Positions 1 through 64,000 of a stretch of DNA of 64,000 nt are shown here, piece after piece. Both the position numbers and the translations under genes were made by a program. Source of the stretch: Levilactobacillus acidifarinae DSM 19394 = JCM 15949 (GTDB lineage Bacteria; Bacillota; Bacilli; Lactobacillales; Lactobacillaceae); NCBI RefSeq assembly GCF_001434835.1, contig NZ_AZDV01000028.1, positions 300,363 to 364,362 on the forward strand, given 5' to 3'. Each line of letters opens with the position of its first letter. The first letter of the stretch is position 1. The notes below the pieces were generated by a model. That model had not been told where the DNA came from, did no database searches, and worked only from the letters and a program-made list of their open reading frames with translations.

Positions 1-250
1 AACTAGCTTCTAGCTTAACCGCCGAACGTCACAAAACCGTGACAGAATATCGAAATTTCGCTAACAGTTTCAAGACTGCGCGTTAACGGGTAATTGTCAT
101 ATTGTTTTTTAGTTTACGCAATTTTACCGCAATCATCAAGTCAAAATCAAAACTTTTACCGTTTGGAAGGACTTATTGCGCCCCTTTGACCAAACTTTAG
201 TATAATAAAAGGTGAGCAGCAAGTAGGATTATCATTTGGAGGGATTATGA
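1..250. other. Intergenic region at the left edge
   Basis: No gene is visible. The last 75 bases carry the likely promoter of the small gene that follows: a -10 TATAAT at 201-206 with a weak TTGCGC about 19 bases upstream, and an SD-like GGAGGG at 238-243. The rest is A/T-rich with no recognisable structure. Confidence 0.5.
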
Positions 251-445
251 ATGAGTCAAGAATTAAGTAGTCTGGCTGAAGCAATCATCGCCTACCAAAA
301 GAAATACGATAAGACCGACGGCGAGATGGCCTATGGTTCCCGCCTGACGGTTGAGAAGTTTCACGCCATCAAAACCGGTGAACTGCAACCCAATAGTGAC
401 GAACAAAGCGCGCTTCAAAGTTTAATCGCCAAGAAACCCCACTAA
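251..445 (+). CDS. Conserved small protein, 64 aa, function unknown
   Basis: A 64-residue soluble, acidic to neutral protein with no signal peptide or membrane segment. The start follows a GGAGGG ribosome site eight bases upstream. The sequence reads as two or three short helices (SSLAEAIIAYQKKYDKTDGE, then VEKFHAIKTGE) and resembles a small conserved lactobacillus family, possibly the one labelled LBP_cg2779. That assignment is from memory and uncertain. The layout is loosely like a minimal helix-turn-helix, but no convincing DNA-binding motif is seen. The gene is monocistronic, with its own promoter and a terminator directly behind it. Confidence 0.7.
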   Translation: MSQELSSLAEAIIAYQKKYDKTDGEMAYGSRLTVEKFHAIKTGELQPNSDEQSALQSLIAKKPH

Positions 446-458
446 AACGCCATTAAAA

Positions 459-500
459 ACGGGTCCGAATGAAGGTTAACTTCAGCGGGCCCGTTTTTTT
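459..500 (+). terminator. Intrinsic terminator, probably bidirectional
   Basis: Stem ACGGGTCC / GGGCCCGT with an inner GAAG/CTTC pairing, followed by seven T. On the other strand the stem is followed by five T, so it can also end the leftward macro-domain operon. Confidence 0.85.
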
Positions 501-510
501 ACGGTCAATT

Positions 511-1032
511 TTAACTGGTCTTAGCCTCAAACGCAGTCCAAGCCCGCCGGTAAGCGGCCGCCGTGTGCTCGTCAAACGCCACTAAGCACACCGTCACGTC
601 CGGATGCGTGGCCAGCCAGGTCGCAATCGTTTGGGTCGCCACCTGGGCCGCCGCGTCCAACGGGTAACCGTAGACCCCCGTGCTAATCGACGGAAAGTCC
701 ACGCTGTGACAGCCCTTTTGCGCGGCTAAATCGAGGCTGTTGCGGTACGAGTTGGCTAATAATTGGGCTTCGCCGCGCGTCCCGCCGTGCCAGACTGGCC
801 CCGGGGTATGGATGATCCACTTGGCTGGAAGTCGAAAGCCGGGCGTGACCTTGGCTTCCCCGGTCGCGCACCCGTTGAGGGGCACACAGGCCGCGAAGAG
901 TTCCGGCCCCGCCGCACGATGGATCGCCCCATCAACCCCACCGCCCCCTAACAGGGTGGTGTTCGCGGCGTTGACGATGGCGTCCACGTGACTTTGCGTA
1001 ATGTCACCTTGACTCACCTTAAACTTTGCCAT
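511..1032 (-). CDS. Macro domain protein (ADP-ribose binding/hydrolase type), 173 aa
   Basis: A single macro domain of the YmdB / O-acetyl-ADP-ribose deacetylase kind. The ligand loop is present near the N-terminus (GDIT, then [20 protein letters not shown]) and the phosphate-binding loop STGVYGYP follows in the second half. Such proteins bind or hydrolyse ADP-ribose derivatives; the substrate cannot be told from sequence. A longer reading frame upstream would overlap the zinc-ribbon gene. The start at 1032 is preferred because AAAGGAG lies eight bases before it and the gap to the upstream gene is then 4 bp. It is the last gene of a four-gene operon. Confidence 0.9.
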
Positions 1033-1036
1033 GTCG

Positions 1037-1288
1037 TCACTCCTTTGACCAGGGCCACCGCCAGCGATGCGGTTTCGCCGCCGCTTTAGCCCCATCACGT
1101 TGTTTCAGTCGCTTCATTCCCTCCTTGTAAGGGTTAGCGTACAACGCGTTCAAGTTTAATTTTTGACTGGTTTCCTGAGACGCCGTGGTCCGGAACGGCC
1201 GCAGATCCGTGTGGCACTGGGGACACGTCTCATCTTGCGCCGTGACGGCCGTGCCACAATGCGGACAAAACTGTAAATTAGCTGTCAT
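1037..1288 (-). CDS. Zinc-ribbon protein, 83 aa
   Basis: Two CxxC pairs (CPHC and CPQC, separated by 11 residues) form a classic zinc ribbon at residues 8-25. A polar linker follows, then a basic, Trp-rich C-terminus ([12 protein letters not shown]) that could touch a membrane or nucleic acid. The start overlaps the end of the upstream membrane-protein gene by 11 bp, so translation is probably coupled. The macro-domain gene starts 4 bp after its stop. Function unknown; the neighbours are the only clue. Confidence 0.8.
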
Positions 1289-1643
1289 CTCGCTGGTCCT
1301 CCGTTGACTGTTGGTGCTGATGCTGCTGGTTGCGTTGCCGATTACGCCGTTGCGTTGCCGCCGCCTGCTTGGCAGCCGCTTGCTGCTGAGCAGCTAACCG
1401 TTCGGCGCGTTGTTGGGCGGCCAAGGCCTTTTGCTGGTCGGCCGCACGGCGTTTCGCCTGACTCCGATAGCTATAGAAGCTCCACAGCCCCACGGCGATA
1501 AACGCCACGAGAATCTGTAGTGGCACCTGCCACCAAACCACCTTTGTGGCAAAAAATAGATCATAGCCAATCAAGACTAACGACATGGCGCCAACCACGG
1601 AACATGTATCCCGTAGCCAACGTGGCCAAGTCTTCCAGTGCAT
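1278..1643 (-). CDS. Membrane protein with Gln/Ala-rich cytoplasmic tail, 121 aa
   Basis: Two hydrophobic helices (about residues 10-32 and 38-57) are followed by a tail very rich in Gln, Ala and Arg (residues 60-121) that should be helical or coiled. The ATG at 1643 is chosen because AAAGGG sits nine bases upstream; a GTG three codons earlier has no spacing to that site. The gene lies 18 bp behind the Sm-like repeat gene and overlaps the zinc-ribbon gene. Not recognised as a named family. Confidence 0.75.
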   Translation of the reverse strand: MHWKTWPRWLRDTCSVVGAMSLVLIGYDLFFATKVVWWQVPLQILVAFIAVGLWSFYSYRSQAKRRAADQQKALAAQQRAERLAAQQQAAAKQAAATQRRNRQRNQQHQHQQSTEDQRDDS

Positions 1644-1661
1644 GTCAGTCACCCCTTTAGG

Positions 1662-2825
1662 TTACAAATCGCCCTCGACCTTCAACTGGCGTTCGGTCAA
1701 GTAGGCGTCGAGGTAGCCAAAGGCCAACTCATCAACGTCTGCGACCTGATAAATCTTCCCCACCTGATCGAGTTGTCCGTCTTCGACCTGATGAAAGATA
1801 AAGCGTTTAGCCCCCACCTGGCTAGGGTACCCTAACAGATTGTCGCCATCGTGTAACTTCAGGCGAATCACGGTATGGAAAGCCGCGGCCTGGGTCAACC
1901 GGGCACTAAATTGGTCGACCGTGGCGTCGAAGAGGCGCTCGTCGTTTAAGACCGGCTGAATCTGATGCCGGTTGGCCCGGTTCAGTAACGTGAATAACCG
2001 CATGGTTTGCAAATAGTCGGACTGCAATAAGACCGCGTGCAGTTCACTAAGCCGCATCACCGTGTAGCCGCCGAACTGTCCGGTCATGTCCACCAAGCTA
2101 AGAATCACGGCGTTACGCGTTAACGTGTTGACCCGCCCCACAAAGAAGAGCTCCTGGTCGTGCTCGGGAATCAGGGCCACGAGGGCGTCCTGATCGACTA
2201 ACCGCGCCAAAGTGTCACGGAGCTGATCCGGCGCCGTCACAACCTCGGCGTCCACATGCGTCATCTGCTGTAACCGTGGTGCCGCTAAACTTTGTAACGA
2301 AAGTTCTTGTCCCTGAAACTCGATGACCTCGATGTCGTCGGGATTCAGGTCCCGTTGTGGTTGGTCCGTATAATCGAATTTGTTTAAAATCTGCACGGTA
2401 ACGGTCTCACTTCCCACGTGGGTCACCAGGCCCTCGTAGAAGTGTTGATCGTTGGCCAAGACTAACATCACGACCAGGTGATCCACCCAGGCGTGACTGA
2501 GAATCTGGCGTCGCAAGTCGCGTTGGCCGTCGAACCGCATGGTTAACCCCCCGGCCTGCACGAACCGCTCTTCTTGAGCGGTCTGCATCCGAAAGGCCAT
2601 GTTATCCAGGTCGTCACTGGAAAATTCAACCTCGTCGATCACGTCTAAGGCCAGAAACACGGCCCCATCGGATAACCCGTAATCGTCGTAGGTCGCCAAA
2701 ATCATGCCGGTTTTCCCGACCGTGGTCACGTATCCCGTGTAAACGACGTCCTGGTTGGTTTGGTACACGTTGACCAAGAGCCGTTGGGCTTGCGCCCGGT
2801 TTAAATCATCAACAATGGAATTCAT
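1662..2825 (-). CDS. Protein of four tandem Sm-like/PRC-like repeats, 387 aa
   Basis: First gene of the macro-domain operon. By eye the protein consists of four related segments of roughly 70-95 residues. Each has a hydrophobic strand, a charged turn, a G-x-V strand, another strand, and an ending of the type IDEVEFSS: RLLVNVYQTN.., HLVVMLVLAND.., ALVALIPEHD.., VIRLKLHDGD.. . This alternation suggests small beta-barrels of the LSm/PRC type. There is no signal peptide or membrane segment, so it is probably cytoplasmic. The start at 2825 has AAAGGGGG eight bases upstream; ten codons upstream of it lack a ribosome site. Function unknown; an RNA- or nucleotide-related role is only inferred. Confidence 0.75.
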   Translation of the reverse strand: MNSIVDDLNRAQAQRLLVNVYQTNQDVVYTGYVTTVGKTGMILATYDDYGLSDGAVFLALDVIDEVEFSSDDLDNMAFRMQTAQEERFVQAGGLTMRFDGQRDLRRQILSHAWVDHLVVMLVLANDQHFYEGLVTHVGSETVTVQILNKFDYTDQPQRDLNPDDIEVIEFQGQELSLQSLAAPRLQQMTHVDAEVVTAPDQLRDTLARLVDQDALVALIPEHDQELFFVGRVNTLTRNAVILSLVDMTGQFGGYTVMRLSELHAVLLQSDYLQTMRLFTLLNRANRHQIQPVLNDERLFDATVDQFSARLTQAAAFHTVIRLKLHDGDNLLGYPSQVGAKRFIFHQVEDGQLDQVGKIYQVADVDELAFGYLDAYLTERQLKVEGDL

Positions 2826-2913
2826 TGGAACGGCCCCCTTTATATTTTTTACCATTTTAAAAATTCTACCATATATGCTTCTAAATAGCTCGCCAAGGGC
2901 CGTGGCGACTTGA

Positions 2914-3888
2914 TTAAGAGACCGCCGTCTTCAAAAATTCGCGTAACGCGTCGTTGGGTAACCCGGCGCTCAACCCAACCAATAGTTTGATGCGCGCCTT
3001 TTGCCCGTTTAAGCCCTGGCACAACATCAACCCCATCTTCCGTAGCTCGATGCCGCCGCCTTGATAATCGTAGATGTCCTCGGCGACCCCATTGTAACAC
3101 CGTGAAACTAAGACAATTGGAATTTTCCGGTCTAAGAGCCGTTGGACGGCCGGTAACGTCTGGGGTGGTAAGTTCCCCGCCCCCAGGCCTTCGATGACCA
3201 GGCCGGCCGTTTGATCGTTGTTTAACGCGTCAAAGAGTGTCCCGTCCATCCCCGCAAAGGCTTTAAGCAGATAAACGTGGCCGACCACGTGATCGATATC
3301 GCAGAATTCCTGCCGAATCAGTTGTTGGAAGTAAGTGGGGTGATCCTTAACCACCAACCCGATGGGACCAAAGGTCGGTGTCCGAAACGTGGCAACGTTG
3401 GTGGTGTGGGTCTTGGTCACGTAACGGGCGGTGTGAATTTCGTCGTTCATGACCACCATAACGCCTTGCCCCCGTGAGACGTCCGCCGCCGCGACCTGAA
3501 TGGCCGACTGAAAATTATGTAACCCGTCGGAGCCCACTTCGTTCGACGACCGCATCGCGCCGGTCACCACTACCGGAATGGTATCCGGTAGCGTCAGGTC
3601 CAAGAAGTACGCCGTTTCCTCTAAAGTGTCGGTACCGTGCGTGATCACCACCCCATCGATGCCGTCCGCAATGGCCCGCACAATTCGTTGCTTGATGGCC
3701 AGCATCTGAACCGGTGTCACGTGCGGCGATGGCAGGTTAAACAGTTCGTCGGTGATCAACTGGACCTGACCATCCAAGATGGTGGCTTGTTGGGCAATGG
3801 GGTTCTGCGCGTTGGGAACGATTTCCCCCTGGTCGTTTTGCGACATCGAAATCGTGCCCCCGGTGTGAATGGCTAAAATCTTTTTCAT
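2914..3888 (-). CDS. ansA: L-asparaginase, type I-like, 324 aa
   Basis: Hydrolyses asparagine to aspartate and ammonia. The first catalytic Thr lies in HTGGTISM (residues 8-15) and the second catalytic motif in HGTDTLEETAYFL (about residues 81-93). No signal peptide, so it is a cytoplasmic enzyme. Its length is normal for the family. The true start is at 3888, with GAAGGGAAG directly upstream; the upstream extension of about 49 codons has no ribosome site and overlaps a small rightward gene. Probably a single-gene unit. Confidence 0.9.
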   Translation of the reverse strand: MKKILAIHTGGTISMSQNDQGEIVPNAQNPIAQQATILDGQVQLITDELFNLPSPHVTPVQMLAIKQRIVRAIADGIDGVVITHGTDTLEETAYFLDLTLPDTIPVVVTGAMRSSNEVGSDGLHNFQSAIQVAAADVSRGQGVMVVMNDEIHTARYVTKTHTTNVATFRTPTFGPIGLVVKDHPTYFQQLIRQEFCDIDHVVGHVYLLKAFAGMDGTLFDALNNDQTAGLVIEGLGAGNLPPQTLPAVQRLLDRKIPIVLVSRCYNGVAEDIYDYQGGGIELRKMGLMLCQGLNGQKARIKLLVGLSAGLPNDALREFLKTAVS

Positions 3889-3978
3889 GCTAATCTTCCC
3901 TTCTCGCTTAAATGAGTACCCATATTGTACCCCATTTGCGTTAAAATTTAAGGATAGACGTGAAGGGAGTTGATACCG

Positions 3979-4137
3979 ATGGCGCAAGATCCGAAAAAGA
4001 CGAATGAAGAATATCATCCCGGTCCAATTGTTCATCCCAAAAAGTATAGTTCCTCTGGGGGCTTAGCCAACTGGGGTCCCATCTTAAAATGGTTTGGGGA
4101 TAGTTTACAACAACTTTGGCACAAAATCAGAAAGTGA
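3979..4137 (+). CDS. Small ORF, 52 aa, function unknown
   Basis: Divergent from the asparaginase gene. ATG at 3979 preceded by GAAGGGAG at eight bases, ending in TGA at 4135-4137. The product begins MAQDPKKTNEEYHPGPIVHP, is polar at the N-terminus, and has a Trp-rich amphipathic C-terminal helix (WGPILKWFGDSLQQLW) that could bind a membrane. A good ribosome site and coherent composition support a real gene. No family is recognised. Confidence 0.65.
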   Translation: MAQDPKKTNEEYHPGPIVHPKKYSSSGGLANWGPILKWFGDSLQQLWHKIRK

Positions 4138-4207
4138 AAATGACCGTTGTAATTTTCAGAGTTCCGTGCTAAAGTAAGCATTATTCCAAAACAAACTATA
4201 ATTGTAA

Positions 4208-4277
4208 TTGCCTATATAATGCCATGATAAGGTTGGCGAGTTTCTACCTAGAACCGTAAATTCTAGACTATAAGCAA
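4208..4277 (+). promoter_or_regulatory. Guanine-class purine riboswitch aptamer
   Basis: All canonical parts are present. P1 is TTGC/GCAA, J1/2 is ATAAT, P2 is GCCA/TGGC, J2/3 is GAGTTTCTAC, P3 is CTAGAA/TTCTAG with L3 ACCGTAAA, and J3/1 is GACTAT. The specificity base equivalent to position 74 is C (4268), which in this family pairs with guanine or hypoxanthine rather than adenine. It controls the xanthine permease gene downstream. Confidence 0.92.
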
Positions 4278-4290
4278 ATTGAGGCCCCCG

Positions 4291-4323
4291 AACTCTTTTT
4301 GCCGATGAAAAGAGTTCATCGGC
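4291..4323 (+). promoter_or_regulatory. Two mutually exclusive hairpins in the riboswitch expression platform
   Basis: AACTCTTTT (4291-4299) can pair with AAAAGAGTT (4308-4316). GCCGATGAA (4301-4309) can pair with TTCATCGGC (4315-4323). The two stems share bases, so only one can form. They lie between the aptamer and the terminator and probably form the switching part. Confidence 0.6.
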
Positions 4324-4334
4324 AGAGTTTTTCA

Positions 4335-4365
4335 AGACGCTCTTTTTGCAAAGAGGGTCTTTTTT
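4335..4365 (+). terminator. Riboswitch-controlled transcription terminator
   Basis: AGACGCTCTTT pairs with AAAGAGGGTCT, followed by six T, about 58 bases before the permease start. Ligand binding is expected to favour this terminator. Confidence 0.8.
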
Positions 4366-4423
4366 GTTTTCATAAAAAGTCCCCACCTGATTAGGCGACA
4401 ATTGCCGTAAGGAGGAAGCTTTT

Positions 4424-5815
4424 TTGCAATCCGCAAAGTCCGCAACACCAGTCCGAACACCCGATTCATCTCAAAAGCCGAACGAAGGTCAGACTCTGTC
4501 CACGTGGCAGGCCGCCATTCTCGGGTTTCAACACCTATTAGCCATGTATTCCGGTGACGTTCTGGTTCCCCTGTTAATCGGGGGTGCGCTCCACTTTAAC
4601 GCCATTCAGATGGCTTACTTGATTAGCGCGGACATCTTCATGTGTGGGATTGCCACGCTCCTACAACTCAAGCGCACCCGGCTCACCGGGATCGCGTTAC
4701 CGGTAGTCTTAGGGTGTGCGGTTCAGGCCGTGACCCCGTTGACCGCCATTGGCAAAAGTTACGGAATTGGGACCATGTACGGTGCCATCATTGGGGCCGG
4801 GATCTTCGTCTTCCTGAGTGCCGGATGGTTCTCCAAGATTAAGCACCTCTTCCCGCCCGTGGTGACTGGCTCGCTAATTACCATCATCGGCTTTACGCTG
4901 ATTCCCGTGGGCTTTCAGGACCTCGGGGGTGGCGACGTCACCGCTAAAGACTTCGGCGATTTAAAGTTCTTAGCCGTCGGTTTTCTCACCATTGCCATCA
5001 TTTTAGGCCTAAACGCCTTTGCCAAGGGCTTTCTCAAGTCCCTCGCCATCCTGTTAGGGATTCTACTGGGAACGGTCGTAGCCAGCTGGTTAGGCATGGT
5101 TTCATTGAGTCCCGTGGCCCAGGCCAGTTGGTTCCACCTGCCGCAATTCTTCTACTTCGGTACGCCTAAGTTCGAATGGTCGTCGATTCTGACCATGATT
5201 TTGGTTTCACTAACCACCATGGTCGAATCCACCGGGGTCTTCTTCGCTTTAGGAGAAATCACCGGCCGCAAGATTGAAGAAGCCGACCTCAAACGGGGTT
5301 ACCGCGCCGAAGGGATCGCCGTGATCTTAGGTGGGTTGTTCAACACCTTCCCCTACTCGACCTTCTCCGAAAACGTCGGAGTCGTGCAACTTTCCGGGAT
5401 CAAGACTCGCAAACCCATCTACTTCTCGGCGGCCTTCCTGTTACTCTTAGGTCTCTTGCCGAAAGTCGGAGCGTTGGCCACGGTCATTCCCGCCCCCGTC
5501 TTGGGTGGCGCCATGATCGTCATGTTCGGCATGGTCGGCGTTCAGGGCATCCGGATGCTCCAACAAGTGGACTTTAAGGATAACAACAACCTGTTGGTCT
5601 CCGCAATTTCCATTGGTCTGGGTCTGGGTGTGACCGTCTACCCTCAAATCTTCCAAGATTTACCCCAAGCCATCCAGATCGTCGTTAACAACGGCGTGGT
5701 CATCGGCAGCTTCTCCGCGGTCGTGCTCAACGTGATCTTCAACCTGCGACCAAACCGCTTACCGCACCCCGCCCAAGCGCAGGTCAACAGCGACGCGCAA
5801 CCCAAGCACCACTAA
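4424..5815 (+). CDS. pbuX: Xanthine permease, NCS2 family, 463 aa
   Basis: Imports xanthine, possibly uric acid or related purines, as an H+ symporter of the nucleobase:cation symporter-2 family. The protein is strongly hydrophobic with about 12-14 membrane helices. The NCS2 signature region is present (GVVQLSGIKTRKPIYFSAAF, about residues 325-344), preceded by TFPYSTFSENVG. Start is TTG at 4424 with AAGGAGG ten bases upstream. Its leader carries a guanine-class riboswitch and terminator, so it should be expressed when guanine/hypoxanthine is scarce. Single gene; the 450 bp behind it hold a structured repeat and a terminator. Confidence 0.92.
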   Translation: MQSAKSATPVRTPDSSQKPNEGQTLSTWQAAILGFQHLLAMYSGDVLVPLLIGGALHFNAIQMAYLISADIFMCGIATLLQLKRTRLTGIALPVVLGCAVQAVTPLTAIGKSYGIGTMYGAIIGAGIFVFLSAGWFSKIKHLFPPVVTGSLITIIGFTLIPVGFQDLGGGDVTAKDFGDLKFLAVGFLTIAIILGLNAFAKGFLKSLAILLGILLGTVVASWLGMVSLSPVAQASWFHLPQFFYFGTPKFEWSSILTMILVSLTTMVESTGVFFALGEITGRKIEEADLKRGYRAEGIAVILGGLFNTFPYSTFSENVGVVQLSGIKTRKPIYFSAAFLLLLGLLPKVGALATVIPAPVLGGAMIVMFGMVGVQGIRMLQQVDFKDNNNLLVSAISIGLGLGVTVYPQIFQDLPQAIQIVVNNGVVIGSFSAVVLNVIFNLRPNRLPHPAQAQVNSDAQPKHH

Positions 5816-5837
5816 TCAACGTCTGACAAAACTGGTC

Positions 5838-5985
5838 GTCCTCCGGCGCTCAGGGGCTGGAACGCTTGCGGGCACAACTTCGAACCTCGCAAAACCCGCG
5901 AGTTTTGAAGATTGGCCTTATTCTAGGCCGAGAGAATCACTCGACCAAGAATAATTTCGCCGGCTGAGCCCCTGCTCGCCTCCGG
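5838..5985 (+). repeat. Structured intergenic repeat, copy A (divergent)
   Basis: The outer arms AGGGGCT/AGCCCCT close a structure with an inner hairpin CTTCGAACCTCGC / GCGAG..GAAG and a second hairpin TTATTCT-A-GGCCGAG / CTCGACC-A-AGAATAA. It keeps the GGCTGGAACG and CTGAGCCCC signature sequences of the other copies but is the most diverged in between. Confidence 0.8.
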
Positions 5986-6110
5986 GCTGTACACTAACAC
6001 CATCAAGTTATAAATAGTTTAAGGATAGTCCCATCTTCATTCTGGTCGGTTGCGACAATTAGAATCCTAATTAACACTATCTTGCATGCCGCATAAATCA
6101 TTCACTAAGG

Positions 6111-6148
6111 AAGTCGTTAGCCAAACCTTGCTGGCTAACGACTTTTTT
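6111..6148 (+). terminator. Intrinsic terminator
   Basis: AAGTCGTTAGCC / GGCTAACGACTT followed by TTTT. It lies nearly 300 bp behind the permease, past repeat copy A, and may end either read-through or a separate small transcript. Confidence 0.8.
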
Positions 6149-6266
6149 CTGTCCCGCAACTCACGTATAATGTAACTACGAGTCGCGGCGTTACGCCCGA
6201 CTTCCCCTCACTGAACGCCGACGACTCTTCGTCCCCGTTCAACTTTTAGATTAAGGGAGTTCAGCC

Positions 6267-7163
6267 ATGTTAAGTATTCAACACATTCGTAAACGTTTCG
6301 ACGACGTGCTGGCGTTAAACGACGTTAGTTTCGACGTGGCCAACGGGCAGATTTTAGGCCTGATTGGTCAAAACGGGGCCGGGAAATCGACCACCTTTCA
6401 CAGTATCCTGAACTTCATCACCTACGACGGCCAGATTACCTGGCAGGGCCACGCCTTTACCGCGCAGGACTTTAACCACATCGGGTACCTGCCCGAGGAA
6501 CGCAGTCTGATGACCAAGCTGACCATCGAGCAGCAAATCGTCTACCTGGCCCGCCTGAAGGGGCAAAAGGCCCGCGATATTCGACCGCAAATTGACGACT
6601 GGTTGGCCCGGTTCGCCGTTAAGGGGACCCGTAAGAGTAAAATCGGCTCACTTTCCAAGGGAAATCAACAGAAGGTTCAACTGATCTGCACCCTGATTCA
6701 CCGCCCCGACCTTTTGATCCTCGACGAACCCTTTAGTGGCTTGGACCCGGTCAACGCCGACCTCTTAAAACAGGCCATCCTCGACGCCAAGCAACGCGGC
6801 GCGGCCATCATCTTCTCCAGTCACGACATGGAAAACGTCACGGAACTCTGCGACCAGCTGGTGATGCTGCGAACCGGAAACGTAGTCTTGCACGGCACTT
6901 TGCAGGACGTTCGGAATCAGTTCGGTAAGACCGAGTTGTTCGTGACCACCGATTGGTCGACCGACCGCTTAGCCGCCCTCCCTGGCGTGGCCAGCGTGAC
7001 GGTCCGCCAGCCGGGCCAGTACCGGTTACACCTGACCGCCGCCGACGCTGGGCCCGCCATTTTCCAGGAACTGACCCAGGGTCACTACATCGAGGAGTTC
7101 AGTCAGCAACCCCCGACCCTCGACGAAATCTTCCGTTTGAAAGTGGGTGAACCCCATGCTTAA
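6267..7163 (+). CDS. ABC transporter ATP-binding protein (NatA-like), 298 aa
   Basis: ATPase of an ABC-2 type exporter. Walker A is GQNGAGKST (residues 34-42), the signature is LSKGNQQKV (about 130-138) and Walker B is LLILDEPFSGLDP (about 151-163), with the switch His in SSHDMENV. The C-terminal 80 residues form the extra domain usual in NatA/YhaQ relatives. Start at 6267 with AAGGGAG ten bases upstream. It overlaps the permease gene start, so the two are co-translated. A -10 TATAAT lies at 6166-6171. The substrate is unknown; relatives export sodium, peptides or drugs. Confidence 0.9.
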   Translation: MLSIQHIRKRFDDVLALNDVSFDVANGQILGLIGQNGAGKSTTFHSILNFITYDGQITWQGHAFTAQDFNHIGYLPEERSLMTKLTIEQQIVYLARLKGQKARDIRPQIDDWLARFAVKGTRKSKIGSLSKGNQQKVQLICTLIHRPDLLILDEPFSGLDPVNADLLKQAILDAKQRGAAIIFSSHDMENVTELCDQLVMLRTGNVVLHGTLQDVRNQFGKTELFVTTDWSTDRLAALPGVASVTVRQPGQYRLHLTAADAGPAIFQELTQGHYIEEFSQQPPTLDEIFRLKVGEPHA

Positions 7164-8367
7164 AACCTGGATTGTTACCTGTGAAACCTACCTACGTCAG
7201 GTCAAATCCTGGAGTTTCTTCTTCATGGTCCTCGGCCCGTTTCTGATGCTGGGGCTGACCGTGGGGATCACCTACGTCAGCAGCCGTAGTAACGCCAGCA
7301 GTCAAAACATCGCCGTCATTGCGAAAACGCCAACGTTGCGGCAGAACTTCATCGCCGAGAATCCGTCGAACATCGATAAGCAAATCACGACGGTCAGTGC
7401 CGCCAAACAAGCTTTGCACCAAAATCACCTGGCCGGGTACCTGGTCTTAACTCAAACCGATCAACGTCTCCAAGCCGACTACCACGGTCCGAAAGCCCTA
7501 AGTAAGGGGCTCAAGGCCCAGGTGCAAAACTACCTGGCCCAGACGCAACAGGTCAAAAACTACCAACAAGCTAAGCTAACGGCCAAACAGCAGCGGCTCC
7601 TACAACGCACACCCAAGCTGACCCAGCACATCGCGGCCAGCACCGGGACGGCCAACCTGGCTAAGACCATTTCTTTTTGGCTGATTGTCACCATGATCTA
7701 CATCATTCTGGTGACCTACGCCTCGATCACCGCTCAGGAAATCGCCTCTGATAAGGGCACCAAGATCATGGAGATCATCTTCTCCAGTACCACCGCGGTC
7801 AGCTACTTTGTCGGGAAGATTTGTGGGATTCTGCTGGTGATCTTAACCCAGATCGCCATTTACCTGTTGGGTGGCTGGGCCATCTACAGTTGGGCGCTGA
7901 GTCGACCACATTTGCACGCGATGTGGACCCAATACCACGCGCTAGTCACGGCAATTCTGCACAACCTCTTAAACCTCAACTTACTCTACCTATTGGTCGG
8001 CGTGATTCTGTTCACCCTGGTTGCCGCCTACAGTGGGGCCGTGGTCGCCAAGGCCGAGGACGCCTCCAAGGCCGCCCAACCGGTGGTCATGTTGGGCATG
8101 GTCGGCTTCTTTGCCACCTTCCCCTTCCAGAACAATTTAGACGCCTTACCGGTCAAAATCATGTCCTACGTCCCGTTCCTGTCGTCGTACTTCATGCCGA
8201 TGCGGATCATCAACGGCACGGTCAGCCTAGGCACTCAGCTAATCTCGCTTGGCCTGGCTCTCTTGACGATTGCCGCTTTGGCCGGGTATATTGGGCGCAA
8301 GTACCAACACCTGATGTTACAGACCGATAGTCACAGTGTGTGGCAACACCTGTTGAAACGCCGTTAG
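7156..8367 (+). CDS. ABC-2 type permease (NatB-like), 403 aa
   Basis: Membrane partner of the preceding ATPase. One N-terminal membrane helix (residues 15-37) is followed by an extracytoplasmic domain of about 125 residues, then five or six helices ending at residue 390. Typical ABC-2 sequence DKGTKIMEIIFSST is seen after the second helix. Start ATG at 7156 overlaps the ATPase stop (7161-7163), with GTGGGTGA as ribosome site. A GTG at 7147 is possible but has no ribosome site. The ATPase, permease and the 123-aa gene form one operon. Confidence 0.88.
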   Translation: MLKTWIVTCETYLRQVKSWSFFFMVLGPFLMLGLTVGITYVSSRSNASSQNIAVIAKTPTLRQNFIAENPSNIDKQITTVSAAKQALHQNHLAGYLVLTQTDQRLQADYHGPKALSKGLKAQVQNYLAQTQQVKNYQQAKLTAKQQRLLQRTPKLTQHIAASTGTANLAKTISFWLIVTMIYIILVTYASITAQEIASDKGTKIMEIIFSSTTAVSYFVGKICGILLVILTQIAIYLLGGWAIYSWALSRPHLHAMWTQYHALVTAILHNLLNLNLLYLLVGVILFTLVAAYSGAVVAKAEDASKAAQPVVMLGMVGFFATFPFQNNLDALPVKIMSYVPFLSSYFMPMRIINGTVSLGTQLISLGLALLTIAALAGYIGRKYQHLMLQTDSHSVWQHLLKRR

Positions 8368-8380
8368 AAAGGACCTTTGC

Positions 8381-8752
8381 ATGTCAGAAAAAGACCGTTA
8401 TTATCAACCTTCGGACGTCACGGACGCCCTCACCGAGGTTCAAAAACTCTTCAACAGTTACCGCAACGCCCCGTTCACCCAGGAACTTCTGGACTATCAT
8501 CGTAAGTTGATTGACCGCTTAACGGGTGACTTACAGGACGCCGCGCGTGCCGAACAGCGCGACGACTTGGTCGAAGCAACCCAGGCCATGGCCCGTGCGA
8601 TGCAGGGGTGGATTCAAATTCGTTATAGCGGTCAACCCTACGCCGGCCGCCTGCGGCACTTCAAGTTCGTCCCCGATGCCACCGGTCCCAAGTTCAAACG
8701 TCACGTAGTCAAAGATCACGGTAGTGGTACGCACCGTAGTAGTCGCCACTAA
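8381..8752 (+). CDS. Conserved hypothetical protein, 123 aa
   Basis: Third gene of the ABC exporter operon, 13 bp behind the permease, with AAAGGA as ribosome site. A soluble, mostly helical protein (residues 10-85 heptad-like) with a basic His/Arg/Ser-rich tail (KRHVVKDHGSGTHRSSRH). No known domain was recognised. Its position suggests a role accessory to the exporter, but this is inference only. Confidence 0.75.
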   Translation: MSEKDRYYQPSDVTDALTEVQKLFNSYRNAPFTQELLDYHRKLIDRLTGDLQDAARAEQRDDLVEATQAMARAMQGWIQIRYSGQPYAGRLRHFKFVPDATGPKFKRHVVKDHGSGTHRSSRH

Positions 8753-8760
8753 TAGACTTA

Positions 8761-8812
8761 AACCGACCGTCCGACGGGAAACTATTCCCAGTTGGGCGGT
8801 CGGTTTATGTTT
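8761..8812 (+). terminator. Intrinsic terminator of the ABC exporter operon
   Basis: AACCGACCGTCC / GGGCGGTCGGTT followed by TATGTTTT, directly behind the 123-aa gene. Confidence 0.8.
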
Positions 8813-8860
8813 TCACGAGTAATCAACTAGAAAGCGTTTGCCTAAAATTAAGATTCCCGA

Positions 8861-8888
8861 TTAACTTTTTGATGGAAAGTGCTATAAT
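8861..8888 (+). promoter_or_regulatory. Promoter of tRNA-Ala
   Basis: -35 TTAACT (8861-8866) and -10 TATAAT (8883-8888) with a 16-base spacer, about 19 bases before the tRNA 5' end. Confidence 0.55.
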
Positions 8889-8906
8889 TAAACACGTAAG
8901 TTTTTT

Positions 8907-8979
8907 GGGTCCTTAGCTCAGTTGGGAGAGCGCCTGCTTCGCATGCAGGAGGTCGTCGGTTCAAATCCGGTAGGATCCA
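8907..8979 (+). tRNA. tRNA-Ala, anticodon CGC
   Basis: Full cloverleaf. Acceptor stem is GGGTCCT/AGGATCC with the alanine identity pair G3-U70, anticodon stem CCTGC/GCAGG with loop TTCGCAT (anticodon CGC, reads GCG), and T-loop TTCAAAT. Discriminator is A; no CCA is encoded. A single-gene unit. Confidence 0.95.
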
Positions 8980-9082
8980 TTTTTGTGTATTCGGGACTAA
9001 AGTACCTGCTTCAAGACACTGATATGGCAGCGTTTCTGGTTTAACACAATTGTAAAATGAACCAGTGGTGATAGGGATATTT

Positions 9083-9112
9083 AACTGTTAGCTTAACGGC
9101 TAGCAGTTTTTA
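9083..9112 (+). terminator. Hairpin terminator behind tRNA-Ala
   Basis: AACTGTTAGC / GGCTAGCAGTT followed by TTTAT. It lies about 100 bases behind the tRNA and 11 bases before the stop of the convergent permease gene. Confidence 0.65.
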
Positions 9113-9122
9113 TAATTGATAA

Positions 9123-10517
9123 CTATAAGTTTAACGGTCCGTCCGGTGTGTGAACCACAACATCAGTTTTCCGCCATAAAACTAGTACCATATATAACCA
9201 CAAGATAATCCCTACTCCTAAGTAAACTAAGAACGAAAGCCACGAATTTAAGCCTTGGCCCAGACTCGTGAAGAACGCGATAACTAAGGCAATAATCAAG
9301 GAAATCAACCGGGTAAATTGACCACCTGGCAATCGATACGTGGCCCATTCGGGATGTTTTCCATGAATTCTCATGGCCGAAATCATCGTGAGTGCATATG
9401 CGCACGCACAACCGAAGGCCATTAGATTAAAGAAGCTTTCCATGAAATTACTAGCATTCTGTAAAAAAATGAAAACCACGCTAATCACTAGTAGAAAGAT
9501 ATTCGGCAAAATAGGTTGTTGATGCTTATTCACCTTTGTAAATGCTTTGGGTAGATAGTTCTGTTCTCCCATGGCGTAGAGTAAGCGCACCGTTGCCATC
9601 CAAAATCCTAACAACGAAGCCCCCATCCCCAAAAGGACGGACGCTAAACCAAAAATTAACGGCCAAATTTCCCAACCTAATAAGTTTTTCATGGCTACAA
9701 TTGCCAAAAAACCATTAGCAGAATCCGCGGTTAATAGCTGACTGCTAGTTCCTAAACCGGCAATACAGAAAAAGTAAAAGACATAAATTGCCGCACACGT
9801 AATGACGGACCCGCGAATGGCCTTTCCAGTATCCTTAATCGGAAAGTCTCCTTCTTCCACCATTTCGGGAACCGTTTCAAAACCAAAAAAGGGTGTAATC
9901 AAGAGAGCCATCCCAATAATCCAAGCTGGCATTCCTGCCTGACCGATTAATTTTGAATTAAATAGCGGCGTTAAGTTGGAAATTGACCAATGACCACTAA
10001 ACAAGATGAGTAAACTCGTGATTAAAGTAGTCGCAATATTTGAAAACAGCATAATTCCTTGCGCCTTAATCAAAAATTGAACGTCCTGAAGACTGAGCAT
10101 AAAGTAAATCAACAAGATGACAATCCCCAGTATCACGATGTATTTAAAATCCAAGTTTAATTTAAATTGATAACTGATCCACGTCATAATTCCCATCACA
10201 ACCGCTGGTGGAACCGAAATCCAAGCCGCCATGATGAGCCAAGACGAGAAAAAGCCAACATGTTTATTCAATCCCACCGTGTTGTAAATTAGTTCCCCAC
10301 CATTTTGTTTAAAAATTGAAGATAGTTCGCCGTAAACAAATCCAATTGGTAAAATACACAGTGCCATTAAGGCAAAGGCAATGAAGGTCCCCGCTCCCGT
10401 ATACTTATAAAAGACCGAGTCCCAATAGGCAACGAACGTAAAGATTGCCCCGGTTGCCGCAATATAAACATAAATGAGATTAAGACTTTTCTTTAAACCA
10501 CTTTCCTTGTCTGTCAC
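9123..10517 (-). CDS. APC-superfamily amino acid permease, 464 aa
   Basis: About 12 membrane helices with the amino acid/polyamine/organocation pattern: helix 1 around AATGAIFTFVAYWDSVF, helix 2 with the conserved Glu in VYGELSSIFKQNGGELIYNT. The substrate cannot be assigned. Start is GTG at 10517 with GAGGAGAG about ten bases upstream. It sits 18 bp behind the UcpA-like oxidoreductase gene, so both are one transcript. The stretch 9.1-11.7 kb is visibly more A/T-rich than its surroundings and uses more A/T-ending codons, which suggests acquisition from another source. Confidence 0.88.
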   Translation of the reverse strand: MTDKESGLKKSLNLIYVYIAATGAIFTFVAYWDSVFYKYTGAGTFIAFALMALCILPIGFVYGELSSIFKQNGGELIYNTVGLNKHVGFFSSWLIMAAWISVPPAVVMGIMTWISYQFKLNLDFKYIVILGIVILLIYFMLSLQDVQFLIKAQGIMLFSNIATTLITSLLILFSGHWSISNLTPLFNSKLIGQAGMPAWIIGMALLITPFFGFETVPEMVEEGDFPIKDTGKAIRGSVITCAAIYVFYFFCIAGLGTSSQLLTADSANGFLAIVAMKNLLGWEIWPLIFGLASVLLGMGASLLGFWMATVRLLYAMGEQNYLPKAFTKVNKHQQPILPNIFLLVISVVFIFLQNASNFMESFFNLMAFGCACAYALTMISAMRIHGKHPEWATYRLPGGQFTRLISLIIALVIAFFTSLGQGLNSWLSFLVYLGVGIILWLYMVLVLWRKTDVVVHTPDGPLNL

Positions 10518-10535
10518 CTCGGTTCTCTCCTCTCG

Positions 10536-11336
10536 CTATTCCGAACCGACCGAAACTGTTTCTGGTAAGGTACTCCCCCCGTCGATGACGACCGGCGTGG
10601 CCGTTAAGTAAGAAGCACGATCACTCAATAAGAATGCTGCCAGTTCTCCCACTTCTTCGATGGTTCCTAAGCGATGCTGAAGCGGCACTGCACTGGCAAT
10701 CCCTTGAGTCGTTTGATTAGGATCATCCGGGGTAGATTCTTGGGCGATTTGATCCGCCATTGGGGTTTGAATATATCCGGGTAAAATTGCATTCGCCGTG
10801 ATTCCATATTGGGCGACCTCTCTGGCCACTGCACGGGTAAAGCCCATAATTGCTGCCTTAGTCGTCGCGTAAGCACATTCACCAGGGTCTGCCACCATGA
10901 CTCCCGTGACACTGGACATATTGCAAATTCGGCCCTTTTTATGAGCAATCATAGTTGGCAAAACCGCTTTGGTAACATTCCAGACCCCGTTTATATTGAT
11001 GGAAAATTGGAGGTCTCGATCCTGATCGCTGGTATTAAGTAGTGAACCTAACCGAATGATCCCTGCATTATTCATTAAACCGTCAATCGTTCCGTAGTGT
11101 TCGATGACCTGGGCAACCCCCTGCTGCACACTAGTCGTTTCCGCAACGTTCATTTTGACACCAAAAACATCATAATTTGCGGCTTGCAAATTATGAACAG
11201 TTTCATCCAATTTTTCAGAAATATCAGCTAAGGCCACTTTAGCCCCGTGGGCCGCCAAGACTTTGACAATTCCTAATCCATTTCCCATTGCGGCTCCAGT
11301 AACCAAAACAACTTTTCCAGCTAAATCACTCATCAT
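10536..11336 (-). CDS. ucpA: SDR-family oxidoreductase, UcpA-like, 266 aa
   Basis: NAD(P)-dependent short-chain dehydrogenase. The cofactor loop is VTGAAMGNGLGI (about residues 13-24), NNAG lies near 90, and the catalytic Ser and YxxxK are in MSSVTG and YATTK (about 145-165). The stretches VADPGECAY and VIDGGSTLPETVSVG closely match Escherichia coli UcpA as I recall it, a protein linked to sulfur metabolism and furfural tolerance. The physiological substrate is unknown. Two ATG codons lie at the start; AAAGGAG is five and eight bases before them. First gene of a two-gene unit with the APC permease. Confidence 0.87.
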   Translation of the reverse strand: MMSDLAGKVVLVTGAAMGNGLGIVKVLAAHGAKVALADISEKLDETVHNLQAANYDVFGVKMNVAETTSVQQGVAQVIEHYGTIDGLMNNAGIIRLGSLLNTSDQDRDLQFSININGVWNVTKAVLPTMIAHKKGRICNMSSVTGVMVADPGECAYATTKAAIMGFTRAVAREVAQYGITANAILPGYIQTPMADQIAQESTPDDPNQTTQGIASAVPLQHRLGTIEEVGELAAFLLSDRASYLTATPVVIDGGSTLPETVSVGSE

Positions 11337-11779
11337 AAATGCTCCTTTCTAGTGTTCAACATTTAACAATATAAGCATATCATTAAATATCAAGAAACAA
11401 AACTGACTTTTTTAGTCCGTCTAAATTCGAGCTGAAATAATCATTGTTATCCTTATATTTACTGTTATAGTAAAGAAGATTCGTAACATCTATGCTTCTA
11501 ATAAAATCAATAAAAATTATTTTTAGTCAATAGTTATTATAATCACAATCAAATTCATTTAAGACCAAACCAAGATATCTTTAACCAACAGTTTGGGGCG
11601 TTCAATAAGTCAAGTTCCCCCTTTTAAACGCCACAACCACCATCCCCTCAGTTCCAAAAATGGTGGTTGTTTTAATCCTTCATACGTTACGAATTATCAA
11701 TGTCATATATTACGTAGACCAATTACTAATCAGATTGGTAAAGTGCTAAACTAAAATCACTTACAGGAGGTGCTTCGTG
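11337..11779. other. A/T-rich intergenic region with a possible unannotated transcript
   Basis: No ORF of note. A promoter-like pair on the + strand (TTGTTA 11444-11449, TATAGT 11466-11471, 16-base spacer) and the orphan terminator at 11633-11674 could bound an RNA of roughly 195 nt. This is inference. Confidence 0.4.
11633..11674 (+). terminator. Orphan intrinsic terminator
   Basis: ACAACCACCAT / ATGGTGGTTGT followed by TTTT. No + strand gene lies upstream before the tRNA, so it ends either a small RNA or the remains of a lost gene. Confidence 0.75.
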
Positions 11780-12220
11780 ATGAAGACGAAAAAATTAATT
11801 TTAACCCTAGTTCTAGGCCTTGGCTTGGGCGGTGGTTTAACCACCCTGAACGCTCCCGTTTCCGCAGCAGCCAAAGCCAATCCTCAATTTAAAACTTATC
11901 AAACGATTCCCAAGGTCATGCGGGGAACGTGGCGGACGGCCAACAAAAAGATGACGTATAAGTTCTACAAAAAATCCTATACGATTATCGATGCGCGAAA
12001 GAAACCGGTCACTACGAAGTTTACTCCTAAGGAATTTGAAAATGTTTCCTACTCGTACGCCCGCAAAACTTATGAAATCTATGCTCGAGTCACCAAGCAA
12101 AACGTCGGCTATGCCGGATACAACGAATATCACCCCATGACCCGCCACGGAAAAAAGGTCCTGAGACTAACTCTCCCTGCTAATGCCACTACTTACCGTT
12201 ACTTATACAAGGTTAAATAG
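11780..12220 (+). CDS. Secreted small basic protein, 146 aa
   Basis: A Sec signal peptide (KTKKLILTLVLGLGLGGGLT, cleavage likely after VSA near residue 30) is followed by a compact basic domain of about 110 residues beginning IPKVMRGTW. The same opening (TPKVLRGTY) is found in the secreted protein at 39.2 kb, so the two are distant paralogs. No catalytic motif is seen. ATG at 11780 follows AGGAGG by nine bases; a GTG one codon earlier is also possible. Function unknown; probably cell-surface or extracellular. Confidence 0.8.
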   Translation: MKTKKLILTLVLGLGLGGGLTTLNAPVSAAAKANPQFKTYQTIPKVMRGTWRTANKKMTYKFYKKSYTIIDARKKPVTTKFTPKEFENVSYSYARKTYEIYARVTKQNVGYAGYNEYHPMTRHGKKVLRLTLPANATTYRYLYKVK

Positions 12221-12283
12221 CTAATATTATTTAATATAGCGCCTTGACAACCAAAAGCCCCATTTGACTGAAAGTTATTCAGA

Positions 12284-12326
12284 GACCCGATTGTTTCCCT
12301 CATGGAAAACGACCGGGTCTTTGTCA
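12284..12326 (+). terminator. Hairpin terminator
   Basis: GACCCGATTGTTTCC / GGAAAACGACCGGGTC followed by TTTG. It lies 60 bases behind the secreted protein gene. The T tract is short. Confidence 0.55.
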
Positions 12327-12500
12327 ATCATGTATTTTCTTCTGCTGATACAAGCACGTCCCCCTACGCTAAAGTGTCCAATTCACCCCTCAAACCCACC
12401 ATTCTCAATCCACTTTATTAAAAGCGCTAATTTAACGTTTAATAAATCTGATTTTTGTGCAACAATAATCGTAGTCAAATATTTGGAGGATGGATTAATT

Positions 12501-13220
12501 ATGCAAAAAGCTCATGTTTTAATGGCAAGCGCCTTACTCACCACATCGTTAGGTCTGGGCATTCTGGCTAGCAATCAACCGACAACCGCTCAAGCTAAAG
12601 TACGAGCCGCTAAGGTATTAAAGACAACGGCCATCAAGAAACAGGCCTATAACATTAACGGTGGTTACCTGTACAAGAATGCCAAGTTGACCAAGAAGGC
12701 AACCAGTAGTCGGCATCTGCTTAAAACAACACTCTATACATACAAGTCGGCTAACGTCAAAAAAGTCAACGGTAAAAAAGCCGTCTACTACTACGTCATG
12801 AACAAATCTGGTTCCATTAAGGGTTGGGCTTGGCGTGGTAATCTACAAAAGAAACGTTCCTACGCGCAACAAAAGAAGGATATTAAAGCCGTTTTAGGAA
12901 TCATTCGGACGATGTCGCAGGATTCCCAAAACGACTTACTCGGTGATTTTTCAGATATCACCCCACAAGATGCCTACGATGGACTCAGTAATGTCGTTTC
13001 CTGGTCAACTAACAACAGCGATACAACGGCCGATTATGCTGCCGCTGGTAAGTTCTACAAATACTTCCAAGGTCGCTTCAATTCCATCACAAATGCTAAA
13101 TTAGCTGCTATTTACGCTAGCTACGTCGATGCCATGAATTCTTCAGACAGCGCTGATGAATATGACGCTTCCTACAACCTTTTTAACGCTTTAGGTGACG
13201 CAATTTCTTCATTAAATTAA
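12501..13220 (+). CDS. Secreted protein with SH3/GW-like domain, 239 aa
   Basis: The Sec signal peptide spans residues 1-33, ending TTAQA. Residues 45-105 form a lactobacillus surface (SLAP/GW-like) module with YLYKNAKLTKKATSSRHLL, YTYKSANVKKVNGK and YYYVMNKSGSIKGWAWRGNL, which is thought to bind cell-wall polymers. The C-terminal half (110-239) is helical, acidic and unknown. Start ATG at 12501 with GGAGGA ten bases upstream; the longer reading frame from 12264 runs through a terminator hairpin and is rejected. Lies downstream of the other secreted protein but separated by a terminator. Confidence 0.82.
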   Translation: MQKAHVLMASALLTTSLGLGILASNQPTTAQAKVRAAKVLKTTAIKKQAYNINGGYLYKNAKLTKKATSSRHLLKTTLYTYKSANVKKVNGKKAVYYYVMNKSGSIKGWAWRGNLQKKRSYAQQKKDIKAVLGIIRTMSQDSQNDLLGDFSDITPQDAYDGLSNVVSWSTNNSDTTADYAAAGKFYKYFQGRFNSITNAKLAAIYASYVDAMNSSDSADEYDASYNLFNALGDAISSLN

Positions 13221-13261
13221 TTTCTAGTACTTCGAATACATTTCTCTAGTTATCCCTCACT

Positions 13262-13306
13262 AAAAGACTGGCCGCTCCCCCATCCGGGAAAGCGGCCAGT
13301 CTTTTA
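13262..13306. terminator. Bidirectional terminator
   Basis: AGACTGGCCGCT / AGCGGCCAGTCT with four T on either side. It serves the convergent secreted-protein and MutS2-like genes. Confidence 0.9.
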
Positions 13307-13310
13307 GGCG

Positions 13311-14849
13311 TTACAACGTTTCGTGATTATCAGACTTCAATTGCTCCTTGGCTAGCGCCAGAATTTCCGGTTTCAACCCGATTCGTTCGGCCAACCACAT
13401 GGCCTCACTGGCCCCGACTTGGTTGAGTAACAGCCGGTATTCCGGCCGCAACGTTTGCCGGTCAAAGGCCATCGCGCCGGTCACAAAGTGCGGCTGGACC
13501 ACCGCGTAGTTCTTGATGCCCGTGTAGTGAGTCGTGACCACCAATTTAGCGCCCTGGTCAATGAGGTACTGGATAATGGCAATGCCGAGGGCCGTCCCCT
13601 CTTCCGGATCAGTCCCGCTACCGATTTCGTCCAGCAAAATCAACGCGTTGGGCCGCAAGTCGTTGGTGATGTTCACCAACGTGGTCATTTCCCCCGAGAA
13701 GGTACTCAGCTGGGCCGCCATGTTCTGTTGGTCCCCAATGTCGATCAGGACTTGATCAAAGACGGCCAGGTTAGTGCCCTCATCGGCCGGAATCTCCAGC
13801 CCCAGCTTCACCATCATCGAGAATAACGCAATGGTCTTCAAGACCACCGTCTTCCCACCAGAGTTGGCCCCGGTAATCATCAAGCTTTGGTCGGCCGTCA
13901 GCGTCACGTTTAACGGCACCGCCTTTTCACCCAACAACGGGTGCCGACCATTGACGATGTGCAGGGTCTGTTGGCCGTTTAGCTTCGGCAAGATGGCCTG
14001 GTGTTCCAGCCCGTACTGGCCGCGTGCAAAGATCTGGTCGAGTTGACTCAACAGATTGATTTGCTTTTCTAGGGCCGTCCAGTGGTCTTCGACGTCCCCG
14101 GTCATGGTCGCCAGGATTTGGTAAACCTCGGCGTCCTCCGCCCCTAAAGTCGCGGCCAATGCCAACCCAGTCTTGGTAACCGTCCCGGGTTCGAAATAAA
14201 CCGTCGAACCGGTGGCCGATTGGCCCATGACCGTCCCTTTGAATTTGTGTTTGTAGGTCGCCTTCAATTGCACACAGTAGTGGCCGTCGCGGCGAATCAA
14301 TTGCTTCCCCTGCATTTCATGGGAGTGCTTGGACGTAAACTGGCTCAACTGTTGTTGAATCTGGCGGGACTGCTTGTCCTTATCCTTCCGCAACTGCGCC
14401 AGTTCCGGCGTGGCGTTATCGCGAATCCCGTTTAAATCCAACACGTCGTCTAACCGATCCCGCAACCCGGTCAACGGGGGTTGTTTGGCTAACAAAGCCA
14501 TTAATTGGGGGATCTCGGTGGTGTGTTGCCGCAAGACGATGCTCAGCCGTTGCCAGTTCACCAACGCCGCCAAAACGGCCTTTAATTGCTCCACCGTCAG
14601 TAAGCGACCCTGATCTAGTTTGGTGCGAATCACCGTGAGTTGGTCCAGGTCAAAGAACGTCAGCATCACGTCTTGGCCCAATAACTGGTGGGCCTCATGG
14701 GTCAAGGCCAGTTCCCGCCGGACCGCACTGAGGTCGGTCTGGACCGGCGTTTGCCGTAATTGGTCGGCGGCGTAATCACTATGGGTCAGCTGTGCGGCCG
14801 CATCTAAAATCGTATCTAGTTGTAACGTTTCTTCAATTGTTTTAGTCAT
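13311..14849 (-). CDS. MutS2-like ATPase lacking the Smr domain, 512 aa
   Basis: MutS-family ATPase. Residues 1-290 are the helical lever/core region (domains III/IV). The ATPase follows with Walker A TGANSGGKT (about 325-333), Walker B LILLDEIGSGTDPEEG (about 398-413) and switch TTHYTGIKNYA. Full MutS2 proteins are near 785 residues and continue with a coiled coil and an Smr nuclease domain. This one stops about 70 residues after Walker B's helix and has neither. It is not obviously a fragment: start, stop and terminator are intact. It may be a separate short MutS2-type family. Ribosome site GAGGAG seven bases upstream. MutS2 relatives act in recombination control or ribosome rescue; the role here is unknown. 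Confidence 0.82.
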   Translation of the reverse strand: MTKTIEETLQLDTILDAAAQLTHSDYAADQLRQTPVQTDLSAVRRELALTHEAHQLLGQDVMLTFFDLDQLTVIRTKLDQGRLLTVEQLKAVLAALVNWQRLSIVLRQHTTEIPQLMALLAKQPPLTGLRDRLDDVLDLNGIRDNATPELAQLRKDKDKQSRQIQQQLSQFTSKHSHEMQGKQLIRRDGHYCVQLKATYKHKFKGTVMGQSATGSTVYFEPGTVTKTGLALAATLGAEDAEVYQILATMTGDVEDHWTALEKQINLLSQLDQIFARGQYGLEHQAILPKLNGQQTLHIVNGRHPLLGEKAVPLNVTLTADQSLMITGANSGGKTVVLKTIALFSMMVKLGLEIPADEGTNLAVFDQVLIDIGDQQNMAAQLSTFSGEMTTLVNITNDLRPNALILLDEIGSGTDPEEGTALGIAIIQYLIDQGAKLVVTTHYTGIKNYAVVQPHFVTGAMAFDRQTLRPEYRLLLNQVGASEAMWLAERIGLKPEILALAKEQLKSDNHETL

Positions 14850-14869
14850 AAGTTCTCCTCTAAGTTGCC

Positions 14870-14901
14870 AGACAATGGAGAACGGGTCCTGTCCATTGTC
14901 T
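14870..14901 (-). promoter_or_regulatory. Perfect 10-bp inverted repeat in the leader of the MutS2-like gene
   Basis: AGACAATGGA and TCCATTGTCT are separated by 12 bases. It lies about 20 bases before the start codon, just upstream of the ribosome site. It could be an operator or a leader hairpin. Confidence 0.5.
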
Positions 14902-15036
14902 CGCCCTAATTCAGTTCAGACGGCGTCAGACAGATTGCCACACTCATTAACGTCACTCCTCGTATTAGTCGAATAGTCCCAGAATAGCATGTTGACGGCG
15001 CGGGTTCAAACCCTAAGTGCTTAACTTGGCGCCGAC

Positions 15037-15074
15037 TAAAAGGGAGCCTGACCGCATAACCGGCAGACTCCCTT
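15037..15074 (-). terminator. Terminator downstream of pnuC
   Basis: On the minus strand AGGGAGTCTG pairs with CAGGCTCCCT, followed by TTTT. It acts as a second terminator behind the one at 15102-15130. Confidence 0.7.
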
Positions 15075-15101
15075 GCTAATTTTATCGATGATCACCGTTT
15101 T

Positions 15102-15130
15102 AAATAAGCCCAATCAATCCGGGCTTATTT
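15102..15130 (-). terminator. Terminator overlapping the pnuC stop codon
   Basis: AAATAAGCCC / GGGCTTATTT with a nine-base loop. One arm overlaps the last codon and stop of pnuC. Confidence 0.65.
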
Positions 15131-15850
15131 CCCGGCGCCCCCTTCATTATCGGCTTCACCACTGGCCCAAACCTTCGTCGCGTAAAACGAATTAAACAGT
15201 AAAGCGGCTTGTAAGGCAACCTGCGACAGGTTGGCCCCTAAGGTCCCAATCGCGGTGGCCCCGATCACAATCTGGACTGAGAGGATGCCCCAGTACAGAA
15301 TGTTGGCACTGTTGACCACGATCCACAACGACCAGTTTTCTTGGTACTTGCAGATGTACAGGACTTGGGCGATGATGCTGACCACGAAGTTGATCGAATC
15401 GAAGTACGGTAATTGCCCGTGAAGCATGGACAAGACCCACCACCCAATTAACCAAGCGACGAACGCCCCGACAAACAACCAGCGCCGCGTGTTGGGCTTA
15501 AACGTGTGGGTCGCCTCATCGTGCCCCCACATGAACCAGCCGATGGGTTGTGAGATCACGTAGAAGATGTCCATCGCAAAGGACCCGTAGGCGTGACTGA
15601 TCCACGCAACGTAGGTCATGGCCAGACATTGCACGATCCCGAAAACAAAGGAAATTTTCCGGCCCTTCATCCCGTAAACCAGGCAAAGGGTCCCGGCAAC
15701 CCCCGAAACCATTCCGATCCAACTATCCGGTGCTAGGAAATAAACACCGACTTGAATCAAAACCAGAATGGTGACGTAGGTGACTTCAAAGGGTTTCCAA
15801 TTAGTAAACAGTTGATTAAACCACCAACCATGTTGTTTTTTAACGTCCAT
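15125..15850 (-). CDS. pnuC: PnuC family nicotinamide riboside/NMN transporter, 241 aa
   Basis: Membrane transporter of about seven helices for the NAD precursor nicotinamide riboside. Family motifs are seen: WFNQLFTNWKPFE at the N-terminus, QPIGWFMWG mid-protein, and the conserved helix QVLYICKYQENWSLWIVVN (about residues 165-185). Start ATG at 15850 with TGGAGG ten bases upstream. It is the last gene of the operon crp-like regulator, nucleoside phosphorylase, pnuC, with 2 bp between the last two. The phosphorylase next to it suggests that imported nucleoside is split phosphorolytically. Confidence 0.9.
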   Translation of the reverse strand: MDVKKQHGWWFNQLFTNWKPFEVTYVTILVLIQVGVYFLAPDSWIGMVSGVAGTLCLVYGMKGRKISFVFGIVQCLAMTYVAWISHAYGSFAMDIFYVISQPIGWFMWGHDEATHTFKPNTRRWLFVGAFVAWLIGWWVLSMLHGQLPYFDSINFVVSIIAQVLYICKYQENWSLWIVVNSANILYWGILSVQIVIGATAIGTLGANLSQVALQAALLFNSFYATKVWASGEADNEGGAGK

Positions 15851-15852
15851 GA

Positions 15853-16587
15853 TTACGCCTCCAAGCTAGGATCACTGAGAATGTCTAACGCTAATTTAAG
15901 GGACGCCGTTTCACCAGCGACCATCGCGGATTCCCCGTTAACCAGGTCATTCACGCCAGCGGCCAAATCGCCCTCGTACAGGACTACGTTATTGAGAATC
16001 GAAAGGGTCTCCATGTGACGCTGCCGTCCAATCGTCATGAGCGCTCCCGATTCCATATCGCCGCCGACAATGCCCTTCGTTGACCAAAAGGCTTCCGTTT
16101 CGGCGTTATTATCCATATAGAACCCATCGTGGGAGCGAATAATGCCGTAAACCGCTTGGGGCGCATACTTGTGCGCCAAGGCCATGAGGTTAAACGCGGG
16201 AACGGCCGGGTAGATTTCAGGCACGTATTGGCGGGACAAGCCGTCGTCGCGCACAACCCCTTCACCAATAATGAGGTCACCAAAGTTAATCCCGGTCTGC
16301 ATGGCCCCGGCAGAGCCGACCCGAATCGCCCGCTTCACGTTGACGTTATGTAGTTCTTCAACCCCAATCCCCGTGGATGGCGCCCCGATGCCCGTAGACA
16401 TCACCAGGATTCGCTTGCCAGCGTAATCTCCCAAAATGGATTTATATTCGCGATTATAGGCCCACTCCTGAACGTTGTTCAGCAGGTCAGCGGCCTTCCC
16501 GACCCGGGCGGGATCGCCGACAATAATGGCACTGTCCGTGTGAATGGCCGTGGTCAGTTGCGTATGGGGTTGTTGTTCTTCTGTCAT
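15853..16587 (-). CDS. Nucleoside phosphorylase, NP-I family (uridine phosphorylase-like), 244 aa
   Basis: Splits a nucleoside with phosphate into base and ribose-1-phosphate. NP-I features are seen: IIVGDPARV at the N-terminus (phosphate loop), STGIGAPSTGIGVEELHN (about 64-81), RVGSAGAMQ (about 92-100), and GGDMESGALMTIG (about 171-183), the ribose-binding Met-Glu pair. The subtype is not certain: uridine, purine or, given the pnuC neighbour, nicotinamide riboside are possible. Four bp behind the Crp-like gene and 2 bp before pnuC. Confidence 0.85.
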   Translation of the reverse strand: MTEEQQPHTQLTTAIHTDSAIIVGDPARVGKAADLLNNVQEWAYNREYKSILGDYAGKRILVMSTGIGAPSTGIGVEELHNVNVKRAIRVGSAGAMQTGINFGDLIIGEGVVRDDGLSRQYVPEIYPAVPAFNLMALAHKYAPQAVYGIIRSHDGFYMDNNAETEAFWSTKGIVGGDMESGALMTIGRQRHMETLSILNNVVLYEGDLAAGVNDLVNGESAMVAGETASLKLALDILSDPSLEA

Positions 16588-16591
16588 AGTC

Positions 16592-17254
16592 TTAGTCCTC
16601 GATTCTAATCAGTTGCTGTAACTTCTGCCGATCGATCAGCCGAATCCTCCCCTTTGTGATCTCGATAATCCCTAGTTCTGCAAGTTGCTTCAAAACCCGA
16701 TTAACGTTACGTAGGGAAGTGTCCACCCGGTAGGTCACCTGTTCACGGGTAATGTACGTTTGGTCCGTCAAATCCGTTAACAGATAAACTCCGATTTGTT
16801 GCCGGGTGGAGTACAGGCTGTACCGTTCCGTTCGTTTAGTTAAATGGTAAATTTGCGCCGATAAATTATAGATTAGGGAATTGGCAAACCGATGATCTCG
16901 CGTCGTCCATTCCCGAAAGTCGGCGTTAGGAATCTGTAACAGGGTCACGGGAGAAATATTAATGATGGACGCACTATAAGGTTGCGCGACAATCGCCTCC
17001 TGTTCCCCGATAAACATTCCCGGTTGATAAATGTCCAACACGACGGACTTACCCGTTTCGGCGGCCAGGTAAACTTTAACCTCACCGGCGACGAGAATGT
17101 AGGTGTTCGGATACTGACTTCCCTGCGCTAACTTAAATTGTTGGGTGTCATACCGTTTAACGGTCATTTTTTCGAGAATCTCCAAAGGCGCCGTTTTAAC
17201 CAATTGATACACTTTTGAATTAGATTGGATGGTTTCGTAAACGCTTGCAAGCAC
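16592..17254 (-). CDS. Crp/Fnr-family transcriptional regulator, 220 aa
   Basis: Residues 25-130 are a cyclic-nucleotide-binding-like beta roll (GSQYPNTYILVAGEVKVYL). A helix and a winged HTH follow (TREQVTYRVDTSLRNVNRVL, about 170-190). No Fe-S cysteines of Fnr are seen, so the effector is unknown. Start is a GTG at 17254 with GAGAGG about 11 bases upstream; the 24-codon extension upstream lacks a ribosome site. It heads the nucleoside phosphorylase/pnuC operon and probably controls it. Relatives of the YeiL type also sit beside nucleoside genes. Confidence 0.83.
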   Translation of the reverse strand: MLASVYETIQSNSKVYQLVKTAPLEILEKMTVKRYDTQQFKLAQGSQYPNTYILVAGEVKVYLAAETGKSVVLDIYQPGMFIGEQEAIVAQPYSASIINISPVTLLQIPNADFREWTTRDHRFANSLIYNLSAQIYHLTKRTERYSLYSTRQQIGVYLLTDLTDQTYITREQVTYRVDTSLRNVNRVLKQLAELGIIEITKGRIRLIDRQKLQQLIRIED

Positions 17255-17371
17255 GGTAAATTCAACCTCTCTATAACTATAGGATAAAGAAAAAATGGTC
17301 ACTTTAATACGAAATATGTCTACCAAATGTAACCGTTTACTCTAATTTTCGCTTAAAACTGATTTTAATTT

Positions 17372-17413
17372 AGGACATTTGTCCTCAACCGTTATTTCTC
17401 TTAAAATAACGGT
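17372..17413. promoter_or_regulatory. Candidate operator and hairpin upstream of the Crp-like gene
   Basis: AGGACA-TT-TGTCCT (17372-17385) is a 6-2-6 inverted repeat, suitable for a dimeric regulator such as the adjacent Crp-like protein. ACCGTTATTT / AAATAACGGT (17388-17413) forms a separate hairpin. Confidence 0.5.
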
Positions 17414-17478
17414 CCGGATTCGGCCACCTCCCTTCATGATTTCTGGTTACCAGATCACCGATTCAATCGATTCCGCTA

Positions 17479-17523
17479 AAAACGGCTCCCGCAAAATCAT
17501 CATGATTTTTCGAGAGCCGTTTA
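17479..17523 (-). terminator. Terminator of the DUF2252 gene
   Basis: On the minus strand AAACGGCTC pairs with GAGCCGTTT and runs on into TTAG. A second inner hairpin (AAAATCAT/ATGATTTT) lies in the loop. Confidence 0.75.
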
Positions 17524-17527
17524 CCGG

Positions 17528-18901
17528 TTAGACGGTCGCGCCCAACCGGTAGTCACAAAATTCTTGATAGTCGGTTTGCACCTGGTCGGCGTACAGCCAG
17601 GCAAACGTGGCGAGTTGGTTGTCAAACGTCTTGCCGTTGTTGCCCACATATCCGCGAATCATCCCCGCCGTGGGACTCGCGGCGTGTGCCATCGCCAGGG
17701 TCCAGGCACAGGTATTGGCGTAGGTCCGGAATTGGTCCCAATCGAGTTGCGTGAGGTCCACGGATTCCTTCATATCCCGGAACTGCCGCACGTAGAAGCT
17801 ACGTTCATGCCCGGCAAAATACCCCAAAAAGACGTCGGACGCCGATTGCAGAATCTTCTGCGAATCCACGATCCGTTGGCCTTCGGTTTGTTCGAACTCG
17901 GCCGTGATGCGGGTCCCCTGCTGACTCCCGCGCCGCCGCGTCGGCAAAGCTTCCTTGACCTGTAAGACCAGGTGTGAGCCGTCGATACTGGTCAATAAGA
18001 TCAGATAACACCGCGACCCGAAACTCCCGACCCCGACACTGTGCCGGACCACGTCGGTGATGTGGTACTGCGACAATAACAGATTGACGTCCGGCCGCAA
18101 CGTTTGCCGGTAGGCCGCGAAGTAGTCCGCCACGTGGGTGGTGAAATCGTCGTCAACGTGCGTGGTACGGGGCGCGTTTTCCCGGAAGCACAGGCCGCCC
18201 CGGACATCTAACGTGGTGAACTTACGTACGACCTGTTCGGAGTCGTGCTTGTTGGCGTGGTTGATCAGATTCATCAGTAGCTTAGAACTATCCTCGTCTA
18301 ACGCACTGGCCTGAATGATTTTCTCGACGTCGTTAGCGGGGTAGAACCGGTTCAGCGTGTTCAGCTCGAACATTTGCTTAATGCTCTTGCGGTAGCTGGC
18401 AACCACCGCCGGTAAGAACTCGCGAATCTTCTTATCCTTGACGTCGTTGGCCTGTGCCGCCAGTAAAACACTGACAAGTAACCGTTTGAGGTCCCACTCC
18501 CAGGGGTTGATTCCCGCTTCGTCAAAGTCGTTCAGATCAAATAACAACCGCCGTTCCGGGGACGCATAGAACCCAAAGTTCCCGATATGCGCATCGCCAC
18601 AGGTAAACGTCAGGATTCCCGAGTTAGGCTGCTGAGCCAGGTCGGCCTCCATCAATTCGGCCGTTCCCCGGAAAAAAGCAAACGCCGAGGCCCCCATCCG
18701 CTGAGTCCGTTCCGGCAACAACTCCGGAATCAACAATTGCCGCACCCGATCCATCATGACGCGGCTGTCCCGCCCCGTGGGTGTAAACTCCCCTAACTGG
18801 TCAAACGACACCTGATTTCGGGCCGCCTTGCCCATCTCACGCAGTTCCGCGATGGTCTTATTGACTTGCACCTTGCCGGTACTAAATTTTGCTGGCGTCA
18901 T
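17528..18901 (-). CDS. DUF2252 family protein, kinase-like fold, 457 aa
   Basis: Matches the DUF2252 family in length and motifs. FTCGDAHIGNFGF (about residues 104-116) resembles the catalytic loop of aminoglycoside-kinase-like proteins, and LLFDLNDFDEAGINPWEWDL (about 125-144) the metal-binding Asp motif. No experimental function is known to me. Start ATG at 18901 with GGGAGG seven bases upstream. Monocistronic: terminator behind, divergent TetR gene upstream. No transmembrane segment, so probably cytoplasmic. Confidence 0.85.
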   Translation of the reverse strand: MTPAKFSTGKVQVNKTIAELREMGKAARNQVSFDQLGEFTPTGRDSRVMMDRVRQLLIPELLPERTQRMGASAFAFFRGTAELMEADLAQQPNSGILTFTCGDAHIGNFGFYASPERRLLFDLNDFDEAGINPWEWDLKRLLVSVLLAAQANDVKDKKIREFLPAVVASYRKSIKQMFELNTLNRFYPANDVEKIIQASALDEDSSKLLMNLINHANKHDSEQVVRKFTTLDVRGGLCFRENAPRTTHVDDDFTTHVADYFAAYRQTLRPDVNLLLSQYHITDVVRHSVGVGSFGSRCYLILLTSIDGSHLVLQVKEALPTRRRGSQQGTRITAEFEQTEGQRIVDSQKILQSASDVFLGYFAGHERSFYVRQFRDMKESVDLTQLDWDQFRTYANTCAWTLAMAHAASPTAGMIRGYVGNNGKTFDNQLATFAWLYADQVQTDYQEFCDYRLGATV

Positions 18902-19087
18902 CACGCCACCTCCCAATGTTCGTTACGTTTTATTCTACCGCAGTGACCGACTAACCCCCATCAAAAAGTCTCACGTCGCCACCCCCAGTTCTAAAGAAAG
19001 CCTAAAGGTCATTGACACCGTCCCGGTCGTTTTCTATACTTGATTATTGTTGAACGACTGTTAAAGAATAAAAAAGAAGGTTTAAGA

Positions 19088-19651
19088 ATGCCCCGCAAAC
19101 GTAGCTTCGACAAGGCCGCCGTGTTGGACCAAATCATGGTCTACTTCTGGCGCAATGGATTTCAAGACACCGGTCTGCGTGAACTGACCGAGTTGACCGG
19201 CGTTCAGGCGCAAAGTCTCTACAACGCCTTTGGCAGTAAGGAAGCCCTGTACGTTCAGGCCATGGAACACTACGTGACCGTGGCCATCGCCAAAGCCGAC
19301 CAGATTCTCGCCAGCGACCGGTCCGCCGAGGAACAGATTGGCGCGCTCTTGATCCTGGATTGGGGCAAGCTCCCCTACCCGGCCGGCTGCATGGTCATCA
19401 GCTCCGGCGAACTCGACCAGGTCAACCCCCAACTCGATACGGTGGCTAACCGCCTCTACGATCACCTGACCGCCTGTTTCCACCGGGTGTTGACCACGAT
19501 GGCCGACTTACGCCCCGGCTTACCACTCGACGGTTTGGCCGCCCAACTATTGACGTTACATAACGGTATCCAGGTCGCCGTACAAGCCGACCACTACCCC
19601 GCCAACGTGCAACAACTCATTGCCACGACGCTACAGACCCTAAAAGCTTAA
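19088..19651 (+). CDS. TetR-family transcriptional regulator, 187 aa
   Basis: N-terminal TetR HTH of the form DTGLRELTELTGVQAQSLYN (about residues 25-45). The C-terminal ligand domain contains a conserved YPAGCMVI segment typical of the TetR_C/YxaF-like group. Start ATG at 19088 with AAGAAGG eight bases upstream; an upstream extension to 19040 lacks a ribosome site. It lies 14 bp before asnB and is probably co-transcribed with it, which is an unusual pairing. The ligand is unknown. Confidence 0.85.
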   Translation: MPRKRSFDKAAVLDQIMVYFWRNGFQDTGLRELTELTGVQAQSLYNAFGSKEALYVQAMEHYVTVAIAKADQILASDRSAEEQIGALLILDWGKLPYPAGCMVISSGELDQVNPQLDTVANRLYDHLTACFHRVLTTMADLRPGLPLDGLAAQLLTLHNGIQVAVQADHYPANVQQLIATTLQTLKA

Positions 19652-19665
19652 GGAGAAAACTATTT

Positions 19666-21546
19666 ATGTGTGGATTTGTTGGTTACCTCAATCAAAAGGA
19701 CGTTCCGGCTACGACCGTCAACGCCATGGCCGACCGGATTAAACACCGGGGGCCCGATGACGAAGCGTACTACCGTGACGAGACCGCCACGATCGGCTTC
19801 CGTCGTCTCTCCATCATCGATTTAGCCCACGGTAAACAACCGATGTACAACCAGGACCGCAGCAAGGTCCTCACCTTTAACGGCGAGATCTACAATTATC
19901 AGGCCATCCGAACCGACCTTCAAGCGCTAGGCTACGTCTTTCAAACCGACGTCGACTCCGAGGTCTTGATTCACGGTTACGATGCCTGGGGACCAAAACT
20001 ACTCGATCATCTGCGGGGAATGTACGCCTTCGTGGTTTACGATCAGGCGACCCAGGAGGTCTTCGGGGCCCGCGACCACTTCGGCATCAAGCCCCTGTAC
20101 TACTACGACGACGGGGAGACCTTCCTGTGGGCGTCGGAAATCAAAGCGTTTTTGGAACACCCGCATTTCAAGAAGGAATTTAACGAAGCCCTGTTACCCA
20201 TTCACCTGAGCTTCGAATTCATCCCCGCGCGCGATACCCTGTTCAAACACGTCTACAAGGTCTTGCCCGGTCAATACTTCGTGCATAAAAACGGTCAAAC
20301 CACCACGCACACCTACTACCACTTCAACTACGACCACATCGACGACACCCAAACGGTAACTGAAGACGCCGCCAAGATTCGTCACCTGGTCGACGAAACG
20401 GTCAGCACGCACATGATTGCCGACGTTGAAGTCGGGAGCTTCCTGTCCAGTGGGATCGACTCCTCCTACGTGCTCAACGAAGCCGCCAAGTTAAAGCCCA
20501 TTCAGTCGTTTTCACTGGGTTTCAACGATTCCAAATACAGCGAACTAAGCTGGTCTAGCGAATTTGCTCAGGAAATTAAACAAAAAAATACGCCGATCAC
20601 CATGACCGGCGACGACTATTTCGACATTCTGCCGACCATCATGTACTACATGGACGAACCCCTCTCCAACCCGTCGGCCATGCAACTGTTCTATCTATCT
20701 CGGGGTACCCGGCAACACGTTAAGGTAGCGTTATCCGGTGAAGGGGCCGACGAGTTTTTCGGCGGCTACAACACCTATCTGGAGGCCATCCCGTTCGAAC
20801 GCTACCAGAAATGGGTTCCCCGGCCGATTCGTCACGGTCTAGGTGCCTTGGCCGAGAAACTCCCCCGCTTCCACGGTCGCCGTTTTCTGGTCCGGGGTGC
20901 CCAACCGCTGAGCGAACGGTACTACCGGGTCAATTACGTTTTTGATTACCACGATCGTAACCAAATTCTCAAGCATCCCGAACTGAATCAAGACGCCGGC
21001 GCCTACACCCAACACCTGTTTAACGACGTCGCCGGGCACGACGAGATGACACAGATGCAATACTTCGATATCAACACCTGGTTGCCCTACGACATCCTGC
21101 ACAAGGCCGACCGAATGAGTATGGCCAATTCGCTCGAACTCCGGACGCCGTTGGTGGACAAAGAAGTCGCGAAGTTTGCGGCCACCATGCCGGTGCACAC
21201 CCGGATTCACGCCGATGAGACCAAGGTAGCCCTGCGTACCGCCGCACTTAGCGAACTCCCCGCTCGCGTGGCCCAGAAAGAAAAGTTAGGGTTTCCCTCC
21301 CCTATCGCCAGTTGGATCAAAGAAGAGCCTTACAAGTCCCGGATCATTGCGGCCTTCACCTCCGACGTGGCCCAGAAATTCTTCAATCCCGACGCTCTAC
21401 TCCACATCCTGGACGAACACCTCAACGGCAAGTCCAGCATGCAAAAGATTTTCACCATTTACACCTTCATCCTGTGGTATCAGGTCTACTTCCCCGAAGA
21501 CACCACGGCACACACCATCGACTTGGTTCACCACACTCAAGTCTAA
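19666..21546 (+). CDS. asnB: Asparagine synthase (glutamine-hydrolysing), 626 aa
   Basis: Converts aspartate, ATP and glutamine to asparagine. Cys2 (MCGFVGYL) is the glutaminase nucleophile of the class II amidotransferase domain (residues 1-190), with RGPDDE and FNGEIYNYQ. The synthetase domain carries the PPi loop SSGIDSSY (about 261-268) and LSGEGADEFFGGY (about 350-362). Normal full length. AAGGAG lies nine bases before the ATG. Second gene of a TetR-asnB unit, ended by a strong terminator. The window also encodes an asparaginase (2.9 kb), so both directions of asparagine metabolism are present. Confidence 0.95.
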   Translation: MCGFVGYLNQKDVPATTVNAMADRIKHRGPDDEAYYRDETATIGFRRLSIIDLAHGKQPMYNQDRSKVLTFNGEIYNYQAIRTDLQALGYVFQTDVDSEVLIHGYDAWGPKLLDHLRGMYAFVVYDQATQEVFGARDHFGIKPLYYYDDGETFLWASEIKAFLEHPHFKKEFNEALLPIHLSFEFIPARDTLFKHVYKVLPGQYFVHKNGQTTTHTYYHFNYDHIDDTQTVTEDAAKIRHLVDETVSTHMIADVEVGSFLSSGIDSSYVLNEAAKLKPIQSFSLGFNDSKYSELSWSSEFAQEIKQKNTPITMTGDDYFDILPTIMYYMDEPLSNPSAMQLFYLSRGTRQHVKVALSGEGADEFFGGYNTYLEAIPFERYQKWVPRPIRHGLGALAEKLPRFHGRRFLVRGAQPLSERYYRVNYVFDYHDRNQILKHPELNQDAGAYTQHLFNDVAGHDEMTQMQYFDINTWLPYDILHKADRMSMANSLELRTPLVDKEVAKFAATMPVHTRIHADETKVALRTAALSELPARVAQKEKLGFPSPIASWIKEEPYKSRIIAAFTSDVAQKFFNPDALLHILDEHLNGKSSMQKIFTIYTFILWYQVYFPEDTTAHTIDLVHHTQV

Positions 21547-21555
21547 AACTAACCT

Positions 21556-21600
21556 AAAAAAATGGACCAGTTCAACTTTGCTTGGGCTGGTCCATTTTTT
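21556..21600. terminator. Bidirectional terminator behind asnB
   Basis: AAAAAATGGACCAG / CTGGTCCATTTTTT. The A and T tracts allow use by asnB and by the convergent 120-aa gene. Confidence 0.9.
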
Positions 21601-21612
21601 AGGTTGTTTTGC

Positions 21613-21975
21613 CTAATCGGTCAACGTTAAGTGCACCTGACTGAATAGGTCGGTAATTCGGTCCCGTTTGTCTGGACCGGCCACCGCCGGATCCTTCAAG
21701 ATGGCTAAGGCCTGATTTCCCACCAACAGCAGATTATCGTTAGCCGGATCGGTATTCCCTAGAAACGAAATTTTCAAGAAGATGTCTAACGTCTTCACAC
21801 TGTCCGGTTCGTCGGCTAAGGCCGCCTGAACCAGCTTCTGTAACACGACGCGCAAGTTCCGTTGCTGATGCTTTTTGGCCTTATAGGCCGTATAGTACGG
21901 TAGAAACAACGCGACAACGACCGCCAAAATTTCGGCGATCGCCGCCACCCACTCCGAGATTGGTCCAATTTCCAT
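21613..21975 (-). CDS. Membrane-anchored small protein, 120 aa
   Basis: One N-terminal membrane helix (WVAAIAEILAVVVALFLPYY, about residues 9-28) is followed by a basic stretch and a cytoplasmic helical domain. The start at 21975 is chosen because GGGGGG lies about eight bases upstream; a start 14 codons earlier has only a weak site. No family recognised. It lies 80 bp behind the pentapeptide-repeat gene on the same strand. Confidence 0.65.
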   Translation of the reverse strand: MEIGPISEWVAAIAEILAVVVALFLPYYTAYKAKKHQQRNLRVVLQKLVQAALADEPDSVKTLDIFLKISFLGNTDPANDNLLLVGNQALAILKDPAVAGPDKRDRITDLFSQVHLTLTD

Positions 21976-22054
21976 GGTCCACGCCCCCCGTCTCAACTTC
22001 TCTTTTTCAGGGGTCATTATACGCGGACGTTTCCCAAAACTAACGGGTCAGCGC

Positions 22055-22645
22055 CTACTTGAGTCGAACACCGAACAAGCCTAAGACCGTACCGGCCTGA
22101 AATGAATTCAGGACCAGCCCCCGTAAGTATTTCGATTCGGGCGTCACTTCCAGTTGGTCAAAGGTACTGGCCGCCAGATCCACGCCGGCTAACGGACTTT
22201 CCCAAAAACTGGCCCGGTCGAGGTCACACTGTTGCGCGATAAAGCCCTGCTTAAAGGTCACGTCGCGGAAATAGGCCTCGCGGAGACTCGCGTTCTGTGC
22301 CGTACAGGCCGTCAGTTTGGCGCCACTCCAGTTGGCGTAATCCGCCCGACAATCGGTTAGCTGCACGGTCTTCCAAACCCCATTGCTGAAGTTAGTGCCA
22401 AGCAAGTTACAGCCCTGAAAGTGACAGCGGTAAAGGACCGCCTGGTTCCAATCCTGATTGGCGAGGTTGAGGGCCTGAAAGGTACAGTCGAGCCATTCGC
22501 TTTGGCTCCAGGTGCCCGTTAAAACACAATTATCAAGGGTCACATCACTCACTTTACTGGGTAGACTAGTCGCCGTTATGGTGCACTCACTGTAGGTTTC
22601 GTAAGGCGTAAGTTGTGTTGCGGTCAGCGTTTGGTGGTCAATCAT
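22055..22645 (-). CDS. Pentapeptide repeat protein, 196 aa
   Basis: Repeats of the A(D/N)Lxx / CxFxx type run through most of the protein (LDCTFQALNLANQDWNQAVL, YRCHFQGCNLLGTNFSNG, LREAYFRDVTF), expected to form a right-handed quadrilateral beta helix. Members that mimic DNA protect gyrase from quinolones; nothing here proves that role. The repeats are irregular with few strict F-x-x positions. AGGAGATGACAGG precedes the start. Confidence 0.85.
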   Translation of the reverse strand: MIDHQTLTATQLTPYETYSECTITATSLPSKVSDVTLDNCVLTGTWSQSEWLDCTFQALNLANQDWNQAVLYRCHFQGCNLLGTNFSNGVWKTVQLTDCRADYANWSGAKLTACTAQNASLREAYFRDVTFKQGFIAQQCDLDRASFWESPLAGVDLAASTFDQLEVTPESKYLRGLVLNSFQAGTVLGLFGVRLK

Positions 22646-22893
22646 CCTGTCATCTCCTATCGGTTAAGACCGAGTATACCCGTCCAAATTCTCGGTTGCC
22701 TGAGAATTTTCTCAGCGTTTAGGACCGTTGGCTTGCCCGCCGATGCACGCAGTTTGGCCGAAACTGCCGTCAAATTTGCCTGAGACGACGCAAACGCGCT
22801 AAATTCTCATTAAACTTTTAGGGAAGGCCGTTAGCTCGGGCTTTTCCCGTGACAATTTAGGCCCCGGAAACACGACTAATTTATACGGCATGA

Positions 22894-23394
22894 TTACGCA
22901 TGAAAGCGGCGGCCCAGGATATCCAGGCTACGCAATTGGCCGTCCATCACGGCCACGTCGGGTAAATGGCCCCAGGTCGTGAAGCCGTTCTTATGAAAGA
23001 GGCCCTGACTGGGCTGATTGTGGTGAAAGATATAGGCCACCACCGTCTTAATCCCCAGCGTGTCTAATTGACCGAACACGAAGTCTAACGCCCGTTGGCC
23101 TAGACCCTGGTGGTGAAAGTCATTGGCGATGTAAATACTGATTTCGGCCGTTTGGTAATAAGCAGGCCGCCCGTAAAACGACTCTAGGCTGACCCAACCG
23201 GCAATGACCGAGTCCTGCGTAAACACCCAAATGGGCCGACTGGTCGGGTCAAACGCGGCAAACCACGCCTGCCGATCCGCCACACTAACGGGCGTTAAAT
23301 CGGCAGTGGCTAACCGACTGGGAATACTTTCATTATAAATGGCCACGATGCGGGGTAAATCCGCACGGGTCGCTAAGCGAAACTTGATGGTCAT
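22894..23394 (-). CDS. GNAT acetyltransferase, phosphinothricin acetyltransferase-like, 166 aa
   Basis: GNAT fold with the acetyl-CoA loop NDFHHQGLGQRALDF (about residues 87-101), preceded by strand YYQTAEISIYI and followed by GIKTVVAYIFHHNQPSQGLFHKNGF-type family sequence. This arrangement resembles the PAT/YncA group acting on amino-acid-like substrates. The ATG at 23394 is preferred to a GTG four codons earlier, which lacks a spaced ribosome site. Monocistronic. Confidence 0.85.
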   Translation of the reverse strand: MTIKFRLATRADLPRIVAIYNESIPSRLATADLTPVSVADRQAWFAAFDPTSRPIWVFTQDSVIAGWVSLESFYGRPAYYQTAEISIYIANDFHHQGLGQRALDFVFGQLDTLGIKTVVAYIFHHNQPSQGLFHKNGFTTWGHLPDVAVMDGQLRSLDILGRRFHA

Positions 23395-23406
23395 AATCTC
23401 CGACAC

Positions 23407-23737
23407 TTCCTTTTGGGGCTTAATTATAGGCCACTCTTATTCGTTACACCACGTCACACGGTCGTGTCAAATTCTCAAGGTAATCGCCCTAAACCGGCCC
23501 TAAATCGGACCCACCTCGTCAGGACGCTTCACCGGTCGCCAGCTTACGGCCACCCGGATTGTCGCTACTTTTCACGGGTCACACGCCCCGGTAAGGTGTC
23601 CCCCACTTTTCAGGATTTTTCAGAAATTAGCGCTTTGACCATTTGCGTATTTTCATTTAGACCCAAACCCGCTATAATCAGGTGAGCCGCCGGGATTAAC
23701 CTCACCGGTAGCGGACCTTTCAAAGGAGGTTGCTTAA
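23407..23737. promoter_or_regulatory. Intergenic region with the potABCD promoter
   Basis: No gene. A -10 TATAAT (about 23673-23678) with TTTTCA 17 bases upstream lies about 60 bases before potA, whose ribosome site is AAAGGAGG. The remaining sequence shows no clear repeat. Confidence 0.5.
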
Positions 23738-24847
23738 ATGAGCCAACCCATTATCGAACTGCGTCACGTCACCCAGAAGTACGGGGCGCAAACCATTCTG
23801 AACAATATCAACTTGACCCTGGAATCGGGGAAGTTTTACACGCTACTGGGACCTTCCGGTTGCGGTAAAACCACGATTCTGCGAACCATCGGGGGCTTCA
23901 ACCAGGTCACGTCCGGGGACGTCTTGTTTGCCGGCCAACGAATCAACGAGTTGCCGGCTAACCGGCGCAACGTGAACACGGTTTTTCAAGACTATGCGCT
24001 CTTCCCGAACATGACCGTGGCCGAAAACGTGGCCTTCGGACTAACCTTAAAGAAGCTGCCCGCCGATGAAATCGCCGACCGCGTCGCTAAAGCCCTTAAG
24101 CTAGTGCAACTCAGCGACTTCGGTGCCCGTGACATTACCGCGTTATCCGGCGGTCAACAGCAACGGATTGCCATTGCTCGGGCCATCGTGATGCAACCTA
24201 AGGTGCTGCTCCTCGACGAACCCCTTTCGGCCCTAGATGCTAAATTACGCCGGGCCATGCAGTACGAGTTGCGCGAGCTACAACAACGCCTGGGGATCAC
24301 CTTTCTGTTCGTGACTCACGATCAGGAGGAGGCCCTAGCGATGAGTGACGAAATCTTCGTGATGAACCACGGCGAGGTCCTGCAGAGTGGTTCGCCCGTC
24401 GACATCTACGACGAACCCATCAACCATTTTGTCGCCGACTTTATCGGGGAGAGTAACATCTTACCGGGGAAGATGGTCGCCGACTACCGGGTCAGCTTTG
24501 ACGGTCACGAGTTTGACTGTGTCGACGCCGGGATTCCCGACCACGAACCCATCGAAATCGTTCTGCGGCCCGAAGACATTACCCTGACCGACCTGGCTCA
24601 CGCCAAGTTACGGGTGACCATCGACACCCAACTCTTCCGGGGGGACTACTACGAAATCAGTGCCACCGACGACCGCGGCCACGACTGGTTGATCCACTCG
24701 GTGCGCCCCGCCCAAGACGGCGCGCGAGTCGGGTTGACCTTTTTGGCCGACGACCTGCACGTAATGCGGCTTCACGAAAAGGAAGCCGAGTTCGACGCGC
24801 GGTTAGAAACCTACGAAGGGACGGAAACCAACCATGACCAAGCGTAA
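23738..24847 (+). CDS. potA: Spermidine/putrescine ABC transporter ATP-binding protein, 369 aa
   Basis: ATPase of the polyamine importer. Walker A is GPSGCGKTT (about 40-48), signature LSGGQQQR (about 139-146), Walker [13 protein letters not shown] (about 157-168) and the switch His in VTHDQEEAL. The C-terminal TOBE domain (about 285-355) is typical of PotA/MalK types. AAAGGAGG precedes the ATG. The stop overlaps the next gene start by 14 bp. First gene of potABCD. Confidence 0.94.
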
Positions 24848-25643
24848 TTTCTGGGGTTACTTCGTGCCCTACGGCCTGTGGTTGGGATTGTTCGTCATCG
24901 CCCCCGTGGCGCTCATCGTCTACCAATCCTTCTTCAACCTGGATCACCAACTCACCCTGACCAACTACGCCGACTACTTTCGGTCGGGCGTCTACCTGAA
25001 AATGACGCTCAATTCCGTCTGGTATGCGTTTTTAATCACGCTTTTCACCGGTCTGATCAGTTACCCGACCGCTTACGTCTTGCATCAGCTCAAGCACCGG
25101 CAGTTGTGGCTCTTACTGGTCATCTTGCCGACATGGATCAATATTTTGCTCAAGGCCTACGCGTTTATCGGGATCTTTAGCCAAGACGGGCTCGCCAACA
25201 CCTTTCTACGCTTCATCGGCTTGGGGCCGCACCAACTGCTATTCACCAACGCGAGCTTCATCTTTGTGGCGACCTACATTCAAATTCCGTTCATGATCCT
25301 GCCCATCTACAACGCCCTTGACGACCTAAACCCGGCGTTTATCAACGCCAGTCAAGACTTGGGCGCCACGCACTGGCAGACCTTTCGCCACGTGATCTTT
25401 CCACTGACCTTACCCGGTGTTAAGGCCGGCATTCAGGCCGTCTTTATCCCCTCATTATCCCTGTTCATGTTGACCCGTCTAATCGGGGGCAATAAGGTGA
25501 TTACCCTGGGGACCGCCATTGAAGAACACTTCTTGACGACCATGAACTGGGGCATGGGCTCGACAATCGGTGTCGTCCTAATTGTCGCCATGATCATCGT
25601 GATGCAACTGACCAACGACCACACCAAGGGGGCGGCGAAATGA
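24834..25643 (+). CDS. potB: Spermidine/putrescine ABC transporter permease PotB, 269 aa
   Basis: Six-helix permease with the EAA loop [20 protein letters not shown] (about 180-199) that docks on PotA. Starts inside the potA 3' end and ends in an ATGA overlap with potC, so the operon is translationally coupled. Confidence 0.93.
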
Positions 25644-26440
25644 AAAAGCTCTCCCGCCTATACCTGGTTTTGGTTTTCATCATCCTTTACGTCCCCATTA
25701 TTTACTTAATCGTCTACTCCTTTAGCCAGGGCGATACCATGACGAACTACCACGGCTTTACCTGGCAACACTACCGCGATTTGTTCGCCGATCCCCGGAT
25801 GCTCGCCATCGTGGCCGACACCCTGCTGGTGGCCCTACTCTCGGCATTAATGGCCACGGCCATTGGAACCCTGGGCGCCCTGAGCATTCAGCGAACGTCT
25901 AAACGGGTCACCCGCGACGTGTTGTTAAACCTCAATAACATCTTGATGGTGTCGCCCGACGTCATCATCGGGGCCAGTTTTCTGATCTTCTTCACCACTT
26001 TAAAAATCCCCTTGGGCTTTGGCTCGGTCCTGCTGAGCCACATCGCCTTTGAAATTCCCATCGTGGTGCTGATGGTGTTACCCCGATTACGAGAAATGTC
26101 GCCAAGCTTGCTGAGTGCCGCCGAGGATCTGGGGGCCACGACCCATCAACTCCTGACCAAGATTATTCTGCCGTTCATCACGCCGGGAATTCTGGCCGGA
26201 TTCTTCATGGCGTTGACCTACTCGTTAGACGACTTCGCCGTGACCTTCTTCGTCACCGGTAACGGCTTTTCCACCCTGTCCGTGGAAATCTACTCGCGCG
26301 CCCGCCAAGGGATCAACCTGGAAATCAACGCACTGTCCGGAGTGATGCTCCTGTTCTCCCTGTTGTTGGTCGGGGGATACTACCTGCTCCAACAGAGTAG
26401 TCGTAAACGACGAGCCCGCAAACGGGAGGTGACACCATGA
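25640..26440 (+). CDS. potC: Spermidine/putrescine ABC transporter permease PotC, 266 aa
   Basis: Second permease subunit with six helices and the EAA loop SAAEDLGATTHQLLTKIILP (about 155-174). The conserved YSLDDFAVTFF segment follows. ATGA overlaps on both sides tie it to potB and potD. Confidence 0.93.
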   Translation: MKKLSRLYLVLVFIILYVPIIYLIVYSFSQGDTMTNYHGFTWQHYRDLFADPRMLAIVADTLLVALLSALMATAIGTLGALSIQRTSKRVTRDVLLNLNNILMVSPDVIIGASFLIFFTTLKIPLGFGSVLLSHIAFEIPIVVLMVLPRLREMSPSLLSAAEDLGATTHQLLTKIILPFITPGILAGFFMALTYSLDDFAVTFFVTGNGFSTLSVEIYSRARQGINLEINALSGVMLLFSLLLVGGYYLLQQSSRKRRARKREVTP

Positions 26441-27507
26441 AACGGTTAATGAGTTTGGTGGCCCTACTGCTCCTGGTCTGTGGCGGCCTGGCCTACGCCA
26501 GCACCCAACTCCAGAAGTCCAGCGGTGCCGCTAACGGCAAAGTCTTGAACCTCTACAACTGGGGCGATTACATCGATCCGGCCCTCCTGAAAAAGTTTCA
26601 GGCCGAGACCGGCTACCACGTCAACGTCGAAACCTTCGACAGTAACGAGGCCATGTACACCAAGCTAAAACAGGGCGGTACCCACTACGACCTGGCCGTG
26701 CCCAGCGAGTACATGGTCAGCAAGCTGAAGGCCGCCCACCTGCTGCAACCGTTGGACCGTACCCGGTTGACCGGCCTCAACAACTACGATACCCGCTTCT
26801 TGAACCAGCCGTTTGACCGGGGAAACCGTTACTCACTTCCCTACTTCTGGGGAACGCTGGGGATCGTGTACAACGACCGGGTGGTGAAGCCCGGAACCTT
26901 GACCCATTGGTCGCAACTTTGGTCCCCTAAGTACCGGGACCAACTCATGTTAGTCGATTCGGCCCGCGACATCTTGGGCATGGCCTTGGTCGAACAGGGC
27001 CATTCTATGAACACCACGAACCCGCAAACGCTCCTAGCGGCAACTAAGCGGTTAGACCAGTTGAGTCCGAACGTCAAGGCCGTGGTGGCTGACGAGATTA
27101 AGATGTACATGAGTCAAGACGAGGCTGCCGTAGCGGTGGATTGGTCCGGTGAAGCCGCCGAGATGCTCACCCAGAACAAGCACCTGCATTACGTGGTGCC
27201 GAGTGAGGGCAGTAACCTGTGGTTCGATAACTTGGTGATTCCCAAGACCGCCCAACACTACCAGGCAATCTACGCCTTTCTCAACTTCATGAGCCGGCCC
27301 CAAAACGCGGCGCAAAATGCCGAGTACATCGGTTACGCCACGCCGAATGCTAAAGCCAAAGCTTTGTTGCCGGCCAGCGTTCGCAACGATCGCCAATTCT
27401 ACCCGGACGAAAAAACACTGCGTCACCTGCAGGTCTACCGCAATTTGGCCCCGCGCGTGGTTCAAACGTACAACGACCGGTACCTTGAATTTAAAATGCA
27501 CCATTGA
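26437..27507 (+). CDS. potD: Spermidine/putrescine-binding protein PotD, 356 aa
   Basis: Extracellular substrate-binding protein of the polyamine importer. The N-terminal hydrophobic segment (residues 4-22) exports it; LLLVCG is close to, but not a good, lipobox, so anchoring may be by an uncleaved helix. The mature part starts with LNLYNWGDYIDPALLKKF, and TFDSNEAMYTKLKQG and VAVDWSGEAAEML lie in the polyamine-binding cleft regions. Last gene of the operon; a strong terminator follows. Confidence 0.93.
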   Translation: MKRLMSLVALLLLVCGGLAYASTQLQKSSGAANGKVLNLYNWGDYIDPALLKKFQAETGYHVNVETFDSNEAMYTKLKQGGTHYDLAVPSEYMVSKLKAAHLLQPLDRTRLTGLNNYDTRFLNQPFDRGNRYSLPYFWGTLGIVYNDRVVKPGTLTHWSQLWSPKYRDQLMLVDSARDILGMALVEQGHSMNTTNPQTLLAATKRLDQLSPNVKAVVADEIKMYMSQDEAAVAVDWSGEAAEMLTQNKHLHYVVPSEGSNLWFDNLVIPKTAQHYQAIYAFLNFMSRPQNAAQNAEYIGYATPNAKAKALLPASVRNDRQFYPDEKTLRHLQVYRNLAPRVVQTYNDRYLEFKMHH

Positions 27508-27532
27508 TACTAATGCTATTGTTAGCTGCGTT

Positions 27533-27583
27533 AAAAAAGGCCCCCGGACCAGCAGGATTTCTCCTGTGGCCTGGGGGCCTTTA
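27533..27583. terminator. Bidirectional terminator between potD and pstB
   Basis: AAAAAAGGCCCCCGGACC / GGCCTGGGGGCCTTT. It serves the convergent pot and pst operons. Confidence 0.88.
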
Positions 27584-27603
27584 ATGCGTCAACCACACTT
27601 AGC

Positions 27604-28407
27604 TTAACCAAAACTACCCGACACATAGTCCTGGGTGACTTGAATCTTGGGTGTGCTGAACATGGTGGCGGTCGGGGCGTATTCCATCACGTGGCCTAGA
27701 TGGAAGAAGGCACACTGACTACTGATCCGGGCCGCCTGTTGCATGTTATGCGTCACGATGATAATCGTGTACTTCTTCTGCAGTTCCAGTAACGTCTCTT
27801 CGACCTTGACCGTGGAAATCGGGTCCAGGGCACTGCAGGGTTCATCCAGTAATAAGACATCCGGTTCCATGGCAATCGACCGGGCGATACACAGCCGTTG
27901 CTGTTGCCCCCCGGACAACGCTAAAGCACTCTTATCCAGGGTATCCTTGACTTCATCCCAGAGTGCCGCTCCCTTGAGGCTCTGTTCCACGCGTTGATTG
28001 AGCACCTTTTTATCCTTGATTCCCGTGGCCCGCAACGCGTAAATAATGTTTTCGCGAATGGATTTGGCAAACGGGTTGGGGCGTTGGAACACCATCCCGA
28101 TGTGTCGGCGAATTTCGTAAATGTTGACGTCCGGTTGGTTGATGTCCACCCCGTGATACCAGATTTTACCGGTGACGGTGGCAATGGTATCGTTCATCCG
28201 GTTCAGCGACCGTAAATAGGTCGATTTCCCGGAGCCCGATGCCCCAATCAACGCGGTAATCTGGTTCTTAGGAAAGGCCAGATTAGCGTCATGCATCGCG
28301 TGGTTGTTCCCGTAATAGACTTGTAAATCTTCAGTTTTTAAAGCCAGTGCAACGTGATCATCGAACGTCTGCACGGCCGTTTGATCAAAGGAATAATCTT
28401 TTAACAT
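27604..28407 (-). CDS. pstB: Phosphate ABC transporter ATP-binding protein, 267 aa
   Basis: PstB ATPase. Walker A is GASGSGKST (about 55-63), then the family's Q-loop segment MVFQRPNPF, signature LSGGQQQRL (about 165-173) and Walker B VLLLDEPCSALDP. Fourth gene of pstSCAB, 12 bp behind pstA. Only one pstB is present and no phoU follows, whereas many lactobacilli carry two pstB genes and phoU. Confidence 0.95.
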   Translation of the reverse strand: MLKDYSFDQTAVQTFDDHVALALKTEDLQVYYGNNHAMHDANLAFPKNQITALIGASGSGKSTYLRSLNRMNDTIATVTGKIWYHGVDINQPDVNIYEIRRHIGMVFQRPNPFAKSIRENIIYALRATGIKDKKVLNQRVEQSLKGAALWDEVKDTLDKSALALSGGQQQRLCIARSIAMEPDVLLLDEPCSALDPISTVKVEETLLELQKKYTIIIVTHNMQQAARISSQCAFFHLGHVMEYAPTATMFSTPKIQVTQDYVSGSFG

Positions 28408-28419
28408 GAGCGAGCCCCC

Positions 28420-29307
28420 TTACTTGCTAGCCGTGACGCGCCGGTAGAGGTAATTCCCCAGGACCCGGGCGAACAGGTTGAACAACAGTACGGCAATAAT
28501 CAGGACCGCCGAAGCCGCCGCGGATAACTGCGCCGCATTAGACGCGAGGCCTTCCGTGTTGACCTTCCAGATGTGAACGGCCAACGTTTCGGCTGGACGT
28601 AGCGGGTTCAAGGGACTTGCCGCGTCCATTGGATTCCAGTCCGCAAAGTTCGTCACGGGAGCACTTTGTCCCGCGGTGTAAATCAACGCGGCGGCTTCCC
28701 CGAAGACCCGGCCGGCACTCAGAACCACCCCGGTCACGATGCCGGGTAAGGCCACCGGTAAAATAATACCGATTTCCGTTTTCCACTTCGATAAGCCCAA
28801 CGAAAGTCCGGCTTCCCGCTGACTACGGGATACCGCACTCAGGGACTCTTCGATGTTTCGGGTCAATAACGGCAGGTTAAAGAACGTTAACGCGATGGCT
28901 CCGGAAATCACCGAGAATCCAATTTTAAACTTCACCACAAACAACAGGAAACCAAACAGTCCAACCACCACGGAAGGTAGCGAGCTGAGCACTTCGATGG
29001 CGGAACGAATCAAACGTGTGCGCCAATTATCCTTGGCGTATTCGGCCAAGTAAATCCCAGCCCCCAGTGAAATGGGAATTGAGATCAGCATGGTCAAGAT
29101 TAACAGATAAAACGAGTTGAAGAGTTGAACCCCAATGCCCCCGGCCCCACTAAAGGAGTCGGCGGACCCGGTCAGAAACGACCAGCTAACGTGGGGTAAC
29201 CCCGAAATCAAGATGTAGGCCAGCAAGAATACCAAGATGCCGACCACCGTGGCCACAATTACGTCGATGATAATCGTCGCCAATAAGTCTTTCCGTTTAG
29301 CGTTCAT
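28420..29307 (-). CDS. pstA: Phosphate ABC transporter permease PstA, 295 aa
   Basis: Six-helix permease with the EAA region ALSLGLSKWKTEIGIILPVA-type sequence (here EAGLSLGLSKWKTEIGII). Start ATG at 29307 has GAGGGGG about ten bases upstream, and the gene then overlaps the pstC end by 11 bp. A longer frame from 29331 overlaps more and lacks a ribosome site. Confidence 0.93.
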   Translation of the reverse strand: MNAKRKDLLATIIIDVIVATVVGILVFLLAYILISGLPHVSWSFLTGSADSFSGAGGIGVQLFNSFYLLILTMLISIPISLGAGIYLAEYAKDNWRTRLIRSAIEVLSSLPSVVVGLFGFLLFVVKFKIGFSVISGAIALTFFNLPLLTRNIEESLSAVSRSQREAGLSLGLSKWKTEIGIILPVALPGIVTGVVLSAGRVFGEAAALIYTAGQSAPVTNFADWNPMDAASPLNPLRPAETLAVHIWKVNTEGLASNAAQLSAAASAVLIIAVLLFNLFARVLGNYLYRRVTASK

Positions 29308-30250
29308 GGCTAAGTTGCCCCCTCTTGGCAATGATCCGCACTAAGGCGTTAAAGAACAGTGACATCAATAATAGAATTAACGCTAACGACCACAGGGCAT
29401 TGTTGGGCAAGGTCCCATCAATCGTGTCCCCAATCCCCGTCGTCAGTTGGCTCGTCAGCGTAGAAGCTGGCGAAATCAGGTTCTTCGGCATAATGGCCGC
29501 GTTCCCAATCACCATTTGGACGGCTAAGGCTTCCCCGAAGGCCCGGGCCATCCCGAAAATAATGGCAGTCAGGATGCCTGGCGTTGCCGCCCGGAGAATC
29601 ACCCGCGAGACGGTCTGCCAGCGTGTTGCCCCCAAGGCCAGCGAGGCTTCCTTGTAGAAACGGGGAACGGCCCGTAGACTATCGACCGTCATCGTGGTAA
29701 TCGTCGGTAACACCATCACGAACAGCACAAAGGTTGCCGAGATAATCCCAAACCCGGAGCCCCCGACCAAGTGGCGCATGAACGGGACCACCACGGCCAG
29801 TCCGATGAACCCGTAGACCACGGACGGAATCCCAACTAGGAGTTCAATCACGGGCTGTAAGACCTTTCGCCCTCGTTTCGGTGCGATTTCGGTCATGAAG
29901 ATGGCCGTGCCCACCGCAAACGGCGTCGCGACGATTGCGGCGGCAAAGGTCACCGCAAACGACCCGATAATCATGGGCAACGCCCCGGTCTTCCCTTGAT
30001 CCGGCGCCCAGTTGGTGCCGGTCAAGAATTGACCGACGTTGACATGGTTGTGCGTAAACGTCGCAATCCCCTTCGACGTAATGAACCACAGCATCGAAGC
30101 CACCACCAAAATGATGACCCCGATACACAGGTAACTGATTCCCCGACCGAACCAGTCTTCCCGGGTCGCTCGGGTGGCGTGATGCAATTGTTGCGCCCAG
30201 TCTTTCGGCTGGGTATCTTCCTGCTTGAAGCCTGAACTTGTTTGCTCCAT
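29297..30250 (-). CDS. pstC: Phosphate ABC transporter permease PstC, 317 aa
   Basis: Six-helix permease partner of PstA with EAA region EASLALGATRWQTVSRVIL (about 205-223) and a cytoplasmic N-terminus of about 40 residues. AAGGGGGAAG precedes the ATG. It is separated from pstS by 79 bp holding a terminator-like hairpin. Confidence 0.93.
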   Translation of the reverse strand: MEQTSSGFKQEDTQPKDWAQQLHHATRATREDWFGRGISYLCIGVIILVVASMLWFITSKGIATFTHNHVNVGQFLTGTNWAPDQGKTGALPMIIGSFAVTFAAAIVATPFAVGTAIFMTEIAPKRGRKVLQPVIELLVGIPSVVYGFIGLAVVVPFMRHLVGGSGFGIISATFVLFVMVLPTITTMTVDSLRAVPRFYKEASLALGATRWQTVSRVILRAATPGILTAIIFGMARAFGEALAVQMVIGNAAIMPKNLISPASTLTSQLTTGIGDTIDGTLPNNALWSLALILLLMSLFFNALVRIIAKRGQLSHER

Positions 30251-30267
30251 GAGCTAACTTCCCCCTT

Positions 30268-30306
30268 AAAAAAGGTGAAGGTGCCGCATAACCGCGCACC
30301 TTCACC
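30268..30306 (-). terminator. Attenuating terminator between pstS and pstC
   Basis: On the minus strand GGTGAAGGTGC pairs perfectly with GCACCTTCACC, followed by six T. Partial termination here would give more binding protein PstS than permease. Confidence 0.85.
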
Positions 30307-30329
30307 CAAACATTCACCTTAAACCCGGA

Positions 30330-31223
30330 TTACTTGGACGTCACAACGCCCTTAGCATCCTTGGTCACTTGCATATCATGAATACTAATGTAACCCATAT
30401 CCTTAACTAAGCTGTTTTGCACGTCCTTGGACGTCATGTACTTCAAGAAAGCAGCCGTAGTTGCGTTCGGCGTCCCCTTGGTGTACATGTGTTCGTAGGA
30501 CCAGATCTTCCACTTGTTGTTTTCAACGTTGTTGTCCGTTGGGGCCACGTTATCGACCGAAACGGCTTGTAACTTGTTGGTGTAGTAGGAGAAGGCTAAG
30601 TAACTCACTGCCCCTGGCGTCGTGGCGACAATCTTTTGAACCGCACCGTTGGAGTCTTGTTCTTGGGACTTCACCGCCGTGGCACCCTTCAAGACAGCAT
30701 TTTCAAAGGTTGCCCGGGTACCGGAACCTTGGGCCCGGTTGATGATGACGATCTTTTGATCCTTACCGCCGACCATCTTCCAGTTGGTAATCTTACCCGT
30801 AAAGATTTGCTTCAATTGCGACATCTTCAGGTTCTTCACGCCAGAGTCCTTGTTAACCACCGGACCCATGCCGACAACGGCCACCTTGTGGTCGGTCAAC
30901 TTGCTAGCGTCAATCCCCTTCTTTTCTTCGGCGAAGATATCAGAATCCCCAAGCGAAACCGCACCAGATTGAACTTGGCTCAGCCCGGTCCCCGAACCGC
31001 CGCCTTGAACCGTCAAGTTAACCTTACTGTGCTTTGACGTAAAGTTAGCGCCAGCCTTAGCTGCTAAGGGTTGTAGCGCCGTTGAACCCACTGCGGTTAC
31101 CTTACCAGAAAGTTCTGCACTGCTAGACTTGCTACTGCTAGTTGAACTGGTGGCTTTCCCACAACCTGCTAATAATAAGGTGATCGTGGCAAACCCCATT
31201 GCTAACTTTGTTCCTTTATTCAT
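30330..31223 (-). CDS. pstS: Phosphate-binding lipoprotein PstS, 297 aa
   Basis: Lipoprotein with lipobox LLAGC (Cys about residue 20) and a Ser-rich linker, then the phosphate-binding domain (GKVTAVGSTALQPLA, GGGSGTGLSQVQSG, INRAQGSGTRATFENA). First gene of pstSCAB. Start at 31223 with GGAGTGACAGGG upstream. The promoter at 31333-31360 is clear. Usually induced by phosphate limitation through PhoPR; no PhoP box could be confirmed by eye. Confidence 0.94.
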   Translation of the reverse strand: MNKGTKLAMGFATITLLLAGCGKATSSTSSSKSSSAELSGKVTAVGSTALQPLAAKAGANFTSKHSKVNLTVQGGGSGTGLSQVQSGAVSLGDSDIFAEEKKGIDASKLTDHKVAVVGMGPVVNKDSGVKNLKMSQLKQIFTGKITNWKMVGGKDQKIVIINRAQGSGTRATFENAVLKGATAVKSQEQDSNGAVQKIVATTPGAVSYLAFSYYTNKLQAVSVDNVAPTDNNVENNKWKIWSYEHMYTKGTPNATTAAFLKYMTSKDVQNSLVKDMGYISIHDMQVTKDAKGVVTSK

Positions 31224-31332
31224 CCCTGTCACTCCATGTCTTTTAATATAGTCGATACGTCAACTTCGTAAGTTAGGCAACGAACTCTGTGACGCCTCCC
31301 CTTAACTTACAAACCCCATTCTAAGCGACTAA

Positions 31333-31360
31333 TATATAGTAATTGTCGCAATCGTGTAAA
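31333..31360 (-). promoter_or_regulatory. Promoter of pstSCAB
   Basis: On the minus strand -35 TTTACA (31355-31360) and -10 TATATA (31333-31338), 16-base spacer. The rest of the 350-base gap up to 31573 has no gene or clear repeat. Confidence 0.6.
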
Positions 31361-31573
31361 TTTTGAGTAAATGTTGGGCAGTTTGCCATAAATCCTTTTA
31401 TATCAAGGGTTAGCGGTCGCTCTGGCCAACCATTTACCGATCAATTCGTTGGGAGACTCTGACTATTTTGAGGTGAATTTCGCTGACCTTTCTTCGGTGA
31501 CTCCCCCTAACCCGCCAGAACAATTGCGTCTCTTCACCAAAATGGCTAGAATTGACCTAAGAGGTGATCTGAA

Positions 31574-31924
31574 GTGGCAAAGAAAAATGAAAAAAAAGCA
31601 CGTCATGACATTATTGTTGATATGAACGACTTTCTCATGGACTATGCCGCCGTTAAATTAGGTCGGCAACCGCATTTAGCGCAACAAGTGGCCCAAGCCG
31701 GTCAGCCCGACTTAACGGGATTAGACAAGTTGTTCAAGGATAACGGGGTGGGGCGTCGGACCAAGTACGAAGAACTCGCCACCGGATTCCTGTGGGACGA
31801 AGAAGACGTCAACGCCGTCAAGGAAACTGACGCCATGAAACAGCAAAGCGCTGCTCTGACCCAAGAAGCCATTGTCTACCTGGGGGCGCACGCTCAGGAC
31901 TTTGACCGTTGGGAAGAAGCCTAA
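31574..31924 (+). CDS. Conserved hypothetical protein, 116 aa
   Basis: Soluble, charged, mostly helical protein; begins MAKKNEKKARHDIIVDMNDF. Start is GTG with GAGGTGATCTGAA upstream. No known domain recognised. Single-gene unit with its own terminator. Confidence 0.75.
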   Translation: MAKKNEKKARHDIIVDMNDFLMDYAAVKLGRQPHLAQQVAQAGQPDLTGLDKLFKDNGVGRRTKYEELATGFLWDEEDVNAVKETDAMKQQSAALTQEAIVYLGAHAQDFDRWEEA

Positions 31925-31927
31925 CGC

Positions 31928-31969
31928 AAAAATAGCGGCTCGAGAAAATTCTCGGGTCGCTATTTTTTC
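31928..31969. terminator. Bidirectional terminator
   Basis: AAAAATAGCG..CGAGAA / TTCTCG..CGCTATTTTTT. It lies between the 116-aa gene and the convergent 68-aa gene. Confidence 0.85.
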
Positions 31970-31982
31970 CTATTAATAATGG

Positions 31983-32189
31983 CTATTGCCAGTTCCACAA
32001 ATCGGCTTTCATTTTTGTGCCAATAATCTTGGTCAAAAAATCGATAAACTGATCGGGCATATACTGACTGGCGTCAAAGCTCGTGGGTTCACCGTTTACG
32101 CTGGTGATGACTAACCCTTCATGGGTCAAGTTCAGCCCATACTTGGGGCCCACGACCTGACAGAGTCGTTGAATCTGTTGTTCATTCAT
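31983..32189 (-). CDS. Small hypothetical protein, 68 aa
   Basis: ATG at 32189 with GGGAGG eight bases upstream; a 16-codon upstream extension is unlikely. Product begins MNEQQIQRLCQVVGPKYGLN and looks like a small alpha/beta fold. No family recognised. It lies 87 bp behind the HPr-like gene and may be co-transcribed. Confidence 0.65.
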   Translation of the reverse strand: MNEQQIQRLCQVVGPKYGLNLTHEGLVITSVNGEPTSFDASQYMPDQFIDFLTKIIGTKMKADLWNWQ

Positions 32190-32276
32190 CCCGTCGCCTC
32201 CCAAATTGAGCTTAGCGAAAGCGCCGGAACGCGTCAAGTCGTTTTGATTTCAAAACTCTCAAGGTTTCTTTCTCTG

Positions 32277-32540
32277 TTAGTAACAATACTTATCCTTCGC
32301 CAATTGCTGATGGATGGCAGCGGCGAGCAAGCCTTCATCGGGGCCGTCCGCAATAATCTGAATAAACTCGCCCCCGTGTTGGCCGAGCTGGGCAACTTCG
32401 GGTTGTTCGTGAGGATCAATGTCCAGGTCCCGAACCCGAATCGTGGCGCGTCCGGTATAGTGTTGGCAAATCTTTTGCAAGGCTGGCGTCTCATCAACAT
32501 TGGGAATCTCTGCGTATAGTGGAAGTCCAATTGTCTTCAT
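32277..32540 (-). CDS. HPr-like protein without the phosphorylatable His motif, 87 aa
   Basis: The length equals HPr (about 88 aa). The C-terminal half follows HPr: GQHGGEFIQIIADGPDEGLL and AAAIHQQLAK align in style with the HPr segment ending in AVxxLxxLL. The N-terminal active-site motif HARPA is absent; the corresponding region reads EIPNVDETPAL. If homologous, it cannot be the usual PTS phosphocarrier and may be regulatory. Assignment is by eye and tentative. ATG at 32540 follows AGAGGTGATTAGG. Confidence 0.6.
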   Translation of the reverse strand: MKTIGLPLYAEIPNVDETPALQKICQHYTGRATIRVRDLDIDPHEQPEVAQLGQHGGEFIQIIADGPDEGLLAAAIHQQLAKDKYCY

Positions 32541-32651
32541 CCTAATCACCTCTGTCTTAATTGTAAGCGATTACATTTAAATTGCCAAGCCACTTCTATA
32601 ACTTTTTCACAATCAGGATTATCCCCCACAGTTTCCACCCGCGAACGTGCG

Positions 32652-32680
32652 TTCAAACCACCCTTAAAATATGGTATGAT
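32652..32680 (+). promoter_or_regulatory. Promoter of the helicase/sce7725 operon
   Basis: -35 TTCAAA (32652-32657), 17-base spacer, -10 TATGAT (32675-32680), about 27 bases before the start codon. Confidence 0.55.
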
Positions 32681-32706
32681 TAGGCCCAGAAACGGAGGAA
32701 GTCACC

Positions 32707-35088
32707 ATGCCAATCAAACTCGGGGTCCGCGACCTGGTCGAGTTCACCTTACGAACCGGCGACCTGGGCACCACGTCGAACAGTCAAAACACCGCCTTAT
32801 TGGGCGCACAGATTCACCGGCGCCTGCAAAAACAACGCGGGGCCGACTACCAAAAAGAATATTACCTGGATCTTCCCTTGACGCTCGTGGGCCACGACTA
32901 CCTCCTCCACGGTCGCGCCGACGGGGTCACGTTAGGCACCGACGAGGCTGACACGGCCACAATTGAAGAAATCAAAACATCGGATACGGACTTTGAGCAG
33001 CTAAGCGACAACACCCTGACCCTGTACTGGGCCCAGGTCAAACTATACGCCCACCTGCTCTTCTGTAAGTTCCCGGCACTGACCCATTTGACCTTGACGT
33101 TGACCTACTATCAGACCAGTACGGATCAGGTCACTCAAACCGACCAAACGATTGACCGCGACGCAGCACAAACCTTTTTCCAGCAGGTCATCGACGAATA
33201 CGAGACCTGGTTAAAATTCCGCGACGACCTCCGGCAACGCCGCGACCCGACGATTAAGGCCTTAACCTTTCCCTTTGGTCAGTACCGCCCCGGTCAACGT
33301 GAGCTGGCCGTCGCCGTTTATAAGACCGTTCTCAGCAGTAAACGGCTCTTCGCCGAAGCCCCCACCGGGACCGGGAAGACCATCTCAACGCTGTTTCCCA
33401 CGATCAAGGCCATCGGCGAGGGCGTCATCCAGCGCATCTTCTACCTGACCGCCAAACAAAGCACCCGTCGCGTGGCCGAAGAAGCCGTCACGCTCATGGC
33501 TGCTCAGGGACTGCGACTTAAAAGCATCACCCTGACCGCTAAGGACAAGCTTCAGTTCCCCGAAGAAGCCGACCTGTTACCCGAGAACAACCCGTTTATG
33601 TTGGGGTACTACGACCGGTTGAAGCCGGCGCTACTCGACCTGATTCAGCATAACGACCAACTCACCCGTGACGTGATTGAAACCTACGCCCGTAAACACA
33701 CCCTGGATCCGTTTGAATTTCAACTGGATGCCAGTCTTTTTTGTGACGTGGTGATTGGCGACTACAACTACCTCTTCGATCCTCAGGTTCACCTTCAACG
33801 CTTCTTTGCCACCACCGATCCCGACAACTTCTTTCTGATCGACGAAGCCCATAACCTAGTCGACCGCTCCCGGGACATGTACTCGGCGGCCATCAGTAGC
33901 CGGCCCGTGGACCGGTTACTGGACCAAAGTGAGGACCTACCCCAAGCCTCTGCCAAACTCCGCCGCCGGTTGCAAGACCTCCGCGACACCTTTACCGACG
34001 TCAGCGCGCCCCTGCGTCAGAGTGGTCAGGTCGACGCCACCTTTTTAACGCCGCCCGAAGACTTCAACCACGACCTCGGTCGTTTGATTGAAGCCATTCA
34101 CGACTGGCTGCCCGACCAACCCCAAACGCCCTTCACCCAGGCCATCCTGGACTTCTACTTCACGGCCATCAGTTATCAGCGCATCGGTGAATTTTACGAT
34201 GATACCTACCGGATGCGCCTGACCCTGGAAGACGGCAATATCACCCTGAAACAACTCTGCCTCGATCCCAGTGCTTTTCTGGCCGACAGTCTGGCGCTGG
34301 GGCACGGCGCCGTGCTGTTCTCGGCGACCCTCTCACCACTAAATTACTACCAGACCGTTCTGGGCGGTGGTGACGACAGTCTGGCTTACCGTCTAGAATC
34401 TCCTTTTCCCCCGGAACATCAACAATTACTCATCACCAACTACATCCAAACGACCTACAAACAACGTCAGGCCAACCTGGCCAATATTCTCCTGGCCATT
34501 AAAACGCTAGTCGACGGACGAACCGGCAACTACTTGATCTTTCTCCCGTCTTACAGCTACCTGTTGACCGTGCGACAGGCCTTCGAGATGGCCTACCCCA
34601 AGCTCCACACCATTAGCCAAGAGGCCCAAATGACGGAAACTGCTCGGCAGGACTTTCTCGACGCCTTCACCGCCGACCCCGACCAAACGTTGGTCGGTTT
34701 CGCGCTACTGGGGGGGATTTTCTCCGAAGGTATTGACCTGAAAGCCGGCCGGCTCATTGGCGTCGGCATCGTAAGTGTCGGTCTACCGGGCATCAGTCCC
34801 GAAAACGATCTAATTCGCGACTACTTTGACCAGCAGGGACAACCCGGCTTCGCCTTTGCCTACCAGTTACCCGGTCTCAACAACGTCTTCCAGGCGGCTG
34901 GCCGCTTGATTCGGGGAGCTCAGGACGTCGGGGTGGTCTTACTCATGGACCAGCGCTTCACCACGTCACGTTACACCCAGCTCTACCCGCAGCACTGGCA
35001 ACACTACCAGCGACTCTACCGCCCCGAACAGTTAGGGCCGGCCATCGCCCACTTTTGGACTCAGGAGGCCCCACAACATGAAAACTAA
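32707..35088 (+). CDS. XPD/DinG-like helicase with N-terminal Cas4-like nuclease domain, 793 aa
   Basis: Residues 1-170 carry a PD-(D/E)XK nuclease motif set of the Cas4/RecB type: IHRRLQ, GRADGV (about 70-75) and EEIKTSD (about 87-93). Residues 200-793 are an SF2 helicase of the XPD/DinG group: Walker A EAPTGTGKT (about 217-225), DEAH box LIDEAHN (about 378), C-terminal EGIDLKAGRLIG and QAAGRLIRG. XPD relatives hold a 4Fe-4S cluster with four Cys between Walker A and DEAH; here that interval contains only one Cys (SLFCDVV), so the cluster is lost. GGAGG precedes the ATG. First of three overlapping genes; expected to act on DNA repair intermediates or foreign DNA. Confidence 0.88.
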   Translation: MPIKLGVRDLVEFTLRTGDLGTTSNSQNTALLGAQIHRRLQKQRGADYQKEYYLDLPLTLVGHDYLLHGRADGVTLGTDEADTATIEEIKTSDTDFEQLSDNTLTLYWAQVKLYAHLLFCKFPALTHLTLTLTYYQTSTDQVTQTDQTIDRDAAQTFFQQVIDEYETWLKFRDDLRQRRDPTIKALTFPFGQYRPGQRELAVAVYKTVLSSKRLFAEAPTGTGKTISTLFPTIKAIGEGVIQRIFYLTAKQSTRRVAEEAVTLMAAQGLRLKSITLTAKDKLQFPEEADLLPENNPFMLGYYDRLKPALLDLIQHNDQLTRDVIETYARKHTLDPFEFQLDASLFCDVVIGDYNYLFDPQVHLQRFFATTDPDNFFLIDEAHNLVDRSRDMYSAAISSRPVDRLLDQSEDLPQASAKLRRRLQDLRDTFTDVSAPLRQSGQVDATFLTPPEDFNHDLGRLIEAIHDWLPDQPQTPFTQAILDFYFTAISYQRIGEFYDDTYRMRLTLEDGNITLKQLCLDPSAFLADSLALGHGAVLFSATLSPLNYYQTVLGGGDDSLAYRLESPFPPEHQQLLITNYIQTTYKQRQANLANILLAIKTLVDGRTGNYLIFLPSYSYLLTVRQAFEMAYPKLHTISQEAQMTETARQDFLDAFTADPDQTLVGFALLGGIFSEGIDLKAGRLIGVGIVSVGLPGISPENDLIRDYFDQQGQPGFAFAYQLPGLNNVFQAAGRLIRGAQDVGVVLLMDQRFTTSRYTQLYPQHWQHYQRLYRPEQLGPAIAHFWTQEAPQHEN

Positions 35089-35770
35089 ACTCACGTTAGC
35101 CATGGAACACACGCTGTATTACTATTGCCGCGAAGCCGGGGCCACCGCGGTCGAAGAGGTCACCATGCCCGACGATCAGGGCATCGTCGACACGCTCAGT
35201 TATCAAGAACTACCCGACCACACCGTGGAATGGCGCTGTTACGAACTCAAGGTCACTAAAAGTGATTTTCACTCCAGCGCCAAGCTCTCGTTCGTGGGCC
35301 ACTACAACTACTTCGTGCTTCCACTAAAACTCTACCAAACGGTGGTCGACGAAATTCCCGCCGGTATCGGAGTCTTGATTTACCGGCCGTTTGACGCGCA
35401 ATTACTGGCAACGGCGAGCGAACCCCCGGTCACGCCAGGGTACTTGACGGTGGCTCGTCCGCCGCGGCATCAAGACTTACAAGTTCCCGCAACCGAACTG
35501 CAAAGCCGGTTCATTGCGTCACAGGGCCGCGAAGTGTTCAAGGCTAAGCAGATGGCGACCGGTCTGAAACAATACAGTACCGAACACCTTTACCAGGAAC
35601 TGAAGAAACGCCACCAACACTACGATGTTTATAATCCCGACCGCAACTTCTACGACCAATTCGTGGCCGATACCGAGGCGACCGCCGTGACCGCCCTCCA
35701 AGAAGAAGTCGACGCGCTCAACTTAGATGTCCATCAGCTCCACCAACGGGTAAAGCAGGCGCGCCCATGA
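35078..35770 (+). CDS. Nuclease-like protein (PD-(D/E)XK/MmcB-like), 230 aa
   Basis: Starts inside the helicase gene (11 bp overlap). The segment WRCYELKVTKSDF (about residues 53-65) has the E-x-K core of restriction-type nucleases, and GHYNYFVLPLKLY with IPAGIGVLIYR follows, as in MmcB-type and phage nuclease-like proteins. The C-terminal 70 residues are helical, ending in a coiled coil (LQEEVDALNLDVHQLHQRVK). The catalytic upstream Asp is probable (DDQGIVD) but not proven. Ends in an ATGA overlap with the sce7725-type gene. Function inferred, not known. Confidence 0.72.
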   Translation: MKTKLTLAMEHTLYYYCREAGATAVEEVTMPDDQGIVDTLSYQELPDHTVEWRCYELKVTKSDFHSSAKLSFVGHYNYFVLPLKLYQTVVDEIPAGIGVLIYRPFDAQLLATASEPPVTPGYLTVARPPRHQDLQVPATELQSRFIASQGREVFKAKQMATGLKQYSTEHLYQELKKRHQHYDVYNPDRNFYDQFVADTEATAVTALQEEVDALNLDVHQLHQRVKQARP

Positions 35771-36684
35771 TCTACTTACCGTATTTTCGCGGGCGGCAGT
35801 TCGACCTGCAGGCCTTAAGGGCCGTTGCCCAACAGCACATCTTACCGTCCAATCTCATCCCCATCATCGAACCGGTTCGCGACATCAAAGCCCTCCCGCA
35901 AACCGTCGCCGCCTTCGTCGAACACGATCAACCGCTAGTCCTCGTGACCAACCCGACGGTCAGTGACTACGCGTTGACCCAGCAAAAGCTCCACGATTGG
36001 CAACCCTGGCGGGATAATCCTAACCTCATCTTGGGTCACGTCCTGGGACCGACCACGACCCCGGAAGCCCTGAAACCGCTAGCCGGTCACCGCACCCTCC
36101 TGATTGCCCGGCAATACGACGAACTCGTTGCGGCGCAGGCCGCCGGATGGCTCACCTTACCCACCTATCTTCTGGTGCCACCCGAAGCCCGAATTCGTCA
36201 GCTGATTCACCGGCCGACCGTCAGTTTGTTCGACCACGCGTGGTTTCCCGCCAAAGAGCAAACCTACGCCAATCTGGTTGATGGTTTCTTTAGCGATGAT
36301 TGGCAACGCGTGACTGAAACTAACAATCAGGGCTTTAGCGACTACACCATCGGTGGCGGACGTTACAGTGAGCACGGTTATCCGGCCCGCGCCGTGACCC
36401 TCCACCTGACCTACTTTGCCGGCAACCAACTGCGAATTCACCGGTTCGTCTCGGACGACCGGAACGATTTCAAACACCCTAAAGAAAAGTTTTTCCAAGC
36501 CGTCGCCAAATTAGCGGCTTGGTTACCCGCACAACCCATGGCAACGCAGACCCCGGCGGCCCGCCAACTGGCCGCCTATTACGACCAGCACCATTTTCCG
36601 GGATTAGGCGTGGTCAAACGCCTGAGTCTGGAACACCACTTGCAAGTCATGGCGGCCTTCTTGCGCCAGAACTATCCCGTTTAG
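35767..36684 (+). CDS. sce7725 family protein, 305 aa
   Basis: N-terminus YLPYFRGRQFDLQALR, then LIPIIEPVRD and LVTNPTVSDY, match the sce7725 family as I recall it. This family is of unknown function and is usually encoded beside a partner (sce7726) with a nuclease-like core. Here the preceding 230-aa gene has a comparable nuclease-like core and overlaps by ATGA. No signal or membrane segment. Third gene of the operon. Confidence 0.78.
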   Translation: MIYLPYFRGRQFDLQALRAVAQQHILPSNLIPIIEPVRDIKALPQTVAAFVEHDQPLVLVTNPTVSDYALTQQKLHDWQPWRDNPNLILGHVLGPTTTPEALKPLAGHRTLLIARQYDELVAAQAAGWLTLPTYLLVPPEARIRQLIHRPTVSLFDHAWFPAKEQTYANLVDGFFSDDWQRVTETNNQGFSDYTIGGGRYSEHGYPARAVTLHLTYFAGNQLRIHRFVSDDRNDFKHPKEKFFQAVAKLAAWLPAQPMATQTPAARQLAAYYDQHHFPGLGVVKRLSLEHHLQVMAAFLRQNYPV

Positions 36685-36691
36685 TCCATCA

Positions 36692-36870
36692 AAAAGAGAG
36701 TGGGACAAAAGGCGATTAGCTGGTGAGCATTAACGTCGTAAGGCGGATAATCCCGAACTTGGATTATCTGACTTACGGGGTTAAGCGGAACCAGCTGCCT
36801 TTTGGCGCACGTTTCGGCACCAGCTGTTCGGAGACACAAAGGGTCTGGGACTTTTGTCCCAGACCCTTTC
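36692..36870 (+). repeat. Large structured intergenic element ending in a terminator
   Basis: Begins GAGTGGGACAAAAGG. A long stem pairs AAAAGGC (36707-36713) with GCCTTTT (36797-36803), AGCTGGT with ACCAGCT, and TTAACGTCGTAAG..GGATAATCC with GGATTATC..CTTACG..TTAA around a GAACTT loop. It ends in the hairpin at 36838-36869. Sequence and shape differ from the 140-bp repeats A-G. Only one copy in the window. Confidence 0.75.
36838..36869 (+). terminator. Terminator-like hairpin behind the sce7725 operon
   Basis: AAAGGGTCTGGGAC / GTCCCAGACCCTTT with a TTTT loop. The GTCCCA arm can also pair with GTGGGAC at the left end of the element, allowing an alternative fold. Confidence 0.75.
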
Positions 36871-36872
36871 GT

Positions 36873-37076
36873 TTAGTGTTTATTCGGTTCGAGCTTGGTA
36901 ACCGTCCAGTACTGGACCCCCGTTGGTTTTGCCCAAGCTTGCAACTTCCGTTTGGCACTGCGCTTCTTGTGATTATCCCAGCGTTGGTAACAGAACGTAA
37001 CCACACCGTAGACGAAAAAGAAAATCGCTAAAAACGTCACAATCAACGATAGCCAAGACCCTAGTAGTGCAAACAT
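36873..37076 (-). CDS. Small single-helix membrane protein, 67 aa
   Basis: ATG at 37076 has GGGGGT seven bases upstream; longer starts have poor spacing. One membrane helix (about residues 4-28, LLGSWLSLIVTFLAIFFFVY) then a strongly basic cytoplasmic tail (HKKRSAKRK). Function unknown. Confidence 0.7.
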   Translation of the reverse strand: MFALLGSWLSLIVTFLAIFFFVYGVVTFCYQRWDNHKKRSAKRKLQAWAKPTGVQYWTVTKLEPNKH

Positions 37077-37296
37077 CGTGATTACCCCCATTTTCAAGAT
37101 AGACTGCCTCCGGTGATTTGTCGCCCCCAAATCATGGGTTCAAATCACCATCCTTCCCCTTCACGATAAATATACCTGAATTTTTCCCAGTTGGTTATTT
37201 TGACCAATCGCTGACTTACAATATAGTCTATTAACTATCTAACCGGCCGCAAAACACCGAGTTCAGTCGTGGCGGACTCCCCCAAATCTGCCCAGC

Positions 37297-37328
37297 AAAA
37301 AGGCGTCGACAATGATTGTCGACGCCTT
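37297..37328 (-). terminator. Terminator of the lactonase gene
   Basis: AAGGCGTCGACA / TGTCGACGCCTT perfect stem; followed on the minus strand by TTTGC after the stem, with a T tract before it on the other side, so it could work both ways. Confidence 0.8.
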
Positions 37329-37352
37329 AAAAAATAAGTCAGTTATTCTCGC

Positions 37353-38393
37353 TTAGGCGGGCAAGACACTGACCCCTTCCGGAACCATGAAGTCCTTTTG
37401 GGCCAGCGTTAATTTCCCGGTTTCCGCATCACGCTTGAAGAGACTCGCGTTATCGGACTTTTGGTGCACGACCAAAACCAAGCTTTCATCGGCCGTCCAG
37501 TTGAAGTCCCGGGGGAAGTCACCTTCCGTGGCGATTCGTTGAATCTCAGTCAGGGTGCCATCATCGGCGGTCTTTAAGACCGTGATCGAGTTGTTTCCCC
37601 GGTTTGACACGTAGACGAACCGCCCATCGCTACTCAACCGAATCGCGGCGGACCCGTTGTGGGCCGTCCAGTCATCCGGAATGACGTGGGTGATCTGCTT
37701 GACCGTAAACTTGCCGGCCTGTTCGTCGTAAGTCAACGTAGCCACGTTACTGCTCAGTTCGCCGACCAGGTAAGCGACGCTCTTCGGCGCATCGAACACG
37801 ATGTGCCGGGGACCGTAACCCGCTGGTAGGTCAACGTGACTCACGGCGCTCAACTTGCCGTCATCGGCCACGTCGTAGAGGTAAACCCGATCGGTCCCTA
37901 AGTCACAAACGACTAAGCGCCCATCCGGCGTTAAGTTAGCGTAGTGGGGGTGTGGCCCGTCCGCTTGTTCTGGGGCTGGTCCCACGGGATCGGTATCGGT
38001 AATTTCGTCGGCCTGAGTCAACGATCCGTCCGCCGCAATCTTATAAACCGTGACCTTCCCCGTGTGGTAGTTGGCGGTGTAGACCAACTGCCGCGCTTCG
38101 TCGACAGAAACGTAAGCGGGTGAAGAGCCCGGATTCAAGACCTGTTGAATGGCCCGTGGCTTCTTATCTGACATATCATAGATAATCAAGCCGCCTTCCG
38201 TTTGGCCATCGGTTTCTTTTTTGTTAATGACGTATAAACGTTGTGCTTTTGATTTCGCAATATAAGTTGGGCTACCGGCAGATGCCAACCATTCGCAATT
38301 CGTTAATTTAGCGGCGTCCTTGTCGACGCTCACCTGATAAATTCCACGACTGATGCGCTTGGTATAAGTCCCAATGTAAAACTCTTCGGTCAT
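37353..38393 (-). CDS. pgl: Lactonase family protein (6-phosphogluconolactonase, YbhE type), 346 aa
   Basis: Seven-bladed beta-propeller lactonase. Starts EEFYIGTYTKRISRGIY, followed by blade motifs such as LVVCDLGTDRVYLY and HPHYANLTPDGR, and SSDGRFVYVSNRGNNSI, all typical of the YbhE/Pgl family. Hydrolyses 6-phosphogluconolactone in the oxidative pentose phosphate route, which heterofermentative lactobacilli use as main glucose pathway. Substrate inferred from the family. AAAGGGGT precedes the ATG. Monocistronic. Confidence 0.88.
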   Translation of the reverse strand: MTEEFYIGTYTKRISRGIYQVSVDKDAAKLTNCEWLASAGSPTYIAKSKAQRLYVINKKETDGQTEGGLIIYDMSDKKPRAIQQVLNPGSSPAYVSVDEARQLVYTANYHTGKVTVYKIAADGSLTQADEITDTDPVGPAPEQADGPHPHYANLTPDGRLVVCDLGTDRVYLYDVADDGKLSAVSHVDLPAGYGPRHIVFDAPKSVAYLVGELSSNVATLTYDEQAGKFTVKQITHVIPDDWTAHNGSAAIRLSSDGRFVYVSNRGNNSITVLKTADDGTLTEIQRIATEGDFPRDFNWTADESLVLVVHQKSDNASLFKRDAETGKLTLAQKDFMVPEGVSVLPA

Positions 38394-38605
38394 ACTGTTA
38401 CCCCTTTCAACTTATCTGTATCCCCTTTCAGTATAGCACAGCTCCGAAAACAAAAACGATTAAGTCACTGGTGGTCGCCGCCAATAACCGGTACAATGAA
38501 ACTAATTTAACGGCGCGACTAATTGAGCGATAAGCTAACGCCTTAACTCACTCACTTTATTTTCTCGCCACATTCCATGTTTAGCACAGAAAGGATCCCA
38601 ATTTT

Positions 38606-39055
38606 ATGTCTAGCTTTGAAGGCTACCACCCGCTGCTCACCCCCCAGTTCCGTTTCGACTGGTTGACCCAATTTCGGCTCAAGCAGGTTGCGGCCGTGAC
38701 CGACCAAGACCTCGCGGAAACGGCCGAATGGATCAACACCACCATGCACCAAACCATGAGCCGTAACGCTCTGACCTGGGGAATCGAACGCCGTGCCACC
38801 CACCGACTTGTGGGCTGGGGGGGCTTCCACACCGTTGACCTGCCCGCCCACAAGGGACAAGCCTACCTGAGCGGCCAAACGTTGCCGGCCAGCGAACAGC
38901 AAGAGATTGTCGACCGGTTAGTCAACTTTGCGCGTGAAGAACTGCAACTTACCGTCCTCACCCTCAAAGATTCTCAAAATCTAGACGATGCCGTCGTGGC
39001 CGCAGCCGGCTTCGAACAAGACGCCCACCAAAATTGGCGGTGGTCTCAGCACTAA
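38606..39055 (+). CDS. GNAT-type acetyltransferase, 149 aa
   Basis: Resembles the RimJ/RimL-like GNAT group, with strands TWGIERRATHRLVGWGGFH and LTVLTLKDSQNLDDAVVAAA followed by GFEQDA. The acetyl-CoA loop is poorly conserved, so the activity is uncertain. AGAAAGGA lies 11 bases before the ATG. Confidence 0.7.
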   Translation: MSSFEGYHPLLTPQFRFDWLTQFRLKQVAAVTDQDLAETAEWINTTMHQTMSRNALTWGIERRATHRLVGWGGFHTVDLPAHKGQAYLSGQTLPASEQQEIVDRLVNFAREELQLTVLTLKDSQNLDDAVVAAAGFEQDAHQNWRWSQH

Positions 39056-39197
39056 CCTGTCAATTAACGGTCAAAATCATCAGCCCACCGGATCATCATC
39101 ACCCCGTTAGCTGTGGTATACTGAAAACGAATTCATCAGTTAGTTTCACCAATGACCTGATTTTCAGCGCACTCAGTCAATATGGGAGGAATCTGTC

Positions 39198-39635
39198 ATG
39201 TTAAAAAGTCGAATCTTAATATTAACGGTAGTGGCCCTCAGCGCCTGGGGGCTGGGAACCGCCATGACGACCACGACCGCACAGGCGGCCAAGTGGCACG
39301 CGGGTACGCCCAAGGTGTTACGGGGCACTTACGCCATGCATAAAAAGGACGCCAACGGTCAAAAACCTAACCTCAAGTTCACCACGACCAAGTTAACGTT
39401 ACAGTTAAATCCGCCCACCGCGGCCGACCATCTGAGTAAGGTCTCGTACCGGAAGATCAATGCGCATACTTACTATTTAAAGGGTCACTATTTATCGAGT
39501 GGCATCCTTTACGTGAAGGCCAGCTACAGTCCCCTAGCCCAGCAGAAACGCCTAAAGATTCAGGAAGGCTTCCTGGACGGCCAACATATCAAGTGGTCGC
39601 CCAAGCACGCTATGGGTTGGTTCTATCAAAATTAA
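39198..39635 (+). CDS. Secreted small protein, 145 aa, paralog of the 11.8 kb protein
   Basis: A Sec signal peptide (residues 1-30, ending AQA) is followed by a basic domain starting GTPKVLRGTYAMHKK. The IPKVMRGTW/TPKVLRGTY opening and the following FTTTKLTL-type strand are shared with the protein at 11780-12220. GGGAGGAATCTGTC precedes the ATG. Function unknown. Terminator directly behind. Confidence 0.8.
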   Translation: MLKSRILILTVVALSAWGLGTAMTTTTAQAAKWHAGTPKVLRGTYAMHKKDANGQKPNLKFTTTKLTLQLNPPTAADHLSKVSYRKINAHTYYLKGHYLSSGILYVKASYSPLAQQKRLKIQEGFLDGQHIKWSPKHAMGWFYQN

Positions 39636-39639
39636 CACG

Positions 39640-39676
39640 AAAGCGGCATTCCCGTCATGGGAATGCCGCTTTTTTA
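39640..39676 (+). terminator. Intrinsic terminator
   Basis: AAGCGGCATTCC / GGAATGCCGCTT followed by TTTT. Confidence 0.92.
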
Positions 39677-39702
39677 ACTTATGAGAATCGACGCAAAAGA
39701 TT

Positions 39703-41289
39703 TTACTCCGTGACGCGTTGGTTTAATTCGGCGGCCACGTTCAGGGATTCACTACGATAGGCATCGTGCACGCCTAACGCGTAGCACCCCCAACTGCCCA
39801 GCAAAACACCCACAAAATCTAACGGGTACGGCAACCAGCCGGCCCCGCCGAATTGGTGACTCCCGACCACCGACATCAGAGTCAACCAAATCATTTCGGC
39901 CAACAGCCAACGGCCCCCGCGAAGACTGGCTCGTAGTTGCGGCCAGCCCTCTGGTCGGCGAACCTCGTAATACACGTAAAAGATTAAGCCTAACGCAGTC
40001 ACGCCAAAGACCTCGACCGTAGTTGGCCACTTGGCCCAGTAAATCGCGAGGCTGGCTAACCCGTAGGCTAACGGTGCCCACCAGTTCAGGTGACGCAAAC
40101 GAAACGGCCGGGTGAAATCCGGGGCTTGGTGCCGCAGACTCATCACCGTCACCGGCCCGGTCAAATAAGCAATCAGGGTGGACGTGGAAATCACGTTCGA
40201 CAACGCACTCCAGTTCCGAAATCCAGCGACCAGCACCACGCCCAAGACCAGGTTAACGATCATGGCCCGCCGCGGTGTTTGGTACTTCCGGTTGACCTCG
40301 CCCAGCTTGGTGGGCATGTGCTTGGTCCCGGTCATCGCCGCTAGCGCCCGACTGGTGGTAGCCACAAACGACACCCCGGTCCCAAACGGCGATACGAACG
40401 CGTCTAAGTATAGTAGCGTCGATAACCAATTTAGATTCAACAGAATTGCAATATCGGCAAACGGCGATTCAAAATTGACCCCGGACCAGCCGTGCGTCAA
40501 CGCACTCGCCGGGACGGCACCGATAAAGGCCACCTGTAACAGGGTGTAAATCACGGTACTAATTCCAAAGGCAATCACGATTCCCCAGAAGATGTTGCGT
40601 TCCGGGTGCTCGATTTCATTTCCCATGTTGATGGTAGTCTGAAAGGCGTTATACGAGAAGATGATTCCCGCCGCGGTCGTTGCCGCAAAGATCGACGCAC
40701 TCCCACCCGGCATGAAGCCCGCTTTGGCCGCAAAGTTCTGCGGTTCGAACCCCGTCAGCACCAGCACCAGAATCGTTAACGTTGGGACCCCCAGTTTAAA
40801 AATCGAGATAAAACTGGTAAAACGAGTCAACAACTTGACCGACCAGAAATTTAATAACGTAAAAGCCAAGATAAAAAGGAACACGATGACTAGCCCCAGG
40901 TTGGTCACGTTTCCGGCGTGCAGGAAACCTCGCGTCCAGTTGGCCCAGGCCCAGGGCCACGAGCTCATGTACTGCACGGCCGCCACGGCCTCAATGGGAA
41001 TGATGGTTAAGAGGGACAACCAGTTCGCCCATCCCGCCACGAACCCGAGTAACGGCCCGTGGGAAAAGGAGGCGTACTGACTCATGCCCCCGCTAGTGGG
41101 AAACATGGTGCCTAGTTCGATGTAGTTTAACGCAATCAGGCCAATCACGACGGCCCCTAAGATCCAGGACAAAATAGCGGCCGGTCCGGCAATCTGGGCG
41201 GCCATTCCGGCCCCAAATAACCAGCCCGACCCAATGATGGCGCTGAGCGTTAGCATGACTAATGAAAACAAACTCATTTTCCGCTTCAA
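39703..41289 (-). CDS. APC-family amino acid permease, 528 aa
   Basis: About 12-14 membrane helices. The first carries the APC substrate loop SAIIGSGWLFGAG (about residues 16-28). Longer than the 464-aa permease at 9.1 kb and reminiscent of YveA/AspT-like amino acid:proton symporters, but the substrate is not assignable. The start is uncertain. TTG at 41289 with AGGA ten bases upstream is chosen; a TTG at 41319 has no ribosome site. No partner genes on this strand. Confidence 0.85.
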   Translation of the reverse strand: MKRKMSLFSLVMLTLSAIIGSGWLFGAGMAAQIAGPAAILSWILGAVVIGLIALNYIELGTMFPTSGGMSQYASFSHGPLLGFVAGWANWLSLLTIIPIEAVAAVQYMSSWPWAWANWTRGFLHAGNVTNLGLVIVFLFILAFTLLNFWSVKLLTRFTSFISIFKLGVPTLTILVLVLTGFEPQNFAAKAGFMPGGSASIFAATTAAGIIFSYNAFQTTINMGNEIEHPERNIFWGIVIAFGISTVIYTLLQVAFIGAVPASALTHGWSGVNFESPFADIAILLNLNWLSTLLYLDAFVSPFGTGVSFVATTSRALAAMTGTKHMPTKLGEVNRKYQTPRRAMIVNLVLGVVLVAGFRNWSALSNVISTSTLIAYLTGPVTVMSLRHQAPDFTRPFRLRHLNWWAPLAYGLASLAIYWAKWPTTVEVFGVTALGLIFYVYYEVRRPEGWPQLRASLRGGRWLLAEMIWLTLMSVVGSHQFGGAGWLPYPLDFVGVLLGSWGCYALGVHDAYRSESLNVAAELNQRVTE

Positions 41290-41347
41290 GCCAAATTTCC
41301 TCACTTTCAACCGCGACAATCACTAAAAACTGGCTTAAAGGTCAAAC

Positions 41348-41502
41348 GCTTCCGGACCAGTCAGAAACGGGCTGGAACGGGGCGGGCACGGCTTCAAGCC
41401 CTTAAACCAGGTCTTGAAGACCGACCTTTGTCTAACCCGGTAAAAATCACCGGCTAAGACAAATTTCGCCCCTGAGCCCATTTCTAACTGGTCCTCCAGC
41501 TC
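41348..41502 (+). repeat. Structured intergenic repeat, copy B
   Basis: The outer stem is GGACCAGTCAGAAACGGGCT with AGCCCATTTCTAACTGGTCC. The inner stem is GGGGCG/CGCCCC, hairpin 1 CTTCAAG/CTTGAAG, hairpin 2 TTTGTCT-A-ACCCGG / CCGGCT-A-AGACAAA. Confidence 0.88.
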
Positions 41503-41672
41503 ACACTAGCACCAATGACCTTCTTCATGGTCATTGACCAATTGTTATTTTAATAACACGAGCCTCATGCCTAATTCAATCTTCGACCAACGTTTGAGAC
41601 AGTTTCTAATTCCCGTCGCGGGATTATTTGGCTATTGTACACTACCTGTCTGGCAAATGGCTTAGAAATTTC

Positions 41673-42383
41673 TTAGAAGAGTTGCCCGACGTAGTAGTGA
41701 ATAAACATGGTAATAATTCCCACCACAATGTTGCGGATAATCGCCGTTTTAACTAAACCGTGACCCAACTTCGCACTCAGAAACCCGGTCAACGCCACGG
41801 ATAAGATCACGGCAATGATGGTTCCCGGCCACTGCCAGGCGACCGGCAAGAACGTCATCGCCACTAGTGGGAAGACCCCACCGGCCGACGCGGAGAAGAG
41901 GGATGAGAACGCCGCATCCCACGGGTTCATGTAGTGTCCCAGCTTGATGTCATACTTCACTTCAACGATGGTCTCCAGGGCGTTTTTACTCATCAAATCT
42001 TGGGCAATCGCCAGTGACGTTTCGGCGGACACCCCCCGCCCCTCATAGAACTTCTGTACCGTGGCTAGTTCGTCGTCAAAGTTGGTCTTTAATAGTTCGG
42101 CTTCCTTGGCGACCGCCGACCGTTCGGTATCCTTTTGCGTGCTGACGGAGGCGTATTCTCCGGACGCCATCGAGAAGGCACAGGCAATCAGGTCGGACAA
42201 CCCGGCAATGAAAATCGTGAATTGATTGGTGGTCGCCGCGGCCACACTGAACAGTACCCCGACGACCGTCAAGATCCCGTCGTTAGATCCCAGGACCCCC
42301 GCTCGTAACGTATTGAGTTTTTCGTCCATGGTTTGGTGTTGCTTCTTACTCTTCTTTAAACGCAGCGTATCATTTGCTACCAT
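41673..42383 (-). CDS. VIT family transporter, 236 aa
   Basis: Vacuolar iron transporter (VIT1/CCC1)-like protein of five membrane helices. LRAGVLGSNDGILTVVGVLF at the N-terminus and MASGEYASVSTQKD with a charged cytoplasmic insert (metal-binding Glu-rich) are family marks. Such proteins export or sequester Fe2+ or Mn2+. Downstream of its paralog (16 bp gap) and co-transcribed. Confidence 0.9.
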   Translation of the reverse strand: MVANDTLRLKKSKKQHQTMDEKLNTLRAGVLGSNDGILTVVGVLFSVAAATTNQFTIFIAGLSDLIACAFSMASGEYASVSTQKDTERSAVAKEAELLKTNFDDELATVQKFYEGRGVSAETSLAIAQDLMSKNALETIVEVKYDIKLGHYMNPWDAAFSSLFSASAGGVFPLVAMTFLPVAWQWPGTIIAVILSVALTGFLSAKLGHGLVKTAIIRNIVVGIITMFIHYYVGQLF

Positions 42384-42399
42384 TGTTTAACGCTCCCTC

Positions 42400-43089
42400 T
42401 TATGCGAATAACCGACCGATAAAGTACGTCACCAACATGGTGATCACCCCGGCAACCACGTTACGAACGGTCCCGTTCCGGCGATCAGCGTTACCTAAGA
42501 TTGCTGCGATGTAGCCGGTAATCGATAACGCGATGATGACTGCCACAAACGTTCCCCAGATTCGTAAATTCTTGGGTAGTAAGCTAATTGATAATAGCGG
42601 CAGGATGGACCCCGTTGGAAACGAGATCATCGAAGCAATCGCCGCCGAAAACGGATTGGTATATTCCCCCACGTTAAACCCAAAGCGTTCTCGCACCGTG
42701 GCCTTGACGGGATCCTTGGCCATCATTTCGTGCGCCGCTCGTTCGGCCAGTTCCGGCTTAATGCCACTAGCCATATACTTGTTCTTAACAAAGTTAAATT
42801 CACCGTCGTAGTCGTCGTCCAACGCCACCGTTTGGGTTTCAATGGCCTTACGTTGCGCGTCCTTTTGTGTGTTGACCGACACGTATTCCCCCATGGCCAT
42901 CGATACCGTCCCGGCAATCATACCGGCAATCCCCGAAATGAAGATGGCAAAGCTACTCGTGGCCGCACCGGCCACCCCAATGACAATCCCCGCGACGGAC
43001 AAAATACCATCGTTGGCCCCCATGACACTGGCCCGTAGCACGTTGATCCGTTGCGCTAAGGTTGCTGGCTTCTTCTCTGATTTCATCAT
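42400..43089 (-). CDS. VIT family transporter, 229 aa
   Basis: Paralog of the neighbouring VIT protein with LRASVMGANDGILSVAGIVI and MAMGEYVSVNTQKDAQRKAIE. First gene of the pair; AGGGGG lies before its two ATG codons. The divergent perR gene and the shared control region suggest PerR regulation. Substrate (Fe or Mn) is inferred from the family. Confidence 0.9.
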   Translation of the reverse strand: MMKSEKKPATLAQRINVLRASVMGANDGILSVAGIVIGVAGAATSSFAIFISGIAGMIAGTVSMAMGEYVSVNTQKDAQRKAIETQTVALDDDYDGEFNFVKNKYMASGIKPELAERAAHEMMAKDPVKATVRERFGFNVGEYTNPFSAAIASMISFPTGSILPLLSISLLPKNLRIWGTFVAVIIALSITGYIAAILGNADRRNGTVRNVVAGVITMLVTYFIGRLFA

Positions 43090-43179
43090 ATAACCCCCTA
43101 CATGGTTTTAAAACCGCAGTACTTTTATCATAACACGAATTGAATTCAAAAGTTTGGTACGGCTAAATTTTTATTTATT

Positions 43180-43284
43180 TTAGAATCGTTCTTATCTGAC
43201 AACAATTCTATTCTAGCACGAATATCCCAAATGTAAATCACCTGCGTCCAAGAAATTTTCGTAACTGCGAATTATTCTAAATTA
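43180..43284. promoter_or_regulatory. Candidate PerR operator region between VIT genes and perR
   Basis: TTAGAATCGTTCTTA (43180-43194) is a near-palindrome of the PerR/Fur box type, matching 10 of 14 fixed positions of the TTATAATnATTATAA consensus. Further ATTCTA-containing sites occur about 43204-43218 and 43269-43284. Regulation is inferred. Confidence 0.55.
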
Positions 43285-43359
43285 AAACAGAAAGCTGGAA
43301 GTCTCGCTAAAATGTGGTTTAATAGAGTCAAACAAGACTAATTATAAGGAGGGATTTCC

Positions 43360-43869
43360 ATGGCCCAACCTAACCAACTTCTCGCACAAGCATTGAAGAC
43401 CTTAAAGGAACACCATATTCGGGTAACACCCCAACGACGGATCATCTTGACCTACCTGGTCAACCATCACAATCACCCGGCGGTCGAGACCATCTACACC
43501 GCACTCGCGGCGGAACAACCTAATCTTAGTATGGCCACGATTTATAACACGTTAAACCTCTTAGTGGACCTTGGTATTGTGATCGAACTACCCAACGATA
43601 ACGGCGGTATCCGTTACGATTTCTATGGTCAACCCCACTACCACGTGATTTGCGAAAACTGCGGTAAGATTACCGACGTCTTTGCGCCCGACTTTGCCCA
43701 GTTGGAACAGCAACTCAACCAAGAAGCCAGTGCCCAAACCGGGTACCTGGTCACCAGCAACCACGTGGAAGTCTACGGGCTCTGTCCGGAGTGTCAACAA
43801 AAGTTGCACATCGATCCCGCCAGAAAACAGTGGGCGCAAGGTGCCGCTTCGGCGCCAACGGCCAATTAA
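43360..43869 (+). CDS. perR: PerR-like Fur-family repressor, 169 aa
   Basis: Peroxide/iron-responsive repressor. The N-terminal winged helix contains HIRVTPQRRIIL and SMATIYNTLNLLV. The regulatory metal ligands match Bacillus PerR: HPAVETIY (His), IRYDFYGQPHYHVIC (Asp-His-His) and ITDV (Asp). Zinc site CENC and CPEC. The Asp in YDF is the residue that marks PerR rather than Fur. Start ATG with AAGGAGGG upstream. Divergent from the two VIT genes. Confidence 0.88.
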   Translation: MAQPNQLLAQALKTLKEHHIRVTPQRRIILTYLVNHHNHPAVETIYTALAAEQPNLSMATIYNTLNLLVDLGIVIELPNDNGGIRYDFYGQPHYHVICENCGKITDVFAPDFAQLEQQLNQEASAQTGYLVTSNHVEVYGLCPECQQKLHIDPARKQWAQGAASAPTAN

Positions 43870-44110
43870 ACCGGTTTCTTCTGATATTACAGTGAGATTA
43901 CAGGCGTCGTGCAGTTTTAATCTATTTGAAAACACCCGAAACAAAGCCCGTGGTTATTGATATTAGAAGCGTAATATTAAAACCTCGGCCTTACTAACCG
44001 GTTGTCGTGAGCGGCATTTACCGATATAGTAAGGTACGAAATCACGTCGATGCAGCCGTATAGACGGTTGTTAACAAATAAGATAATGAAAGATTTGAGG
44101 GATGATTCGG

Positions 44111-45232
44111 GTGAAAATGTCTAAAGTTCTCCTAACGGCAGTAGCCGCTGTGGGATTTGCCGGCCTCTTCGGCGGTACGCTCTCGGCTAATGCTAGTTCG
44201 AAGGTCAACAGTTATATTGAAAGTCATAATTATAAGCCAGCGAAGGTCACTAAAAGCATTTGGAGTGGCTTTCCGAAGTACAAGTATCGGCATGGTGTCG
44301 GCAAACCAGAAGGCGTCGTGATTCACGAAACGGCCAATCCGTCTTCGACGATCTACAACGAAATTGCCTACATGAAGCGTAACTACAACAACGCGTTCGT
44401 CCACAGCTTCGTGGACGCTTCGCACATCATCAACATCGCTAATACCAACTATTTATCCTGGGGGGTTGGTTATCCTGGGAACGCTCGGTTCATTCAATTT
44501 GAACAAATCGAAGTTCACAGTAAATCCGCTTTCGCCCACGAAATCGCCAACGCGGCTTGGTACACGGCTTACCTGTTAAAGGAATACAACCTGAAGCCTA
44601 ACGATGCCGCTTACGATGGTAAAGGAACGGTTTGGTCTCACGGATCCGTAGCTAAGCACCTGGGTGGCTCAACGCATACCGATCCAGTTGGTTACTACGC
44701 TTCCGCTGGGAAGAAGTACTTCGGTCAGAAGTACACCATGGCCGCCTTCTATAAGATGGTCAAGAAGTACTACACCGCCATGGGCACCACCACGCACACC
44801 AAGTTGACGACCGCCACTTACAAGACGGTCAATCAGCAGGCTAAGTTGAGCAGCACTTACGCTAAGTACTACCTGTACAACCACGTTAAGGGCTCAAATA
44901 AGAACGCCGCTAAGCAGAAGTGGTCGAAGATTACGCCGAAGGTTGGCAAGACCTACTACGTCGACATGACGGCTAAGAAATCGACCGGGTCAACCTGGTA
45001 CCGAATCCGGCCTTCCAAGAACAGTAGCAAACGTTACTGGGTCTACTCAAAGGTCTTAACGGACGTCCAGGACGTGAACACGTCGACGGCCACGGCCACC
45101 ACGGCGAGTGCGGACAGCAGCGCGGATTCAGCTAGTGCCACGAGCAGTTCCGACAGTTCGTCGGTCGCAACGAGTTCCAGCGACACTAGCGCAGCTAGCA
45201 CCAGTACCAGCAGCGTGAGTGCCAGCAACTAA
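44111..45232 (+). CDS. N-acetylmuramoyl-L-alanine amidase with SH3-like repeats, 373 aa
   Basis: Secreted cell-wall hydrolase. Signal peptide (residues 1-28) is followed by an amidase_2 domain (about 50-220) with zinc ligands in GVVIHETANPSS (His), the middle segment, and the H.DPVGY ending (STHTDPVGYYASAGKKY). A surface SH3/GW-like module (about 235-315, YKTVNQQAKLSSTYAKYYLY) and a C-terminal Ser/Ala/Thr-rich tail (about 320-373) follow. Start chosen at GTG 44111, nine bases after GAGGG; ATG 44102 is too close to that site. Probably cell-wall turnover or autolysis. Confidence 0.88.
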   Translation: MKMSKVLLTAVAAVGFAGLFGGTLSANASSKVNSYIESHNYKPAKVTKSIWSGFPKYKYRHGVGKPEGVVIHETANPSSTIYNEIAYMKRNYNNAFVHSFVDASHIINIANTNYLSWGVGYPGNARFIQFEQIEVHSKSAFAHEIANAAWYTAYLLKEYNLKPNDAAYDGKGTVWSHGSVAKHLGGSTHTDPVGYYASAGKKYFGQKYTMAAFYKMVKKYYTAMGTTTHTKLTTATYKTVNQQAKLSSTYAKYYLYNHVKGSNKNAAKQKWSKITPKVGKTYYVDMTAKKSTGSTWYRIRPSKNSSKRYWVYSKVLTDVQDVNTSTATATTASADSSADSASATSSSDSSSVATSSSDTSAASTSTSSVSASN

Positions 45233-45257
45233 ACTTTAAATTCACGTTTCAAACCTC

Positions 45258-45302
45258 AAACGAGCGGCGACAGTCCAGATGGATTGTCGCCGCTCGTTTT
45301 TG
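45258..45302 (+). terminator. Terminator behind the amidase gene
   Basis: AAACGAGCGGCGACA / TGTCGCCGCTCGTTT followed by TTG. Confidence 0.9.
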
Positions 45303-45355
45303 CTTGTGTTTAGAAAAATAAAATTAGTCACTTTCTTAAGGGGCCACGCCCTCCC

Positions 45356-46123
45356 CTATTTTGCCGTACGTTTCCGCCGATTGGCCGCCGCTCTGGTCAT
45401 CACCCAAGTGGTGATTGGGACCGTCAACAGAACACTCAACATCGCAAATAGGATCATCAGAATTTCCGAAACAAAGATTTTATCGTTAAAAATTTCGCCA
45501 AACGAGTAGTGCACGCCGGTAAACCAGATGAATAACGCCAGGAAACCGCCAAAAAAGCCGAAAAACAGCGTGTTAAACGTCGTCCCGATGATTTGCTTAC
45601 CCACACTGATGCCGTCGCCAAACAGCGCTTTTAGGCCCACCTGGGGGTGCTGCTCGAGAATCTCACTCAGCCCCGCCGAGATCGCCATCGCCGCTTCGGC
45701 AATCGCCCCCAGCGTACTGAGGATGGCCGTCGCCGTAGTGACCTTGACGAAGTTGATGCCAACTAGCACCGACAAGCCTTCCAGGTCTTCACTGTCTTCC
45801 GGTCCGAAGCCCTGAACCATGGCCCATTGCTCGACCGGCACAATCAGTAAGACCAAAACCACCAACACGATGGCCGAGGCAATAAACGCTACGGTGCTTG
45901 AAAGGTCATCCCCGCTACTCATGAAGATGGTCAGCGCCAATACCATCAGGCCCACCACCACCGTCACGATGAGGGGTGAGAAGTGAAAGGCCACCAGGAC
46001 GATGGCTAAGAATAATAGGCCGAAGTTAAGCAGTAACGCCAGGAACGACTGGGCCCCCGCCTTACCGCCGACCAGGACCATCAGGAGCAGTAAGATCAGC
46101 CCCAACACGGTAATCGTACTCAT
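45356..46123 (-). CDS. YibE/F family membrane protein, 255 aa
   Basis: Second gene of a YibE/F pair, overlapping the first by an ATGA. Seven or so membrane helices; MAISAGLSEILEQHP and GDGISVGKQIIGTTFNTLFF carry the conserved Asn/Gly of the YibE/F family. Function unknown; members are membrane proteins of roughly this kind in many Gram-positives. Confidence 0.87.
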   Translation of the reverse strand: MSTITVLGLILLLLMVLVGGKAGAQSFLALLLNFGLLFLAIVLVAFHFSPLIVTVVVGLMVLALTIFMSSGDDLSSTVAFIASAIVLVVLVLLIVPVEQWAMVQGFGPEDSEDLEGLSVLVGINFVKVTTATAILSTLGAIAEAAMAISAGLSEILEQHPQVGLKALFGDGISVGKQIIGTTFNTLFFGFFGGFLALFIWFTGVHYSFGEIFNDKIFVSEILMILFAMLSVLLTVPITTWVMTRAAANRRKRTAK

Positions 46124-47235
46124 GCGGCCACCTCCTTAGGCAACCAACGACTAGCCAGGTAACTGGCCAACGGTACGGCCAGGACGATCCCAATCCCGCT
46201 AATCAGGCTCTGGACCACGCCCATCGACATGTTCATCGAGAAGGTGTACCCCCAACTATTGCCATTTTTCAGGTACAACAGGGCCATCGGAAACGTGTCG
46301 GCCACAAAGATAAAGAACAGGACGTTGATCAGGGGGCCCATGATGGTACTCCCGATTTGCCGACCCGACTTAAAAATCTGTTGCGGCGTGATTTCCGGAC
46401 GCTCCCGCTTTAACGCGAACAACGACGAGATGATATCGGTCGATTCGTCCATCACTGCCCCCAGCGAACCAAGCAAGGTTTCGGCCAGAAATAACGGCCG
46501 GGGAAGTTGGGTGACGTACTGCATGGATTCGTAGAACATCCCCTTCTCGTGGGTGACGTGAAAGACCAGTAACGCCACTAAAATCGCGCACAGGGTGCCA
46601 CCCAACGTAGTCGCCAACGTGATCAGCATCTGGCGGGTTCGTCCCAAGACCAGCCACAACGTTAACGCCGCAAAGGCCACCGCTAGGCTCCCGAAGATCC
46701 ATAAGACCTGCGCGCCCTGCGTCGAACCGTTTAACAGGATGGCCAGGAAGAACAGGACCCCGTTAGCCGCCACGCTGAGAAAGGCCATCAGCCCGCTGAA
46801 CTGCATGAGGAGTAACAGTAATCCCACGACTAGCCAGAGCATGAAAACGAGTGGTGTGTCGCGTTTACGGTCCTTGACCGTCGCACTAAGATGACCGGCA
46901 TGACGGTGTAACACCACGAAAAGCTGACTGCCCACGTGGTAGCGCTGATCCATGGCCCCCGAAGCCGAGTAAGTGTTGGTCACCTTCAGCTGGTGCCCCC
47001 GATTTTTCGTGTTTAAGAGTTGTCCCGTCAGGGTCTGCTGCGTTTGATAATCGACGTTTTGAAAATCGTCGGTCTCCTTGGTGGTCTGGTGTTGTTGCAC
47101 CGCGGTCACTCGCATGATAGGATCATGGTATAAAATCGCATCGTGCGCGGTTCCCCAGAGTAAGAGGCCACCGACGATTAACACGGCGAGCCAGACCCAC
47201 CAGGTCACCGTGGTCGTTTTCTTGAATGATTGCAC
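46120..47235 (-). CDS. YibE/F family membrane protein, 371 aa
   Basis: First gene of the pair. N-terminal membrane helix, an extracytoplasmic beta domain (about residues 40-130) and then about seven helices with LGSLGAVMDESTDIISSLFA and SGRQIGSTIMGPLINVLFF, the family signature. GTG at 47235 is preferred because GAGAGG lies ten bases upstream; a TTG at 47265 has none. The pair probably works as one complex. Confidence 0.85.
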   Translation of the reverse strand: MQSFKKTTTVTWWVWLAVLIVGGLLLWGTAHDAILYHDPIMRVTAVQQHQTTKETDDFQNVDYQTQQTLTGQLLNTKNRGHQLKVTNTYSASGAMDQRYHVGSQLFVVLHRHAGHLSATVKDRKRDTPLVFMLWLVVGLLLLLMQFSGLMAFLSVAANGVLFFLAILLNGSTQGAQVLWIFGSLAVAFAALTLWLVLGRTRQMLITLATTLGGTLCAILVALLVFHVTHEKGMFYESMQYVTQLPRPLFLAETLLGSLGAVMDESTDIISSLFALKRERPEITPQQIFKSGRQIGSTIMGPLINVLFFIFVADTFPMALLYLKNGNSWGYTFSMNMSMGVVQSLISGIGIVLAVPLASYLASRWLPKEVAA

Positions 47236-47356
47236 ACTAACCGTTCCTCTCTCGTAGACTTTCAATTTTCAATATACCACTTTCCCTGCACCCCACCGAT
47301 TTCCCGCTTAAAACTTAAGTAAATCGAAGGGGGTCCCGTGAAATTTCTAGTTGACC

Positions 47357-47385
47357 TTGCAATTTCGACAGAAAACCAGTAGAAT
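47357..47385 (+). promoter_or_regulatory. Promoter of the 41-residue ORF
   Basis: -35 TTGCAA, 17-base spacer, -10 TAGAAT. Confidence 0.65.
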
Positions 47386-47425
47386 AGTAGCCGATTGTTA
47401 TTTTAATTAAGCGAGGGTTTTTACA

Positions 47426-47551
47426 ATGAGAAAAGCACATCCAAATGGCGTACAAGGCCGTCGGAAGGTTAACCGTAAGAAGGACCTGAAGCGGCGCGAC
47501 GAAATCGCTAATCTTCAACGTTGGTTGAAGGGCGAAATCAAGAACAAGTAA
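47426..47551 (+). CDS. Small basic protein, 41 aa
   Basis: ATG at 47426, nine bases after GAGGG, to TAA at 47549-47551. Product starts MRKAHPNGVQGRRKVNRKKD and is very basic, ending in a helix (LQRWLKGEIKNK). Has its own promoter and a strong terminator, so it is a real short gene, possibly an RNA- or ribosome-binding protein. It is shorter than most gene-finder cut-offs. Confidence 0.72.
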   Translation: MRKAHPNGVQGRRKVNRKKDLKRRDEIANLQRWLKGEIKNK

Positions 47552-47566
47552 TCTCGCCAATTACTG

Positions 47567-47604
47567 AAAAAACGCACTGACCAATTGGTCAGTGCGTTTT
47601 TTTG
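47567..47604. terminator. Bidirectional terminator
   Basis: AAAAAACGCACTGACC / GGTCAGTGCGTTTTTTT. It lies between the 41-residue ORF and the convergent uspA-type gene. Confidence 0.95.
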
Positions 47605-47618
47605 TTTAATTTAATGAC

Positions 47619-48044
47619 TTAATCAACCACCAGCACGCTGGTCTCCGAGTTGCGCACCACGTAGGCCGTGGTGGAACCCATGATGGCCCGGCCCAACCCG
47701 TGAACCCCGGAACGACCAATTACCGTTAAATTGGTGTTGAGTTCTTGGGGCAACGTGGTCGCAATCGTTGGTTTAGGCAGGCCCACCTTGAAACTGGTTT
47801 CGACCGGTACCCCGGCGTCTTCCACTTCCTGTACCGCACTGTCCAAAAACTTCGTCGCCGCGTCCTTGAAATGAGTGACAATTTCACTCCCAAATTCTGC
47901 CCCATAATGTGCGTAGGTCTGATCACTGGCGACGGAGACGATGAACAGTTTGGAGCCGAGCTTTTGCGCCAACTTAATGGCCTCCACTAGTGCTGCGTGG
48001 GCATTCTTACTGCCATCCATGGGTACTAAAATCCGTTCATACAT
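47619..48044 (-). CDS. Universal stress protein family, 141 aa
   Basis: UspA fold with the N-terminal strand YERILVPMDGSKNAHAALVE and the ATP-binding GRSGVHGLGRAIMGSTTAYV (about residues 112-131), so an ATP-binding type. Single gene, AAAGGACGGG before the ATG. Confidence 0.92.
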   Translation of the reverse strand: MYERILVPMDGSKNAHAALVEAIKLAQKLGSKLFIVSVASDQTYAHYGAEFGSEIVTHFKDAATKFLDSAVQEVEDAGVPVETSFKVGLPKPTIATTLPQELNTNLTVIGRSGVHGLGRAIMGSTTAYVVRNSETSVLVVD

Positions 48045-48263
48045 CCTATCCCGTCCTTTCCAAAATCCACCTGAGTGGTATCGCTTTCAACACCTTAATC
48101 ATACCAATAAAGCCTAACTTATGAAAGCCTCTCGCGGTGTTTTTCATCAAATTTTTAATGATGGGCTGGGGCTGGAAACTCATCTCCCCGCGCGGGATTG
48201 AACGACTTGTGGTAAGATGTAGCAAGTACTTTACTCATTCAAAGGATGGCGTATCTAATTATT

Positions 48264-49145
48264 ATGAAAAAACTTCTCGTGAGCGCCCTAGGGTTGATGG
48301 CTTTAACCCTAGCCGGTTGCTCCAACACCCTCACCACCAAGCAGTCCACCTACCATCCCACGGCCTTAACCGCGGTGGTCAAAGGTGACGCCAAAGCCAA
48401 ACACGTGACCTATCAGATTGAAGATGGCGCTAAACAATCCACCAAGGTCGCGGCCGGCACCTACTTCTTCCAGGTTCCCGCCGCCCCCCACGACCAAACG
48501 GTTAAACTCAGTGCCAACGGGGCTCACAAGACCGTTACGGTCAAGGCCACCAAAGCGCTAGGCGACTACCAAAAGTTTGCGGCGAGCTACAATCAGATGG
48601 TCATCGCCAGCTACCTGCCAACCAAGGTGCAAAAACAGTTACAGGCCGCGCAAAAAACTCAGGCTCAAACTAAACAAAAGCTAACTGCCCTAGCCAAAAC
48701 GGATCCGACGGCCGCAGCAGCGGCTGCTAAGCAGCAACAGGTCGCGGCCCAACAACTTCAGGTCAAACTGGCTAGCGCTAAAAAACGGGCCAAGGACGAC
48801 CTCCTGCCCACCACTGCTAAGGACGGCGTGCAGAACCTCGTGACCACCAAGGCCGCAACCGTCCGGGCTAACGTGCAGGATGGCCAACTCATGGGACTCG
48901 CCCTGATCACCCCGACCGCTCAAATGAAAACTAAGGCCGGCCAAAAGGAATTTGGGACCACCTTCGCCTTACTGGGCGCTACGCTAAAGGCCAAGCCTAA
49001 GTACGTAATCAATAAGTTCGAAAAGGTCCTAAAGGATGCCAAGTCTAACAGTAGTTCCACCAATACCAAGACCATCCACTCCAACGGGATTCGGTTTAAC
49101 ACCGGGTTCTCGGCGGACCACCTCTACATTTACATGACTAAATAA
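48264..49145 (+). CDS. Lipoprotein, 293 aa
   Basis: MKKLLVSALGLMALTLAGCS is a clear lipoprotein signal with lipobox LAGC (Cys19). The mature part is Ala/Gln/Lys-rich with a predicted coiled region (about residues 125-190, QAAQKTQAQTKQKLTALAKT). Resembles lactobacillus surface lipoproteins of unknown role. The ribosome site (AAAGGA) is 17 bases from this ATG, further than usual; a frame starting at 48246 begins inside it and would spoil the signal peptide. Confidence 0.8.
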   Translation: MKKLLVSALGLMALTLAGCSNTLTTKQSTYHPTALTAVVKGDAKAKHVTYQIEDGAKQSTKVAAGTYFFQVPAAPHDQTVKLSANGAHKTVTVKATKALGDYQKFAASYNQMVIASYLPTKVQKQLQAAQKTQAQTKQKLTALAKTDPTAAAAAAKQQQVAAQQLQVKLASAKKRAKDDLLPTTAKDGVQNLVTTKAATVRANVQDGQLMGLALITPTAQMKTKAGQKEFGTTFALLGATLKAKPKYVINKFEKVLKDAKSNSSSTNTKTIHSNGIRFNTGFSADHLYIYMTK

Positions 49146-49160
49146 ACTTAATTAATCAGG

Positions 49161-49316
49161 CGCTTCTGGGGCAGTCAGAAACGGGCTGGAACGGGATGGG
49201 CACGGCTTTGAGCCCTAAGTCCGGGTCTCAAAGTCCGACCTTTGTCTAAGCCGACCAAAAACGTCGGCTAAGACAAACCACATCCCTGAGCCCATTTCTA
49301 ACTGCCCCTTCAGCTC
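49161..49316 (+). repeat. Structured intergenic repeat, copy C
   Basis: The outer stem is GGGGCAGTCAGAAACGGGCT with AGCCCATTTCTAACTGCCCC. The inner stem is GGGATG/CATCCC, hairpin 1 CTTTGAG/CTCAAAG, hairpin 2 TTTGTCT-A-AGCCGAC / GTCGGCT-A-AGACAAA. Confidence 0.88.
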
Positions 49317-49679
49317 ACATTGCTTATGACAGTAACAAGCCGTTGTTTTAGTGATTGGCTTTTAAGACTATTCCTAATCAATTATTACTCCAATCCACCA
49401 ATGTACGGCGTGTCCCAGTCTCTGAGCGTCGAAAAGCAACCATTCTTAATCTAAGTAAGTTTGATTCCCGGCGCTAACGGTTAATCCCCGCTAGCGCTTT
49501 CTTGACTAGATGGAAAGCTGAGTTGTCTTAACCCAGCGCAATAAAGTGTAATCATTTTCATCCCCATCGATAGTGCCGCATAATGACGGTAAGCTGTGAT
49601 AGCGGAGACCAGCGCTCATGGTGTCAGCGCGTCGCAACTAAGTCAGCAAAAATTTGTTTCTATCTAGGGGGAGTCAAGC
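49317..49679. other. Intergenic region before marR
   Basis: About 360 bases without a gene. A hairpin GGCGCTA / TAGCGCTTTC near 49470-49502 could be a weak terminator. No other structure recognised. Confidence 0.4.
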
Positions 49680-50177
49680 ATGCAAAGCGAGGAGAGAGTA
49701 TTTGAGAGCTTCTTGCGGCAATACCGGGAGATTTTCTGCGTCCTGATTAACGCCGCTGAGCAGATCACGGGGCAATACTCATTGAGTTTCGAACAATATT
49801 TACTGTTAAAACAAATTCATGAACAACGCAACATTACGCTAAGTGAGCTTGCGGATGACACCCGGACCACGCGTTCCGCCGCAGCTCGAAAGTTACGGGC
49901 CTTACTGTTAGACGGTTACGTCGAACAGGAAGCGAAGATGGACGACCGGCGGGTCAAGTACCTGCGGTTAACACCTAAAGGCACCCGGGTGGAAGACGAT
50001 ATTCATCAAGTCTTCTTACAAAGTGCGCGAACTTGGAATCAATTACCGTCCGATTTAGCGCCGGAAACCATTACCGATTTCTTCACCCGCTATCAGGCTA
50101 ACGTTGCCATCTGGGACCGTAACCGGCCGAAGTTTCACCGGCCCGTCACGCGAACCCGGCGACAAGCGGAAGAATAA
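49680..50177 (+). CDS. MarR-family transcriptional regulator, 165 aa
   Basis: Winged-helix protein with the MarR recognition region ITLSELADDTRTTRSAAARK (about residues 60-79) and the wing DRRVKYLRLTPKG (about 97-109). The C-terminus is basic. AGGGGGAGTCAAGC precedes the ATG. Target genes unknown; pepO follows 160 bp later behind a terminator. Confidence 0.87.
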   Translation: MQSEERVFESFLRQYREIFCVLINAAEQITGQYSLSFEQYLLLKQIHEQRNITLSELADDTRTTRSAAARKLRALLLDGYVEQEAKMDDRRVKYLRLTPKGTRVEDDIHQVFLQSARTWNQLPSDLAPETITDFFTRYQANVAIWDRNRPKFHRPVTRTRRQAEE

Positions 50178-50199
50178 CCAACTAAATTCCGTTTAAAAT

Positions 50200-50233
50200 T
50201 GGGAGTTTGGGGCCAGCCTCAAACTCCTTTTTG
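50200..50233 (+). terminator. Terminator behind the MarR gene
   Basis: GGAGTTTGGGG / CCTCAAACTCC followed by TTTTT. Confidence 0.85.
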
Positions 50234-50336
50234 AGTGCCCCCGCTAATCATGAGGATTGCATGATAAAATAGTTTCCTTTCCCCGCTAAGTGGGTTAACC
50301 TGTGACTAATGACAATATTTAAGGAGGAATTTCGTT

Positions 50337-52292
50337 ATGCACACCACTCATTTTGCTGCCGGCCAACCCGGTGGTTCCGCAACGACTTTTCCGGTTGACG
50401 AGTCCCTGCTCAACCAAGACCTCTACGATGCCGTCAATGGCAAGTGGGCCACCCAGGCCACCATTCCCGCCGACCACGCCTCGACCGGGGGCTTCATGGA
50501 CCTCGTCGACAACATCGAACACACCTTGATGGCCGATTTCGACGACCTGTTAGCGGGTAAACTGGCCCCCGCCAACGCCGAAATGGCCGAATTCAAAAAA
50601 TTCTACACCTTAACCCGTGACTTTACCGCCCGTGAACAAGCCGGGGCCGCGCCTCTCAAGCCCTATTTGGCCAAGATTGAAGCGCTGAAGAACTTTGCCG
50701 ACCTAAACGCCGCTCTAGTCGACTTCTACCGAGAAGGCATTCCTACGCCAATCACGCTGAGTGTCGACCCCGACATGAAGGACACCAGCAACTACGCGTT
50801 ATACGTCGACGCGCCCAACCTGATTCTGCCAGACAAAACCTACTACGCCAAGGACAACCCGGCGGCTAAGCAGTTACTGCCGATCTACACCCAGATGGCT
50901 ACCAAGTTACTGACCATGGTGGGATATTCCACGGAAGACGCCGCTAAGCTGGTCGATCAAACCAAACAATTCGACGCGCTGATTGCGCCGCACGTGAAGT
51001 CGTCCGAAGAAGCGGCCGACTACGTGAAGGACTACAACCCGTTCCCGTTGGCCGACGTGGCCGCTAAGACCGATGCGCTAGACCTGACCAGTGCCGTCAC
51101 CGCCCTCTTAGGCGCCACACCGGATCAAGCCATCCTGCCCCAACCAACCTACTTCGATGCCATTGGCGATCTCTTAACGCCCGCCAACTTCCCACTCGTA
51201 AAGAGTTGGATGCTGGTCAAGACGGTGCTGGGCGCTAGTGGCACCTTGACCGAGGATTTCCGCCAAGTCGGTGGCACCTACGGCCGGGCCCTATCCGGTC
51301 AAAAGCAAGCCCGCTCCCAGGAAAAGGCCGCTTATTACCTGGCCAGTGGCTACTTCAGCCAAGTCGTTGGCGACTACTACGGTCGTAAGTACTTCGGTGA
51401 AGCCGCCAAGGCCGACGTGCGTAAGATGGTCTTAAAGATGGCTGGCGTTTACCAAAACCGGTTGGCCGCCAACGACTGGCTCAGTGAGGCGACCCGCCAA
51501 AAGGCCGTGGTCAAACTCCAGAAGCTGACGATCAAGGTTGGCTACCCGGACAAGATTGATCCGCTTTACGCCAAGTTTAAGGTCGACACCACCAAGTCCC
51601 TCTTTGACAACGCCCAAGCCTTCGACGAAATCGCCTTAGCCCAACACTTCGGCCACTGGGGTCACCCCGTTGACCGGGAAAAATGGGACATGAGTGCCAA
51701 CACGGTCAACGCCTACTACTCCCCGTCGAACAATGAAATCGTCTTCCCCGCCGCCATCTTGCAAAAACCGTTCTACAGTCTGGAACAGTCCAGCAGTACT
51801 AACTACGGGGGAATCGGGGCCGTCATGGCCCACGAAATCTCCCACGCCTTTGATAACAACGGTGCCCAGTTCGACGAATTCGGGAACCTGAACAACTGGT
51901 GGACCGACGCGGACTTGGCGCACTTCAAGGACCTCTCGCAAGCCATGATTAAGGAATTCGACGGTATCGACTTTGCCGGTCAGAAGGTTAACGGTAAACT
52001 GACCGTTTCCGAAAACATCGCCGACGCCGGGGGCCTGAGTTGTGCCCTAGAAGCCGCTAAATCGGCCGCTGACGTCGATTTACGGGCCTTCTTTATCAAC
52101 TGGGCCAACGTCTGGCGGATGAAGGCCACAACGGAGTATATGCAGCTTCTGCTGTCGATCGACGTCCACGCCCCCGCTAAGCTCCGGGCCGACGTGCAGG
52201 TCAAGAACCTCGACGACTTTTACACCACCTTTAACGTCCAGCCGGGTGACGGCATGTACCTCAAGCCAGCCGACCGGGTGAAAATCTGGTAA
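50337..52292 (+). CDS. pepO: M13 endopeptidase PepO, 651 aa
   Basis: Zinc endopeptidase of the neprilysin (M13) family, cytoplasmic in lactic acid bacteria, which cleaves casein-derived oligopeptides. The metal site HEISHAFD (about residues 497-504) and the third ligand motif ENIADAGG (about 560-567) are present, as is the conserved NNWWTDADL segment. Normal length, no signal peptide. AAGGAGG precedes the ATG. Confidence 0.94.
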   Translation: MHTTHFAAGQPGGSATTFPVDESLLNQDLYDAVNGKWATQATIPADHASTGGFMDLVDNIEHTLMADFDDLLAGKLAPANAEMAEFKKFYTLTRDFTAREQAGAAPLKPYLAKIEALKNFADLNAALVDFYREGIPTPITLSVDPDMKDTSNYALYVDAPNLILPDKTYYAKDNPAAKQLLPIYTQMATKLLTMVGYSTEDAAKLVDQTKQFDALIAPHVKSSEEAADYVKDYNPFPLADVAAKTDALDLTSAVTALLGATPDQAILPQPTYFDAIGDLLTPANFPLVKSWMLVKTVLGASGTLTEDFRQVGGTYGRALSGQKQARSQEKAAYYLASGYFSQVVGDYYGRKYFGEAAKADVRKMVLKMAGVYQNRLAANDWLSEATRQKAVVKLQKLTIKVGYPDKIDPLYAKFKVDTTKSLFDNAQAFDEIALAQHFGHWGHPVDREKWDMSANTVNAYYSPSNNEIVFPAAILQKPFYSLEQSSSTNYGGIGAVMAHEISHAFDNNGAQFDEFGNLNNWWTDADLAHFKDLSQAMIKEFDGIDFAGQKVNGKLTVSENIADAGGLSCALEAAKSAADVDLRAFFINWANVWRMKATTEYMQLLLSIDVHAPAKLRADVQVKNLDDFYTTFNVQPGDGMYLKPADRVKIW

Positions 52293-52309
52293 GTCAGGTC
52301 TAAACTAAT

Positions 52310-52467
52310 CGCTTCCGGGCCAGCCAGAAAATGGGTTGGAACGGGGTGGGCGCGGCTTCAAGCCCCCAAAACCGGGTCTTGAAGACCGACCTTTATCTAA
52401 GCCGGCAAACAACACCGGCTAAGATAAATTTCACCCCTGAGCCCCTTTCTGACTGACCCTCCAGCTT
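52310..52467 (+). repeat. Structured intergenic repeat, copy D
   Basis: The outer stem is GGGCCAGCCAGAAAATGGGTT with GGCCCCTTTCTGACTGACCC, imperfect. The inner stem is GGGGTG/CACCCC, hairpin 1 CTTCAAG/CTTGAAG, hairpin 2 TTTATCT-A-AGCCGG / CCGGCT-A-AGATAAA. Confidence 0.87.
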
Positions 52468-52542
52468 AGACTGACGTTAATGGTAACTTTAAGCCATCAG
52501 AAACTAGTCACGACTCACTTACAATTTTACTTTGAATCTAAG

Positions 52543-52582
52543 AATCACGCCCTCGTCTAACCGACCAAGGCGTGATTTTTTG
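52543..52582 (+). terminator. Terminator behind repeat D
   Basis: AATCACGCC / GGCGTGATT followed by TTTT, about 250 bases behind pepO. Confidence 0.75.
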
Positions 52583-52610
52583 GTTTAATCCATTTTAGAA
52601 ACTAACCGTC

Positions 52611-52649
52611 AAAAAAACCGGTCACCCACCATAGCGGCGTGCAACCGGT
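52611..52649 (-). terminator. Terminator of galR (end of the gal operon)
   Basis: On the minus strand ACCGGTTGCAC..CC pairs with GG..GGTGACCGGT, followed by seven T. Confidence 0.7.
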
Positions 52650-52663
52650 CTTTCGTTTACTTT

Positions 52664-53695
<1,032 letters not shown>

Positions 53696-53706
53696 TCAAA
53701 TTCTGA

Positions 53707-55170
53707 TTAAAGTTGTGCTAAGAATTGGTCTAAGGCTGCCTGACCCGTGGCGTCTCGCTTGAAGACCCCAGCATCGGCCAGAACGCGGGCAAACGTGTTC
53801 CCAATCGCCTGGTGAACCACGGTCTGCACGTTTTCTGGCGTGAGGTCGTGGCGGGCCTTTAAACCGTCCGCCCACGGCTGGTGCATCGCCGCAATCTGGT
53901 TCGGTTGCCCGACCAGGTACTTTTCGACTTCGGCCATTTCCGTCTTCAGGCGTGCGGGCAAGATGGCCCGGCCCATGACTTCGATCAAGCCGATATTTTC
54001 CTTCTTAATGTGTTGCACGTCCTGATGCGGGTGGAAAATCCCATCCGGATACTGGGCGGACGTTTGGTTGTCCCGTAAGACCAAGTCCAACACGTAGTCG
54101 TCCCCATCGCGGTACGCGATTGGGGTGACCGTGTGGTGCCGCGTGCCGTCGGTGTAAGCCCGCACGTCGACGCTTTCGTCGGAATAGTCTTTCCAACTGT
54201 TCATGATCTTGACCGCCGCCGTGACCAAGGCTTCGGGGTGCGCACCCCGTAACCGTAAGTCGGTCATTGGCCACTGAACGACACCGGCCGTGACGCCCGG
54301 TACGTTCAGGTCAAATTCGCGATCCAACGGCGCCTTCATCATTGGGAAGGTGTGTTTCCCGCCTTGATAGTGGTCGTGGCTCAACATTGAGCCGCCCACG
54401 ATTGGCAAGTCGGCGTTACTACCAACAAAGTAGGTCGGGAACTGCCGCACGATTTCCAACAAGTTGGTGATGCCGTGTTGGTCGACCTTCATCGGCCGGT
54501 GAACTTGAGACAGGAAGATGGCGTGTTCGGCGAAGTAGGCGTACGGCGAATACTGGAAACCCCAGATTTCGCCACCCAGCATCAACCGGATGATCCGGTG
54601 GTTACTCCGAGCGGGATAGCCCAACCGTCCCAGGTAGCCTTCGTTGGTCATGCAAAGTTGGTCTAACGGGTAACCCGTCTTCGGTTGGTTCCGTGCGGCC
54701 GCGATGGCCTTGGGGTCCTTTTCCGGTTTCGACAGGTTAATCGTGATTTCCAAGGTCCCCGCTGGCGTGTCGGCGTCAAAGACCACGTTGCGTGCAATGT
54801 TGCGCGTCTTGATATAGTCGTTGGCCCGGCTTAACTGGTAGAACCAGTCGGTCGCCTTGGACGGACTCTCCTGATACCGGTCCCAGAAACCGCGGTTAAG
54901 CGCGGACGGAAGCGGCGTCTTTAAGTCCATCAGTTGGGCTTCTAAAATTTCACGCTCGCTCGGCGTGTCGTTAATTTTACCGTGAGCAATGGCCGTATTG
55001 ACCAACGCCGTGACTAAATCAATCGGATTGGCCGCCGTGGCCGCTTGGACCGCACCGTCGCCAATCAACGCGTAGATGCGGTTTTCCACGTACTGGCGAT
55101 CCAGTGCCGTGTACGGCGACGGTGAAGCCACGATGTCGTCCAAAAATAGCTGTAGGGTATCTTGAGCCAT
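53707..55170 (-). CDS. galT: UDP-glucose:galactose-1-phosphate uridylyltransferase, class II, 487 aa
   Basis: Leloir enzyme exchanging UMP between UDP-glucose and galactose-1-P. Long Firmicute-type form (about 490 aa) rather than the 350-aa form. Segments FGGSMLSHDHYQGG-like (VGGSMLSHDHYQGGKHTFP) and YRDGDDYVLDLVLRDN match. Start overlaps the galE stop (TAATG), so translation is coupled. Confidence 0.93.
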   Translation of the reverse strand: MAQDTLQLFLDDIVASPSPYTALDRQYVENRIYALIGDGAVQAATAANPIDLVTALVNTAIAHGKINDTPSEREILEAQLMDLKTPLPSALNRGFWDRYQESPSKATDWFYQLSRANDYIKTRNIARNVVFDADTPAGTLEITINLSKPEKDPKAIAAARNQPKTGYPLDQLCMTNEGYLGRLGYPARSNHRIIRLMLGGEIWGFQYSPYAYFAEHAIFLSQVHRPMKVDQHGITNLLEIVRQFPTYFVGSNADLPIVGGSMLSHDHYQGGKHTFPMMKAPLDREFDLNVPGVTAGVVQWPMTDLRLRGAHPEALVTAAVKIMNSWKDYSDESVDVRAYTDGTRHHTVTPIAYRDGDDYVLDLVLRDNQTSAQYPDGIFHPHQDVQHIKKENIGLIEVMGRAILPARLKTEMAEVEKYLVGQPNQIAAMHQPWADGLKARHDLTPENVQTVVHQAIGNTFARVLADAGVFKRDATGQAALDQFLAQL

Positions 55171-56174
55171 TAGGCGTTCGCCCCCCGGTCAGCGTAGCCT
55201 TCGGGGTGGGATTGCTTCCAGTTCCAGGCCGTCCGGATGATGTCTTCCACGTTGTCGTATTGGGGTTGCCAGTTCAAAACGTCGCGAGCCTTGTCACTCG
55301 CCGCAATCAAGGTACTTGGGTCACCGGCCCGGCGTGGCGCCATCTTAGCCGGGATTTCCTTGCCCGTGACCTTCCGTGCGGCTTCCAGCATTTCTTTGTT
55401 AGAGAAACCGGTCGAAGAACCGAGGTTAAAGGCGTTACTGTCGTGGCCGGCCTTCAGGTATTCTAAGGCCAGGATGTGAGCGTCGGCTAAATCAACGACG
55501 TGCACGTAGTCCCGGACGTTAGTCCCATCCTTGGTTGGATAGTCGTCCCCAAAGATGGACAGTTCTTGCCGTTCGCCCGCAGCGACTTCCAAAATAATTG
55601 GGACTAAGTGGGTTTCGGGGTGGTGGTCTTCACCGATGCTGCCATCTGGCTTGGCCCCCGCCACGTTGAAGTAGCGTAAAGCCACGAACTTGATGCCGTA
55701 AGCTTCGTCGGACCACTTCATGATCTTTTCCATCATCAGCTTACTTTCACCGTAAGGGTTGGTTGGCACTTGCGGGTCGGTTTCCTTGATGGGAATCTGT
55801 TTCGGTTCACCGTAAGTGGCAGCCGTTGAGGAGAAGACGATGCGTTTAACATTGTGTTTGTTCATGACTTCCAGTAAGGAAACCATGCCGGCCGTGTTGT
55901 TGTCGAAGTACTTCAACGGCTTCTTCATGGATTCAGGAACCACGGAGAAGGCTGCGAAGTGAATGACCCCTTCAATGTCTTCCTTATCGAAGACGTCGTT
56001 TAAGAAGTCTTGATCCCGCACGTCACCTTGGTAAAAGCGCGCCTTAGGGTTCACGGCTGCGCGGTGCCCCGTGACCAAGTTATCCACGACGGCCACGTCG
56101 TACCCCTTCTCAACCAATCGATCAACGGCATGGGAGCCGATGTAACCAGCACCACCTAAAACTAAAACTGTCAT
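55170..56174 (-). CDS. galE: UDP-glucose 4-epimerase, 334 aa
   Basis: Extended SDR enzyme that interconverts UDP-galactose and UDP-glucose. Rossmann loop GGAGYIGSH at the N-terminus, catalytic YGESK (about 147-151) and RYFNVAGA. Start at 56174 with GAGGAGG nine bases upstream; a slightly longer frame exists. Upstream lie 412 bp with two repeat copies, then galK. Confidence 0.95.
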
Positions 56175-56244
56175 TGCGCATTTCCTCCTCAATCTGTCTT
56201 GTGTTGTTAAAATTTACTTTATGTGAATCATTCGTCTACCGGTC

Positions 56245-56375
56245 GGCCCTGGTGAGGCTGGAACGGGGTGGGCACGACTTTGAGCCCGAAAAACAGGTCT
56301 CAAAGTTCGACCTTTGTGTAAGCCGGGAAAGAACCCCGACTAACACAAACGACACCCCTGAGCCCCACCAGGACC
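56245..56375 (+). repeat. Structured intergenic repeat, copy E, between galK and galE
   Basis: The outer stem is CCTGGTGAGGCT with AGCCCCACCAGG. The inner stem is GGGGTG/CACCCC, hairpin 1 CTTTGAG/CTCAAAG, hairpin 2 TTTGTGT-A-AGCCGGG / CCCGACT-A-ACACAAA. It is shorter than the others at the outer arms. It faces copy F. Confidence 0.88.
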
Positions 56376-56425
56376 TTCCTCACGACTATACTAGCGTTAA
56401 ATGTTAATCTAACGTGAGCCGTGAG

Positions 56426-56567
56426 GTCAGCCCTGATATGGCTCAATAGCCTCGTTGGTCTTAGCCGAGTGAATTTCTCGGGTTAGACCAAGACCGAGCT
56501 TGAAGACTCGCGCCTTTGGCGAGGCTTCAAGTCGTGTCGGCTACGTTCCAGCCATATCAGGGCTGAC
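56426..56567 (-). repeat. Structured intergenic repeat, copy F, inverted
   Basis: Lies on the minus strand 50 bp from copy E. Outer stem of 18 perfect pairs, GTCAGCCCTGATATGGCT with AGCCATATCAGGGCTGAC. Hairpin 1 is CTTGAAG..CTCGC/GCGAG..CTTCAAG, hairpin 2 TTGGTCT-A-ACCCGAG / CTCGGCT-A-AGACCAA. The outer arm sequence is unlike all other copies although pairing is perfect. Confidence 0.9.
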
Positions 56568-56588
56568 CGGTAAGGCGTCTATTACCGC

Positions 56589-57758
56589 CTACTTCGTCAG
56601 TTCGTGGGAACCATCGGCTAAGTGAGCGATGTAGAATTCAGCCGGGTGGCCGATCTTTTCGTTGTAAGTGTCGCCCACGGCCTTTTCGAAGGCGTCCACG
56701 TTGCTTTCCTTCACGATAGCGATCGCGCAACCACCGAAACCGGCACCAGTCATCCGGGCACCTAAGACGCCTGGTTGTTGCCATGCGGTTTCAACCAACG
56801 TATCCAGTTCCGTCCCGGTTACGGCAAAGTCGTAGTGTAATGACACGTGCGATGCGTTGACCAAGTTCCCGAAGGTGGTCAGGTCGTTATTTTGTAAGGC
56901 ATCGAAAGCCCGCAACGTCCGTTGGTTTTCCACCACCGCGTGGCGTGCTCGCTTGATTAAGATGTCGTCGTTGATCAGGTAACTGTTTTCGTCGAATTGG
57001 TCACCGTTCAGGTCACCCAACGTTTGAATGTCTAACTTGGTTTGTAGGCGCCGCAAGGCTTCTTCACATTGGGCCCGGCGTTCGTTGTACTTGGAGTCGG
57101 TCAGTTCCCGACGCTTCTTGGTGTTCATGATGACCACCACGTACCCGTCCATCTTGACCGGGGCGTATTGGTACTTCAGGGTGTTGGTGTCCAGCAAGAT
57201 GGCCTGGTCCTTTTTGCCCATGAAGACCGCAAATTGGTCCATGATCCCGGTGTTTAAGCCTAAGTAGTCGTTTTCAACTAATTGGCCGGCCTTGACCAGG
57301 TCCACCCGGGAAATGTCTTGACCGTAAGCATCCAAGAGGATTTGGGCCATCAGCATTTCTACGGAAGCCGAGGACGATAAGCCGGAGCCATCGGGTAAGT
57401 TCCCGTGAACGTAAAGGTCAAACCCTTGATCGATGGTCTTGCCCTGCTTGGCTAATTCGAACAACATGCCCTTAAAGTACTTGGTCCAGTTGTCGGCGTC
57501 GTTGTAGCTCAGGTCGTCTAACGAAAATTCAATGGTGCCAGCCTTGGGCAGGTTGGCAGAAAACATCCGGACCGTCCGATCATCGCGCTTACTGAAGGCC
57601 CCGTACGTCCCTAAGCTAATGGCAGCTGGGAAAACGTGGCCCCCGTTGAAGTCGGTGTATTCCCCAATCAGGTTGATTCGACCTGGGGAGAAGAAGACCC
57701 GTTGTGGTTCGGCGTTAAAAGTTTCTTTGTATTCTGATGCAAGGCTGGCATAATCCAT
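56589..57758 (-). CDS. galK: Galactokinase, 389 aa
   Basis: GHMP kinase making galactose-1-phosphate. Galactose signature GRINLIGEYTDFNGG (about residues 27-41), ATP loop LPDGSGLSSSASVE (about 120-133) and C-terminal GAGFGGCAI (about 342-350). AAAGGAG nine bases before the ATG. First enzyme gene of the gal order galK-galE-galT-galR, with its own promoter. Confidence 0.95.
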   Translation of the reverse strand: MDYASLASEYKETFNAEPQRVFFSPGRINLIGEYTDFNGGHVFPAAISLGTYGAFSKRDDRTVRMFSANLPKAGTIEFSLDDLSYNDADNWTKYFKGMLFELAKQGKTIDQGFDLYVHGNLPDGSGLSSSASVEMLMAQILLDAYGQDISRVDLVKAGQLVENDYLGLNTGIMDQFAVFMGKKDQAILLDTNTLKYQYAPVKMDGYVVVIMNTKKRRELTDSKYNERRAQCEEALRRLQTKLDIQTLGDLNGDQFDENSYLINDDILIKRARHAVVENQRTLRAFDALQNNDLTTFGNLVNASHVSLHYDFAVTGTELDTLVETAWQQPGVLGARMTGAGFGGCAIAIVKESNVDAFEKAVGDTYNEKIGHPAEFYIAHLADGSHELTK

Positions 57759-57781
57759 GGCGATGAACTCCTTTAGAATTT

Positions 57782-57797
57782 TAGTAAACTTTTACTA
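57782..57797 (-). promoter_or_regulatory. GalR-type operator at the galK promoter
   Basis: TAGTAAA-CT-TTTACTA, a perfect 7-2-7 palindrome close behind the -10 box, where a LacI-family repressor would block transcription. Confidence 0.75.
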
Positions 57798-57804
57798 TAG
57801 TTTA

Positions 57805-57833
57805 ACTATACTCAGTAAAAGTCTCAGTGTCAA
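57805..57833 (-). promoter_or_regulatory. galK promoter
   Basis: On the minus strand -35 TTGACA (57828-57833) and -10 TATAGT (57805-57810) with a 17-base spacer, a near-consensus promoter. Confidence 0.8.
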
Positions 57834-57839
57834 ATATAA

Positions 57840-57854
57840 TTAAAGCGGTTTCAA
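57840..57854 (-). promoter_or_regulatory. Candidate cre (CcpA) site upstream of galK
   Basis: On the minus strand TTGAAACCGCTTTAA fits the WTGNAANCGNWNNCW consensus except for one position. Upstream of the -35, where CcpA repression is plausible. Confidence 0.6.
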
Positions 57855-57909
57855 CAACATTTCAAGAAAAGGGGCCCCGGTCTGAGACCTGAGACCCCCG
57901 AACAACTGA

Positions 57910-59343
57910 TTAGTCCCCGATCTTTTGACCAGCAGCCTTTTCAGCCTTTAATTTCTTTTCCAAATCTTCGACGATTTCCGCGTGTCGTTGTTCGGACAAC
58001 TTGATCTTGCCAAAGTAAACGATGGCGGCCAAGATAATCAGAATAATTGGAATGTAGAAGATAAACATCTTAAACTGCATCAACCCACCGGCCGAAATAT
58101 CGGACGGCTTGGCGTTCCCGGTCATCCCGGATTGCAGTGCGGCTAACATAACCACCCCGTTGGCGAACGCACCGGCCAATTTATCGATCAACGGCCGAAC
58201 GGCTAAGGTCACGGATTCGTTCCGCGTGCCGTTCTTCCACTGGCCGTATTCCACACTATCGGTAATGGTCATTAAGGCGGCCAAGAAGATCATTGGGTAT
58301 GGGAAGAAGTAGAACGCAACCCCGACCAAGACCATCGTGACGTTGGTACCGGCAAACAAGAAGATTAAGTAACCGACCACCATCAAGGCAATCCCGCCGA
58401 CGTAAACCCCACGCCGTTTGATCAGGCTAACCATGAATGGGAACAGAACCACGGAGATAATTCCTAAGATGGCGGTAATGACCCCGACCATACTGTAAGC
58501 GGCCGGCTTCCCAATAACGTAACGGAAGTAGTAGAGCAACAGGGAGTTGGTGATGACATACCCAAAGGCGAACAGGAAGTAGGAAAGTGCCAACCACATT
58601 AATTGGTCGTTTTCCCCAATGGCCTTGAAGACGTCGCGTAAACGGGTCTTTTCGGTGTTTTCCCGAATCAGGTTCTTTTGTTCCTTAGTCCCAAACGCAG
58701 CGGTCAAGGCCCCTAAGAAGGAAACGACGGCGATGACGGCGGCAAACCCTAACCAACCGGCGCGGGTCTGCGTTTGACCAGTGGTGCCGGAGAACTTCTG
58801 ACTGAAGAAGTAAACCAACGGCATAACCACGATGATGACCCCTTGAGCCCCTAACGTGGACCCAAAACGAGCGACCGTCCCAAACTTAGTCCGGGTCTTG
58901 GAATCAACACTCAACGCGGGCAACATGGACCACAACGAAATATCTTTGAAGGAATAAAAAATATCTAAGATAACAAACACAATGCCAAAGACAATCAGGT
59001 ATAACATGTCGTTGTGATCGGCCAACCCACCAATACTGGTGAAGATGATCATCAGGGTAATGGAACTAACCAGCCCACCACCGAGTAACCACGGTTTGAA
59101 CTTGCCCCAACGGGTCCGAGTGTTATCCACGACCCCACCGATCATCGGGTCAAAGGCAATTTCAATCAACCGAATAATCACCAGCATGGCACTGACGGCC
59201 CCGATCATTTGCGCGGAGTTCGCGTGACCGGTGAACAGGACACTGGTGACGAAGATTGGGAAGTAGGTACTTAACGTTGCGTAGAACGCATCGTGCCCGA
59301 ACGCCCCAAACGCATAAGACGCATACTGCTTAAATAAATTCAT
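57910..59343 (-). CDS. GPH-family galactoside:cation symporter (LacS/GalP-like, no EIIA domain), 477 aa
   Basis: Twelve-helix transporter of the glycoside-pentoside-hexuronide family: YASYAFGAFGHDAFYATLSTY at the N-terminus, the cytoplasmic loop DNTRTRWGKFKPW, and SVEYGQWKNGTRNESV near residue 365. Streptococcal LacS is about 630 aa with a C-terminal PTS IIA domain; this protein ends after a short charged tail. Probably imports galactose and/or lactose; sugar not provable. Lies 52 bp behind the 79-aa gene. Confidence 0.9.
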   Translation of the reverse strand: MNLFKQYASYAFGAFGHDAFYATLSTYFPIFVTSVLFTGHANSAQMIGAVSAMLVIIRLIEIAFDPMIGGVVDNTRTRWGKFKPWLLGGGLVSSITLMIIFTSIGGLADHNDMLYLIVFGIVFVILDIFYSFKDISLWSMLPALSVDSKTRTKFGTVARFGSTLGAQGVIIVVMPLVYFFSQKFSGTTGQTQTRAGWLGFAAVIAVVSFLGALTAAFGTKEQKNLIRENTEKTRLRDVFKAIGENDQLMWLALSYFLFAFGYVITNSLLLYYFRYVIGKPAAYSMVGVITAILGIISVVLFPFMVSLIKRRGVYVGGIALMVVGYLIFLFAGTNVTMVLVGVAFYFFPYPMIFLAALMTITDSVEYGQWKNGTRNESVTLAVRPLIDKLAGAFANGVVMLAALQSGMTGNAKPSDISAGGLMQFKMFIFYIPIILIILAAIVYFGKIKLSEQRHAEIVEDLEKKLKAEKAAGQKIGD

Positions 59344-59395
59344 GGCTCTTTTTCACACCTTTCAAATTAATCACTTAAGTTAACGAACGAAGTGC

Positions 59396-59635
59396 CTAGT
59401 GGTAACGATGTTCAATGATCTTGGACAACACGTCATCACGCTTCTGGGCTTTCGCCATGTCGAAGCGGGATTCCTCAAGGTTGTTAAAATCTTGAGCCAG
59501 CAACGTTGCTTCCAGATACAGCGTCAATTGCCGCTTAATGTACAATTTATTGGCTTCGTCGGGACGTTGCGCGTTACCGCCCAACACCGCGGCTGCAAAA
59601 GCAGCTGGATCTAACGTGATTTTGTCGTCAGCCAT
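59396..59635 (-). CDS. Small conserved protein, 79 aa, first of a paralog pair
   Basis: The product (MADDKITLDPAAFAAAVLGG..) is about 60-65% identical by eye to the 80-aa protein at 60.1 kb. Helical, with AAVLGGNAQ and LYIKRQLTLYLEATLLAQDF as shared core. No family known. Its gene leads the transcript of the GPH transporter and has a cre-bearing promoter. Confidence 0.78.
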   Translation of the reverse strand: MADDKITLDPAAFAAAVLGGNAQRPDEANKLYIKRQLTLYLEATLLAQDFNNLEESRFDMAKAQKRDDVLSKIIEHRYH

Positions 59636-59700
59636 TCAAAAATACCCTCTTTCCGTTCATCATAAGATTCGGTAAAGCCTATCACTGAAATTTAAGTAAA

Positions 59701-59714
59701 TGTAAGCGCTTTAC
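59701..59714 (-). promoter_or_regulatory. cre site of the 79-aa gene/GPH transporter transcript
   Basis: TGTAAGCGCTTTAC, a near-perfect catabolite-responsive element just downstream of the -10 box. Confidence 0.78.
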
Positions 59715-59721
59715 GTTACTT

Positions 59722-59750
59722 ATAGTAGGACCTTTCCGGCGAAGTTGCAA
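59722..59750 (-). promoter_or_regulatory. Promoter of the 79-aa gene and GPH transporter
   Basis: On the minus strand -35 TTGCAA (59745-59750), 17-base spacer, -10 TACTAT (59722-59727). Confidence 0.68.
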
Positions 59751-59807
59751 CCTCAATCATTGTGTAGTGTTAAACATAAAATCCTTTATATCGGCGTTTT
59801 TTCGGGA

Positions 59808-59823
59808 TTGCAACCGGTTGTAA
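59808..59823 (-). promoter_or_regulatory. 16-bp near-palindrome upstream of the promoter
   Basis: TTGCAACC-GGTTGTAA, one mismatch, with a central CG as in LacI/CcpA-family sites. A possible second operator. Confidence 0.5.
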
Positions 59824-59865
59824 TTTTGAGGTAAAAAATTTAGTAAAGCTAACGACTTAAGCCAT

Positions 59866-59904
59866 AAAAAAGACCCGTCTAGCCCAATTAATGGGTTAGA
59901 CGGG
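59866..59904 (-). terminator. Terminator of the 80-aa gene
   Basis: On the minus strand CCCGTCTAACCC pairs with GGGCTAGACGGG, followed by TCTTTTTT. Confidence 0.85.
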
Positions 59905-59910
59905 AGTTAC

Positions 59911-60054
59911 TAGGGTCCGTCTTAAAACTCAAGTACAGAGTTAAATGACCATTCATGACCTCTCAGTTGAAAAATCTGGTTTAGTCGTTGTTATAACTCG
60001 TTTCTGACTGGCCAGCGCTGAATCTTCCAGATTAGTCTTTTAAGACAGACTCTA
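59911..60054. repeat. MITE-like inverted-repeat element, 144 bp
   Basis: The ends TAGGGTCCGTCTTAAAA (59911-59927) and TTTTAAGACAGACTCTA (60038-60054) are inverted repeats with two mismatches. The centre has an imperfect second pairing. One stretch (CCAGTCAGAAACGAG, minus strand) resembles the left end of the A-G repeats, but the internal structure is different. No transposase nearby. Confidence 0.55.
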
Positions 60055-60060
60055 GGTTAA

Positions 60061-60303
60061 TTAATTGTAGCGCCGTTCGATTAACTTCAACAGAATATCG
60101 TCACGTTGTTGTTCCTTAGCATCGCTGAACCGGGTTTGTTCCAACCCGTTAAAGTCCTGGGCCAAAAGGGTGGCTTCCAAGTACAAAGTCAGTTGCCGCT
60201 TGATGTACAACTTATTTTCTTCGTCCTTTTTCTGCGCGTTACCGCCCAATACCGCTGCCGCAAACTTCTCAGGATCTAACTTCATCTTATCTTTTGCCAT
60301 CAC
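60061..60303 (-). CDS. Small conserved protein, 80 aa, second of a paralog pair
   Basis: Paralog of the 79-aa protein (MAKDKMKLDPEKFAAAVLGG..). Good promoter at 60400-60428 and its own terminator. No family known. Two copies flanking the gal transporter promoter region suggest a duplicated gene; function unknown. Confidence 0.78.
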   Translation of the reverse strand: MMAKDKMKLDPEKFAAAVLGGNAQKKDEENKLYIKRQLTLYLEATLLAQDFNGLEQTRFSDAKEQQRDDILLKLIERRYN

Positions 60304-60399
60304 ACAGTCCCGCTTTCTCGTCCCAGCTCCCCAGTTATTTGGTCGCTAGGTTATCTTATTTTACAACCATTTCGGTCACTAATAGTTTATCCAAAATGC

Positions 60400-60444
60400 A
60401 TTATAGCAACTTGTGAAAGTTTTGGCAATGTTGTAACCGCTACC
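60400..60444 (-). promoter_or_regulatory. Promoter and cre-like site of the 80-aa gene
   Basis: On the minus strand -35 TTGCCA (60423-60428) and -10 TATAAT (60400-60405), 17-base spacer. Immediately upstream, GGTAGCGGTTACA (60432-60444) fits a cre core. The 5' leader is about 95 bases. Confidence 0.7.
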
Positions 60445-60514
60445 GATTTAAAAAAGATGACCGTCTAGTTCTAGCGACCGTTAAGTTAGCCCCTAGTAAC
60501 GAGTCAGTCCACGT

Positions 60515-60557
60515 AAAAGTGGCTCCCCACAGTTGAACACCCCGGGGAGCCACTTTA
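60515..60557 (-). terminator. Terminator behind the phosphoglucomutase gene
   Basis: On the minus strand AAAGTGGCTCCCC pairs with GGGGAGCCACTTTT. Confidence 0.75.
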
Positions 60558-60565
60558 ATTTTTAA

Positions 60566-62299
60566 TTAGTTAATCGACGCTACGTAGTCCTTCAACGCTT
60601 GTTCGTACTTGCTTAAGCGTTGATTGGCTGCATCGGCCGTCTGGTCGCTGGTCCCGATGTAGAACTTGACCTTAGGCTCGGTCCCGGAAGGCCGGATGCA
60701 AATCCAAGTCCCATCGTGTAACCAGTACTTCAGGACGTTGGATTGTGGCAGATCAATGGCCGTGGTCGTCCCATCGGCCGCCGTCTTCACGCTGGTCTGG
60801 AAGTCTTCGACGGCGTCAATCGCGGTGCCGGCAAAGTCGTGCGGTGCATTTTCACGGAATTCACTCATCAACTTCGCCCGTTGCGCGGAACCGTCGACGC
60901 CCTGGAATTCCTCAAACGTGGTCTTTTCGGCGTAGTAGCCGTAAGTCGCGTAGAGCTCCTCGATGCCGTCGTACAGGGTCATTCCCCGTTGCTTGTAGTC
61001 CGCCGCCACTTCGGCCAACAGGACCGTCGATTGAATGGCGTCCTTATCGCGCACGAACGGTTTGATCAGGTAACCGTAACTTTCCTCAAACCCAAACAGG
61101 AAGGTGTGGTCGTGGGTCGTTTCGTACTGGTGGATCTGTTCGGCAATAAACTTAAAGCCGGTCAACACGTTGGTCATTTCCACGCCGTAAGCCGCCGCAA
61201 TCTTGGTGGCTAATTCGGTTGACACGATGGACTTGACTACGCGGCCGTTCGCTGGCAAATCACCCGCGGCCTTGCGCGCCTTTAAGATGTAGGCTAACAA
61301 GATCGACGCAATCTGGTTCCCAGTCAATAGTTGGTACTCACCGTTCGGTTGCCGGACAGCGGCGCCTAACCGGTCGGCATCGGGATCGGTAGCCACTAAC
61401 AGGTCGGCCCCTTCTTGCTTCCCTAACGCGATGGCCATGTCAAAGGCCGCCGGAAATTCGGGGTTCGGAAAATCAACCGTCGGAAATTCAGGGTCGGCAA
61501 TCGCCTGTTGTGGCACCATGGTAAAGTTCTCGAAACCGGCTTTTCGTAAGGCCCGTTCACCGATCACTTTCCCGGTTCCGTGCAGGGGTGTGTAAATCAA
61601 CTTCATGGTCTTCCCGACCTTATTGATGAGGTCATGGTTGATGGTCACACTGGTGACGTTTTGCAGGTAGGGCTGGTCAACGTCCTCACCGATGATGTGC
61701 ATCAGTTTAGCCTGGCGCAGTGCCTGTTCGTCGGCCACCTGGATGGCAAACACGTCGGTAGCGGACCGGACGAACTTGGTGATCATGTCCGAGGCCTTGG
61801 GCGGCATCTGCCCGCCATCGGGGCCGTAGATCTTGTAACCGTTGTACTGCTTGGGGTTGTGGCTGGCCGTGATCATGATTCCCATGGCCGTGTGCAGGTG
61901 CCGCACGGCAAAGGACAATTCCGGCGTGGGCCGTAAGTCATCAAACACGAAGCTCGGAATCTGATGAGCCCCTAAGACCCGGGCCGCTTCGTGGGCGAAT
62001 TCCGTGGAATGGTAGCGCGAATCAAAGCTAATGGCGACCCCACGTTGCTTGGTGGCGTCGTCTAGGGTGTCCAGATACCGGGCCACCCCTTCGGTCGCTT
62101 GCCGCACCGTGTAAACGTTCATTTGCCCGATACCGGGGCCCATAACGCCCCGCATACCGGCGGTCCCGAAGCTCATCGGCCCACTAAAAGCGGCTTCGAG
62201 GGCTTGGTCGTCGCCCGCCATGGCGTCCAGTTCACGCTGCACGTCCGGTAACATGGTCGGTTGTTTTTGCCAAACGGCATAGTTTTCTTGCCAACTCAA
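60566..62299 (-). CDS. pgm: Phospho-sugar mutase (alpha-phosphoglucomutase), 577 aa
   Basis: Interconverts glucose-1-P and glucose-6-P and links the Leloir pathway to central metabolism. Active-site Ser in TASHNPKQYNGYK (about 147-159), metal loop TDPDADRLG (about 302-310), sugar loop GFEESYGYL (about 405-413) and phosphate loop RPSGTEPKVKFYIG near the C-terminus. Size and FGTAGMRG motif mark the PgcA-type of Firmicutes. Upstream lies galM with 78 bp between. Confidence 0.93.
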   Translation of the reverse strand: MSWQENYAVWQKQPTMLPDVQRELDAMAGDDQALEAAFSGPMSFGTAGMRGVMGPGIGQMNVYTVRQATEGVARYLDTLDDATKQRGVAISFDSRYHSTEFAHEAARVLGAHQIPSFVFDDLRPTPELSFAVRHLHTAMGIMITASHNPKQYNGYKIYGPDGGQMPPKASDMITKFVRSATDVFAIQVADEQALRQAKLMHIIGEDVDQPYLQNVTSVTINHDLINKVGKTMKLIYTPLHGTGKVIGERALRKAGFENFTMVPQQAIADPEFPTVDFPNPEFPAAFDMAIALGKQEGADLLVATDPDADRLGAAVRQPNGEYQLLTGNQIASILLAYILKARKAAGDLPANGRVVKSIVSTELATKIAAAYGVEMTNVLTGFKFIAEQIHQYETTHDHTFLFGFEESYGYLIKPFVRDKDAIQSTVLLAEVAADYKQRGMTLYDGIEELYATYGYYAEKTTFEEFQGVDGSAQRAKLMSEFRENAPHDFAGTAIDAVEDFQTSVKTAADGTTTAIDLPQSNVLKYWLHDGTWICIRPSGTEPKVKFYIGTSDQTADAANQRLSKYEQALKDYVASIN

Positions 62300-62377
62300 A
62301 TCGAATCTCTCCTTCTGCTGATAACCTTAGTTAATCTCTATCGTACTCGTTTCTACTGGGACTGACCAGTTACGCCG

Positions 62378-63397
62378 TTACTTGCGGACGTATTGGTAGG
62401 CAATCGTGTGCGTGACCGGTTGGTTAGCAGGAAGAACAATGTCCCCAAAGTCCTCGTGATGAATAGCATCGGGGAGATTCTGCGCTTCCAAAGCCAAGGC
62501 GTTGTAATCGCGTTTGGCAGCCCGGGCCGGATCCGTGGCGTTGGCTGTGAAGACCACCACCCCGTTGCGGTCGGAATAGATCCGCACTTCCCGGTGACCG
62601 GTCGTATCGCCGACCGTGGCAATTGGCTCGTCGCCCGCCTTGACCTCAAAGGCATCGTCGTATTCGACACCGCCATTTTCGGCGAGTTGGGCTAACCCGT
62701 CTTTGATGGTCCGGGATTCACGGAAATCGTAGCCCGTACCAGCCACGTCAGCCTTTTCACCAGTTGGGATCTTTTCGTCGTTTAAAATTAAACGCTTGTC
62801 GGCATTCAAGGTCAACCATTGTTGATCCAAATCATGTTGATCGTCAGTTACATTAAAGTACGCGTGAATTGTGGGATTAAACAGCGTCGCAGCGTCGCTC
62901 TTCCCGTCAAACGTTACCGTTAACCGGTCGTTTTCGTCCAAGGTATAGGTAATCGTGGTCGTTAAGTTCCCCGGATACTGGTCATCTTGCGGGGTTGAGG
63001 TGTGGGTCAAAATCACACTAGCCGTGCTGGCCGTTTCCTTCGTCGTGGCGTCCCAGTTAACGTGCAGAAAGCCGTGGGGCCCACCATGAATGGCGTTTTT
63101 GCCCTCCGTAGCTTCGATGTGGTGGGGCGTCCCATCAATTTCAAACTCGGCCCCCTTGATCCGTCCGGCAACCCGACCGAGAGCTTGGCAGAGACAATAA
63201 GTATTGTTATCGTAAGCCGCTAAGTTGTCTTCGTGAACGGCGAGTTGTTGCCGTTTCCCATCTTCTAAGGCACTAAATTCTTGCAGGGTGGCCGCCCAGG
63301 TCAGAATCGCCGCGCGGGTCCCGTGTTGATTGGTTAAAACGTACTTGGTCACTTTTTGTTGGTGAAGTTCGCCAGCAACTTCTTGAGTAATTTGCAT
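62378..63397 (-). CDS. galM: Aldose 1-epimerase, 339 aa
   Basis: Converts beta- to alpha-galactose for GalK. Family features: GRVAGRIKGAEFEIDG, AIHGGPHGFLHVNW (active His in HGG), FNPTIHAYFNV (second His) and the catalytic Glu in the NALALEAQNLPDAIHH segment. Start has GGAGGTGTC upstream. Same strand and pathway as the gal genes, just upstream of pgm. Confidence 0.92.
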   Translation of the reverse strand: MQITQEVAGELHQQKVTKYVLTNQHGTRAAILTWAATLQEFSALEDGKRQQLAVHEDNLAAYDNNTYCLCQALGRVAGRIKGAEFEIDGTPHHIEATEGKNAIHGGPHGFLHVNWDATTKETASTASVILTHTSTPQDDQYPGNLTTTITYTLDENDRLTVTFDGKSDAATLFNPTIHAYFNVTDDQHDLDQQWLTLNADKRLILNDEKIPTGEKADVAGTGYDFRESRTIKDGLAQLAENGGVEYDDAFEVKAGDEPIATVGDTTGHREVRIYSDRNGVVVFTANATDPARAAKRDYNALALEAQNLPDAIHHEDFGDIVLPANQPVTHTIAYQYVRK

Positions 63398-63507
63398 AAA
63401 AGAGACACCTCCAAAAATTCTAAGAATACGGTTACATTGTATAATACTCGGCGTTTAAGTACCATTGTTTTTCGCGATTAAGTAAAATTTTACGCAAATT
63501 TTCCTAA

Positions 63508-63542
63508 CAAAAAGCCCCCGCTCACCGCGCGTAGCGGGAGCT
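63508..63542 (-). terminator. Terminator upstream of galM, for the gene at the right edge
   Basis: On the minus strand AGCTCCCGCT pairs with AGCGGGGGCT, followed by TTTTTG. It separates galM from the preceding transcript. Confidence 0.75.
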
Positions 63543-63604
63543 GGGACTTTCTATAAATTAATGATCATTACGCAAAATCAATTTAGATAGGCCAGACGCT
63601 TCCG

Positions 63605-63748
63605 GGACCGGTCAGAAAACGGGCTGGAACGGAGCGGGCACGGCTTCAAGCCCCCCAAACCGGGTCTTGAAGACCGACCTTGGTCTAAGTCGTCTAAGAA
63701 CGCCGACTAAGACCAATTTCACCCCTGAGCCCATTTTCTGCCTGGCCC
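63605..63748 (+). repeat. Structured intergenic repeat, copy G
   Basis: The outer stem is GGACCGGTCAGAAAACGGGCT with AGCCCATTTTCTGCCTGGCC. Hairpin 1 is CTTCAAG/CTTGAAG, hairpin 2 TTGGTCT-A-AGTCG / CGACT-A-AGACCAA. The inner short stem is partly broken (GGAGCG against CACCCC). Confidence 0.87.
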
Positions 63749-63833
63749 TCCGGCTCACACTGATCACGATGGCTACTCGGATAGACTTTTCCGATTAAAT
63801 AACACTGGAACGTTCGGAAGCGTCTCCCCACTC

Positions 63834-64000
63834 TTAATACTGCTTAAGTTGGGCCCGGATGATTTGCCAGGTCTCGGGGTCGTGGGTATCGATGGTGGAC
63901 GGGAAAAAGCGCTGTAAATCCTGCTGAATGAACTGTTCGTTAATATGAAACCACTCGTCTTCACTGCTGGCATCCTGAAATTGATTCAGGTAATACGGAT
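63834..64000 (-). CDS. C-terminal end of an unknown gene, cut by the window edge
   Basis: Open frame from the right edge to TAA at 63834-63836. The last 54 residues are visible, ending TWQIIRAQLKQY. Acidic and aromatic (DEWFHINEQFIQQDLQRFF), no motif recognised. Confidence 0.6.
   Translation of the reverse strand, partial: PYYLNQFQDASSEDEWFHINEQFIQQDLQRFFPSTIDTHDPETWQIIRAQLKQY

What the first reader, a model, noticed from the sequence alone, without database searches (positions are those of the whole stretch)
5838..63748. Family of seven 140-bp structured intergenic elements with changing but paired arms
Copies lie at 5838-5985, 41348-41502, 49161-49316, 52310-52467, 56245-56375, 56426-56567 (inverted) and 63605-63748. 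All share GGCTGGAACG near the left and CTGAGCC near the right. All fold as a long outer stem, two internal hairpins and, in most, a short stem. Arms change together: hairpin 1 is CTTCAAG/CTTGAAG in some and CTTTGAG/CTCAAAG in others; hairpin 2 is TTTGTCT/AGACAAA, TTTATCT/AGATAAA, TTTGTGT/ACACAAA, TTATTCT/AGAATAA. An unpaired A opposite A is kept in hairpin 2. The outer stem of copy F shares almost no sequence with the others but pairs perfectly over 18 bp. This points to selected RNA structure rather than mere descent. It could be a mobile palindromic element or a recurring RNA. I know of no named family it fits.
Basis: partly seen in the sequence, partly recalled or inferred. Interest (0 to 1): 0.85.

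Follow-up and report, generated by a model that had tools for sequence, protein, structure and literature searches.

The report
Folded mobile DNA repeats in lactobacilli
The seven copies belong to a large family of mobile DNA repeats, not described in the sources searched, spread through the lactobacilli; their 150-base core keeps one three-armed folded shape while many of its letters change in matching pairs, so the shape itself seems to matter.

Summary
A covariance model from the seven copies finds 60 in this 2.9-Mb genome (two further matches are reverse-strand shadows). Matches occur in 33 of 35 genomes of the genus (Levilactobacillus, by contig-length match) and in 93 of 301 genomes and 14 of 40 genera sampled from the family; in 198 genomes of the order the 4 positives are all of that family. 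No Rfam family fits. Pairing is selected or restored: in 134 copies, 47 of 53 pairs show two-sided changes and the covariation score is 0.52 against 0.13 shuffled. The elements are mobile: young copies are units of about 287 bp with inverted ends and CTAG duplications, and A, G and a core-less relic are missing at matching sites in a sister species. Close neighbours are nearly always convergent pairs (9 of 9 in this genome, 48 of 50 in another). RNA is not shown: G-U pairs are no commoner than A-C mismatches (77 vs 116), unlike tRNA stems (33 vs 1). I favour a non-autonomous mobile element whose core acts as folded DNA; an RNA role is the main rival. A terminus desert in three genomes is unexplained and not general.

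The parts
5839..5985 (+). copy A, core with short outer stem (subtype t2); the inserted unit spans about 5816-6108 between CACTAA repeats at 5810-5815 and 6103-6108; the first overlaps the TAA stop of the xanthine permease gene
   Evidence: G034 has an empty site
41348..41499 (+). copy B, core (subtype t1); decayed right end GTTTGAGACAGTTTCTAA at 41592-41609
   Evidence: orthologue in G034 with 3 compensated double changes
49162..49313 (+). copy C, core (t1)
   Evidence: orthologous site occupied in G034
52311..52464 (+). copy D, core (t1)
   Evidence: orthologue 96.8% identical
56234..56385 (+). copy E, core, left member of a convergent pair
56419..56575 (-). copy F, core, right member of the same pair (unit 56234-56575)
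   Evidence: decayed in G034 (16 single breaks)
63598..63753 (+). copy G, core (t1)
   Evidence: no counterpart in G034
59910..60055 (.). relic of the t1 unit: both inverted ends and CTAG duplications present, most of the core deleted
   Evidence: absent in G034

Best explanation
A family of non-autonomous mobile elements, found here only in Lactobacillaceae, built around a core of about 150 bases that folds as an outer stem opening into a three-way junction with two hairpins. Shown: the spread, insertion polymorphism, inverted ends and CTAG duplications for one Levilactobacillus subfamily, frequent convergent pairing of cores, and pairing kept through double changes across genera and between orthologous copies. 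Inferred: (1) that subfamily is moved by an IS5-type transposase acting on its ends (about 0.75); (2) the core is a portable module that helps the unit spread or be kept and acts mainly as folded DNA (a hairpin on one strand or a cruciform), recognised by an unknown protein through its fixed unpaired bases (about 0.45).
For: Covariation 0.520 vs 0.131 shuffled and at most 0.081 slid, 47 of 53 pairs with two-sided changes; 31 of 44 pairs in a model-free alignment of 25 copies. Watson-Crick-only turnover: 77 G-U, 116 A-C of 6314 cells with two near-fixed G-T columns set aside, against 33 and 1 of 527 in tRNA stems. Fixed A-A mismatch in 115 of 128 and bulged T in 126 of 132. Empty sites; identical young copies with CTAG duplications; an IS5-type transposase gene beside a similar end. 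Orthologous sites: 36 compensated doubles vs 27 single breaks at ten sites, 3 vs 16 at decayed F.
Against: No binding protein or autonomous copy was found. Single mismatches at the kept sites are 12 A-C to 3 G-U, and the minus strand folds more stably as RNA in 7 of 7 copies, which would fit a minus-strand RNA. Gene conversion between copies occurs: in four of ten orthologous sites a paralogue is closer than the orthologue. F has decayed, so a given copy is dispensable. The other end of the IS and its action on the unit were not tested.
Confidence: 0.5

Rival explanations
1. The core works as RNA: transcribed from neighbours or its own promoter, it acts as a 3' stabiliser, processing site or small RNA, as proposed for BOX, ERIC and Correia elements. 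If both orientations are transcribed, both strands must pair, which would keep G-U and A-C rare alike.
For: Very strong covariation; copies often lie shortly after a gene's end, 45 of 59 between tandem genes; mild minus-strand excess of G-U; minus-strand RNA folds more stably in 7 of 7.
Against: G-U is rare on either strand compared with tRNA stems. No transcription data were available. The fixed unpaired bases are strand-specific, which a two-strand role does not need.
Confidence: 0.3
2. The arms match only because replication errors copy one arm from the other (template switching), plus gene conversion among copies; no function for the fold.
For: Double changes far outnumber those expected from independent change at orthologous sites, and copies do exchange cores. 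Such errors leave Watson-Crick pairs, fitting the rarity of both G-U and A-C.
Against: Arm copying would also erase the A-A mismatch and bulged T, yet these stay in 115 of 128 and 126 of 132 copies. Unpaired motifs are conserved across genera. F decayed without repair.
Confidence: 0.12
3. A REP/REPIN-like system moved by a Y1 (RAYT) transposase.
For: High copy number, intergenic placing, inverted pairs of hairpins; weak association with PF01797 (odds ratio 2.06, p 0.007, kinship ignored).
Against: 54 of 93 element-bearing genomes have no PF01797 match, among them the copy-rich G018, G020 and G033. One subfamily has inverted ends and a 4-bp duplication.
Confidence: 0.04

Closest known systems
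BOX, RUP and SPRITE repeats of Streptococcus pneumoniae (PMC3049150, passages read)
   Same: Many intergenic copies, no gene of their own for movement, strong secondary structure, thought mobile and placed mostly where insertion is tolerated
   Different: Here one branched core is shared across many genera in units with different ends, with measured pair compensation; no sequence comparison with BOX was made
MITEs, such as Correia and Nezha elements (background passages of PMC3049150; otherwise recalled)
   Same: The t1 subfamily has inverted ends, a CTAG duplication, no gene, and a resident IS5-type element with a similar end
   Different: The core is kept while the rest decays and recurs in units with other ends or none recognised
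REP sequences and REPINs (recalled; listings PMC3116915 and PMC2817692 seen)
   Same: Inverted pairs of folded units in intergenic DNA
   Different: About 150 bases with a three-way junction, and no general link to a Y1 transposase
attC sites of integrons (recalled)
   Same: Variable but paired arms and fixed extrahelical bases, the folded strand being what is read
   Different: Two internal hairpins; integrases and cassettes were not looked for

Membership tests
MITE of an IS5-type element (Levilactobacillus subfamily t1 only) | Terminal inverted repeats | tested here: met
   Both ends matched 144-288 bp apart in G000 and 287-309 bp apart in G034; shown. Not seen around the paired subtypes of Levilactobacillus.
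MITE of an IS5-type element (Levilactobacillus subfamily t1 only) | Target-site duplication | tested here: met
   CTAG on both sides of L256, L257 and L258 in unrelated flanks; empty site of the relic in G034
MITE of an IS5-type element (Levilactobacillus subfamily t1 only) | An IS in the same genome with matching ends | tested here: inconclusive
   TAGGGACTGTCTGAAAA beside frames matching PF13340 and PF01609, against TAGGGYCTGTCTTAAAA of the unit; similar, not identical; only one end was looked at
Rfam RNA families | Score at or above a family's gathering threshold | tested here: not met
   No match on the copies in the window or in 10 further loci; three sub-threshold matches near B at E 1 or worse
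REP/REPIN with RAYT | Y1 transposase (PF01797) in the host | tested here: not met
   54 of 93 element-bearing genomes lack it
BOX elements | boxA-boxB-boxC modules | not tested
   No BOX sequence was compared
attC sites | Recombined by an integron integrase | not tested
   No integrase search was made
Structured RNA gene or cis-element | Transcription as a defined RNA | not testable with these tools
   No RNA-seq available

The most novel reading that the evidence does not exclude
The core is a portable folded-DNA signal shared by otherwise different mobile units across a bacterial family: a branched single-stranded or cruciform structure, kept by Watson-Crick-only compensation, that an undiscovered host or mobile protein reads through a fixed A-A mismatch and bulged T. 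In some species it may also be tied to chromosome layout, since it avoids the terminus there.
Probability: 0.2. Interest if true: 0.82.

Novelty: new variant of a known kind. Interest (0 to 1): 0.6.

Why it matters
Small bacterial repeats are often treated as degenerate leftovers. Here one shape has been kept across at least 14 genera while its letters turned over, in units with different ends. That is a clean test case for selection on folded DNA, with a ready set of natural compensatory mutants. It also matters for annotation: at least 135 copies sit in one 2.8-Mb genome (150 candidates scored), and Rfam has no family for them.

Tried and rejected
Rfam membership: no. Plasmid and phage carriage: blastn with copy B alone found nothing in either collection, and one exact pattern found none in viral contigs; divergent copies could be missed.

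Y1 transposase dependence: rejected as a rule.

Autonomous copy: not found, but the search was partial. Where both ends of the Levilactobacillus unit matched in G000 they lie 144-288 bp apart. In P. damnosus G494 the 1641-bp gap between ends holds ordinary genes and two broken copies and a 4.3-kb gap holds ordinary frames (by reading); other end pairs of the two Pediococcus genomes were not opened, and three further fetched stretches (L233-L235) were not examined. A 778-bp gap in L162 shows no transposase-like frame (by reading).

Terminus avoidance as a general rule: rejected. G018 has 1 of 135 copies in the 0.8 Mb around the skew switch, G034 1 of 39 in 1.14-2.12 Mb, and contig C2 of G000, which spans the switch, 2 of 60. 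But G004 (58 of 118 matches listed) and G032 (91 of 139 listed) show no terminus desert, and the 14 copies of G082 are spread. G000 and G034 are close relatives, and the limits were drawn after seeing the data, so the binomial values overstate it.

Transcription terminator: no T-run stands out after the outer stem (by eye, not counted).

Literature: searches listed no description of this family (titles and abstract starts seen). Passages of PMC3049150 were read; for PMC2267715 one table row naming L. johnsonii was seen; PMC12306157 had no hit for four lactobacillus terms or Firmicutes.

Full report
What was checked. The seven copies are real and fold as described. Each 'shared' motif is exact in 6 of 7: D has GGTTGGAACG and F has TTGAGCC. 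The 10-mer GGCTGGAACG occurs 51 times in the genome against 9 for the reversed control.

Extent. A model from the seven copies gives 62 matches in the genome; two are reverse-strand shadows of palindromic copies, leaving 60. In the genus 33 of 35 genomes have matches; G011 and G024 have none (at most 87 candidates scored per genome). A wider model from 73 copies finds 93 of 301 family genomes and 14 of 40 genera (10 scored per genome, stricter filters), and 4 of 198 order genomes, all four of the same family. Contig lengths tie genus-mates to names (G015 C1, 157496 bases, L. lindianensis; G020 C139, 78760 bases, L. paucivorans; G007 C52, 110584 bases, Ca. L. faecigallinarum), so I infer that the window's genus is Levilactobacillus. 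Nothing matched in plasmid, phage or viral collections at the sensitivities used.

Structure. In 134 copies from 80 named loci (132 distinct rows counted), 94.7% of cells pair, 47 of 53 pairs have two-sided changes and the covariation score is 0.520, against 0.131 (sd 0.004) shuffled and at most 0.081 with partners slid. That alignment was fitted to the model, so I repeated the test on 25 copies, picked by hand for diversity and aligned by MAFFT alone: 31 of 44 predicted pairs have two-sided changes. Hairpin 2 holds an A-A mismatch in 115 of 128 copies (A-T in the other 13) and hairpin 1 a bulged T in 126 of 132. Both lie outside the pattern used to find the loci; GGCTGGAACG and GTGGGCACGACTT lie inside it, so their conservation in that set is biased.

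RNA or DNA. With two near-fixed G-T columns set aside, the 134 copies have 5910 Watson-Crick cells, 77 G-U, 116 A-C and 211 others; A-C exceeds G-U in each of the five named genera counted and in the rest. Twenty-four distinct tRNAs from the loci in hand have 493 Watson-Crick, 33 G-U and 1 A-C of 527 pairs (the finder favours paired stems). RNA helices tolerate G-U, so this fits a constraint on DNA or on both strands. The excess of A-C on the plus strand means more G-U on the minus strand: among single mismatches at the ten kept orthologous sites it is 12 A-C to 3 G-U (12 others), against 4 to 6 (6 others) in decayed F. Minus-strand RNA also folds more stably in 7 of 7 copies. So a minus-strand RNA stays possible.

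Mobility. Genome G034 aligns with most of the window in the same order, with several gaps of 1.5-3.5 kb. B, C, D, E and F have counterparts at the same sites; A, G and the core-less unit at 59910-60055 do not. A lies between CACTAA repeats, the left one overlapping the stop codon of a xanthine permease gene. In G034 the copies L256 and L257 are identical over the whole unit and L258 nearly so, in unrelated flanks, each bounded by CTAG; TAG to CTA they measure 287 bp. The ends TAGGGYCTGTCTTAAAA resemble TAGGGACTGTCTGAAAA beside two frames matching PF13340 and PF01609. In P. ethanolidurans and P. damnosus the unit is about 510 bp with quite different ends and two cores. In L. zeae and L. chiayiensis the core sits in one long hairpin and the model found no partner within 700 bp.

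Pairs. In G018, 50 neighbour gaps are shorter than 700 bp and 48 of them join convergent copies; 96 of 135 copies are in such pairs, with spacers of 44-69 or 107-315 bp. In G000, 9 of 9 such gaps are convergent (18 of 60 copies), E-F among them. Some partners are divergent subtypes with an extra hairpin (by eye).

Kept after insertion. Among 27 copies of the t1 subfamily, picked by hand, core identity averages 87% and arm identity 55%, core above arms in 344 of 351 comparisons; among the seven G034 copies the means are 92% and 88%. Misalignment of old arms inflates the contrast. At 11 orthologous sites of G000 and G034 (those found in the stretches fetched), the ten with a kept core show 36 compensated double changes against 27 single breaks, plus 7 doubles and 4 singles not paired on both sides; decayed F shows 3 and 16. 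In four of the ten, one of the other ten G000 copies in this set is closer than the orthologue, so replacement or gene conversion occurs; not all 60 paralogues were compared. In the other six (B a tie), doubles are 10 and single breaks 14, by addition. Selection on the fold is the simplest reading, with arm-templated mutation and conversion as likely contributors.

Context. Of 59 G000 copies with a predicted gene on both sides, 45 lie between tandem, 7 between convergent and 7 between divergent genes; 5 of 60 overlap short predicted frames of 86-100 codons. These were crude open-frame picks.

Reading. I take these as non-autonomous mobile elements that carry a conserved branched core. How the core works is inferred: folded DNA read by a protein is my first choice, an RNA role second, mutation-driven palindrome repair third. 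The kind is known (MITE-like structured repeats such as BOX); the variant is new in the sources searched (one three-way-junction core shared by units with different ends across a bacterial family).

Noticed in passing
G018 C1 1.0-1.8 Mb; G034 C1 1.14-2.12 Mb; G000 contig C2: Copies are nearly missing around the replication terminus (1 of 135, 1 of 39, 2 of 60), but not in G004, G032 or G082. The pattern recalls the terminus-free spread of nucleoid-occlusion sites (recalled, not tested).
   Followed up: partly
window 56234-56575: The convergent pair E-F sits between galE and galactokinase genes on the minus strand; an effect on that gene cluster is possible but untested.
   Followed up: no
window 4192-4290: A purine riboswitch (Rfam RF00167, 67.2 bits) lies just upstream of the xanthine permease gene whose stop codon is the insertion site of copy A.
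   Followed up: no
L252 (G034 C1 1035915 onward): An IS5-type element with its transposase in two overlapping frames; ends with the same sequence recur in several genus genomes, often near contig ends.
   Followed up: partly
L077, L078, L069, L068, L081: The minus-strand partner in these pairs seems to be a longer subtype with an extra hairpin, which the model matches only in part; it may be a second family of its own.
   Followed up: no
L143:6759-6899 and L166:2040-2187 (L. zeae): Two copies share an insertion (GCGACGCGAAGCTAGAGCGGA) replacing CTGGAACG in the junction.
   Followed up: no
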